Origin: Oasisia sp. SBJ-2009 | Lineage: Eukaryota; Annelida; Polychaeta; Sabellida; Siboglinidae | NCBI GenBank assembly: GCA_964017155.1 | Contig: OZ024857.1 | Span: 34,927,042-34,991,041, forward strand | Length of the DNA stretch: 64,000 nt | Reading direction: 5' to 3' | In this document: piece after piece, positions 1 to 64,000 of the stretch | Numbering within the stretch: position 1 is the stretch's first letter | Layout: each line of letters begins with the position of its first letter | Position numbers and translations under genes: made by a program | The notes under the pieces: model-generated | Database searches by the model: none | What the model saw: only the letters and a program-made list of their open reading frames with translations | What the model was told of the DNA's origin: nothing

Positions 1-13
1 TATCACCGAAACT

Positions 14-26
14 CCCCACTCTCCCC
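14..26. repeat. 9-bp phase slip inside the 18-bp array
   Basis: CCCC runs start at 14 and 23, nine bases apart rather than the usual eighteen, in the string ACTCCCCACTCTCCCCACTT. The same slip recurs in paralogues, for example at 8038/8047 and near 4376, 9880, 11205, 14903, 16268, 18843, 26530, 52240 and 60556. It shifts the repeat register by half a unit and supports a 9-bp ancestral repeat. Confidence 0.8.
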
Positions 27-760
27 ACTTCACCCAACCTCCCCACTCCACCCAACCTCCCCACTTCACCCAACCTTCGCACTTCATCCAACCTCCGCAC
101 TCCACCCAACCTCCGCACTCCACCCAACTTCCGCACTCCACCCAACTTCCGCACTCCACCCAACCTCCGCACTCCACACAACTTCCCCACTTCATACAAC
201 CTCCCCACTCAACCTAACCTCCCCACTTCACCCAACATCCCCACTTCACCCAACCTCCCCACATCACCCAACCTCCCCACTCCACCCAACCTCCCCAAAT
301 CACCCAACCTCCCCACTCCACTCAATCTCCCCACTCCACCCAACCTCCTCACACCACCCAACCTCCCCACTTCACCCAACCTCTCCAGAGCACCCAACCT
401 CCCCACTCCACCGAACCTCCCCACTCCTCCCAACCTCCCCTCTCCACCCAACCTCCCCACTTAACCCAACTTCCCCACTCCACGCAACCTCCCCACCCCG
501 CCCAAACTCCCCTCTCCACCCAACCTCCCCACTTCACCCAACCTCCCCACTTCACCCAACCTCCGCACTCCACACAACTTCCCGACTTCACACAACCTCC
601 CCATTCAACCCAACCTCCCCACTTCACCCAACCTCCCCATTTCACCCAACCTCCCCACATCACCCAACCTCCCCACTACACCCAACCTCCCCAAATCACC
701 CAACGTCCCCACTCCACTCAAATTCCCCATTCCACCCATCCTCCTCACTCCACCCAACCT

Positions 761-791
761 CCCCACTCCACCCAACCTCCCCACTCCACCC
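761..791 (-). other. Representative canonical G-quadruplex motif (minus strand)
   Basis: Read on the plus strand, C runs lie at 761-764, 771-773, 779-782 and 789-791, separated by 6, 5 and 6 bases. On the minus strand this satisfies the usual G3+N1-7 four-run rule; the plus strand is the matching i-motif sequence. Any two neighbouring CCCC-type units give the same pattern, so the motif recurs throughout the window. This entry is one clear example. Folding is inferred, not shown. Confidence 0.75.
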
Positions 792-920
792 AACCTCCCA
801 ACTCCACCCAACCTCCCCACTTCACCAAACCTCCGCATTCCAACCAACCTCCGCACGCCACCCAACCTCCGCACGCGAACCAACTTCCGCACTCCACCCA
901 ACCTCCGCACTCCACCCAAC

Positions 921-1018
921 TTCCGCACTCCACCCAACTTCCGCACTCCACCCAACTTCCGCACTCCACCCAACTTCCGCACTCCACCCAACTTCCGCAC
1001 TCCACCCAACTTCCGCAC
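921..1018. repeat. Homogeneous run of CTTCCGC-type units, variable copy number
   Basis: The motif TTCCGCAC starts at 921, 939, 957, 975, 993 and 1011, an exact 18-bp ladder of six units. The paralogous run near 5283-5344 has four, that near 12112-12210 has six again, and those near 2420 and 3500 have fewer. The whole-unit steps (36 and 54 bp) between otherwise matching paralogues show local expansion and contraction. Each unit carries a CpG in CCGC. Confidence 0.85.
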
Positions 1019-2066
1019 GCCAATCCAACCTCCGCACTCCACCCAACCTCCGCACTCTACACAACTTCCGCACTCCACCCAACCTCCCCACTCCACCCAA
1101 CCTCCCCACTTCACCGAACCTCCCCACACCACCCAACCTCCCTACCCCACGCAACCTCCCCACTCTACCTAACCTCCGTCCTCCACCCAACCTGCGCCCT
1201 CCACCAAACCTGCCCACTCCACCCAACTTCCCCATTTCACCCAACCTCCCCACTCCACCCAACCTCCTCACTCCACCCAACCTCCCCACTCCACCCAACA
1301 TCCCCAGAGCACCCAACCTCCCCACTCCACCCTACCTCCCCACTTCACCCAACCTTCGCACTCCATCCAACTTCCGCACTCCACCCAACCTCCGCACTCC
1401 ACCCAACTTCCGCACTCCACCCAACTTCCGCACTCCACCCAACCTCTGCACTCCACCCAAACTCCGCACTCCAGTCAACTTCCGCACTCCACCCAACGTC
1501 CGCACACCACCCAACTTCCGTACTCCACGCAACTTCCGCGCTCTACCCAACCTCCGCACTCCACCCAACCTCCGAACACCACCGAACTTCCGCACTCCAC
1601 CCAACCTCCGCACTCCACACAACTTCCCCACTTCATACAACCTCCCCACTCAACCCAACCTCCCCACTTCACCCAACCTCCCCACATCACCCAACCTCCC
1701 CACTCCACCCAACCTCCCCAAATTTCCCAACCTCTCCACTCAAACTCCCCACTCCACCCAACCTGCCCACTTCACCGAACCTGCCCACTCCACCCAACCT
1801 CCCCACCCCACGCAAACTCTCCACTCCACCCAACCTCCGCCCTCCACCCAACCTCCTCACTCCACCCAACCTCCCCACTCCACCAACCTCCCCACCCCGC
1901 CTAAACTCCCCTCTCCACCCAACCTCCCCACTTCACCCAACCTCCCCACTTCACCCAACCTCCCCACTTCACCCAACCTCCTCACTCCACCCAACCTCCC
2001 CACTTCACCCAACCTCCCCACTCCACCCAACCTCCCCACTTCACCCAACCTTCGCACTCCATCCAA

Positions 2067-3148
2067 CCTCCGCACTCCACACAACTTCCCCACTTCACAC
2101 AACCTCCCCACTCAACCCAACCTCCCCACTTCACCCAACCTCCCCATTTCACCCAACCTCCCCACATCACCCAACCTCCCCACTACACCCAACCTCCCCA
2201 AATCACCCAACGTCCCCACCCCACTCAAATTCCCCATTCCACCCATCCTCCTCACTCCACCCAACCTCCCCACTCCACCCAACCTCCCCACTCCACCCAA
2301 CCTCCCAACTCCACCCAACCTCCCCACTTCACCAAACCTCCGCATTCCAACCAACCTCCGCACGCCACCTAACCTCCGCACTCGAACCAACTTCCGCACT
2401 CCACCCAACCTCCGCACTCCACCCAACTTCCGCACTCCACCCAACTTCCGCACTCCACCCAACCTCCGCACGCCAATCCAACCTCCGCACTCCACCCAAC
2501 CTCCGCACTCTACACAACTTCCGCACTCCACCCAACCTCCCCACTCCACCCAACCTCCCCACTTCACCGAACCTCCCCACACCACCCAACCTCCCTACCC
2601 CACGCAACCTCCCCACTCCACCTAACCTCCGTCCTCCACCCAACCTCCGCCCTCCACCAAACCTCCCCACTCCACCCAACTTCCGCACTCCACCCAACTT
2701 CCGCACTCCACCCAACCTCCGCACTCCAACCAACTTCCGCACTCCACCCAACTTCCGCACTCCACCCAACTTCCGCACGCCAATCCAACCTCCCCACTCC
2801 ACCCAACATCCCCAGAGCACCCAACCTCCCCACTCCACGCAACCTCCCCACTTCACCCAACCTCCCCACTTCACCCAACCTCCCCATTCCACCCAACCTC
2901 CCCACTCCACCCAACCTCCCCACCCCGCCCAAACTCCCCTCTGCAGCTAACCTCCTCACTCCACCCAATCTCCGCACTTCACCCAACCTCCCCACTTCAC
3001 CCAACCTCCGCACTCCACCCAACTTACGCACTCCACTCAACCTCCCCGCTTCACCCAACCTCCCCACTCCACCCAACTTCGCCACTTCACCCAAACTCCC
3101 CACTCCACCCAACCTCCCCACTTCACCCAACCTCCCCACTTCACCCAA
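2067..3148. repeat. 1082-bp tandem duplication, copy 1
   Basis: This segment matches 3149 onward at a constant offset of 1082 (for example 2112 to 3194 and 2564 to 3646). Its left edge is set by divergence just before about 2067. Differences between copies include CCCCACCCC against CCCCACTCC near 2218/3300, and CTGCAGCTAAC near 2941 against CTGCACCCAAC in copy 2, with a nearby 1-bp length change. The inner part also resembles 600-1130, so it derives from the same parent block. Confidence 0.85.
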
Positions 3149-4195
3149 CCTCCGCACTCCACACAACTTCCCCACTTCACACAACCTCCCCACTCAACCC
3201 AACCTCCCCACTTCACCCAACCTCCCCATTTCACCCAACCTCCCCACATCACCCAACCTCCCCACTACACCCAACCTCCCCAAATCACCCAACGTCCCCA
3301 CTCCACTCAAATTCCCCATTCCACCCATCCTCCTCACTCCACCCAACCTCCCCACTCCACCCAACCTCCCCACTCCACCCAACCTCCCAACTCCACCCAA
3401 CCTCCCCACTTCACCAAACCTCCGCATTCCAACCAACCTCCGCACGCCACCTAACCTCCGCACTCGAACCAACTTCCGCACTCCACCCAACCTCCGCACT
3501 CCACCCAACTTCCGCACTCCACCCAACTTCCGCACTCCACCCAACCTCCGCACGCCAATCCAACCTCCGCACTCCACCCAACCTCCGCACTCTACACAAC
3601 TTCCGCACTCCACCCAACCTCCCCACTCCACCCAACCTCCCCACTTCACCGAACCTCCCCACACCACCCAACCTCCCTACCCCACGCAACCTCCCCACTC
3701 CACCTAACCTCCGTCCTCCACCCAACCTCCGCCCTCCACCAAACCTCCCCACTCCACCCAACTTCCGCACTCCACCCAACTTCCGCACTCCACCCAACCT
3801 CCGCACTCCAACCAACTTCCGCACTCCACCCAACTTCCGCACTCCACCCAACTTCCGCACGCCAATCCAACCTCCCCACTCCACCCAACATCCCCAGAGC
3901 ACCCAACCTCCCCACTCCACGCAACCTCCCCACTTCACCCAACCTCCCCACTTCACCCAACCTCCCCATTCCACCCAACCTCCCCACTCCACCCAACCTC
4001 CCCACCCCGCCCAAATTCCCTCTGCACCCAACCTCCTCACTCCACCCAATCTCCGCATTTCACCCAACCTCCCCACTTCACCCAACCTCCGCACTCCACC
4101 CAACTTACGCACTCCACTCAACCTCCCCGCTTCACCCAACCTCCCCACTCCACCCAACTTCGCCACTTCACCCAAACTCCCCACTCCACCCAACC
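3149..4195. repeat. 1082-bp tandem duplication, copy 2
   Basis: This is the second copy of the preceding block. It diverges from copy 1 near 4195, where it runs into CCTCCCCCCTTCACCC and CAACACCCCAGAGCACC, variants absent from copy 1. Its right part, from about 3838, is also the start of the 6829-bp unit, so the two duplications overlap and the 1082-bp event probably came first. Confidence 0.8.
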
Positions 4196-7100
4196 TCCTC
4201 ACTCCACCCAACCTCCCCCCTTCACCCAACACCCCAGAGCACCCAACCTCCCCAGAGCATCCAACCTCCCCACACCACGCAACCTCCCCACTCCACCCAA
4301 CCTCCCCACCCCGCCCAAACTCCCCTCTCCACCCAACCTCCCCACTTCACCCAACCTCCCCATATCACCGAAACTCCCCACTCTCCCCACTTCACCCAAC
4401 CTCCCCACTCCACCCAACCTCCCCACTTCACCCAACCTTCGCACTTCATCCAACCTCCGCACTCCACCCAACCTCCGCACTCCACCCAACTTCCGCACTC
4501 CACCCAACTTCCGCACTCCACCCAACCTCCGCACCCCACACAACTTCCCCACTTCATACAACCTCCCCACTCAACCTAACCTCCCCACTTCACCCAACAT
4601 CCCCACTTCACCCAACCTCCCCACATCACCCAACCTCCCCACTCCACCCAACCTCCCCAAATCACCCAACCTCCCCACTCCACTCAATCTCCCCACTCCA
4701 CCCAACCTCCTCACACCACCCAACCTCCCCACTTCACCCAACCTCTCCAGAGCACCCAACCTCCCCACTCCACCGAACCTCCCCACTCCTCCCAACCTCC
4801 CCTCTCCACCCAACCTCCCCACTTAACCCAACTTCCCCACTCCACGCAACCTCCCCACCCCGCCCAAACTCCCCTCTCCACCCAACCTCCCCACTTCACC
4901 CAACCTCCCCACTTCACCCAACCTCCGCACTCCACACAACTTCCCGACTTCACACAACCTCCCCATTCAACCCAACCTCCCCACTTCACCCAACCTCCCC
5001 ATTTCACCCAACCTCCCCACATCACCCAACCTCCCCACTACACCCAACCTCCCCAAATCACCCAACGTCCCCACTCCACTCAAATTCCCCATTCCACCCA
5101 TCCTCCTCACTCCACCCAACCTCCCCACTCCACCCAACCTCCCCACTCCACCCAACCTCCCAACTCCACCCAACCTCCCCACTTCACCAAACCTCCGCAT
5201 TCCAACCAACCTCCGCACGCCACCCAACCTCCGCACGCGAACCAACTTCCGCACTCCACCCAACCTCCGCACTCCACCCAACTTCCGCACTCCACCCAAC
5301 TTCCGCACTCCACCCAACTTCCGCACTCCACCCAACTTCCGCACGCCAATCCAACCTCCGCACTCCACCCAACCTCCGCACTCTACACAACTTCCGCACT
5401 CCACCCAACCTCCCCACTCCACCCAACCTCCCCACTTCACCGAACCTCCCCACACCACCCAACCTCCCTACCCCACGCAACCTCCCCACTCTACCTAACC
5501 TCCGTCCTCCACCCAACCTGCGCCCTCCACCAAACCTGCCCACTCCACCCAACTTCCCCATTTCACCCAACCTCCCCACTCCACCCAACCTCCTCACTCC
5601 ACCCAACCTCCCCACTCCACCCAACATCCCCAGAGCACCCAACCTCCCCACTCCACCCTACCTCCCCACTTCACCCAACCTTCGCACTCCATCCAACTTC
5701 CGCACTCCACCCAACCTCCGCACTCCACCCAACTTCCGCACTCCACCCAACTTCCGCACTCCACCCAACCTCTGCACTCCACCCAAACTCCGCACTCCAG
5801 TCAACTTCCGCACTCCACCCAACGTCCGCACACCACCCAACTTCCGTACTCCACGCAACTTCCGCGCTCTACCCAACCTCCGCACTCCACCCAACCTCCG
5901 AACACCACCCAACTTCTGCACTCCACACAATCTCCCCACTCCTCCCAACCTACGCACTCCACCCAACCACCCCACTCCACCCAACCTCCCCACTTCAACC
6001 CATCCTCCCCACTCCACCCAACCTCCGCCCTCCACCCAACCTCCCCACTCCACCCAACCTCCGCACTTCACGCAACCTCCGCACTCCACCGAACTTCCGC
6101 ACTCCACCCAACCTCCGCACTCCACACAACTTCCCCACTTCATACAACCTCCCCACTCAACCCAACCTCCCCACTTCACCCAACCTCCCCACATCACCCA
6201 ACCTCCCCACTCCACCCAACCTCCCCAAATTTCCCAACCTCTCCACTCAAACTCCCCACTCCACCCAACCTGCCCACTTCACCGAACCTGCCCACTCCAC
6301 CCAACCTCCCCACCCCACGCAAACTCTCCACTCCACCCAACCTCCGCCCTCCACCCAACCTCCTCACTCCACCCAACCTCCCCACTCCACCAACCTCCCC
6401 ACCCCGCCTAAACTCCCCTCTCCACCCAACCTCCCCACTTCACCCAACCTCCCCACTTCACCCAACCTCCCCACTTCACCCAACCTCCTCACTCCACCCA
6501 ACCTCCCCACTTCACCCAACCTCCCCACTCCACCCAACCTCCCCACTTCACCCAAGCTTCGCACTCCATCCAACCTCCGCACTCCACCCAACCTCCGCAC
6601 TCCAAACAACTTCCGCACTCCACCCAACATCCGCACTCCACACATCTTCGGCACTCCACCCAACCTCCCCACTCCGCGCAACCTCCCCACTTCACCCAAC
6701 CTCCCCACTTCACCCAACCTCCCCACTCCACCCAACCTCCCCACTCCACCCAACCTCCCCACCCCGCCCAAACTCCCCTCTCCACCCAACCTCCCCACTT
6801 CACCCAAACTCCCCACTTCACTCAACCTCCCCACTTCACCCAACCTCCTCACTCCACCCAACCTCCCCATTTCACCCAACCTCCCCATTCCACCCAACCT
6901 CCCCACTTCACCCAACCTTCGCACTCCATCCAACTTCCGCACTCCACCCAACTTCCGCACTCCACCCAACTTCCGCACTCCACCCAACCTCTGCACTCCA
7001 CCCAAACTCCGCACTCCAGCCAACTTCCGCACTCCTTCCAACTTTCGCACACCACCCAACTTCCGTAATCCACGAAACTTCCGCACACCACCCAACCTCC

Positions 7101-10100
7101 GAACACCACGCAACTTCAGCACTCCACCCAACCTCCCCACTCCACCGAAACTCCCCAGTCCATCCAACCTCCCAACTCCACCCAACCTCCCCACTTCAAC
7201 CCATCCTCCCCACTCCACCCAACCTCCCCACTTCACCCATCCTCCCCACTCCACCCAACCTCCCCACTCCACCCAAACTCTCCCCACTTCACCCAACCTC
7301 CGCACTCCACCCAACCTCCCCAAATCACCCAACCTCCCCACTCAACTCAAATTCCCCATTCCACCCAACTTCCGCACTCCACACAACTTCCCCATTTCAT
7401 ACAACCTCCCCACTCAACCCAACCTCCCCACTTCACCCAACCTCCCCACTCCACCCAACCTCCCCATTCCACCCAACCTCCTCACTCTACCCAACCTCCC
7501 CACTCCACCCAACATCCCCAGAGCACCCAACCTCCCCACTCCACGCAACCTCCCCACTTCACCCAACCTCCCCACTTCACCAAACCTCCCCACTCCACCC
7601 AACCTCCCCACTCCACCCAACCTCCCCACCCCGCCCAAACTCCCCTCTCCACCCAACCTCACCACTACACCCAACCTCCCCACTTCACCCAACCTCCTCA
7701 CCCCACCCAATCTCCCCACTTCACCCAACCTCCCCACTTCACCCAACCTCCGCACTCCAACCAACTTACGCACTCCACCCAACCTCACCGCTTCACCCAA
7801 CCTCCCCACTCCACCCAACTTCGCCACTTCACCCAAACTCCCCACTCCACCCAACCTCCTCACTCCACCCAACCTCCCCACTTCACCCAACATCCCCAGA
7901 GCACCCAACCTCCCCACTTCACCCAACCTCCTCACTTCACCCAACCTCCTCACTCCACCCAACCTCCCCACTTCACCCAACCTCCCCACTCCACCCTACC
8001 TCCCCACTTCACCCAACCTACCCACATCACCCAAACTCCCCACTCTCCCCACTTCACCCAACCTCCCCACTCCACCCTACCTCCCCACTTCACCCAACCT
8101 TCGCACTCCATCCAACCTCCGCACTCCACCCAACCTCCGCACTCCACCCAACTTCCGCACTCCACCCAACTTCCGCACTCAACCCAACCTCCCCACTTCA
8201 CCGAACCTCCCCACACCACCCAACCTCCCCACCCCACGCAACCTCCCCACTCCACCTAACATCCGCCCTCCACCCAACCTCCGCCCTCCACCAAACCTCC
8301 CCACTCCACCCAACTTCCCCACTTCACCCAACCTCCCCACTCCACCCAACCTCCTCACTCCACCCAACCTCCCCACTTCACCCAACATCCCCAGAGCACC
8401 CAACCTCCCCACTCCACGCAACCTCCCCACTTCACCCAACCTCCTCACTTCACCCAACCTCCCCACTCCACCCAACCTCCCCACTCCACCCAACCTCCCC
8501 ACCCCGCCCAAACTCCCCTCTCCACCCAACCTCCCCACTTCACCAAACCTCCCCACTCCACCCTACCTCCCCACTTCACCCAACCTTCGCACTCCATCCA
8601 ACCTCCGCACTCCACCCAACCTCCGCACTCCACCCAACTTCCGCACTCCACCCAACTTCCGCACTCCACCCAACCTCTGCACTCCATCCAAACTCCGCAC
8701 TCCAGTCAACTTCCGCACTCCACCCAACGTCCGCACACCACCCAACTTCCGTACTCCACGCAACTTCCGCGCTCCACCCAACCTCCGCACTCCACCCAAC
8801 CTCCGAACACCACCCAACTTCTGCACTCCACCCAACCTCCCCTCTCCACCGAATCTCCCCACTCTATCCAACTTCCCAACCTCCCCACTCCTCCCAACCT
8901 ACGCATTCCACCCAACCACCCCACTCCACCCAACCTCCCCACTTCAACCCATCCCCCCCACTCCACCCAACCTCCGCCCTCCACCCAACTTCCGCACTCC
9001 ACCCAACTTCCGCACTTCATGCAACCTCCGCACTCCACCGAACTTTCGCACTCCACCCAACTTCCGCACTCCATGCAACCTCCGCACTCCACCCAACCTC
9101 CGCACTCCACACAACTTCCCCACTTCATACAACCTCCCCACTCAACCCAACCTCCCCACTTCACCCAACCTCCCCACATCACCCAACCTCCCCACTCCAC
9201 CCAACCTCCCCACTTCACCAAACCTCCCCACTCCACCCTACCTCCCCACTTCACCCAACCTTCGCACTCCATCCAACCTCCGCACTCCACCCAACCTCCG
9301 CACTCCACCCAACTTCCGCACTCCACCCAACTTCCGCACTCCACCCAACCTCTGCACTCCACCCAAACTCCGCACTCCAGTCAACTTCCGCACTCCACCC
9401 AACGTCCGCACACCACCCAACTTCCGTACTCCACGCAACTTCTGCGCTCCACCCAACCTCCGCACTCCACCCAACCTCCGAACACCACCCAACTTCTGCA
9501 CTCCACCCAACCTCCCCTCTCCACCGAATCTCCCCACTCTATCCAACTTCCCAACCTCCCCACTCCTCCCAACCTACGCATTCCACCCAACCACCCCACT
9601 CCACCCAACCTCCCCACTTCAACCCATCCTCCCCACTCCACCCAACCTCCGCCCTCCACCCAACCTCCCCACTCCACCCAAACTCCGCACTTCATGCAAC
9701 CTCCGCACTCCACCGAACTTCCGCACTCCACCCAACTTCCGCACTCCATGCAACCTCCGCACTCCACCCAACCTCTGAACTCCACACAACTTCCCCACGT
9801 CATACAACCTCCCCATTCAACCCAACCTCCCCACTTCACCCAACCTCCCCACTTCACCCAACCTCCCCACATCACCCAAACTCCCCACTCTCCCCACTTC
9901 ACCCAACCTCCCCACTCCACCCTACCTCCCCACTTCACCCAACCTTCGCACTCCATCCAACCTCCGCACTCCACCCAACCTCCGCACTCCACCCAACTTC
10001 CGCACTCCACCCAACTTCCGCACTCCACCCAACCTCCCCACTTCACCGAACCTCCCCACACCACCCAACCTCCCCACCCCACGCAACCTCCCCACTCCAC

Positions 10101-10667
10101 CTAACCTCCGCCCTCCACCCAACCTCCGCCCTCCACCAAACCTCCCCACTCCACCCAACTTCCCCACTTCACCCAACCTCCCCACTCCACCCAACCTCCT
10201 CACTCCACCCAACCTCCCCACTTCACCCAACATCCCCAGAGCACCCAACCTCCCCACTCCACGCAACCTCCCCACTTCACCCAACCTCCTCACTTCACCC
10301 AACCTCCCCACTCCAACCAACCTCCCCACTCCACCCAACCTCCCCACCCCGCCCAAACTCCCCTCTCCACCCAACCTCCCCACTTCACCCAACCTCCCCA
10401 CTCCACCCTACCTCCCCACTTCACCCAACCATCGCACTCCATCCAACCTCCGCACTCCACCCAACCTCCGCACTCCACCCAACTTCCGCACTCCACCCAA
10501 CTTCCGCACTCCACCCAACCTCTGCACTCCACCCAAACTCCGCACTCCAGTCAACTTCCGCACTCCACCCAACGTCCGCACACCACCCAACTTCCGTACT
10601 CCACGCAACTTCCGCGCTCTACCCAACCTCCGCACTCCACCCAACCTCCGAACACCACCCAACTTCT
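3838..10667. repeat. 6.8-kb higher-order unit, tandem copy 1
   Basis: The sequence from 3838 recurs from 10668 at an offset of 6829. Anchors are 3852 to 10681 (CTTCCGCACGCCAATCC), 4571 to 11400 and 4711 to 11540. The edge is set by a CTGC against CCGC mismatch at 10666/3837. The unit contains one non-q anchor CACATCTTCGGCAC at 6641, an X-like segment after it, and an internal 675-bp duplication at 8520-9869. Confidence 0.87.
8520..9869. repeat. 675-bp local tandem duplication (two copies)
   Basis: Positions 8520-9194 and about 9195-9869 match at an offset of 675, for example ACCAAACCT at 8542 and 9217. The left edge is a T/A mismatch at 8519/9194. 675 is 37.5 units, consistent with the 9-bp half-unit register. 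The related block at 18200-19060 carries a single copy, and the second 6.8-kb unit lost most of one copy. Confidence 0.8.
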
Positions 10668-13600
10668 GCACTCCACCCAACTTCCGCACGCCAATCCAAC
10701 CTCCCCACTCCACCCAACATCCCCAGAGCACCCAACCTCCCCACTCCACGCAACCTCCCCACTTCACCCAACCTCCCCACTTCACCCAACCTCCCCATTC
10801 CACCCAACCTCCCCACTCCACCCAACCTCCCCACCCCGCCCAAATTCCCTCTGCACCCAACCTCCTCACTCCACCCAATCTCCGCATTTCACCCAACCTC
10901 CCCACTTCACCCAACCTCCGCACTCCACCCAACTTACGCACTCCACTCAACCTCCCCGCTTCACCCAACCTCCCCACTCCACCCAACTTCGCCACTTCAC
11001 CCAAACTCCCCACTCCACCCAACCTCCTCACTCCACCCAACCTCCCCCCTTCACCCAACACCCCAGAGCACCCAACCTCCCCAGAGCATCCAACCTCCCC
11101 ACACCACGCAACCTCCCCACTCCACCCAACCTCCCCACCCCGCCCAAACTCCCCTCTCCACCCAACCTCCCCACTTCACCCAACCTCCCCATATCACCGA
11201 AACTCCCCACTCTCCCCACTTCACCCAACCTCCCCACTCCACCCAACCTCCCCACTTCACCCAACCTTCGCACTTCATCCAACCTCCGCACTCCACCCAA
11301 CCTCCGCACTCCACCCAACTTCCGCACTCCACCCAACTTCCGCACTCCACCCAACCTCCGCACTCCACACAACTTCCCCACTTCATACAACCTCCCCACT
11401 CAACCTAACCTCCCCACTTCACCCAACATCCCCACTTCACCCAACCTCCCCACATCACCCAACCTCCCCACTCCACCCAACCTCCCCAAATCACCCAACC
11501 TCCCCACTCCACTCAATCTCCCCACTCCACCCAACCTCCTCACACCACCCAACCTCCCCACTTCACCCAACCTCTCCAGAGCACCCAACCTCCCCACTCC
11601 ACCGAACCTCCCCACTCCTCCCAACCTCCCCTCTCCACCCAACCTCCCCACTTAACCCAACTTCCCCACTCCACGCAACCTCCCCACCCCGCCCAAACTC
11701 CCCTCTCCACCCAACCTCCCCACTTCACCCAACCTCCCCACTTCACCCAACCTCCGCACTCCACACAACTTCCCGACTTCACACAACCTCCCCATTCAAC
11801 CCAACCTCCCCACTTCACCCAACCTCCCCATTTCACCCAACCTCCCCACATCACCCAACCTCCCCACTACACCCAACCTCCCCAAATCACCCAACGTCCC
11901 CACTCCACTCAAATTCCCCATTCCACCCATCCTCCTCACTCCACCCAACCTCCCCACTCCACCCAACCTCCCCACTCCACCCAACCTCCCAACTCCACCC
12001 AACCTCCCCACTTCACCAAACCTCCGCATTCCAACCAACCTCCGCACGCCACCCAACCTCCGCACGCGAACCAACTTCCGCACTCCACCCAACCTCCGCA
12101 CTCCACCCAACTTCCGCACTCCACCCAACTTCCGCACTCCACCCAACTTCCGCACTCCACCCAACTTCCGCACTCCACCCAACTTCCGCACTCCACCCAA
12201 CTTCCGCACGCCAATCCAACCTCCGCACTCCACCCAACCTCCGCACTCTACACAACTTCCGCACTCCACCCAACCTCCCCACTCCACCCAACCTCCCCAC
12301 TTCACCGAACCTCCCCACACCACCCAACCTCCCTACCCCACGCAACCTCCCCACTCTACCTAACCTCCGTCCTCCACCCAACCTGCGCCCTCCACCAAAC
12401 CTGCCCACTCCACCCAACTTCCCCATTTCACCCAACCTCCCCACTCCACCCAACCTCCTCACTCCACCCAACCTCCCCACTCCACCCAACATCCCCAGAG
12501 CACCCAACCTCCCCACTCCACCCTACCTCCCCACTTCACCCAACCTTCGCACTCCATCCAACTTCCGCACTCCACCCAACCTCCGCACTCCACCCAACTT
12601 CCGCACTCCACCCAACTTCCGCACTCCACCCAACCTCTGCACTCCACCCAAACTCCGCACTCCAGTCAACTTCCGCACTCCACCCAACGTCCGCACACCA
12701 CCCAACTTCCGTACTCCACGCAACTTCCGCGCTCTACCCAACCTCCGCACTCCACCCAACCTCCGAACACCACCCAACTTCTGCACTCCACACAATCTCC
12801 CCACTCCTCCCAACCTACGCACTCCACCCAACCACCCCACTCCACCCAACCTCCCCACTTCAACCCATCCTCCCCACTCCACCCAACCTCCGCCCTCCAC
12901 CCAACCTCCCCACTCCACCCAACCTCCGCACTTCACGCAACCTCCGCACTCCACCGAACTTCCGCACTCCACCCAACCTCCGCACTCCACACAACTTCCC
13001 CACTTCATACAACCTCCCCACTCAACCCAACCTCCCCACTTCACCCAACCTCCCCACATCACCCAACCTCCCCACTCCACCCAACCTCCCCAAATTTCCC
13101 AACCTCTCCACTCAAACTCCCCACTCCACCCAACCTGCCCACTTCACCGAACCTGCCCACTCCACCCAACCTCCCCACCCCACGCAAACTCTCCACTCCA
13201 CCCAACCTCCGCCCTCCACCCAACCTCCTCACTCCACCCAACCTCCCCACTCCACCAACCTCCCCACCCCGCCTAAACTCCCCTCTCCACCCAACCTCCC
13301 CACTTCACCCAACCTCCCCACTTCACCCAACCTCCCCACTTCACCCAACCTCCTCACTCCACCCAACCTCCCCACTTCACCCAACCTCCCCACTCCACCC
13401 AACCTCCCCACTTCACCCAACCTTCGCACTCCATCCAACCTCCGCACTCCACCCAACCTCCGCACTCCAAACAACTTCCGCACTCCACCCAACATCCGCA
13501 CTCCACACATCTTCGGCACTCCACCCAACCTCCCCACTCCGCGCAACCTCCCCACTTCACCCAACCTCCCCACTTCACCCAACCTCCCCACTCCACCCAA

Positions 13601-16600
13601 CCTCCCCACTCCACCCAACCTCCCCACCCCGCCCAAACTCCCCTCTCCACCCAACCTCCCCACTTCACCCAAACTCCCCACTTCACTCAACCTCCCCACT
13701 TCACCCAACCTCCTCACTCCACCCAACCTCCCCATTTCACCCAACCTCCCCATTCCACCCAACCTCCCCACTTCACCCAACCTTCGCACTCCATCCAACT
13801 TCCGCACTCCACCCAACTTCCGCACTCCACCCAACTTCCGCACTCCACCCAACCTCTGCACTCCACCCAAACTCCGCACTCCAGCCAACTTCCGCACTCC
13901 TTCCAACTTTCGCACACCACCCAACTTCCGTAATCCACGAAACTTCCGCACACCACCCAACCTCCGAACACCACGCAACTTCAGCACTCCACCCAACCTC
14001 CCCACTCCACCGAAACTCCCCAGTCCATCCAACCTCCCAACTCCACCCAACCTCCCCACTTCAACCCATCCTCCCCACTCCACCCAACCTCCCCACTTCA
14101 CCCATCCTCCCCACTCCACCCAACCTCCCCACTCCACCCAAACTCTCCCCACTTCACCCAACCTCCGCACTCCACCCAACCTCCCCAAATCACCCAACCT
14201 CCCCACTCAACTCAAATTCCCCATTCCACCCAACTTCCGCACTCCACACAACTTCCCCATTTCATACAACCTCCCCACTCAACCCAACCTCCCCACTTCA
14301 CCCAACCTCCCCACTCCACCCAACCTCCCCACTCCACCCAACCTCCTCACTCTACCCAACCTCCCCACTCCACCCAACATCCCCAGAGCACCCAACCTCC
14401 CCACTCCACGCAACCTCCCCACTTCACCCAACCTCCCCACTTCACCAAACCTCCCCACTCCACCCAACCTCCCCACTCCACCCAACCTCCCCACCCCGCC
14501 CAAACTCCCCTCTCCACCCAACCTCACCACTACACCCAACCTCCCCACTTCACCCAACCTCCTCACCCCACCCAATCTCCCCACTTCACCCAACCTCCCC
14601 ACTTCACCCAACCTCCGCACTCCAACCAACTTACGCACTCCACCCAACCTCACCGCTTCACCCAACCTCCCCACTCCACCCAACTTCGCCACTTCACCCA
14701 AACTCCCCACTCCACCCAACCTCCTCACTCCACCCAACCTCCCCACTTCACCCAACATCCCCAGAGCACCCAACCTCCCCACTTCACCCAACCTCCTCAC
14801 TTCACCCAACCTCCTCACTCCACCCAACCTCCCCACTTCACCCAACCTCCCCACTCCACCCTACCTCCCCACTTCACCCAACCTACCCACATCACCCAAA
14901 CTCCCCACTCTCCCCACTTCACCCAACCTCCCCACTCCACCCTACCTCCCCACTTCACCCAACCTTCGCACTCCATCCAACCTCCGCACTCCACCCAACC
15001 TCCGCACTCCACCCAACTTCCGCACTCCACCCAACTTCCGCACTCAACCCAACCTCCCCACTTCACCGAACCTCCCCACACCACCCAACCTCCCCACCCC
15101 ACGCAACCTCCCCACTCCACCTAACATCCGCCCTCCACCCAACCTCCGCCCTCCACCAAACCTCCCCACTCCACCCAACTTCCCCACTTCACCCAACCTC
15201 CCCACTCCACCCAACCTCCTCACTCCACCCAACCTCCCCACTTCACCCAACATCCCCAGAGCACCCAACCTCCCCACTCCACGCAACCTCCCCACTTCAC
15301 CCAACCTCCTCACTCCACCCAACCTCCCCACTTCAACCCATCCCCCCCACTCCACCCAACCTCCGCCCTCCACCCAACTTCCGCACTCCACCCAACTTCC
15401 GCACTTCATGCAACCTCCGCACTCCACCGAACTTTCGCACTCCACCCAACTTCCGCACTCCATGCAACCTCCGCACTCCACCCAACCTCCGCACTCCACA
15501 CAACTTCCCCACTTCATACAACCTCCCCACTCAACCCAACCTCCCCACTTCACCCAACCTCCCCACATCACCCAACCTCCCCACTCCACCCAACCTCCCC
15601 ACTTCACCAAACCTCCCCACTCCACCCTACCTCCCCACTTCACCCAACCTTCGCACTCCATCCAACCTCCGCACTCCACCCAACCTCCGCACTCCACCCA
15701 ACTTCCGCACTCCACCCAACTTCCGCACTCCACCCAACCTCTGCACTCCACCCAAACTCCGCACTCCAGTCAACTTCCGCACTCCACCCAACGTCCGCAC
15801 ACCACCCAACTTCCGTACTCCACGCAACTTCTGCGCTCCACCCAACCTCCGCACTCCACCCAACCTCCGAACACCACCCAACTTCTGCACTCCACCCAAC
15901 CTCCCCTCTCCACCGAATCTCCCCACTCTATCCAACTTCCCAACCTCCCCACTCCTCCCAACCTACGCATTCCACCCAACCACCCCACTCCACCCAACCT
16001 CCCCACTTCAACCCATCCTCCCCACTCCACCCAACCTCCGCCCTCCACCCAACCTCCCCACTCCACCCAAACTCCGCACTTCATGCAACCTCCGCACTCC
16101 ACCGAACTTCCGCACTCCACCCAACTTCCGCACTCCATGCAACCTCCGCACTCCACCCAACCTCTGAACTCCACACAACTTCCCCACGTCATACAACCTC
16201 CCCACTCAACCCAACCTCCCCACTTCACCCAACCTCCCCACTTCACCCAACCTCCCCACATCACCCAAACTCCCCACTCTCCCCACTTCACCCAACCTCC
16301 CCACTCCACCCTACCTCCCCACTTCACCCAACCTTCGCACTCCATCCAACCTCCGCACTCCACCCAACCTCCGCACTCAACCCAACTTCCGCACTCCACC
16401 CAACTTCCGCACTCCACCCAACCTCCCCACTTCACCGAACCTCCCCACACCACCCAACCTCCCCACCCCACGCAACTTCCCCACTCCACCTAACCTCCGC
16501 CCTCCACCCAACCTCCGCCCTCCACCAAACCTCCCCACTCCACCCAACTTCCCCACTTCACCCAACCTCCCCACTCCACCCAACCTCCTCACTCCACCCA

Positions 16601-17056
16601 ACCTCCCCACTTCACCCAACATCCCCAGAGCACCCAACCTCCCCACTCCACGCAACCTCCCCACTTCACCCAACCTCCTCACTTCACCCAACCTCCCCAC
16701 TCCAACCAACCTCCCCACTCCACCCAACCTCCCCACCCCGCCCAAACTCCCCTCTCCACCCAACCTCCCCACTTCACCCAACCTCCCCACTCCACCCTAC
16801 CTCCCCACTTCACCCAACCATCGCACTCCATCCAACCTCCGCACTCCACCCAACCTCCGCACTCCACCCAACTTCCGCACTCCACCCAACTTCCGCACTC
16901 CACCCAACCTCTGCACTCCACCCAAACTCCGCACTCCAGTCAACTTCCGCACTCCACCCAACGTCCGCACACCACCCAACTTCCGTACTCCACGCAACTT
17001 CCGCGCTCTACCCAACCTCCGCACTCCACCCAACCTCCGAACACCACCCAACTTCT
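10668..17056. repeat. 6.8-kb higher-order unit, tandem copy 2 (6389 bp)
   Basis: This copy follows copy 1 directly. The offset is 6829 at first. It becomes 6865 after two extra 18-bp units near 12150 and then 6389 after a 476-bp loss near 15313, which joins the equivalents of about 8448 and 8924. The arithmetic closes exactly: 6829 + 36 - 476 = 6389, placing the end at 17056, where the parent sequence continues past the old junction. The anchor copy is at 13506, which is 6641 + 6865. Confidence 0.87.
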
Positions 17057-19309
17057 GCACTCCACACAACCTCCCCTCTCCACCGAATCTCCCCACTCTA
17101 TCCAACTTCCCAACCTCCCCACTCCTCCCAACCTACGCACTCCACCCAACCACCCCACTCCACCCAACCTCCCCACTTCAACCCATCCTCCCCACTCCAC
17201 CCAACCTCCGTCCTCCACCCAACCTCCCCACTCCACCCAACCTCCGCACTTCACGCAACCTCCCCACTCCAACTAACCTCCGTCCTCCACCCAACCTCCG
17301 CCCTCCACCAAACCTCCCCACTCCACCCAACTTCCCCACTTCACCCAACCTCCCCACTCCACCCAACCTCCTCACTCTACCCAACCTCCCCACTCCACCC
17401 AACATCCCCAGAGCACCCAACCTCCCCACTCCACGCAACCTCCCCACTTCACCCAACCTCCCCACTTCACCAAACCTCCCCACTCCACCCAACCTCCCCA
17501 CTCCACCCAACCTCCCCACCCCGCCCAAACTCCCCTCTCCACCCAACCTCACCACTACACCCAACCTCCCCACTTCACCCAACCTCCTCACCCCACCCAA
17601 TCTCCCCACTTCACCCAACCTCCCCACTCCACCCTACCTCCCCACTTCACCCAACCTCCCCACATCACCCAAACTCCCCACTCTCCCCACTTCACCCAAC
17701 CTCCCCACTCCACCCTACCTCCCCACTTCACCCAACCTTCGCACTCCATCCAACCTCCGCACTCCACCCAACCTCCGCACTCCACCCAACTTCCGCACTC
17801 CACCCAACTTCCGCACTCAACCCAACCTCCCCACTTCACCGAACCTCCCCACACCACCCAACCTCCCCACCCCACGCAACCTCCCCACTCCACCTAACAT
17901 CCGCCCTCCACCCAACCTCCGCCCTCCACCAAACCTCCCCACTCCACCCAACTTCCCCACTTCACCCAACCTCCCCACTCCACCCAACCTCCTCACTCCA
18001 CCCAACCTCCCCACTTCACCCAACATCCCCAGAGCACCCAACCTCCCCACTCCACGCAACCTCCCCACTTCACCCAACCTCCTCACTTCACCCAACCTCC
18101 CCACTCCACCCAACCTCCCCACTCCACCCAACCTCCCCACCCCGCCCAAACTCCCCTCTCCACCCAACCTCCCCACTTCACCAAACCTCCCCACTCCACC
18201 CTACCTCCCCACTTCACCCAACCTTCGCACTCCATCCAACCTCCGCACTCCACCCAACCTCCGCACTCCACCCAACTTCCGCACTCCACCCAACTTCCGC
18301 ACTCCACCCAACCTCTGCACTCCACCCAAACTCCGCACTCCAGTCAACTTCCGCGCTCCACCCAACGTCCGCACACCACCCAACTTCCGTACTCCACGCA
18401 ACTTCCGCGCTCCACCCAACCTCCGCACTCCACCCAACCTCCGAAAACCACCCAACTTCTGCACTCCACCCAACCTCCCCTCTCCACCGAATCTCCCCAC
18501 TCTATCCAACTTCCCAACCTCCCCACTCCTCCCAACCTACGCATTCCACCCAACCACCCCACTCCACCCAACCTCCCCACTTCAACCCATCCTCCCCACT
18601 CCACCCAACCTCGGCCCTCCACCCAACCTCCCCACTCCACCCAACCTCCGCACTTCATGCAACCTCCGCACTCCACCGAACTTCCGCACTCCACCCAACT
18701 TCCGCACTCCATGCAACCTCCGCACTCCACCCAACCTCTGAACTCCACACAACTTCCCCACGTCATACAACCTCCCCACTCAACCCAACCTCCCCACTTC
18801 ACCCAACCTCCCCACTTCACCCAACCTCCCCACATCACCCAAACTCCCCACTCTCCCCACTTCACCCAACCTCCCCACTCCACCCTACCTCCCCACTTCA
18901 CCCAACCTTCGCACTCCATCCAACCTCCGCACTCCACCCAACCTCCGCACTCCACCCAACTTCCGCACTCCACCCAACTTCCGCACTCCACCCAACCTCC
19001 CCACTTCACCGAACCTCCCCACACCACCCAACATCCCCACCCCACGCAACCTCCCCACTCCACCTAACCTCCGCCCTCCACCCAACCTCCGCCCTCCACC
19101 AAACCTCCCCACTCCACCCAACTTCCCCACTCCATGCAACCTCCGCACTCCACCCAACCTCTGAACTCCACACAACTTCCCCACGTCATACAACCTCCCC
19201 ACTCAACCCAACCTCCCCACTTCACCCAACCTCCCCACTTCACCCAACCTCCCCACATCACCCAAACTCCCCACTCTCCCCACTTCACCCAACCTCCCCA
19301 CTCCACCCA
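17057..19309. repeat. Shortened mosaic relative of the X-like segment
   Basis: 17588-18509 matches 7950-8871 at an offset of 9638. 18344-19063 matches 9381-10100 at 8963, so exactly one 675-bp copy is missing. A further 423-bp repeat is visible between about 18736 and 19159, where CTCTGAACTCC and CCACGTCATAC recur. The segment is a third, rearranged descendant of the 6.8-kb unit, bridging to the 1.53-kb q units. Confidence 0.7.
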
Positions 19310-20842
19310 ACCTCCGCACTTCATGCAACCTCCGCACTCCACCGAACTTCCGCACTCCACCCAACCTCCGCACTCCACACAACTTCCCCACTTCATACAA
19401 CCTCCCCACTCAACCCAACCTCCCCACTTCACCCAACCTCCCCACATCACCCAACCTCCCCACTCCACCCAACCTCCCCAAATTTCCCAACCTCTCCACT
19501 CAAACTCCCCACTCCACCCAACCTGCCCACTTCACCGAACCTGCCCACTCCACCCAACCTCCCCACCCCACGCAAACTCTCCACTCCACCCAACCTCCGC
19601 CCTCCACCCAACCTCCTCACTCCATCCAACCTCCCCACTCCACCAACCTCCCCACCCCGCCTAAACTCCCCTCTCCACCCAACCTCCCCACTTCACCCAA
19701 CCTCCCCACTTCACCCAACCTCCCCACTTCACCCAACCTCCTCACTCCACCCAACCTCCCCACTTCACCCAACCTCCCCACTCCACCCAACCTCCCCGAT
19801 TCACCCAACCTTCGCACTCCATCCAACCTCCGCACTCCACCCAACCTCCGCACTCCAAACAACTTCCGCACTCCACCCAACATCTGCACTCCACACATCT
19901 TCGGCACTCCACCCAACCTCCCCACTCCGCGCAACCTCCCCACTTCACCCAACCTCCCCACTTCACCCAACCTCCCCACTCCACCCAACCTCCCCACTCC
20001 ACCCAACCTCCCCACCCCGCCCAAACTCCCCTCTCCACCCAACCTCCCCACTTCACCCAAACTCCCCACTTCACTCAACCTCCCCACTTCACCCAACCTC
20101 CTCACTCCACCCAACCTCCCCATTTCACCCAACCTCCCCATTCCACCCAACCTCCCCACTTCACCCAACCTTCGCACTCCATCCAACTTCCGCACTCCAC
20201 CCAACTTCCGCACTCCACCCAACTTCCGCACTCCACCCAACCTCTGCACTCCACCCAAACTCCGCACTCCAGCCAACTTCCGCACTCCTTCCAACTTTCG
20301 CACACCACCCAACTTCCGTAATCCAAGAAACTTCCGCACTCCACCCAACCTCCGAACACCACGCAACTTCAGCACTCCACCCAACCTCCCCACTCCACCC
20401 TACCTCCCCACTTCACCCAACCATCGCACTCCATCCAACCTCCGCACTCCACCCAACCTCCGCACTCCACCCAACTTCCGCACTCCACCCAACTTCCGCA
20501 CTCCACCCAACCTCTGCACTCCACCCAAACTCCGCACTCCAGTCAACTTCCGCACTCCACCCAACGTCCGCACACCACCCAACTTCCATACTCCACGGAA
20601 CTTCCGCGCTCTACCCAACCTCCGCACTCCACCCAACCTCCGAACACCACCCAACTTCTGCACTCCACACAACCTCCCCTCTCCACCGAATCTCCCCACT
20701 CTATCCAACTTCCCAACCTCCCCACTCCTCCCAACCTACGCACTCCACCCAACCACCCCACTCCACCCAACCTCCCCACTTCAACCCATCCTCCCCACTC
20801 CACCCAACCTCCGCCCTCCACCCAACCTCCCCACTCCACCCA
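19310..20842. repeat. 1533-bp q unit, tandem copy 1
   Basis: This segment matches the next 1533 bp: 19447 to 20980, 19617 to 21150, anchor 19894 to 21427. Its anchor CACATCTTCGGCAC at 19894 is preceded by CATCTGC, the q variant. Unlike most q copies it has CTCTCCACCCAACC rather than CTCTCCGCCCAACTT near 19670, so it may be an early or converted form. Confidence 0.82.
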
Positions 20843-22375
20843 ACCTCCGCACTTCACGCAACCTCCGCACTCCACCGAACTTCCGCACTCCACCCAACCT
20901 CCGCACTCCACACAACTTCCCCACTTCATACAACCTCCCCACTCAACCCAACCTCCCCACTTCACCCAACCTCCCCACATCACCCAACCTCCCCACTCCA
21001 CCCAACCTCCCCAAGTTTCCCAACCTCTCCACTCAAACTCCCCACTCCACCCAACCTGCCCACTTCACCGAACCTGCCCACTCCACCCAACCTCCCCACC
21101 CCACGCAAACTCTCCACTCCACCCAACCTCCGCCCTCCACCCAACCTCCTCACTCCACCCAACCTCCCCACTCCACCAACCTCCCCACCCCGCCTAAACT
21201 CCCCTCTCCGCCCAACTTCCCCACTTCACCCAACCTCCCCACTTCACCCAACCTCCCCACTTCACCCAACCTCCTCACTCCACCCAACCTCCCCACTTCA
21301 CCCAACCTCCCCACTCCACCCAACCTCCCCACTTCACCCAACCTTCGCACTCCATCCAACCTCCGCACTCCACCCAACCTCCGCACTCCAAACAACTTCC
21401 GCACTCCACCCAACATCTGCACTCCACACATCTTCGGCACTCCACCCAACCTCCCCACTCCGCGCAACCTCCCCACTTCACCCAACCTCCCCACTTCACC
21501 CAACCTCCCCACTCCACCCAACCTCCCCACTCCACCCAACCTCCCCACCCCGCCCAAACTCCCCTCTCCACCCAACCTCCCCACTTCACCCAAACTCCCC
21601 ACTTCACTCAACCTCCCCACTTCACCCAACCTCCTCACTCCACCCAACCTCCCCATTTCACCCAACCTCCCCATTCCACCCAACCTCCCCACTTCACCCA
21701 ACCTTCGCACTCCATCCAACTTCCGCACTCCACCCAACTTCCGCACTCCACCCAACTTCCGCACTCCACCCAACCTCTGCACTCCACCCAAACTCCGCAC
21801 TCCAGCCAACTTCCGCACTCCTTCCAACTTTCGCACACCACCCAACTTCCGTAATCCACGAAACTTCCGCACTCCACCCAACCTCCGAACACCACGCAAC
21901 TTCAGCACTCCACCCAACCTCCCCACTCCACCCTACCTCCCCACTTCACCCAACCATCGCACTCCATCCAACCTCCGCACTCCACCCAACCTCCGCACTC
22001 CACCCAACTTCCGCACTCCACCCAACTTCCGCACTCCACCCAACCTCTGCACTCCACCCAAACTCCGCACTCCAGTCAACTTCCGCACTCCACCCAACGT
22101 CCGCACACCACCCAACTTCCGTACTCCACGCAACTTCCGCGCTCTACCCAACCTCCGCACTCCACCCAACCTCCGAACACCACCCAACTTCTGCACTCCA
22201 CACAACCTCCCCTCTCCACCGAATCTCCCCACTCTATCCAACTTCCCAACCTCCCCACTCCTCCCAACCTACGCACTCCACCCAACCACCCCACTCCACC
22301 CAACCTCCCCACTTCAACCCATCCTCCCCACTCCACCCAACCTCCGCCCTCCACCCAACCTCCCCACTCCACCCA
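20843..22375. repeat. 1533-bp q unit, tandem copy 2
   Basis: This is the second q unit, with its anchor at 21427. It carries the full q set: CATCTGC, CTCTCCGCCCAACTT near 21205, and an extra 54 bp near 21775-21830 compared with non-q units. The following copy from 22376 is non-q and leads into module X. A 1-bp loss (GAACTTCCCACTCC) near 22412 makes the next anchor spacing 1532. Confidence 0.82.
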
Positions 22376-22958
22376 ACCTCCGCACTTCACGCAACCTCCG
22401 CACTCCACCGAACTTCCCACTCCACCCAACCTCCGCACTCCACACAACTTCCCCACTTCATACAACCTCCCCACTCAACCCAACCTCCCCACTTCACCCA
22501 ACCTCCCCACATCACCCAACCTCCCCACTCCACCCAACCTCCCCAAATTTCCCAACCTCTCCACTCAAACTCCCCACTCCACCCAACCTGCCCACTTCAC
22601 CGAACCTGCCCACTCCACCCAACCTCCCCACCCCACGCAAACTCTCCACTCCACCCAACCTCCGCCCTCCACCCAACCTCCTCACTCCACCCAACCTCCC
22701 CACTCCACCAACCTCCCCACCCCGCCTAAACTCCCCTCTCCACCCAACCTCCCCACTTCACCCAACCTCCCCACTTCACCCAACCTCCCCACTTCACCCA
22801 ACCTCCTCACTCCACCCAACCTCCCCACTTCACCCAACCTCCCCACTCCACCCAACCTCCCCACTTCACCCAACCTTCGCACTCCATCCAACCTCCGCAC
22901 TCCACCCAACCTCCGCACTCCAAACAACTTCCGCACTCCACCCAACATCCGCACTCCA

Positions 22959-25900
22959 CACATCTTCGGCACTCCACCCAACCTCCCCACTCCGCGCAAC
23001 CTCCCCACTTCACCCAACCTCCCCACTTCACCCAACCTCCCCACTCCACCCAACCTCCCCACTCCACCCAACCTCCCCACCCCGCCCAAACTCCCCTCTC
23101 CACCCAACCTCCCCACTTCACCCAAACTCCCCACTTCACTCAACCTCCCCACTTCACCCAACCTCCTCACTCCACCCAACCTCCCCATTTCACCCAACCT
23201 CCCCATTCCACCCAACCTCCCCACTTCACCCAACCTTCGCACTCCATCCAACTTCCGCACTCCACCCAACTTCCGCACTCCACCCAACTTCCGCACTCCT
23301 TCCAACTTTCGCACACCACCCAACTTCCGTAATCCACGAAACTTCCGCACTCCACCCAACCTCCGAACACCACGCAACTTCAGCACTCCACCCAACCTCC
23401 CCACTCCACCGAAACTCCCCAGTCCATCCAACCTCCCAACTCCACCCAACCTCCCCACTTCAACCCATCCTCCCCACTCCACCCAACCTCCCCACTTCAC
23501 CCATCCTCCCCACTCCACCCAACCTCCCCACTCCACCCAAACTCTCCCCACTTCACCCAACCTCCGCACTCCACCCAACCTCCCCAAATCACCCAACCTC
23601 CCCACTCCACTCAAATTCCCCATTCCACCCAACTTCCGCACTCCATGCAACCTCCGCACTCCACCCAACCTCCGCACTCCACACAACTTCACCATTTCAT
23701 ACAACCTCCCCACTCAACCCAACCTCCCCACTTCACCCAACCTCCCCACTCCACCCAACCTCCCCACTCCACCCAACCTCCCCACTTCACCGAACCTCCC
23801 CACACCACCCAACCTCCCCACCCCACGCAACCTCCCCACTCCAACTAACCTCCGTCCTCCACCCAACCTCCGCCCTCCACCAAACTCCCCACTCCACCCA
23901 ACTTCCCCACTTCACCCAACCTCCCCACTCCACCCAACCTCCCCACTCCACCGAAACTCCCCAGTCCATCCAACCTCCCAACTCCACCCAACCTCCCCAC
24001 TTCAACCCATCCTCCCCACTCCACCCAACCTCCCCACTTCACCCATCCTCCCCACTCCACCCAACCTCCCCACTCCACCCAAACTCTCCCCACTTCACCC
24101 AACCTCCGCACTCCACCCAACCTCCCCAAATCACCCAACCTCCCCACTCCACTCAAATTCCCCATTCCACCCAACTTCCGCACTCCATGCAACCTCCGCA
24201 CTCCACCCAACCTCCGCACTCCACACAACTTCACCATTTCATACAACCTCCCCACTCAACCCAACCTCCCCACTTCACCCAACCTCCCCACTCCACCCAA
24301 CCTCCCCACTCCACCCAACCTCCCCACTTCACCGAACCTCCCCACACCACCCAACCTCCCCACCCCACGCAACCTCCCCACTCCAACTAACCTCCGTCCT
24401 CCACCCAACCTCCGCCCTCCACCAAACTCCCCACTCCACCCAACTTCCCCACTTCACCCAACCTCCCCACTCCACCCAACCTCCTCACTCTACCCAACCT
24501 CCCCACTCCACCCAACATCCCCAGAGCACCCAACCTCCCCACTCCACGCAACCTCCCCACTTCACCCAACCTCCCCACTTCACCAAACCTCCCCACTCCA
24601 CCCAACCTCCCCACTCCACCCAACCTCCCCACCCCGCCCAAACTCCCCTCTCCACCCAACCTCACCACTACACCCAACCTCCCCACTTCACCCAACCTCC
24701 TCACCCCACCCAATCTCCCCACTTCACCCAACCTCCCCACTTCACTCAACCTCCGCACTCCACCCAACTTACGCACTCCACCCAACCTCACCGCTTCACC
24801 CAACCTCCCCACTCCACCCAACTTCGCCACTTCACCCAACCTTCGCACTCCATCCAACCTCCGCACTCCACCCAACCTCCGCACTCCACCCAACTTCCGC
24901 ACTCCACCCAACTTCCGCACTCAACCCAACCTCCCCACTTCACCGAACCTCCCCACACCACCCAACCTCCCCACCCCACGCAACCTCCCCACTCCACCTA
25001 ACATCCGCCCTCCACCCAACCTCCGCCCTCCACCAAACCTCCCCACTCCACCCAACTTCCCCACTTCACCCAACCTCCCCACTCCACCCGACCTCCTCAC
25101 TCCACCCAACCTCCCCACTTCACCCAACATCCCCAGAGCACCCAACCTCCCCACTCCACGCAACCTCCCCACTTCACCCAACCTCCTCACTTCACCCAAC
25201 CTCCCCACTCCACCCAACCTCCCCACTCCACCCAACCTCCCCACCCCGCCCAAACTCCCCTCTCCACCCAACCTCCCCACTTCACCAAACCTCCCCACTC
25301 CACCCTACCTCCCCACTTCACCCAACCTTCGCACTCCATCCAACCTCCGCACTCCACCCAACCTCCGCACTCCACCCAACTTCCGCACTCCACCCAACTT
25401 CCGCACTCCACCCAACCTCTGCACTCCACCCAAACTCCGCACTCCAGTCAACTTCCGCACTCCACCCAACGTCCGCACACCACCCAACTTCCGTACTCCA
25501 CGCAACTTCCGCGCTCCACCCAACCTCCGCACTCCACCCAACCTCGGAACACCACCCAACTTCTGCACTCCACCCAACCTCCCCTCTCCACCGAATCTCC
25601 CCACTCTATCCAACTTCCCAACCTCCCTACTCCTCCCAACCTACGCATTCCACCCAACCACCCCACTCCACCCAACCTCCCCACTTCAACCCATCCCCCC
25701 CACTCCACCCAACCTCCGCCCTCCACCCAACTTCCGCACTCCACCCAACTTCCGCACTTCATGCAACCTCCGCACTCCACCCAACCTCCGCACTCCACAC
25801 AACTTCCCCACTTCATACAACCTCCCCACTCAACCCAACCTCCCCACTCCACCCAACCTCCCCACTTCACCAAACCTCCCCACTCCACCCTACCTCCCCA

Positions 25901-27906
25901 CTTCACCCAACCTTCGCACTCCATCCAACCTCCGCACTCCACCCAACCTCCGCACTCCACCCAACTTCCGCACTCCACCCAACTTCCGCACTCCACCCAA
26001 CCTCTGCACTCCACCCAAACTCCGCACTCCAGTCAACTTCCGCACTCCACCCAACGTCCGCACACCACCCAACTTCCGTACTCCACGCAACTTCTGCGCT
26101 CCACCCAACCTCCGCACTCCACCCAACCTCCGAACACCACCCAACTTCTGCACTCCACCCAACCTCCCCTCTCCACCGAATCTCCCCACTCTATCCAACT
26201 TCCCAACCTCCCCACTCCTCCCAACCTACGCATTCCACCCAACCACCCCACTCCACCCAACCTCCCCACTTCAACCCATCCTCCCCACTCCACCCAACCT
26301 CCGCCCTCCACCCAACCTCCCCACTCCACCCAACCTCCGCACTTCATGCAACCTCCGCACTCCACCGAACTTCCGCACTCCACCCAACTTCCGCACTCCA
26401 TGCAACCTCCGCACTCCACCCAACCTCTGAACTCCACACAACTTCCCCACGTCATACAACCTCCCCACTCAACCCAACCTCCCCACTTCACCCAACCTCC
26501 CCACTTCACCCAACCTCCCCACATCACCCAAACTCCCCACTCTCCCCACTTCACCCAACCTCCCCACTCCACCGTACCTCCCCACTTCACCCAACCTTCG
26601 CACTCCATCCAACCTCCGCACTCCACCCAACCTCCGCACTCCACCCAACTTCCGCACTCCACCCAACTTCCGCACTCCACCCAACCTCCCCACTTCACCG
26701 AACCTCCCCACACCACCCAACGTCCCCACTCCACGCAACCTCCCCACTCCACCTAACCTCCGCCCTCCACCCAACCTCCGCCCTCCACCAAACCTCCCCA
26801 CTCCACCCAACTTCCCCACTTCACCCAACCTCCCCACTCCACCCAACCTCCTCACTCCACCCAACCTCCCCACTTCACCCAACTTCCCCAGAGCACCCAA
26901 CCTCCCCACTCCACGCAACCTCCCCACTTCACCCAACCTCCTCACTTCACCCAACCTCCCCACTCCAACCAACCTCCCCACTCCACCCAACCTCCCCACC
27001 CCGCCCAAACTGCCCTCTCCACCCAACCTCCCCACTTCACCCAACCTCCCCACTCCACCCTACCTCCCCACTTCACCCAACCATCGCACTCCATCCAACC
27101 TCCGCACTCCACCCAACCTCCGCACTCCACCCAACTTCCGCACTCCACCCAACTTCCGCACTCCACCCAACCTCTGCACTCCACCCAAATTCCGCACTCC
27201 AGTCAACTTCCGCACTCCACCCAACGTCCGCACACCACCCAACTTCCGTACTCCACGCAACTTCCGCGCTCTACCCAACCTCCGCACTCCACCCAACCTC
27301 CGAACACCACCCAACTTCTGCACTCCACACAACCTCCCCTCTCCACCGAATCTCCCCACTCTATCCAACTTCCCAACCTCCCCACTCCTCCCAACCTCCG
27401 CCCTCCACCCAACCTCCCCACTCCACCCAACCTCCGCACTTCACGCAACCTCCGCACTCCACCGAACTTCCGCACTCCACCCAACCTCCGCACTCCACAC
27501 AACTTCCCCACTTCATACAACCTCCCCACTCAACCCAACCTCCCCACTTCACCCAACCTCCCCACATCACCCAACCTCCCCACTCCACCCAACCTCCCCA
27601 AATTTCCCAACCTCTCCACTCAAACTCCCCACTCCACCCAACCTGCCCACTTCACCGAACCTGCCCACTCCACCCAACCTCCCCACCCCACGCAAACTCT
27701 CCACTCCACCCAACCTCCCCACTTCACCCAACCTCCCCACTTCACCCAACCTCCTCACTCCACCCAACCTCCCCACTTCACCCAACCTCCCCACTCCACC
27801 CAACCTCCCCACTTCACCCAACCTTCGCACTCCATCCAACCTCCGCACTCCACCCAACCTCCGCACTCCAAACAACTTCCGCACTCCACCCAACATCCGC
27901 ACTCCA
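22959..27906. repeat. Module X with embedded 542-bp duplication (4948 bp)
   Basis: This module runs from the non-q anchor at 22959 to the next at 27907. It matches 49172-53613, for example 24387 to 50058, 25305 to 50976 and 26033 to 51740. It is 506 bp longer than that copy, which equals one 542-bp duplication minus a 36-bp deletion. The deletion lies near 25850 in the region that in other copies holds a longer plus-strand open frame. Confidence 0.8.
23384..24467. repeat. 542-bp tandem duplication inside module X
   Basis: 23384-23925 and 23926-24467 match at an offset of 542; GAAACTCCCCAGTCC recurs and CCGAAACTCC starts at 23409 and 23951. Edges are a G/C mismatch at 23383/23925 and a C/T mismatch at 23943/24485. 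No other X module in the window has it, so it is a private and probably recent event. Confidence 0.88.
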
Positions 27907-30233
27907 CACATCTTCGGCACTCCACCCAACCTCCCCACTCCGCGCAACCTCCCCACTTCACCCAACCTCCCCACTTCACCCAACCTCCCCACTCCACCCA
28001 ACCTCCCCACTCCACCCAACCTCCCCACCCCGCCCAAACTCCCCTCTCCACCCAACCTCCCCACTTCACCCAAACTCCCCACTTCACTCAACCTCCCCAC
28101 TTCACCCAACCTCCTCACTCCACCCAACCTCCCCATTTCACCCAACCTCCCCATTCCACCCAACCTCCCCACTTCACCCAACCTTCGCACTCCATCCAAC
28201 TTCCGCACTCCACCCAACTTCCGCACTCCACCCAACTTCCGCACTCCTTCCAACTTTCGCACACCACCCAACTTCCGTAATCCACGAAACTTCCGCACTC
28301 TACCCAACCTCCGAACACCACGCAACTTCAGCACTCCACCCAACCTCCACACTCCACCGAAACTCCCCAGTCCATCCAACCTCCCAACTCCACCCAACCT
28401 CCCCACTTCAACCCATCCTCCCCACTCCACCCAACCTCCCCACTTCACCCATCCTCCCCACTCCACCCAACCTCCCCACTCCACCCAAACTCTCCCCACT
28501 TCACCCAACCTCCGCACTCCACCCAACCTCCCCAAATCACCCAACCTCCCCACTCCACTCAAATTCCCCATTCCACCCAACTTCCGCACTCCATGCAACC
28601 TCCGCACTCCACACAACTTCCCCATTTCATAAAACCTCCCCACTCAACCCAACCTCCCCACTTCACCCAACCTCCCCACTCCACCCAACCTCCCCACTCC
28701 ACCCAACCTCCCCAATTCACCGAACCTCCCCACACCACCCAACCTCCCCACCCCACGCAACCTCCCCACTCCAACTAACCTTCGTCCTCCACCCAACCTC
28801 CGCCCTCCACCAAACCTCCCCACTCCACCCAACTTCCCCACTTCACCCAACATCCCCACTCCACCCAACCTCCTCACTCTACCCAACCTCCCCACTCCAC
28901 CCAACATCCCCAGAGCACCCAACCTCCCCACCCCGCCAAAACTCCCCTCTCCACCCAACCTCACCACTACACCCAACCTCCCCACTTCACCCAACCTCCT
29001 CACCCCACCCAATCTCCCCACTTCACCCAACCTCCCCACTTCACTCAACCTCCGCACTCCACCCAACTTAAGCACTCCACCCAACCTCACCGCTTCACCC
29101 AACCTCCCCACTCCACCCAACTTCGCCACTTCACCCAAACTCCCCACTCCACCCAACCTCCTCACTCCACCCAACCTCCCCACTTCACCAAACCTCCCCA
29201 CTCCACCCAACCTCCCCACTCCACCCAACCTCCCCACCCCGCCCAAACTCCCCTCTCCACCCAACCTCACCACTACACCCAACCTCCCCACTTCACCCAA
29301 CCTCCTCACCCCACCCAATCTCCCCACTTCACCCAACCTCCCCACTTCACTCAACCTCCGCACTCCACCCAACTTAAGCACTCCACCCAACCTCACCGCT
29401 TCACCCAACCTCCCCACTCCACCCAACTTCGCCACTTCACCCAAACTCCCCACTCCACCCAACCTCCTCACTCCACCCAACCTCCCCACTTCACCCAACC
29501 TCCCCACTCCACCCTACCTCCCCACTTCACCCAACCTACCCACATCACCCAAACTCCCCACTCTCCCCACTTCACCCAACCTCCCCACTCCACCCTACCT
29601 CCCCACTTCACCCAACCTTCGCACTCCATCCAACCTCCGCACTCCACCCAACCTCCGCACTCCACCCAACTTCCGCACTCCACCCAACTTCCGCACTCAA
29701 CCCAACCTCCGCACTCCACACAACTTCCCCACTTCATACAACCTCCCCACTCAACCCAACCTCCCCACTTCACCCAACCTCCCCACATCACCCAACCTCC
29801 CCACTCCACCCAACCTCCCCAAGTTTCCCAACCTCTCCACTCAAACTCCCCACTCCACCCAACCTGCCCACTTCACCGAACCTGCCCACTCCACCCAACC
29901 TCCCCACCCCACGCAAACTCTCCACTCCACCCAACCTCCGCCCTCCACCCAACCTCCTCACTCCACCCAACCTCCCCACTCCACCAACCTCCCCACCCCG
30001 CCTAAACTCCCCTCTCCGCCCAACTTCCCCACTTCACCCAACCTCCCCACTTCACCCAACCTCCCCACTCACCCAACCTCCTCACTCCACCCAACCTCCC
30101 CACTTCACCCAACCTCCCCACTCCACCCAACCTCCCCACTTCACCCAACCTTCGCACTCCATCCAACCTCCGCACTCCACCCAACCTCCGCACTCCAAAC
30201 AACTTCCGCACTCCACCCAACATCTGCACTCCA
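27907..30233. repeat. Module Y (2327 bp)
   Basis: This Y copy lies between a non-q anchor at 27907 and a q anchor at 30234. It matches 53614-55959 with a net loss of 19 bp: one 18-bp unit near 28600 plus one base near 30069, where CCCCACTCACCC replaces CCCCACTTCACCC. It contains the paired TTAAGC motifs at 29068 and 29374 that mark all complete Y modules. Confidence 0.8.
28915..29494. repeat. 306-bp internal duplication typical of module Y
   Basis: TTAAGC at 29068 and 29374, and CCCCACCCCGCC near 28927 and 29233, repeat at an offset of 306, exactly 17 units. The right edge is a CACCAAACC against CACCCAACC difference near 29188/29494. The same pair occurs in later Y modules, for example 32981/33287. 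It therefore predates the spread of the module. Confidence 0.78.
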
Positions 30234-31765
30234 CACATCTTCGGCACTCCACCCAACCTCCCCACTCCGCGCAACCTCCCCACTTCACCCAACCTCCCCA
30301 CTTCACCCAACCTCCCCACTCCACCCAACCTCCCCACTCCACCCAACCTCCCCACCCCGCCCAAACTCCCCTCTCCACCCAACCTCCCCACTTCACCCAA
30401 ACTCCCCACTTCACTCAACCTCCCCACTTCACCCAACCTCCTCACTCCACCCAACCTCCCCATTTCACCCAACCTCCCCATTCCACCCAACCTCCCCACT
30501 TCACCCAACCTTCGCACTCCATCCAACTTCCGCACTCCACCCAACTTCCGCACTCCACCCAACTTCCGCACTCCACCCAACCTCTGCACTCCACCCAAAC
30601 TCCGCACTCCAGCCAACTTCCGCACTCCTTCCAACTTTCGCACACCACCCAACTTCCGTAATCCACGAAACTTCCGCACTCCACCCAACCTCCGAACACC
30701 ACGCAACTTCAGCACTCCACCCAACCTCCCCACTCCACCCTACCTCCCCACTTCACCCAACCATCGCACTCCATCCAACCTCCGCACTCCACCCAACCTC
30801 CGCACTCCACCCAACTTCCGCACTCCACCCAACTTCCGCACTCCACCCAACCTCTGCACTCCACCCAAACTCCGCACTCCAGTCAACTTCCGCACTCCAC
30901 CCAACGTCCGCACACCACCCAACTTCCGTACTCCACGCAACTTCCGCGCTCTACCCAACCTCCGCACTCCACCCAACCTCCGAACACCACCCAACTTCTG
31001 CACTCCACACAACCTCCCCTCTCCACCGAATCTCCCCACTCTATCCAACTTCACAACCTCCCCACTCCTCCCAACCTACGCACTCCACCCAACCACCCCA
31101 CTCCACCCAACCTCCCCACTTCAACCCATCCTCCCCACTCCACCCAACCTCCGCCCTCCACCCAACCTCCCCACTCCACCCAACCTCCGCACTTCACGCA
31201 ACCTCCGCACTCCACCGAACTTCCCACTCCACCCAACCTCCGCACTCCACACAACTTCCCCACTTCATACAACCTCCCCACTCAACCCAACCTCCCCACT
31301 TCACCCAACCTCCCCACATCACCCAACCTCCCCACTCCACCCAACCTCCCCAAATTTCCCAACCTCTCCACTCAAACTCCCCACTCCACCCAACCTGCCC
31401 ACTTCACCGAACCTGCCCACTCCACCCAACCTCCCCACCCCACGCAAACTCTCCACTCCACCCAACCTCCGCCCTCCACCCAACCTCCTCACTCCACCCA
31501 ACCTCCCCACTCCACCAACCTCCCCACCCCGCCTAAACTCCCCTCTCCACCCAACCTCCCCACTTCACCCAACCTCCCCACTTCACCCAACCTCCCCACT
31601 TCACCCAACCTCCTCACTCCACCCAACCTCCCCACTTCACCCAACCTCCCCACTCCACCCAACCTCCCCACTTCACCCAACCTTCGCACTCCATCCAACC
31701 TCCGCACTCCACCCAACCTCCGCACTCCAAACAACTTCCGCACTCCACCCAACATCCGCACTCCA
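30234..31765. repeat. Module q (1532 bp)
   Basis: This q unit has CATCTGC before its anchor, plus the linked CTCTCCGCCCAACTT and extra 54-bp features. Downstream, near 31050, it has AACTTCACAACCTCC instead of AACTTCCCAACCTCC, a variant shared with the q units between 30 and 49 kb but absent at 20.7, 22.2 and 56.8 kb. Confidence 0.82.
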
Positions 31766-34147
31766 CACATCTTCGGCACTCCACCCAACCTCCCCACTCC
31801 GCGCAACCTCCCCACTTCACCCAACCTCCCCACTTCACCCAACCTCCCCACTCCACCCAACCTCCCCACTCCACCCAACCTCCCCACCCCGCCCAAACTC
31901 CCCTCTCCACCCAACCTCCCCACTTCACCCAAACTCCCCACTTCACTCAACCTCCCCACTTCACCCAACCTCCTCACTCCACCCAACCTCCCCATTTCAC
32001 CCAACCTCCCCATTCCACCCAACCTCCCCACTTCACCCAACCTTCGCACTCCATCCAACTTCCGCACTCCACCCAACTTCCGCACTCCACCCAACTTCCG
32101 CACTCCTTCCAACTTTCGCACACCACCCAACTTCCGTAATCCACGAAACTTCCGCACTCCACCCAACCTCCGAACACCACGCAACTTCAGCACTCCACCC
32201 AACCTCCCCACTCCACCGAAACTCCCCAGTCCATCCAACCTCCCAACTCCACCCAACCTCCCCACTTCAACCCATCCTCCCCACTCCACCCAACCTCCCC
32301 ACTTCACCCATCCTCCCCACTCCACCCAACCTCCCCACTCCACCCAAACTCTCCCCACTTCACCCAACCTCCGCACTCCACCCAACCTCCCCAAATCACC
32401 CAACCTCCCCACTCCACTCAAATTCCCCATTCCACCCAACTTCCGCACTCCATGCAACCTCCGCACTCTACCCAACCTCCGCACTCCACACAACTTCCCC
32501 ATTTCATAAAACCTCCCCACTCAACCCAACCTCCCCACTTCACCCAACCTCCCCACTCCACCCAACCTCCCCACTTCACCCAACCTCCCCACTCCACCCA
32601 ACCTCCCCACTCCACCCAACCTCCCCAATTCACCGAACCTCCCCACACCACCCAACCTCCCCACCCCACGCAACCTCCCCACTCCAACTAACCTTCGTCC
32701 TCCACCCAACCTCCGCCCTCCACCAAACCTCCCCACTCCACCCAACTTCCCCACTTCACCCAACATCCCCACTCCACCCAACCTCCTCACTCTACCCAAC
32801 CTCCCCACTCCACCCAACATCCCCAGAGCACCCAACCTCCCCACCCCGCCCAAACTCCCCTCTCCACCCAACCTCACCACTACACCCAACCTCCCCACTT
32901 CACCCAACCTCCTCACCCCACCCAATCTCCCCACTTCACCCAACCTCCCCACTTCACTCAACCTCCGCACTCCACCCAACTTAAGCACTCCACCCAACCT
33001 CACCGCTTCACCCAACCTCCCCACTCCACCCAACTTCGCCACTTCACCCAAACTCCCCACTCCACCCAACCTCCTCACTCCACCCAACCTCCCCACTTCA
33101 CCAAACCTCCCCACTCCACCCAACCTCCCCACTCCACCCAACCTCCCCACCCCGCCCAAACTCCCCTCTCCACCCAACCTCACCACTACACCCAACCTCC
33201 CCACTTCACCCAACCTCCTCACCCCACCCAATCTCCCCACTTCACCCAACCTCCCCACTTCACTCAACCTCCGCACTCCACCCAACTTAAGCACTCCACC
33301 CAACCTCACCGCTTCACCCAACCTCCCCACTCCACCCAACTTCGCCACTTCACCCAAACTCCCCACTCCACCCAACCTCCTCACTCCACCCAACCTCCCC
33401 ACTTCACCCAACCTCCCCACTCCACCCTACCTCCCCACTTCACCCAACCTACCCACATCACCCAAACTCCCCACTCTCCCCACTTCACCCAACCTCCCCA
33501 CTCCACCCTACCTCCCCACTTCACCCAACCTTCGCACTCCATCCAACCTCCGCACTCCACCCAACCTCCGCACTCCACCCAACTTCCGCACTCCACCCAA
33601 CTTCCGCACTCAACCCAACCTCCGCACTCCACACAACTTCCCCACTTCATACAACCTCCCCACTCAACCCAACCTCCCCACTTCACCCAACCTCCCCACA
33701 TCACCCAACCTCCCCACTCCACCCAACCTCCCCAAGTTTCCCAACCTCTCCACTCAAACTCCCCACTCCACCCAACCTGCCCACTTCACCGAACCTGCCC
33801 ACTCCACCCAACCTCCCCACCCCACGCAAACTCTCCACTCCACCCAACCTCCGCCCTCCACCCAACCTCCTCACTCCACCCAACCTCCCCACTCCACCAA
33901 CCTCCCCACCCCGCCTAAACTCCCCTCTCCGCCCAACTTCCCCACTTCACCCAACCTCCCCACTTCACCCAACCTCCCCACTTCACCCAACCTCCTCACT
34001 CCACCCAACCTCCCCACTTCACCCAACCTCCCCACTCCACCCAACCTCCCCACTTCACCCAACCTTCGCACTCCATCCAACCTCCGCACTCCACCCAACC
34101 TCCGCACTCCAAACAACTTCCGCACTCCACCCAACATCTGCACTCCA
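31766..34147. repeat. Module Y (2382 bp)
   Basis: This Y copy is 36 bp (two units) longer than those at 53614 and 61933, with the extra units near 32560-32600. It matches 45258-47639 at an offset of 13492. TTAAGC occurs at 32981 and 33287. A CTCTACCC variant near 32465 distinguishes it from the copy at 45960. Confidence 0.8.
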
Positions 34148-36347
34148 CACATCTTCGGCACTCCACCCAACCTCCCCACTCCGCGCAACCTCCCCACTTC
34201 ACCCAACCTCCCCACTTCACCCAACCTCCCCACTCCACCCAACCTCCCCACTCCACCCAACCTCCCCACCCCGCCCAAACTCCCCTCTCCACCCAACCTC
34301 CCCACTTCACCCAAACTCCCCACTTCACTCAACCTCCCCACTTCACCCAACCTCCTCACTCCACCCAACCTCCCCATTTCACCCAACCTCCCCATTCCAC
34401 CCAACCTCCCCACTTCACCCAACCTTCGCACTCCATCCAACTTCCGCACTCCACCCAACTTCCGCACTCCACCCAACTTCCGCACTCCACCCAACCTCTG
34501 CACTCCACCCAAACTCCGCACTCCAGCCAACTTCCGCACTCCTTCCAACTTTCGCACACCACCCAACTTCCGTAATCCACGAAACTTCCGCACTCCACCC
34601 AACCTCCGAACACCACGCAACTTCAGCACTCCACCCAACCTCCCCACTCCACCCTACCTCCCCACTTCACCCAACCATCGCACTCCATCCAACCTCCGCA
34701 CTCCACCCAACCTCCGCACTCCACCCAACTTCCGCACTCCACCCAACTTCCGCACTCCACCCAACCTCTGCACTCCACCCAAACTCCGCACTCCAGTCAA
34801 CTTCCGCACTCCACCCAACGTCCGCACACCACCCAACTTCCGTACTCCACGCAACTTCCGCGCTCTACCCAACCTCCGCACTCCACCCAACCTCCGAACA
34901 CCACCCAACTTCTGCACTCCACACAACCTCCCCTCTCCACCGAATCTCCCCACTCTATCCAACTTCACAACCTCCCCACTCCTCCCAACCTACGCACTCC
35001 ACCCAACCACCCCACTCCACCCAACCTCCCCACTCCACCCAACCTCCCCAAATTTCCCAACCTCTCCACTCAAACTCCCCACTCCACCCAACCTGCCCAC
35101 TTCACCGAACCTGCCCACTCCACCCAACCTCCCCACCCCACGCAAACTCTCCACTCCACCCAACCTCCGCCCTCCACCCAACCTCCTCACTCCACCCAAC
35201 CTCCCCACTCCACCAACCTCCCCACCCCGCCTAAACTCCCCTCTCCACCCAACCTCCCCACTTCACCCAACCTCCCCACTTCACCCAACCTCCCCACTTC
35301 ACCCAACCTCCCCACTCCACCCTACCTCCCCACTTCACCCAACCATCGCACTCCATCCAACCTCCGCACTCCACCCAACCTCCGCACTCCACCCAACTTC
35401 CGCACTCCACCCAACTTCCGCACTCCACCCAACCTCTGCACTCCACCCAAACTCCGCACTCCAGTCAACTTCCGCACTCCACCCAACGTCCGCACACCAC
35501 CCAACTTCCGTACTCCACGCAACTTCCGCGCTCTACCCAACCTCCGCACTCCACCCAACCTCCGAACACCACCCAACTTCTGCACTCCACACAACCTCCC
35601 CTCTCCACCGAATCTCCCCACTCTATCCAACTTCACAACCTCCCCACTCCTCCCAACCTACGCACTCCACCCAACCACCCCACTCCACCCAACCTCCCCA
35701 CTTCAACCCATCCTCCCCACTCCACCCAACCTCCGCCCTCCACCCAACCTCCCCACTCCACCCAACCTCCGCACTTCACGCAACCTCCGCACTCCACCGA
35801 ACTTCCCACTCCACCCAACCTCCGCACTCCACACAACTTCCCCACTTCATACAACCTCCCCACTCAACCCAACCTCCCCACTTCACCCAACCTCCCCACA
35901 TCACCCAACCTCCCCACTCCACCCAACCTCCCCAAATTTCCCAACCTCTCCACTCAAACTCCCCACTCCACCCAACCTGCCCACTTCACCGAACCTGCCC
36001 ACTCCACCCAACCTCCCCACCCCACGCAAACTCTCCACTCCACCCAACCTCCGCCCTCCACCCAACCTCCTCACTCCACCCAACCTCCCCACTCCACCAA
36101 CCTCCCCACCCCGCCTAAACTCCCCTCTCCACCCAACCTCCCCACTTCACCCAACCTCCCCACTTCACCCAACCTCCCCACTTCACCCAACCTCCTCACT
36201 CCACCCAACCTCCCCACTTCACCCAACCTCCCCACTCCACCCAACCTCCCCACTTCACCCAACCTTCGCACTCCATCCAACCTCCGCACTCCACCCAACC
36301 TCCGCACTCCAAACAACTTCCGCACTCCACCCAACATCCGCACTCCA
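34148..36347. repeat. Module q with a 668-bp insertion (2200 bp)
   Basis: The distance from the q anchor at 34148 to the next anchor at 36348 is 2200, which is the normal 1532 plus 668. The extra DNA is the local duplication at 34632-35702. The rest matches 47640-49171. Confidence 0.82.
34632..35702. repeat. 668-bp out-of-register duplication
   Basis: Bases from 34632 recur from 35300 at an offset of 668 (34654 to 35322, 34968 to 35636). The left edge is a C/T mismatch at 34631/35299. The match stops at 35035/35703, where copy 1 jumps directly to a segment equivalent to about 35910. The join is a chimaeric junction of the kind expected from unequal crossing-over. Confidence 0.82.
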
Positions 36348-38669
36348 CACATCTTCGGCACTCCACCCAACCTCCCCACTCCGCGCAACCTCCCCACTTC
36401 ACCCAACCTCCCCACTTCACCCAACCTCCCCACTCCACCCAACCTCCCCACTCCACCCAACCTCCCCACCCCGCCCAAACTCCCCTCTTCACCCAACCTC
36501 CCCACTTCACCCAAACTCCCCACTTCACTCAACCTCCCCACTTCACCCAACCTCCTCACTCCACCCAACCTCCCCATTTCACCCAACCTCCCCATTCCAC
36601 CCAACCTCCCCACTTCACCCAACCTTCGCACTCCATCCAACTTCCGCACTCCACCCAACTTCCGCACTCCACCCAACTTCCGCACTCCTTCCAACTTTCG
36701 CACACCACCCAACTTCCGTAATCCACGAAACTTCCGCACTCCACCCAACCTCCGAACACCACGCAACTTCAGCACTCCACCCAACCTCCCCACTCCACCG
36801 AAACTCCCCAGTCCATCCAACCTCCCAACTCCACCCAACCTCCCCACTTCAACCCATCCTCCCCACTCCACCCAACCTCCCCACTTCACCCATCCTCCCC
36901 ACTCCACCCAACCTCCCCACTCCACCCAAACTCTCCCCACTTCACCCAACCTCCGCACTCCACCCAACCTCCCCAAATCACCCAACCTCCCCACTCCACT
37001 CAAATTCCCCATTCCACCCAACTTCCGCACTCCATGCAACCTCCGCACTCCACCCAACCTCCGCACTCCACACAACTTCCCCATTTCATACAACCTCCCC
37101 ACTCAACCCAACCTCCCCACTTCACCCAACCTCCCCACTCCACCCAACCTCCCCACTCCACCCAACCTCCCCACTTCACCGAACCTCCCCACACCACCCA
37201 ACCTCCCCACCCCACGCAACCTCCCCACTCCAACTAACCTCCGTCCTCCACCCAACCTCCGCCCTCCACCAAACTCCCCACTCCACCCAACTTCCCCACT
37301 TCACCCAACCTCCCCACTCCACCCAACCTCCTCACTCTACCCAACCTCCCCACTCCACCCAACATCCCCAGAGCACCCAACCTCCCCACTCCACGCAACC
37401 TCCCCACTTCACCCAACCTCCCCACTTCACCAAACCTCCCCACTCCACCCAACCTCCCCACTCCACCCAACCTCCCCACCCCGCCCAAACTCCCCTCTCC
37501 ACCCAACCTCACCACTACACCCAACCTCCCCACTTCACCCAACCTCCTCACCCCACCCAATCTCCCCACTTCACCCAACCTCCCCACTTCACTCAACCTC
37601 CGCACTCCACCCAACTTACGCACTCCACCCAACCTCACCGCTTCACCCAACCTCCCCACTCCACCCAACTTCGCCACTTCACCCAACCTTCGCACTCCAT
37701 CCAACCTCCGCACTCCACCCAACCTCCGCACTCCACCCAACTTCCGCACTCCACCCAACTTCCGCACTCAACCCAACCTCCCCACTTCACCGAACCTCCC
37801 CACACCACCCAACCTCCCCACCCCACGCAACCTCCCCACTCCACCTAACATCCGCCCTCCACCCAACCTCCGCCCTCCACCAAACCTCCCCACTCCACCC
37901 AACTTCCCCACTTCACCCAACCTCCCCACTCCACCCGACCTCCTCACTCCACCCAACCTCCCCACTTCACCCAACATCCCCAGAGCACCCAACCTCCCCA
38001 CTCCACGCAACCTCCCCACTTCACCCAACCTCCTCACTTCACCCAACCTCCCCACTCCACCCAACCTCCCCACTCCACCCAACCTCCCCACCCCGCCCAA
38101 ACTCCCCTCTCCACCCAACCTCCCCACTTCACCAAACCTCCCCACTCCACCCTACCTCCCCACTTCACCCAACCTTCGCACTCCATCCAACCTCCGCACT
38201 CCACCCAACCTCCGCACTCCACCCAACTTCCGCACTCCACCCAACTTCCGCACTCCACCCAACCTCTGCACTCCACCCAAACTCCGCACTCCAGTCAACT
38301 TCCGCACTCCACCCAACGTCCGCACACCACCCAACTTCCGTACTCCACGCAACTTCCGCGCTCCACCCAACCTCCGCCCTCCACCCAAACTCCTCACTCC
38401 ACCCAACCTCCCCACTCCACCAACCTCCCCACCCCGCCTAAACTCCCCTCTCCGCCCAACTTCCCCACTTCACCCAACCTCCCCACTTCACCCAACCTCC
38501 CCACTCACCCAACCTCCTCACTCCACCCAACCTCCCCACTTCACCCAACCTCCCCACTCCACCCAACCTCCCCACTTCACCCAACCTTCGCACTCCATCC
38601 AACCTCCGCACTCCACCCAACCTCCGCACTCCAAACAACTTCCGCACTCCACCCAACATCTGCACTCCA
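36348..38669. repeat. Truncated module X (X', 2322 bp) fused to a q unit
   Basis: The left part follows module X (37234 matches 50058, 37768 matches 50592). Near 38385 it jumps, at CCTCCGCCCTCCACCC followed by AAACTCCTCACTCC, straight into q-type sequence equivalent to about 29940. Roughly half of X is missing. The AAACTCCTC junction variant is unique to this fusion and its duplicate. Confidence 0.8.
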
Positions 38670-40201
38670 CACATCTTCGGCACTCCACCCAACCTCCCCA
38701 CTCCGCGCAACCTCCCCACTTCACCCAACCTCCCCACTTCACCCAACCTCCCCACTCCACCCAACCTCCCCACTCCACCCAACCTCCCCACCCCGCCCAA
38801 ACTCCCCTCTCCACCCAACGTCCCCACTTCACCCAAACTCCCCACTTCACTCAACCTCCCCACTTCACCCAACCTCCTCACTCCACCCAACCTCCCCATT
38901 TCACCCAACCTCCCCATTCCACCCAACCTCCCCACTTCACCCAACCTTCGCACTCCATCCAACTTCCGCACTCCACCCAACTTCCGCACTCCACCCAACT
39001 TCCGCACTCCACCCAACCTCTGCACTCCACCCAAACTCCGCACTCCAGCCAACTTCCGCACTCCTTCCAACTTTCGCACACCACCCAACTTCCGTAATCC
39101 ACGAAACTTCCGCACTCCACCCAACCTCCGAACACCACGCAACTTCAGCACTCCACCCAACCTCCCCACTCCACCCTACCTCCCCACTTCACCCAACCAT
39201 CGCACTCCATCCAACCTCCGCACTCCACCCAACCTCCGCACTCCACCCAACTTCCGCACTCCACCCAACTTCCGCACTCCACCCAACCTCTGCACTCCAC
39301 CCAAACTCCGCACTCCAGTCAACTTCCGCACTCCACCCAACGTCCGCACACCACCCAACTTCCGTACTCCACGCAACTTCCGCGCTCTACCCAACCTCCG
39401 CACTCCACCCAACCTCCGAACACCACCCAACTTCTGCACTCCACACAACCTCCCCTCTCCACCGAATCTCCCCACTCTATCCAACTTCACAACCTCCCCA
39501 CTCCTCCCAACCTACGCACTCCACCCAACCACCCCACTCCACCCAACCTCCCCACTTCAACCCATCCTCCCCACTCCACCCAACCTCCGCCCTCCACCCA
39601 ACCTCCCCACTCCACCCAACCTCCGCACTTCACGCAACCTCCGCACTCCACCGAACTTCCCACTCCACCCAACCTCCGCACTCCACACAACTTCCCCACT
39701 TCATACAACCTCCCCACTCAACCCAACCTCCCCACTTCACCCAACCTCCCCACATCACCCAACCTCCCCACTCCACCCAACCTCCCCAAATTTCCCAACC
39801 TCTCCACTCAAACTCCCCACTCCACCCAACCTGCCCACTTCACCGAACCTGCCCACTCCACCCAACCTCCCCACCCCACGCAAACTCTCCACTCCACCCA
39901 ACCTCCGCCCTCCACCCAACCTCCTCACTCCACCCAACCTCCCCACTCCACCAACCTCCCCACCCCGCCTAAACTCCCCTCTCCACCCAACCTCCCCACT
40001 TCACCCAACCTCCCCACTTCACCCAACCTCCCCACTTCACCCAACCTCCTCACTCCACCCAACCTCCCCACTTCACCCAACCTCCCCACTCCACCCAACC
40101 TCCCCACTTCACCCAAACTTCGCACTCCATCCAACCTCCGCACTCCACCCAACCTCCGCACTCCAAACAACTTCCGCACTCCACCCAACATCCGCACTCC
40201 A
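38670..40201. repeat. Module q (1532 bp)
   Basis: This q unit carries CATCTGC, the CTCTCCGCCCAACTT linked variant and the TTCACAACC variant near 39485. It also has the 1-bp loss CCCCACTCACCC just upstream near 38507, shared with the unit near 30069. Confidence 0.82.
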
Positions 40202-41403
40202 CACATCTTCGGCACTCCACCCAACCTCCCCACTCCGCGCAACCTCCCCACTTCACCCAACCTCCCCACTTCACCCAACCTCCCCACTCCACCCAACCTC
40301 CCCACTCCACCCAACCTCCCCACCCCGCCCAAACTCCCCTCTCCACCCAACCTCCCCACTTCACCCAAACTCCCCACTTCACTCAACCTCCCCACTTCAC
40401 CCAACCTCCTCACTCCACCCAACCTCCCCATTTCACCCAACCTCCCCATTCCACCCAACCTCCCCACTTCACCCAACCTTCGCACTCCATCCAACTTCCG
40501 CACTCCACCCAACTTCCGCACTCCACCCAACTTCCGCACTCCTTCCAACTTTCGCACACCACCCAACTTCCGTAATCCACGAAACTTCCGCACTCCACCC
40601 AACCTCCGAACACCACGCAACTTCAGCACTCCACCCAACCTCCCCACTCCACCGAAACTCCCCAGTCCATCCAACCTCCCAACTCCACCCAACCTCCCCA
40701 CTTCAACCCATCCTCCCCACTCCACCCAACCTCCCCACTTCACCCATCCTCCCCACTCCACCCAACCTCCCCACTCCACCCAAACTCTCCCCACTTCACC
40801 CAACCTCCCCACTCCACCCAACCTCCGCACTTCACGCAACCTCCGCACTCCACCGAACTTCCCACTCCACCCAACCTCCGCACTCCACACAACTTCCCCA
40901 CTTCATACAACCTCCCCACTCAACCCAACCTCCCCACTTCACCCAACCTCCCCACATCACCCAACCTCCCCACTCCACCCAACCTCCCCAAATTTCCCAA
41001 CCTCTCCACTCAAACTCCCCACTCCACCCAACCTGCCCACTTCACCGAACCTGCCCACTCCACCCAACCTCCCCACCCCACGCAAACTCTCCACTCCACC
41101 CAACCTCCGCCCTCCACCCAACCTCCTCACTCCACCCAACCTCCCCACTCCACCAACCTCCCCACCCCGCCTAAACTCCCCTCTCCACCCAACCTCCCCA
41201 CTTCACCCAACCTCCCCACTTCACCCAACCTCCCCACTTCACCCAACCTCCTCACTCCACCCAACCTCCCCACTTCACCCAACCTCCCCACTCCACCCAA
41301 CCTCCCCACTTCACCCAACCTTCGCACTCCATCCAACCTCCGCACTCCACCCAACCTCCGCACTCCAAACAACTTCCGCACTCCACCCAACATCCGCACT
41401 CCA
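40202..41403. repeat. Junction fragment between 5056-bp copies (1202 bp)
   Basis: This is the shortest anchor-to-anchor interval in the window. It starts like X or Y modules but at about 40800 switches to sequence equivalent to 35741, the start of the 5056-bp block. It is the recombination joint of that duplication. Confidence 0.85.
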
Positions 41404-43725
41404 CACATCTTCGGCACTCCACCCAACCTCCCCACTCCGCGCAACCTCCCCACTTCACCCAACCTCCCCACTTCACCCAACCTCCCCACTCCACCCAACC
41501 TCCCCACTCCACCCAACCTCCCCACCCCGCCCAAACTCCCCTCTTCACCCAACCTCCCCACTTCACCCAAACTCCCCACTTCACTCAACCTCCCCACTTC
41601 ACCCAACCTCCTCACTCCACCCAACCTCCCCATTTCACCCAACCTCCCCATTCCACCCAACCTCCCCACTTCACCCAACCTTCGCACTCCATCCAACTTC
41701 CGCACTCCACCCAACTTCCGCACTCCACCCAACTTCCGCACTCCTTCCAACTTTCGCACACCACCCAACTTCCGTAATCCACGAAACTTCCGCACTCCAC
41801 CCAACCTCCGAACACCACGCAACTTCAGCACTCCACCCAACCTCCCCACTCCACCGAAACTCCCCAGTCCATCCAACCTCCCAACTCCACCCAACCTCCC
41901 CACTTCAACCCATCCTCCCCACTCCACCCAACCTCCCCACTTCACCCATCCTCCCCACTCCACCCAACCTCCCCACTCCACCCAAACTCTCCCCACTTCA
42001 CCCAACCTCCGCACTCCACCCAACCTCCCCAAATCACCCAACCTCCCCACTCCACTCAAATTCCCCATTCCACCCAACTTCCGCACTCCATGCAACCTCC
42101 GCACTCCACCCAACCTCCGCACTCCACACAACTTCCCCATTTCATACAACCTCCCCACTCAACCCAACCTCCCCACTTCACCCAACCTCCCCACTCCACC
42201 CAACCTCCCCACTCCACCCAACCTCCCCACTTCACCGAACCTCCCCACACCACCCAACCTCCCCACCCCACGCAACCTCCCCACTCCAACTAACCTCCGT
42301 CCTCCACCCAACCTCCGCCCTCCACCAAACTCCCCACTCCACCCAACTTCCCCACTTCACCCAACCTCCCCACTCCACCCAACCTCCTCACTCTACCCAA
42401 CCTCCCCACTCCACCCAACATCCCCAGAGCACCCAACCTCCCCACTCCACGCAACCTCCCCACTTCACCCAACCTCCCCACTTCACCAAACCTCCCCACT
42501 CCACCCAACCTCCCCACTCCACCCAACCTCCCCACCCCGCCCAAACTCCCCTCTCCACCCAACCTCACCACTACACCCAACCTCCCCACTTCACCCAACC
42601 TCCTCACCCCACCCAATCTCCCCACTTCACCCAACCTCCCCACTTCACTCAACCTCCGCACTCCACCCAACTTACGCACTCCACCCAACCTCACCGCTTC
42701 ACCCAACCTCCCCACTCCACCCAACTTCGCCACTTCACCCAACCTTCGCACTCCATCCAACCTCCGCACTCCACCCAACCTCCGCACTCCACCCAACTTC
42801 CGCACTCCACCCAACTTCCGCACTCAACCCAACCTCCCCACTTCACCGAACCTCCCCACACCACCCAACCTCCCCACCCCACGCAACCTCCCCACTCCAC
42901 CTAACATCCGCCCTCCACCCAACCTCCGCCCTCCACCAAACCTCCCCACTCCACCCAACTTCCCCACTTCACCCAACCTCCCCACTCCACCCGACCTCCT
43001 CACTCCACCCAACCTCCCCACTTCACCCAACATCCCCAGAGCACCCAACCTCCCCACTCCACGCAACCTCCCCACTTCACCCAACCTCCTCACTTCACCC
43101 AACCTCCCCACTCCACCCAACCTCCCCACTCCACCCAACCTCCCCACCCCGCCCAAACTCCCCTCTCCACCCAACCTCCCCACTTCACCAAACCTCCCCA
43201 CTCCACCCTACCTCCCCACTTCACCCAACCTTCGCACTCCATCCAACCTCCGCACTCCACCCAACCTCCGCACTCCACCCAACTTCCGCACTCCACCCAA
43301 CTTCCGCACTCCACCCAACCTCTGCACTCCACCCAAACTCCGCACTCCAGTCAACTTCCGCACTCCACCCAACGTCCGCACACCACCCAACTTCCGTACT
43401 CCACGCAACTTCCGCGCTCCACCCAACCTCCGCCCTCCACCCAAACTCCTCACTCCACCCAACCTCCCCACTCCACCAACCTCCCCACCCCGCCTAAACT
43501 CCCCTCTCCGCCCAACTTCCCCACTTCACCCAACCTCCCCACTTCACCCAACCTCCCCACTCACCCAACCTCCTCACTCCACCCAACCTCCCCACTTCAC
43601 CCAACCTCCCCACTCCACCCAACCTCCCCACTTCACCCAACCTTCGCACTCCATCCAACCTCCGCACTCCACCCAACCTCCGCACTCCAAACAACTTCCG
43701 CACTCCACCCAACATCTGCACTCCA
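41404..43725. repeat. Truncated module X', second copy
   Basis: This is the duplicate of 36348-38669, at an offset of 5056. The fusion to q sequence lies near 43441, at the same AAACTCCTC junction. Confidence 0.8.
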
Positions 43726-45257
43726 CACATCTTCGGCACTCCACCCAACCTCCCCACTCCGCGCAACCTCCCCACTTCACCCAACCTCCCCACTTCACCC
43801 AACCTCCCCACTCCACCCAACCTCCCCACTCCACCCAACCTCCCCACCCCGCCCAAACTCCCCTCTCCACCCAACGTCCCCACTTCACCCAAACTCCCCA
43901 CTTCACTCAACCTCCCCACTTCACCCAACCTCCTCACTCCACCCAACCTCCCCATTTCACCCAACCTCCCCATTCCACCCAACCTCCCCACTTCACCCAA
44001 CCTTCGCACTCCATCCAACTTCCGCACTCCACCCAACTTCCGCACTCCACCCAACTTCCGCACTCCACCCAACCTCTGCACTCCACCCAAACTCCGCACT
44101 CCAGCCAACTTCCGCACTCCTTCCAACTTTCGCACACCACCCAACTTCCGTAATCCACGAAACTTCCGCACTCCACCCAACCTCCGAACACCACGCAACT
44201 TCAGCACTCCACCCAACCTCCCCACTCCACCCTACCTCCCCACTTCACCCAACCATCGCACTCCATCCAACCTCCGCACTCCACCCAACCTCCGCACTCC
44301 ACCCAACTTCCGCACTCCACCCAACTTCCGCACTCCACCCAACCTCTGCACTCCACCCAAACTCCGCACTCCAGTCAACTTCCGCACTCCACCCAACGTC
44401 CGCACACCACCCAACTTCCGTACTCCACGCAACTTCCGCGCTCTACCCAACCTCCGCACTCCACCCAACCTCCGAACACCACCCAACTTCTGCACTCCAC
44501 ACAACCTCCCCTCTCCACCGAATCTCCCCACTCTATCCAACTTCACAACCTCCCCACTCCTCCCAACCTACGCACTCCACCCAACCACCCCACTCCACCC
44601 AACCTCCCCACTTCAACCCATCCTCCCCACTCCACCCAACCTCCGCCCTCCACCCAACCTCCCCACTCCACCCAACCTCCGCACTTCACGCAACCTCCGC
44701 ACTCCACCGAACTTCCCACTCCACCCAACCTCCGCACTCCACACAACTTCCCCACTTCATACAACCTCCCCACTCAACCCAACCTCCCCACTTCACCCAA
44801 CCTCCCCACATCACCCAACCTCCCCACTCCACCCAACCTCCCCAAATTTCCCAACCTCTCCACTCAAACTCCCCACTCCACCCAACCTGCCCACTTCACC
44901 GAACCTGCCCACTCCACCCAACCTCCCCACCCCACGCAAACTCTCCACTCCACCCAACCTCCGCCCTCCACCCAACCTCCTCACTCCACCCAACCTCCCC
45001 ACTCCACCAACCTCCCCACCCCGCCTAAACTCCCCTCTCCACCCAACCTCCCCACTTCACCCAACCTCCCCACTTCACCCAACCTCCCCACTTCACCCAA
45101 CCTCCTCACTCCACCCAACCTCCCCACTTCACCCAACCTCCCCACTCCACCCAACCTCCCCACTTCACCCAAACTTCGCACTCCATCCAACCTCCGCACT
45201 CCACCCAACCTCCGCACTCCAAACAACTTCCGCACTCCACCCAACATCCGCACTCCA
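43726..45257. repeat. Module q (1532 bp)
   Basis: This is the duplicate of 38670-40201. It also matches 30234-31765 at an offset of 13492, with at least the CAACG for CAACC variant near 43872 differing. Confidence 0.82.
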
Positions 45258-47639
45258 CACATCTTCGGCACTCCACCCAACCTCCCCACTCCGCGCAACC
45301 TCCCCACTTCACCCAACCTCCCCACTTCACCCAACCTCCCCACTCCACCCAACCTCCCCACTCCACCCAACCTCCCCACCCCGCCCAAACTCCCCTCTCC
45401 ACCCAACCTCCCCACTTCACCCAAACTCCCCACTTCACTCAACCTCCCCACTTCACCCAACCTCCTCACTCCACCCAACCTCCCCATTTCACCCAACCTC
45501 CCCATTCCACCCAACCTCCCCACTTCACCCAACCTTCGCACTCCATCCAACTTCCGCACTCCACCCAACTTCCGCACTCCACCCAACTTCCGCACTCCTT
45601 CCAACTTTCGCACACCACCCAACTTCCGTAATCCACGAAACTTCCGCACTCCACCCAACCTCCGAACACCACGCAACTTCAGCACTCCACCCAACCTCCC
45701 CACTCCACCGAAACTCCCCAGTCCATCCAACCTCCCAACTCCACCCAACCTCCCCACTTCAACCCATCCTCCCCACTCCACCCAACCTCCCCACTTCACC
45801 CATCCTCCCCACTCCACCCAACCTCCCCACTCCACCCAAACTCTCCCCACTTCACCCAACCTCCGCACTCCACCCAACCTCCCCAAATCACCCAACCTCC
45901 CCACTCCACTCAAATTCCCCATTCCACCCAACTTCCGCACTCCATGCAACCTCCGCACTCCACCCAACCTCCGCACTCCACACAACTTCCCCATTTCATA
46001 AAACCTCCCCACTCAACCCAACCTCCCCACTTCACCCAACCTCCCCACTCCACCCAACCTCCCCACTTCACCCAACCTCCCCACTCCACCCAACCTCCCC
46101 ACTCCACCCAACCTCCCCAATTCACCGAACCTCCCCACACCACCCAACCTCCCCACCCCACGCAACCTCCCCACTCCAACTAACCTTCGTCCTCCACCCA
46201 ACCTCCGCCCTCCACCAAACCTCCCCACTCCACCCAACTTCCCCACTTCACCCAACATCCCCACTCCACCCAACCTCCTCACTCTACCCAACCTCCCCAC
46301 TCCACCCAACATCCCCAGAGCACCCAACCTCCCCACCCCGCCCAAACTCCCCTCTCCACCCAACCTCACCACTACACCCAACCTCCCCACTTCACCCAAC
46401 CTCCTCACCCCACCCAATCTCCCCACTTCACCCAACCTCCCCACTTCACTCAACCTCCGCACTCCACCCAACTTAAGCACTCCACCCAACCTCACCGCTT
46501 CACCCAACCTCCCCACTCCACCCAACTTCGCCACTTCACCCAAACTCCCCACTCCACCCAACCTCCTCACTCCACCCAACCTCCCCACTTCACCAAACCT
46601 CCCCACTCCACCCAACCTCCCCACTCCACCCAACCTCCCCACCCCGCCCAAACTCCCCTCTCCACCCAACCTCACCACTACACCCAACCTCCCCACTTCA
46701 CCCAACCTCCTCACCCCACCCAATCTCCCCACTTCACCCAACCTCCCCACTTCACTCAACCTCCGCACTCCACCCAACTTAAGCACTCCACCCAACCTCA
46801 CCGCTTCACACAACCTCCCCACTCCACCCAACTTCGCCACTTCACCCAAACTCCCCACTCCACCCAACCTCCTCACTCCACCCAACCTCCCCACTTCACC
46901 CAACCTCCCCACTCCACCCTACCTCCCCACTTCACCCAACCTACCCACATCACCCAAACTCCCCACTCTCCCCACTTCACCCAACCTCCCCACTCCACCC
47001 TACCTCCCCACTTCACCCAACCTTCGCACTCCATCCAACCTCCGCACTCCACCCAACCTCCGCACTCCACCCAACTTCCGCACTCCACCCAACTTCCGCA
47101 CTCAACCCAACCTCCGCACTCCACACAACTTCCCCACTTCATACAACCTCCCCACTCAACCCAACCTCCCCACTTCACCCAACCTCCCCACATCACCCAA
47201 CCTCCCCACTCCACCCAACCTCCCGAAGTTTCCCAACCTCTCCACTCAAACTCCCCACTCCACCCAACCTGCCCACTTCACCGAACCTGCCCACTCCACC
47301 CAACCTCCCCACCCCACGCAAACTCTCCACTCCACCCAACCTCCGCCCTCCACCCAACCTCCTCACTCCACCCAACCTCCCCACTCCACCAACCTCCCCA
47401 CCCCGCCTAAACTCCCCTCTCCGCCCAACTTCCCCACTTCACCCAACCTCCCCACTTCACCCAACCTCCCCACTTCACCCAACCTCCTCACTCCACCCAA
47501 CCTCCCCACTTCACCCAACCTCCCCACTCCACCCAACCTCCCCACTTCACCCAACCTTCGCACTCCATCCAACCTCCGCACTCCACCCAACCTCCGCACT
47601 CCAAACAACTTCCGCACTCCACCCAACATCTGCACTCCA
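45258..47639. repeat. Module Y (2382 bp)
   Basis: It matches 31766-34147 at an offset of 13492, with few differences. One is CTTCACACAACC near 46805, where the earlier copy has CTTCACCCAACC. Another is CTCTACCC near 32465, which is CTCCACCC here. It begins the regular Y-q-X succession that fills the rest of the window. Confidence 0.82.
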
Positions 47640-49171
47640 CACATCTTCGGCACTCCACCCAACCTCCCCACTCCGCGCAACCTCCCCACTTCACCCAACC
47701 TCCCCACTTCACCCAACCTCCCCACTCCACCCAACCTCCCCACTCCACCCAACCTCCCCACCCCGCCCAAACTCCCCTCTCCACCCAACCTCCCCACTTC
47801 ACCCAAACTCCCCACTTCACTCAACCTCCCCACTTCACCCAACCTCCTCACTCCACCCAACCTCCCCATTTCACCCAACCTCCCCATTCCACCCAACCTC
47901 CCCACTTCACCCAACCTTCGCACTCCATCCAACTTCCGCACTCCACCCAACTTCCGCACTCCACCCAACTTCCGCACTCCACCCAACCTCTGCACTCCAC
48001 CCAAACTCCGCACTCCAGCCAACTTCCGCACTCCTTCCAACTTTCGCACACCACCCAACTTCCGTAATCCACGAAACTTCCGCACTCCACCCAACCTCCG
48101 AACACCACGCAACTTCAGCACTCCACCCAACCTCCCCACTCCACCCTACCTCCCCACTTCACCCAACCATCGCACTCCATCCAACCTCCGCACTCCACCC
48201 AACCTCCGCACTCCACCCAACTTCCGCACTCCACCCAACTTCCGCACTCCACCCAACCTCTGCACTCCACCCAAACTCCGCACTCCAGTCAACTTCCGCA
48301 CTCCACCCAACGTCCGCACACCACCCAACTTCCGTACTCCACGCAACTTCCGCGCTCTACCCAACCTCCGCACTCCACCCAACCTCCGAACACCACCCAA
48401 CTTCTGCACTCCACACAACCTCCCCTCTCCACCGAATCTCCCCACTCTATCCAACTTCACAACCTCCCCACTCCTCCCAACCTAAGCACTCCACCCAACC
48501 ACCCCACTCCACCCAACCTCCCCACTTCAACCCATCCTCCCCACTCCACCCAACCTCCGCTCTCCACCCAACCTCCCCACTCCACCCAACCTCCGCACTT
48601 CACGCAACCTCCGCACTCCACCGAACTTCCCACTCCACCCAACCTCCGCACTCCACACAACTTCCCCACTTCATACAACCTCCCCACTCAACCCAACCTC
48701 CCCACTTCACCCAACCTCCCCACATCACCCAACCTCCCCACTCCACCCAACCTCCCCAAATTTCCCAACCTCTCCACTCAAACTCCCCACTCCACCCAAC
48801 CTGCCCACTTCACCGAACCTGCCCACTCCACCCAACCTCCCCACCCCACGCAAACTCTCCACTCCACCCAACCTCCGCCCTCCACCCAACCTCCTCACTC
48901 CACCCAACCTCCCCACTCCACCAACCTCCCCACCCCGCCTAAACTCCCCTCTCCACCCAACCTCCCCACTTCACCCAACCTCCCCACTTCACCCAACCTC
49001 CCCACTTCACCCAACCTCCTCACTCCACCCAACCTCCCCACTTCACCCAACCTCCCCACTCCACCCAACCTCCCCACTTCACCCAACCTTCGCACTCCAT
49101 CCAACCTCCGCACTCCACCCAACCTCCGCACTCCAAACAACTTCCGCACTCCACCCAACATCCGCGCTCCA
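47640..49171. repeat. Module q (1532 bp)
   Basis: This is a standard q unit with the TTCACAACC variant near 48445. Private changes include CCTAAGCACTCC near 48480 and CATCCGCGCTCC just before the anchor at 49172. Confidence 0.82.
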
Positions 49172-52100
49172 CACATCTTCGGCACTCCACCCAACCTCCC
49201 CACTCCGCGCAACCTCCCCACTTCACCCAACCTCCCCACTTCACCCAACCTCCCCACTCCACCCAACCTCCCCACTCCACCCAACCTCCCCACCCCGCCC
49301 AAACTCCCCTCTCCACCCAACCTCCCCACTTCACCCAAACTCCCCACTTCACTCAACCTCCCCACTTCACCCAACCTCCTCACTCCACCCAACCTCCCCA
49401 TTTCACCCAACCTCCCCATTCCACCCAACCTCCCCACTTCACCCAACCTTCGCACTCCATCCAACTTCCGCACTCCACCCAACTTCCGCACTCCACCCAA
49501 CTTCCGCACTCCTTCCAACTTTCGCACACCACCCAACTTCCGTAATCCACGAAACTTCCGCACTCCACCCAACCTCCGAACACCACGCAACTTCAGCACT
49601 CCACCCAACCTCCCCACTCCACCGAAACTCCCCAGTCCATCCAACCTCCCAACTCCACCCAACCTCCCCACTTCAACCCATCCTCCCCACTCCACCCAAC
49701 CTCCCCACTTCACCCATCCTCCCCACTCCACCCAACCTCCCCACTCCACCCAAACTCTCCCCACTTCACCCAACCTCCGCACTCCACCCAACCTCCCCAA
49801 ATCACCCAACCTCCCCACTCCACTCAAATTCCCCATTCCACCCAACTTCCGCACTCCATGCAACCTCCGCACTCCACCCAACCTCCGCACTCCACACAAC
49901 TTCCCCATTTCATACAACCTCCCCACTCAACCCAACCTCCCCACTTCACCCAACCTCCCCACTCCACCCAACCTCCCCACTCCACCCAACCTCCCCACTT
50001 CACCGAACCTCCCCACACCACCCAACCTCCCCACCCCACGCAACCTCCCCACTCCAACTAACCTCCGTCCTCCACCCAACCTCCGCCCTCCACCAAACTC
50101 CCCACTCCACCCAACTTCCCCACTTCACCCAACCTCCCCACTCCACCCAACCTCCTCACTCTACCCAACCTCCCCACTCCACCCAACATCCCCAGAGCAC
50201 CCAACCTCCCCACTCCACGCAACCTCCCCACTTCACCCAACCTCCCCACTTCACCAAACCTCCCCACTCCACCCAACCTCCCCACTCCACCCAACCTCCC
50301 CACCCCGCCCAAACTCCCCTCTCCACCCAACCTCACCACTACACCCAACCTCCCCACTTCACCCAACCTCCTCACCCCACCCAATCTCCCCACTTCACCC
50401 AACCTCCCCACTTCACTCAACCTCCGCACTCCACCCAACTTACGCACTCCACCCAACCTCACCGCTTCACCCAACCTCCCCACTCCACCCAACTTCGCCA
50501 CTTCACCCAACCTTCGCACTCCATCCAACCTCCGCACTCCACCCAACCTCCGCACTCCACCCAACTTCCGCACTCCACCCAACTTCCGCACTCAACCCAA
50601 CCTCCCCACTTCACCGAACCTCCCCACACCACCCAACCTCCCCACCCCACGCAACCTCCCCACTCCACCTAACATCCGCCCTCCACCCAACCTCCGCCCT
50701 CCACCAAACCTCCCCACTCCACCCAACTTCCCCACTTCACCCAACCTCCCCACTCCACCCGACCTCCTCACTCCACCCAACCTCCCCACTTCACCCAACA
50801 TCCCCAGAGCACCCAACCTCCCCACTCCACGCAACCTCCCCACTTCACCCAACCTCCTCACTTCACCCAACCTCCCCACTCCACCCAACCTCCCCACTCC
50901 ACCCAACCTCCCCACCCCGCCCAAACTCCCCTCTCCACCCAACCTCCCCACTTCACCAAACCTCCCCACTCCACCCTACCTCCCCACTTCACCCAACCTT
51001 CGCACTCCATCCAACCTCCGCACTCCACCCAACCTCCGCACTCCACCCAACTTCCGCACTCCACCCAACTTCCGCACTCCACCCAACCTCTGCACTCCAC
51101 CCAAACTCCGCACTCCAGTCAACTTCCGCACTCCACCCAACGTCCGCACACCACCCAACTTCCGTACTCCACGCAACTTCCGCGCTCCACCCAACCTCCG
51201 CACTCCACCCAACCTCCGAACACCACCCAACTTCTGCACTCCACCCAACCTCCCCTCTCCACCGAATCTCCCCACTCTATCCAACTTCCCAACCTCCCTA
51301 CTCCTCCCAACCTACGCATTCCACCCAACCACCCCACTCCACCCAACCTCCCCACTTCAACCCATCCCCCCCACTCCACCCAACCTCCGCCCTCCACCCA
51401 ACTTCCGCACTCCACCCAACTTCCGCACTTCATGCAACCTCCGCACTCCACCCAACCTCCGCACTCCACACAACTTCCCCACTTCATACAACCTCCCCAC
51501 TCAACCCAACCTCCCCACTTCACCCAACCTCCCCACATCACCCAACCTCCCCACTCCACCCAACCTCCCCACTTCACCAAACCTCCCCACTCCACCCTAC
51601 CTCCCCACTTCACCCAACCTTCGCACTCCATCCAACCTCCGCACTCCACCCAACCTCCGCACTCCACCCAACTTCCGCACTCCACCCAACTTCCGCACTC
51701 CACCCAACCTCTGCACTCCACCCAAACTCCGCACTCCAGTCAACTTCCGCACTGCACCCAACGTCCGCACACCACCCAACTTCCGTACTCCACGCAATTT
51801 CTGCGCTCCACCCAACCTCCGCACTCCACCCAACCTCCGAACACCACCCAACTTCTGCACTCCACCCAACCTCCCCTCTCCACCGAATCTCCCCACTCTA
51901 TCCAACTTCCCAACCTCCCCACTCCTCCCAACCTACGCATTCCACCCAACCACCCCACTCCACCCAACCTCCCCACTTCAACCCATCCTCCCCACTCCAC
52001 CCAACCTCCGCCCTCCACCCAACCTCCCCACTCCACCCAACCTCCGCACTTCATGCAACCTCCGCACTCCACCGAACTTCCGCACTCCACCCAACTTCCG

Positions 52101-53613
52101 CACTCCATGCAACCTCCGCACTCCACCCAACCTCTGAACTCCACACAACTTCCCCACGTCATACAACCTCCCCACTCAACCCAACCTCCCCACTTCACCC
52201 AACCTCCCCACTTCACCCAACCTCCCCACATCACCCAAACTCCCCACTCTCCCCACTTCACCCAACCTCCCCACTCCACCCTACCTCCCCACTTCACCCA
52301 ACCTTCGCACTCCATCCAACCTCCGCACTCCACCCAACCTCCGCACTCCACCCAACTTCCGCACTCCACCCAACTTCCGCACTCCACCCAACCTCCCCAC
52401 TTCACCGAACCTCCCCACACCACCCAACGTCCCCACTCCACGCAACCTCCCCACTCCACCTAACCTCCGCCCTCCACCCAACCTCCGCCCTCCACCAAAC
52501 CTCCCCACTCCACCCAACTTCCCCACTTCACCCAACCTCCCCACTCCACCCAACCTCCTCACTCCACCCAACCTCCCCACTTCACCCAACTTCCCCAGAG
52601 CACCCAACCTCCCCACTCCACGCAACCTCCCCACTTCACCCAACCTCCTCACTTCACCCAACCTCCCCACTCCAACCAACCTCCCCACTCCACCCAACCT
52701 CCCCACCCCGCCCAAACTGCCCTCTCCACCCAACCTCCCCACTTCACCCAACCTCCCCACTCCACCCTACCTCCCCACTTCACCCAACCATCGCACTCCA
52801 TCCAACCTCCGCACTCCACCCAACCTCCGCACTCCACCCAACTTCCGCACTCCACCCAACTTCCGCACTCCACCCAACCTCTGCACTCCACCCAAATTCC
52901 GCACTCCAGTCAACTTCCGCACTCCACCCAACGTCCGCACACCACCCAACTTCCGTACTCCACGCAACTTCCGCGCTCTACCCAACCTCCGCACTCCACC
53001 CAACCTCCGAACACCACCCAACTTCTGCACTCCACACAACCTCCCCTCTCCACCGAATCTCCCCACTCTATCCAACTTCCCAACCTCCCCACTCCTCCCA
53101 ACCTCCGCCCTCCACCCAACCTCCCCACTCCACCCAACCTCCGCACTTCACGCAACCTCCGCACTCCACCGAACTTCCGCACTCCACCCAACCTCCGCAC
53201 TCCACACAACTTCCCCACTTCATACAACCTCCCCACTCAACCCAACCTCCCCACTTCACCCAACCTCCCCACATCACCCAACCTCCCCACTCCACCCAAC
53301 CTCCCCAAATTTCCCAACCTCTCCACTCAAACTCCCCACTCCACCCAACCTGCCCACTTCACCGAACCTGCCCACTCCACCCAACCTCCCCACCCCACGC
53401 AAACTCTCCACTCCACCCAACCTCCCCACTTCACCCAACCTCCCCACTTCACCCAACCTCCTCACTCCACCCAACCTCCCCACTTCACCCAACCTCCCCA
53501 CTCCACCCAACCTCCCCACTTCACCCAACCTTCGCACTCCATCCAACCTCCGCACTCCACCCAACCTCCGCACTCCAAACAACTTCCGCACTCCACCCAA
53601 CATCCGCACTCCA
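49172..53613. repeat. Module X, full length (4442 bp)
   Basis: It matches 57492-61932 at an offset of 8320. It holds, in order, a Y-like start, the GAAACTCCCCAGTCC variant near 49625, GACCTCCTCAC near 50760, and a plus-strand HSTQPP-type open frame at 51432-52463. It lacks the 542-bp duplication of the first X. Confidence 0.84.
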
Positions 53614-55959
53614 CACATCTTCGGCACTCCACCCAACCTCCCCACTCCGCGCAACCTCCCCACTTCACCCAACCTCCCCACTTCACCCAACCTCCCCACT
53701 CCACCCAACCTCCCCACTCCACCCAACCTCCCCACCCCGCCCAAACTCCCCTCTCCACCCAACCTCCCCACTTCACCCAAACTCCCCACTTCACTCAACC
53801 TCCCCACTTCACCCAACCTCCTCACTCCACCCAACCTCCCCATTTCACCCAACCTCCCCATTCCACCCAACCTCCCCACTTCACCCAACCTTCGCACTCC
53901 ATCCAACTTCCGCACTCCACCCAACTTCCGCACTCCACCCAACTTCCGCACTCCTTCCAACTTTCGCACACCACCCAACTTCCGTAATCCACGAAACTTC
54001 CGCACTCCACCCAACCTCCGAACACCACGCAACTTCAGCACTCCACCCAACCTCCACACTCCACCGAAACTCCCCAGTCCATCCAACCTCCCAACTCCAC
54101 CCAACCTCCCCACTTCAACCCATCCTCCCCACTCCACCCAACCTCCCCACTTCACCCATCCTCCCCACTCCACCCAACCTCCCCACTCCACCCAAACTCT
54201 CCCCACTTCACCCAACCTCCGCACTCCACCCAACCTCCCCAAATCACCCAACCTCCCCACTCCACTCAAATTCCCCATTCCACCCAACTTCCGCACTCCA
54301 TGCAACCTCCGCACTCCACCCAACCTCCGCACTCCACACAACTTCCCCATTTCATAAAACCTCCCCACTCAACCCAACCTCCCCACTTCACCCAACCTCC
54401 CCACTCCACCCAACCTCCCCACTCCACCCAACCTCCCCAATTCACCGAACCTCCCCACACCACCCAACCTCCCCACCCCACGCAACCTCCCCACTCCAAC
54501 TAACCTTCGTCCTCCACCCAACCTCCGCCCTCCACCAAACCTCCCCACTCCACCCAACTTCCCCACTTCACCCAACATCCCCACTCCACCCAACCTCCTC
54601 ACTCTACCCAACCTCCCCACTCCACCCAACATCCCCAGAGCACCCAACCTCCCCACCCCGCCCAAACTCCCCTCTCCACCCAACCTCACCACTACACCCA
54701 ACCTCCCCACTTCACCCAACCTCCTCACCCCACCCAATCTCCCCACTTCACCCAACCTCCCCACTTCACTCAACCTCCGCACTCCACCCAACTTAAGCAC
54801 TCCACCCAACCTCACCGCTTCACCCAACCTCCCCACTCCACCCAACTTCGCCACTTCACCCAAACTCCCCACTCCACCCAACCTCCTCACTCCACCCAAC
54901 CTCCCCACTTCACCAAACCTCCCCACTCCACCCAACCTCCCCACTCCACCCAACCTCCCCACCCCGCCCAAACTCCCCTCTCCACCCAACCTCACCACTA
55001 CACCCAACCTCCCCACTTCACCCAACCTCCTCACCCCACCCAATCTCCCCACTTCACCCAACCTCCCCACTTCACTCAACCTCCGCACTCCACCCAACTT
55101 AAGCACTCCACCCAACCTCACCGCTTCACCGAACCTCCCCACTCCACCCAACTTCGCCACTTCACCCAAACTCCCCACTCCACCCAACCTCCTCACTCCA
55201 CCCAACCTCCCCACTTCACCCAACCTCCCCACTCCACCCTACCTCCCCACTTCACCCAACCTACCCACATCACCCAAACTCCCCACTCTCCCCACTTCAC
55301 CCAACCTCCCCACTCCAACCTACCTCCCCACTTCACCCAACCTTCGCACTCCATCCAACCTCCGCACTCCACCCAACCTCCGCACTCCACCCAACTTCCG
55401 CACTCCACCCAACTTCCGCACTCAACCCAACCTCCGCACTCCACACAACTTCCCCACTTCATACAACCTCCCCACTCAACCCAACCTCCCCACTTCACCC
55501 AACCTCCCCACATCACCCAACCTCCCCACTCCACCCAACCTCCCCAAGTTTCCCAACCTCTCCACTCAAACTCCCCACTCCACCCAACCTGCCCACTTCA
55601 CCGAACCTGCCCACTCCACCCAACCTCCCCACCCCACGCAAACTCTCCACTCCACCCAACCTCCGCCCTCCACCCAACCTCCTCACTCCACCCAACCTCC
55701 CCACTCCACCAACCTCCCCACCCCGCCTAAACTCCCCTCTCCGCCCAACTTCCCCACTTCACCCAACCTCCCCACTTCACCCAACCTCCCCACTTCACCC
55801 AACCTCCTCACTCCACCCAACCTCCCCACTTCACCCAACCTCCCCACTCCACCCAACCTCCCCACTTCACCCAACCTTCGCACTCCATCCAACCTCCGCA
55901 CTCCACCCAACCTCCGCACTCCAAACAACTTCCGCACTCCACCCAACATCTGCACTCCA
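53614..55959. repeat. Module Y (2346 bp)
   Basis: It has the TTAAGC pair and CCAATTCACCGAACC near 54437. It is two units shorter than the Y modules at 31766 and 45258 and matches 27907-30233 closely. Confidence 0.83.
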
Positions 55960-57491
55960 CACATCTTCGGCACTCCACCCAACCTCCCCACTCCGCGCAA
56001 CCTCCCCACTTCACCCAACCTCCCCACTTCACCCAACCTCCCCACTCCACCCAACCTCCCCACTCCACCCAACCTCCCCACCCCGCCCAAACTCCCCTCT
56101 CCACCCAACCTCCCCACTTCACCCAAACTCCCCACTTCACTCAACCTCCCCACTTCACCCAACCTCCTCACTCCACCCAACCTCCCCATTTCACCCAACC
56201 TCCCCATTCCACCCAACCTCCCCACTTCACCCAACCTTCGCACTCCATCCAACTTCCGCACTCCACCCAACTTCCGCACTCCACCCAACTTCCGCACTCC
56301 ACCCAACCTCTGCACTCCACCCAAACTCCGCACTCCAGCCAACTTCCGCACTCCTTCCAACTTTCGCACACCACCCAACTTCCGTAATCCACGAAACTTC
56401 CGCACTCCACCCAACCTCCGAACACCACGCAACTTCAGCACTCCACCCAACCTCCCCACTCCACCCTACCTCCCCACTTCACCCAACCATCGCACTCCAT
56501 CCAACCTCCGCACTCCACCCAACCTCCGCACTCCACCCAACTTCCGCACTCCACCCAACTTCCGCACTCCACCCAACCTCTGCACTCCACCCAAACTCCG
56601 CACTCCAGTCAACTTCCGCACTCCACCCAACGTCCGCACACCACCCAACTTCCGTACTCCACGCAACTTCCGCGCTCTACCCAACCTCCGCACTCCACCC
56701 AACCTCCGAACACCACCCAACTTCTGCACTCCACACAACCTCCCCTCTCCACCGAATCTCCCCACTCTATCCAACTTCCCAACCTCCCCACTCCTCCCAA
56801 CCTACGCACTCCACCCAACCACCCCACTCCACCCAACCTCCCCACTTCAACCCATCCTCCCCACTCCACCCAACCTCCGCCCTCCACCCAACCTCCCCAC
56901 TCCACCCAACCTCCGCACTTCACGCAACCTCCGCACTCCACCGAACTTCCCACTCCACCCAACCTCCGCACTCCACACAACTTCCCCACTTCATACAACC
57001 TCCCCACTCAACCCAACCTCCCCACTTCACCCAACCTCCCCACATCACCCAACCTCCCCACTCCACCCAACCTCCCCAAATTTCCCAACCTCTCCACTCA
57101 AACTCCCCACTCCACCCAACCTGCCCACTTCACCGAACCTGCCCACTCCACCCAACCTCCCCACCCCACGCAAACTCTCCACTCCACCCAACCTCCGCCC
57201 TCCACCCAACCTCCTCACTCCACCCAACCTCCCCACTCCACCAACCTCCCCACCCCGCCTAAACTCCCCTCTCCACCCAACCTCCCCACTTCACCCAACC
57301 TCCCCACTTCACCCAACCTCCCCACTTCACCCAACCTCCTCACTCCACCCAACCTCCCCACTTCACCCAACCTCCCCACTCCACCCAACCTCCCCACTTC
57401 ACCCAACCTTCGCACTCCATCCAACCTCCGCACTCCACCCAACCTCCGCACTCCAAACAACTTCCGCACTCCACCCAACATCCGCACTCCA
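55960..57491. repeat. Module q lacking the TTCACAACC variant (1532 bp)
   Basis: It has all three linked q markers but reads AACTTCCCAACC near 56775, unlike the q units from 30 to 49 kb. It therefore groups with the q units near 19.9-22.4 kb at this site. Confidence 0.8.
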
Positions 57492-60400
57492 CACATCTTC
57501 GGCACTCCACCCAACCTCCCCACTCCGCGCAACCTCCCCACTTCACCCAACCTCCCCACTTCACCCAACCTCCCCACTCCACCCAACCTCCCCACTCCAC
57601 CCAACCTCCCCACCCCGCCCAAACTCCCCTCTCCACCCAACCTCCCCACTTCACCCAAACTCCCCACTTCACTCAACCTCCCCACTTCACCCAACCTCCT
57701 CACTCCACCCAACCTCCCCATTTCACCCAACCTCCCCATTCCACCCAACCTCCCCACTTCACCCAACCTTCGCACTCCATCCAACTTCCGCACTCCACCC
57801 AACTTCCGCACTCCACCCAACTTCCGCACTCCTTCCAACTTTCGCACACCACCCAACTTCCGTAATCCACGAAACTTCCGCACTCCACCCAACCTCCGAA
57901 CACCACGCAACTTCAGCACTCCACCCAACCTCCCCACTCCACCGAAACTCCCCAGTCCATCCAACCTCCCAACTCCACCCAACCTCCCCACTTCAACCCA
58001 TCCTCCCCACTCCACCCAACCTCCCCACTTCACCCATCCTCCCCACTCCACCCAACCTCCCCACTCCACCCAAACTCTCCCCACTTCACCCAACCTCCGC
58101 ACTCCACCCAACCTCCCCAAATCACCCAACCTCCCCACTCCACTCAAATTCCCCATTCCACCCAACTTCCGCACTCCATGCAACCTCCGCACTCCACCCA
58201 ACCTCCGCACTCCACACAACTTCCCCATTTCATACAACCTCCCCACTCAACCCAACCTCCCCACTTCACCCAACCTCCCCACTCCACCCAACCTCCCCAC
58301 TCCACCCAACCTCCCCACTTCACCGAACCTCCCCACACCACCCAACCTCCCCACCCCACGCAACCTCCCCACTCCAACTAACCTCCGTCCTCCACCCAAC
58401 CTCCGCCCTCCACCAAACTCCCCACTCCACCCAACTTCCCCACTTCACCCAACCTCCCCACTCCACCCAACCTCCTCACTCTACCCAACCTCCCCACTCC
58501 ACCCAACATCCCCAGAGCACCCAACCTCCCCACTCCACGCAACCTCCCCACTTCACCCAACCTCCCCACTTCACCAAACCTCCCCACTCCACCCAACCTC
58601 CCCACTCCACCCAACCTCCCCACCCCGCCCAAACTCCCCTCTCCACCCAACCTCACCACTACACCCAAACTCCCCACTTCACCCAACCTCCTCACCCCAC
58701 CCAATCTCCCCACTTCACCCAACCTCCCCACTTCACTCAACCTCCGCACTCCACCCAACTTACGCACTCCACCCAACCTCACCGCTTCACCCAACCTCCC
58801 CACTCCACCCAACTTCGCCACTTCACCCAACCTTCGCACTCCATCCAACCTCCGCACTCCACCCAACCTCCGCACTCCACCCAACTTCCGCACTCCACCC
58901 AACTTCCGCACTCAACCCAACCTCCCCACTTCACCGAACCTCCCCACACCACCCAACCTCCCCACCCCACGCAACCTCCCCACTCCACCTAACATCCGCC
59001 CTCCACCCAACCTCCGCCCTCCACCAAACCTCCCCACTCCACCCAACTTCCCCACTTCACCCAACCTCCCCACTCCACCCGACCTCCTCACTCCACCCAA
59101 CCTCCCCACTTCACCCAACATCCCCAGAGCACCCAACCTCCCCACTCCACGCAACCTCCCCACTTCACCCAACCTCCTCACTTCACCCAACCTCCCCACT
59201 CCACCCAACCTCCCCACTCCACCCAACCTCCCCACCCCGCCCAAACTCCCCTCTCCACCCAACCTCCCCACTTCACCAAACCTCCCCACTCCACCCTACC
59301 TCCCCACTTCACCCAACCTTCGCACTCCATCCAACCTCCGCACTCCACCCAACCTCCGCACTCCACCCAACTTCCGCACTCCACCCAACTTCCGCACTCC
59401 ACCCAACCTCTGCACTCCACCCAAACTCCGCACTCCAGTCAACTTCCGCACTCCACCCAACGTCCGCACACCACCCAACTTCCGTACTCCACGCAACTTC
59501 CGCGCTCCACCCAACCTCCGCACTCCACCCAACCTCGGAACACCACCCAACTTCTGCACTCCACCCAACCTCCCCTCTCCACCGAATCTCCCCACTCTAT
59601 CCAACTTCCCAACCTCCCTACTCCTCCCAACCTACGCATTCCACCCAACCACCCCACTCCACCCAACCTCCCCACTTCAACCCATCCCCCCACTCCACCC
59701 AACCTCCGCCCTCCACCCAACTTCCGCACTCCACCCAACTTCCGCACTTCATGCAACCTCCGCACTCCACCCAACCTCCGCACTCCACACAACTTCCCCA
59801 CTTCATACAACCTCCCCACTCAACCCAACCTCCCCACTTCACCCAACCTCCCCACATCACCCAACCTTCCCACTCCACCCAACCTCCCCACTTCACCAAA
59901 CCTCCCCACTCCACCCTACCTCCCCACTTCACCCAACCTTCGCACTCCATCCAACCTCCGCACTCCACCCAACCTCCGCACTCCACCCAACTTCCGCACT
60001 CCACCCAACTTCCGCACTCCACCCAACCTCTGCACTCCACCCAAACTCCGCACTCCAGTCAACTTCCCCACTGCACCCAACGTCCGCACACCACCCAACT
60101 TCCGTACTCCACGCAACTTCTGCGCTCCACCCAACCTCCGCACTCCACCCAACCTCCGAACACCACCCAACTTCTGCACTCCACCCAACCTCCCCTCTCC
60201 ACCGAATCTCCCCACTCTATCCAACTTCCCAACCTCCCCACTCCTCCCAACCTACGCATTCCACCCAACCACCCCACTCCACCCAACCTCCCCACTTCAA
60301 CCCATCCTCCCCACTCCACCCAACCTCCGCCCTCCACCCAACCTCCCCACTCCACCCAACCTCCGCACTTCATGCAACCTCCGCACTCCACCGAACTTCC

Positions 60401-61932
60401 GCACTCCACCCAACTTCCGCACTCCATGCAACCTCCGCACTCCACCCAACCTCTGAACTCCACACAACTTCCCAACGTCATACAACCTCCCCACTCAACC
60501 CAACCTCCCCACTTCACCCAACCTCCCCACTTCACCCAACCTCCCCACATCACCCAAACTCCCCACTCTCCCCACTTCACCCAACCTCCCCACTCCACCC
60601 TACCTCCCCACTTCACCCAACCTTCGCACTCCATCCAACCTCCGCACTCCACCCAACCTCCGCACTCCACCCAACTTCCGCACTCCACCCAACTTCCGCA
60701 CTCCACCCAACCTCCCCACTTCACCGAACCTCCCCACACCACCCAACGTCCCCACTCCACGCAACCTCCCCACTCCACCTAACCTCCGCCCTCCACCCAA
60801 CCTCCGCCCTCCACCAAACCTCCCCACTCCACCCAACTTCCCCACTTCACCCAACCTCCCCACTCCACCCAACCTCCTCACTCCACCCAACCTCCCCACT
60901 TCACCCAACTTCCCCAGAGCACCCAACCTCCCCACTCCACGCAACCTCCCCACTTCACCCAACCTCCTCACTTCACCCAACCTCCCCACTCCAACCAACC
61001 TCCCCACTCCACCCAACCTCCCCACCCCGCCCAAACTGCCCTCTCCACCCAACCTCCCCACTTCACCCAACCTCCCCACTCCACCCTACCTCCCCACTTC
61101 ACCCAACCATCGCACTCCATCCAACCTCCGCACTCCACCCAACCTCCGCACTCCACCCAACTTCCGCACTCCACCCAACTTCCGCACTCCACCCAACCTC
61201 TGCACTCCACCCAAATTCCGCACTCCAGTCAACTTCCGCACTCCACCCAACGTCCGCACACCACCCAACTTCCGTACTCCACGCAACTTCCGCGCTCTAC
61301 CCAACCTCCGCACTCCACCCAACCTCCGAACACCACCCAACTTCTGCACTCCACACAACCTCCCCTCTCCACCGAATCTCCCCACTCTATCCAACTTCCC
61401 AACCTCCCCACTCCTCCCAACCTCCGCCCTCCACCCAACCTCCCCACTCCACCCAACCTCCGCACTTCACGCAACCTCCGCACTCCACCGAACTTCCGCA
61501 CTCCACCCAACCTCCGCACTCCACACAACTTCCCCACTTCATACAACCTCCCCACTCAACCCAACCTCCCCACTTCACCCAACCTCCCCACATCACCCAA
61601 CCTCCCCACTCCACCCAACCTCCCCAAATTTCCCAACCTCTCCACTCAAACTCCCCACTCCACCCAACCTGCCCACTTCACCGAACCTGCCCACTCCACC
61701 CAACCTCCCCACCCCACGCAAACTCTCCACTCCACCCAACCTCCCCACTTCACCCAACCTCCCCACTTCACCCAACCTCCTCACTCCACCCAACCTCCCC
61801 ACTTCACCCAACCTCCCCACTCCACCCAACCTCCCCACTTCACCCAACCTTCGCACTCCATCCAACCTCCGCACTCCACCCAACCTCCGCACTCCAAACA
61901 ACTTCCGCACTCCACCCAACATCCGCACTCCA
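57492..61932. repeat. Module X, full length (4441 bp)
   Basis: This is the second regular X of the 8.32-kb HOR. It is one base shorter than its partner at 49172, because CATCCCCCC is shortened to CATCCCCC near 59686. Another difference is CCCAACGTCAT near 60472 where the partner has CCCCACGTCAT. The plus-strand open frame is at 59751-60782. Confidence 0.84.
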
Positions 61933-64000
61933 CACATCTTCGGCACTCCACCCAACCTCCCCACTCCGCGCAACCTCCCCACTTCACCCAACCTCCCCAC
62001 TTCACCCAACCTCCCCACTCCACCCAACCTCCCCACTCCACCCAACCTCCCCACCCCGCCCAAACTCCCCTCTCCACCCAACCTCCCCACTTCACCCAAA
62101 CTCCCCACTTCACTCAACCTCCCCACTTCACCCAACCTCCTCACTCCACCCAACCTCCCCATTTCACCCAACCTCCCCATTCCACCCAACCTCCCCACTT
62201 CACCCAACCTTCGCACTCCATCCAACTTCCGCACTCCACCCAACTTCCGCACTCCACCCAACTTCCGCACTCCTTCCAACTTTCGCACACCACCCAACTT
62301 CCGTAATCCACGAAACTTCCGCACTCCACCCAACCTCCGAACACCACGCAACTTCAGCACTCCACCCAACCTCCACACTCCACCGAAACTCCCCAGTCCA
62401 TCCAACCTCCCAACTCCACCCAACCTCCCCACTTCAACCCATCCTCCCCACTCCACCCAACCTCCCCACTTCACCCATCCTCCCCACTCCACCCAACCTC
62501 CCCACTCCACCCAAACTCTCCCCACTTCACCCAACCTCCGCACTCCACCCAACCTCCCCAAATCACCCAACCTCCCCACTCCACTCAAATTCCCCATTCC
62601 ACCCAACTTCCGCACTCCATGCAACCTCCGCACTCCACCCAACCTCCGCACTCCACACAACTTCCCCATTTCATAAAACCTCCCCACTCAACCCAACCTC
62701 CCCACTTCACCCAACCTCCCCACTCCACCCAACCTCCCCACTCCACCCAACCTCCCCAATTCACCGAACCTCCCCACACCACCCAACCTCCCCACCCCAC
62801 GCAACCTCCCCACTCCAACTAACCTTCGTCCTCCACCCAACCTCCGCCCTCCACCAAACCTCCCCACTCCACCCAACTTCCCCACTTCACCCAACATCGC
62901 CACTCCACCCAACCTCCTCACTCTACCCAACCTCCCCACTCCACCCAACATCCCCAGAGCACCCAACCTCCCCACCCCGCCCAAACTCCCCTCTCCACCC
63001 AACCTCACCACTACACCCAACCTCCCCACTTCACCCAACCTCCTCACCCCACCCAATCTCCCCACTTCACCCAACCTCCCCACTTCACTCAACCTCCGCA
63101 CTCCACCCAACTTAAGCACTCCACCCAACCTCACCGCTTCACCCAACCTCCCCACTCCACCCAACTTCGCCACTTCACCCAAACTCCCCACTCCACCCAA
63201 CCTCCTCACTCCACCCAACCTCCCCACTTCACCAAACCTCCCCACTCCACCCAACCTCCCCACTCCACCCAACCTCCCCACCCCGCCCAAACTCCCCTCT
63301 CCACCCAACCTCACCACTACACCCAACCTCCCCACTTCACCCAACCTCCTCACCCCACCCAATCTCCCCACTTCACCCAACCTCCCCACTTCACTCAACC
63401 TCCGCCCTCCACCCAACTTAAGCACTCCACCCAACCTCACCGCTTCACCCAACCTCCCCACTCCACCCAACTTCGCCACTTCACCCAAACTCCCCACTCC
63501 ACCCAACCTCCTCACTCCACCCAACCTCCCCACTTCACCCAACCTCCCCACTCCACCCTACCTCCCCACTTCACCCAACCTACCCACATCACCCAAACTC
63601 CCCACTCTCCCCACTTCACCCAACCTCCCCACTCCACCCTACCTCCCCACTTCACCCAACCTTCGCACTCCATCCAACCTCCGCACTCCACCCAACCTCC
63701 GCACTCCACCCAACTTCCGCACTCCACCCAACTTCCGCACTCAACCCAACCTCCCCACTTCACCGAACCTCCCCACACCACCCAACCTCCCCACTTCACC
63801 CAACCTCCTCACTTCACCCAACCTCCCCACTCCACCCAACCTCCCCACTCCACCCAACCTCCCCACCCCGCCCAAACTCCCCTCTCCACCCAACCTCCCC
63901 ACTTCACCAAACCTCCCCACTCCACCCTACCTCCCCACTTCACCCAACCTTCGCACTCCATCCAACCTCCGCACTCCACCCAACCTCCGCACTCCACCCA
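61933..64000. repeat. Module Y, incomplete and switching to X-like sequence at its end
   Basis: It follows the other Y modules to about 63745. There, instead of the CTCCGCACTCCACACAAC seen in them, it reads CTCCCCACTTCACCGAACC as in module X near 58920. It then skips roughly 200 bp to continue like 59165 onward. No q anchor is reached before the window ends. Confidence 0.75.

Follow-up and report, generated by a model that had tools for sequence, protein, structure and literature searches.

An 18-bp satellite array in Oasisia sp., probably one 8,320-bp higher-order repeat altered by tandem duplications and deletions

Does the seemingly irregular block order of a satellite array record the shuffling of kilobase-sized modules, or does it derive from a regular array by simpler changes? 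The question is raised by a 64,000-nucleotide stretch of contig OZ024857.1 from Oasisia sp. SBJ-2009, referred to here as the window, in which an earlier note had described blocks named q, X and Y, set off by a recurring anchor CACATCTTCGGCAC, and had proposed that the satellite evolves by shuffling of kb-sized modules and not only by 18-bp slippage. The large changes are real, the visible changes in the U domain (Table 1) comprising six distinct junctions of at least 216 bp and two slips of 18 and 36 bp; the shuffling is unsupported. Positions 20878–63759 are very probably a single array of an 8,320-bp higher-order repeat (HOR) of the 18-bp satellite, altered by a few tandem duplications and deletions.

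Table 1. Features of the window, with positions counted from its first base; U and V denote the two reference HOR units.
Feature	Position	Description
18-bp satellite array, consensus CTCCCCACTCCACCCAAC	21–64000	~3,580 monomers, single orientation throughout
More rearranged V-type sequence	1–5265 and 15311–17009	
V domain, related 6,865-bp HOR	5266–15310	Reference copy 6641–13505 inside; ~1.5 units
Transition zone	17010–20877	Mixed V- and U-type pieces, each 0–1.5% from its reference (threading)
U domain, rearranged 8,320-bp HOR array	20878–63759	8 distinct junctions >5 bp, two seen twice, plus an older one at 20878
Reference HOR unit U	47640–55959	q (1532) + X (4442) + Y (2346), ~465 monomers
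CACATCTTCGGCAC anchors	19894q, 21427q, 22959, 27907, 30234q, 31766, 34148q, 36348, 38670q, 40202	Listed positions confirmed
CACATCTTCGGCAC anchors, continued	41404, 43726q, 45258, 47640q, 49172, 53614, 55960q, 57492, 61933	Listed positions confirmed
Private 542-bp tandem duplication, second copy	23926–24467	In first X; jump U 2498 to 1957; single 542-bp gap in X-X alignments
'Y 2382', an X/Y fusion	31766–34147	First 794 bp of X + Y from U 6732; 4,406-bp deletion; junction 32560
Enlarged q, net +668 bp	34148–36347	Read as 884-bp duplication + 216-bp deletion; junctions 35018, 35300
X'	36348–38669	First 2,013 bp of X + end of Y; 4,465-bp deletion; junction 38361
X', identical copy	41404–43725	Junction 43417
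Exact ~5,056-bp tandem duplication	35741–45852	Seam 40797; 0 mismatches over 5,068 bp
Further junction at window edge	63760–64000	U ~7800 to ~3169 (threading)

TRF finds a period of 18 in the window, with 3,554.9 copies and 83% matches, and an HMM parse gives 3,582 monomers of 203 distinct sequences, 3,418 of them exactly 18 bp long. GC skew is strongly negative in all 32 2-kb bins (−0.865 to −0.925). Within the unit the monomers are diverged, bases 18 apart agreeing at 83%, and copies of the same module are 99.3–100% identical. Head-to-tail 18-bp monomers over 64 kb, their divergence, the near-identity of the units and the repetition of whole units mark the locus as a satellite with HORs. No Rfam family reaches its gathering score in the window; an exact 36-base monomer pattern has 0 matches in a viral contig collection, and a degenerate 22-base pattern has 0 in viral contigs and 0 in genome contigs. 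A search of the open-access literature for 18-bp satellites, and for 15-base fragments taken from either strand of the monomer, found no description of this satellite. Stop-free plus-strand frames of up to 2,534 codons (15125–22729) might suggest a coding minisatellite that encodes a long repeat protein, but such frames overlap in all three plus-strand frames, as is expected of a C-rich strand, there are zero closed ORFs of at least 500 codons starting with ATG, GTG or TTG, and the 200-residue translation of one plus-strand frame (48943–49542) matches no protein at E ≤ 0.001 among 2,894 candidates. On the evidence of ORFs, frame overlap and protein search we reject a coding function, which we regard as next to impossible.

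The 19 anchor positions and spacings of the earlier note are exact. Two further copies of CACATCTTCGGCAC lie upstream of these, at 6641 and 13506 (21 in total), and the minus strand of the window carries none; the base nine before the anchor is T in 8/8 'q' anchors and C in the other 13 of the 21. The block order likewise holds, reading q q X Y q Y q X' q (joint) X' q Y q X Y q X Y, in which the final Y is truncated by the window end and owes its identity to threading. When the modules are compared by pairwise distances and global alignments, anchor spacing is accompanied in each class by collinear homology, with identities of 99.28–100% for q (n = 8), 99.86–99.89% for X (n = 3) and 99.79–99.87% for Y (n = 4), and with 0 mismatches between the X' copies (n = 2). 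Length differences within classes are confined to a few clean indels of 668, 542, 36, 18 and 1 bp. The spacings do take few values, 10 distinct ones in the 17 intervals from 21427 on. Such a small set is what is expected of any rearranged HOR: among 500 simulated arrays, in each of which nine duplications/deletions matching the observed sizes were placed at random, the median was 8 distinct spacings in 15 intervals, with 98% of arrays showing at most 10 and 10% at least 10.

A single 8,320-bp HOR, q-X-Y, contains a ~541-bp core three times, and the blocks q, X and Y are the stretches from one core copy to the next. Long matches join 46052–51371 to 54372–59691 (10 mismatches) and 51367–55435 to 59686–63754 (8 mismatches), and within the unit X and Y have 1,127 bp in common at 5 mismatches. 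Threading of 19299–63759 on U takes 15 jumps, 11 of them larger than 5 bp, the same at four jump costs; the segment 46052–63759, which includes the reference copy, makes slightly over two passes through U without a jump larger than 5 bp. With H1 (21427–30233) as the reference, 22–23 jumps are needed, 16–18 of them larger than 5 bp, because whatever changed in H1 itself is then counted against the other copies.

True module shuffling, with q, X and Y as cassettes exchanged at their ends, the anchors, is consistent with the few spacing classes, each internally 99.3–100% identical. We nevertheless consider it very improbable. Breakpoints lie no nearer to anchors than random points do (median 635 bp against 693 bp, p = 0.54, from the 18 ends of nine junctions); they ignore the anchors, and therefore the modules are not the units of exchange. 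The successor of X is invariably Y, and that of both Y and X' is invariably q, a rule obeyed by 18 of 400,000 random orders of the 19 blocks. Each 8,320-bp unit has 375 distinct 14-mers in three copies, and the anchor is just one of these, which makes the phase at which modules are delimited arbitrary. As regards the marks of a cassette system, we find no exchange at module boundaries and no free order of modules, the cyclic order q-X-Y being kept. We caution that anchor-spacing 'grammars' in satellites may not mean exchangeable modules.

The departures from a single HOR can instead be followed one by one. Deletions that fused X to Y account for both X' and the 2382-bp 'Y'. The junction of the latter is seen again at 46052, in the copy 45258–47639; this fusion exceeds the Y of 53614 by 36 bp, its two copies show 7 mismatches over 5,110 bp, and each of the two fused units has the same one-base deletion immediately before the following q. 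The Y class of the earlier note (2327, 2346 and 2382 bp) is internally collinear but mixes true Y with X/Y fusions. The 1,202-bp 'joint' at 40202–41403 is the seam region of the ~5.06-kb duplication, composed of an X/Y-fusion head and a q tail, and removal of the 5,056-bp copy brings back the continuity of the unit, from U 2126 to 2127.

The 44,461 bp of 19299–63759 can be regenerated from a regular array by ten tandem duplications and deletions, leaving 79 substitutions and 4 one-base indels; this length includes the 8,320-bp reference itself, and the 79 substitutions amount to 0.22% of the other 36,141 bp. These two kinds of event are enough to explain the entire block order, and reordering is unnecessary. 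From a starting array qXY qXY qXY ..., a 4,406-bp deletion would have fused X to Y, probably once, with subsequent copying, the short fused unit being duplicated together with its neighbouring full unit in HOR register (12,234 bp). One q would have undergone an 884-bp duplication and a 216-bp deletion, X' would have arisen by a 4,465-bp deletion, and the ~5.06-kb tandem duplication would be recent; there would also have been a 542-bp duplication and two slips, one of 36 bp and one of 18 bp. The order of events is our reconstruction and is not unique. The predicted lag between the two fused units is 3914 + 8320 − 4466 + 668 = 8436, or 13492 after the 5,056-bp duplication, and both lags are among the strong lags of the window, so that the arithmetic closes. 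The array is a case of ordinary, well-resolved and very readable satellite evolution, and it keeps a legible record of about ten events that turned a regular HOR into a seemingly irregular one.

Satellite arrays are difficult to assemble, and misjoined reads could account for the exact 5,056-bp duplication or for certain of the short units. The mismatch-free 5,068-bp match is unusual beside the other copies. Pooled, 31 other long matches give a rate at which 7.3 mismatches would be expected (Poisson P0 = 7 × 10−4); those 31 overlap mutually and had been chosen for high identity. An artefact of this kind is nonetheless improbable, as the 18-bp register is kept at the junctions, whereas misjoins would be expected to land in HOR register, and two copies separated by the 7 mismatches noted above carry the same fusion junction.

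The left part of the window is organised around the related V unit. Outside the V reference copy, 3,180 bases of 5266–15310 thread on it with 2 mismatches, and 5242–8449 matches 12107–15314 with 3. The junction at 20878, which forms the q-q pair, is also present in both V copies, with 0 mismatches over 260 bp; both carry it, so it is older, and a reading of the q-q pair as a private 1,533-bp duplication was dropped. Threading of the left part gives 18 jumps, from which four (two one-base shifts and two repeated junctions) were set aside to leave 14.

The 18-bp phase is kept at 22/22 distinct junctions larger than 1 bp (8 in the U domain and 14 in the left part), against a chance of 1/18 for each. 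Because a change in exact HOR register leaves no junction, the junctions that can be seen over-represent events outside that register. Homology was compared with phase-matched nulls, in which random position pairs were held in 18-bp register; 31% of 20,000 such pairs reach 12 bp, with a median of 8 bp. The eight distinct U-domain junctions, two of which are ordinary slips, have exact homologies of 12–17 bp, above the random pairs (p = 0.0009). For the six larger junctions alone p = 0.004, and with the 14 left-part junctions added to the eight the median is 16.5 bp (p = 2 × 10−5). The 20878 junction, with 7 bp of exact homology, was excluded from the final test, yet kept in the ten-event list; with it included, the U-domain p is 0.002. 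Homologies in the left part are uneven, ranging from 2 to 186 bp, with 4 of 14 at most 5 bp and 4 of 14 at least 60 bp, and some of the long ones may represent V/U reference changes and perhaps not junctions.

Over longer distances the junctions are mostly unremarkable. In gapped alignments of ±150 bp, five of the six larger U-domain junctions are indistinct from random in-register pairs (null fraction, the share of such pairs with equal or greater similarity, 0.08–0.84), and an involvement of shared core blocks in all exchanges is not borne out for these five. The junction at 40797 is borderline (87.1%, null fraction 0.077), and the X/Y fusion junction stands out, at 98.9% identity. Long-homology unequal crossing-over (NAHR) between paralogous blocks within the unit, as the source of the kb-scale changes, is possible but rather unlikely. 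The fusion junction does fall inside the 1,127-bp block shared by X and Y, two monomers off register, the local similarity at 20878 exceeds that of about 99% of random pairs, and four left-part junctions have their 60 bp or more of exact homology. However, the 20878 junction is the older one common to both V copies, and NAHR fits one of the six larger U-domain junctions, the other five being those unremarkable within ±150 bp.

In the route that we favour, sister strands would pair in 18-bp register at one near-identical monomer (12–17 bp exact), and exchange or template switching between strands so paired, as in single-strand annealing or fork restart, is on balance probable. That exchanges guided by a single 18-bp monomer (again 12–17 bp exact), occurring anywhere in the 8.3-kb unit, are the main driver of kb-scale turnover is a more tentative suggestion, about which we are doubtful. 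If true, HORs would continually break out of register, with lengths of 8320, 6865, 5056, 4522 and 3914 arising side by side, and turnover would contrast with the integer-HOR changes reported for human alpha satellite. Base-level junctions such as these can be used to weigh long-homology crossing-over against short-homology strand switching as the way in which satellites change.

Parallels to the organisation of this array exist in human satellites. DYZ1 is reportedly a male-specific 3.6-kb repeat unit on Yq, said in the title of Nakahori et al. 1986 to be a 'tandem array of pentanucleotides'. Sections of PMC4022460 describe human satellite 3 (DYZ1) and the 1.77-kb unit of HSat2 as very short base repeats in kb-long higher-order units; the present array is likened to them by this organisation, and differs in having an 18-bp C-rich monomer and an 8,320-bp unit of ~465 monomers. 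For human alpha-satellite HOR arrays, PMC12240836 gives, for a pedigree, de novo changes of 680–12,228 bp, all of them integer changes of HOR cassettes. Nearly identical HOR copies and kb-scale gains and losses are common to both systems, whereas the visible junctions here are in 18-bp and not HOR register, HOR-register events being invisible in our data. Growth and contraction through tandem duplication and deletion are shared with the unequal-crossover model for the evolution of satellites (Smith 1976, cited in PMC4022460 and PMC8822648), and the array does not differ in principle from the model as cited there; at most of the larger U-domain junctions, exact homology is limited to about one monomer.

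A further change of position in U occurs at the right edge of the window, where the best ungapped matches of 63761–64000 elsewhere in the window carry 3 mismatches in 240.

The window spans two higher-order repeat (HOR) domains of one satellite. All of it is a single array of period 18, with consensus CTCCCCACTCCACCCAAC and neighbouring monomers matching at 83%; it parses into 3,582 monomers, comprising 203 distinct sequences, of which 3,418 monomers are exactly 18 bases long. The same strand is rich in C over the whole window (37,185 C versus 2,101 G), with a GC skew of -0.865 to -0.925 in all 32 of the 2-kb bins. CpG is over-represented across the window (observed/expected 1.42), and G is scarce except at monomer position 5, where it follows C in 36% of monomers. 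The composition of the G-rich strand makes it prone to form quadruplexes (mean G4Hunter-type score 1.40), which, speculatively, could favour breaks. Plus-strand frames free of stops run to 2,534 codons and overlap one another (15125-22729 (+) and others), a consequence of the make-up of the C-rich strand. The window contains no closed ORF with a start codon and at least 500 codons, and an Rfam scan of it gave no family at gathering score; searches for relatives, with monomer patterns against viral and genome contig sets and a 200-residue translation of one plus-strand frame against 2,894 candidate proteins (E 0.001 or better), gave no match.

The right-hand domain is built on a unit, U, defined by the match of 46052-51371 to 54372-59691 (lag 8,320, 10 mismatches) and of 51367-55435 to 59686-63754 (lag 8,319, 8 mismatches). 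In U, 20 monomers depart from the standard length (8, 9, 13, 17, 19 or 20 bp); they are presumably old changes out of register that were amplified along with the unit. Positions 1-20877, ahead of the rearranged U array, hold the related HOR, V, and a mixed transition zone; 1-1583 equals 11192-12774 with no mismatch. Outside its reference copy, the V domain comprises 3,180 bases with 2 differences from that reference. Some parts of V and U differ by 0-2% (e.g. U 2858-3805 and 3752-5412), others by more, 4-9%.

HOR domains and composite blocks of the array
Feature	Position	Description	Read on
V domain	5266-15310	unit 6,865 bp, reference 6641-13505	
Transition zone	~17,010 to 20,877	alternating V- and U-type pieces	
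Unit U	47640-55959	q + X + Y	
'2382-bp Y'	31766 and 45258	initial 794 bp of X fused to Y	U
X'		initial 2,013 bp of X fused to Y end	U
2,200-bp q		884-bp duplication with 216-bp deletion, one possible reading	U
1,202-bp interval	40202-41403	seam of ~5,056-bp tandem duplication	U

The earlier note had divided the array into blocks (q, X, Y and X') by the spacing of a short anchor sequence. This description holds: its 19 anchors and their spacings are exact. The anchor sequence also occurs at 6641 and 13506, and a T stands nine bases upstream of 8/8 q anchors and 0/13 others. Blocks of one class are collinear, with identities of 99.28-100% for q, 99.86-99.89% for X, 99.79-99.87% for Y and 100% for X', and length differences within classes are few and clean. 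A core reaching from -200 to +341 about the anchor is present three times inside U, so that q, X and Y are the three intervals between copies of this one core. X and Y have 1,127 bp in common (5 mismatches), q and Y 541 bp (1 mismatch), and q and X two blocks, one of 526 bp (3 mismatches) and a perfect one of 341 bp. U contains 375 distinct 14-mers in triplicate, the anchor being one of these, and a different choice would therefore yield different 'modules'.

An optimal path for 19299-63759 through circular U requires 15 jumps, of which 11 exceed 5 bp, and 79 mismatches, with jump places unchanged at jump costs of 6, 10, 20 and 30. Taking 21427-30233 as the reference instead raises this to 22-23 jumps (16-18 of them above 5 bp), because the private duplication and deletions of that copy are charged to the others. 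A regular U array and ten events reproduce the 44,461 real bases save 79 substitutions and four one-base indels. The events would be deletions of 4406, 216, 4465, 36 and 18 bp and duplications of 12234, 884, 5057, 1533 and 542 bp. Leaving out the 8,320 bases of the reference U itself, the substitution rate is 79 in 36,141, or 0.22%; 18 of the 79 fall in 19299-20877. Three of the four indels share one unit position, upstream of q in units that are fused or duplicated; they probably represent a single deletion later copied. The 12,234-bp duplication, in HOR register and without a junction, is suggested by a shared fusion and a shared one-base deletion. Both V copies carry the junction of the 1,533-bp step with no mismatch over 260 bp, so this step is either older than the rest or not private. 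The ~5,056-bp tandem duplication is exact across 5,068 bp in the assembled sequence, compared with 7.3 differences predicted (P0 = 7e-4) at a rate pooled from 31 other long matches, which overlap one another and were picked for high identity. A further junction lies at the extreme window end (63755-64000), and the last 206 bases (63795-64000) fall outside every high-identity match of at least 250 bp within the window.

Block order had been taken as a grammar produced by module shuffling, a view that the data do not bear out. X is followed by Y, and Y and X' by q, without exception, a cyclic order obeyed by only 18 of 400,000 random permutations of these 19 blocks. Breakpoints (18 ends from nine junctions) lie no nearer to anchors than random points do (median 635 bp versus 693 bp, p = 0.54). 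Few spacing classes also arise in arrays simulated with nine random duplications or deletions each (median 8 distinct in 15 intervals). From 21427 on we observe 10 distinct spacings in 17 intervals; 10 or fewer occurred in 98% of 500 simulations and 10 or more in 10%.

The 18-bp phase is kept at all distinct junctions larger than 1 bp, 8/8 in the U domain and 14/14 in the left part. Exact homology at the former is 17, 16, 17, 16, 17, 12, 17 and 12 bp, compared with a median of 8 bp for random in-register pairs, 31% of which reach 12 (p = 0.0009; p = 0.004 for the six larger junctions, excluding two slips). Left-part junctions vary more (5, 18, 61, 13, 15, 79, 4, 61, 2, 27, 186, 4, 10 and 21 bp), with a median of 16.5 (p = 0.003 on their own, p = 2e-5 combined with the U domain). 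Long homology at some of them would suit unequal crossing-over (NAHR) between paralogous blocks as the source of the kb-scale changes; several of the longest are V/U reference changes and may not be junctions. When +/-150 bp around each junction is aligned with gaps, five of the six larger ones of the U domain are indistinct from random in-register pairs, that at 40797 being borderline (0.077); the X/Y fusion junction stands out at 98.9%, as, trivially, do the two slips. We consider NAHR an unlikely explanation of these changes. Our inference is instead that strands paired in the 18-bp register at a single near-identical monomer before switching, a route like that of single-strand annealing or fork restart, and that at least one event arose by long-homology crossing-over.

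The array is a satellite of a known kind. Excerpts of PMC4022460 describe kb-long units built from very short repeats, the 3.6-kb HSat3 unit (DYZ1) and the 1.77-kb HSat2 unit, and those of PMC7767330 and PMC8822648 give an overview of satellite mechanisms (unequal crossing-over, tandem duplication, slippage). According to excerpts of PMC12240836, human alpha-satellite HOR arrays changed de novo always by integer numbers of HOR cassettes (680-12,228 bp), DYZ2 changed by whole units, and no recombination crossover coincided with any of 27 de novo structural variants in euchromatin. Visible junctions in the Oasisia array, in contrast to these alpha-satellite events, are out of HOR register, a contrast that is not a measured rate difference because in-register events are traceless here. 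Among the HOR copies (19299-63759), 43 unit positions vary, by 27 transversions (A/C 15, C/G 12) and 16 transitions (C/T 11, A/G 5); this odd excess of transversions might reflect the spread of existing monomer variants and not new mutations.
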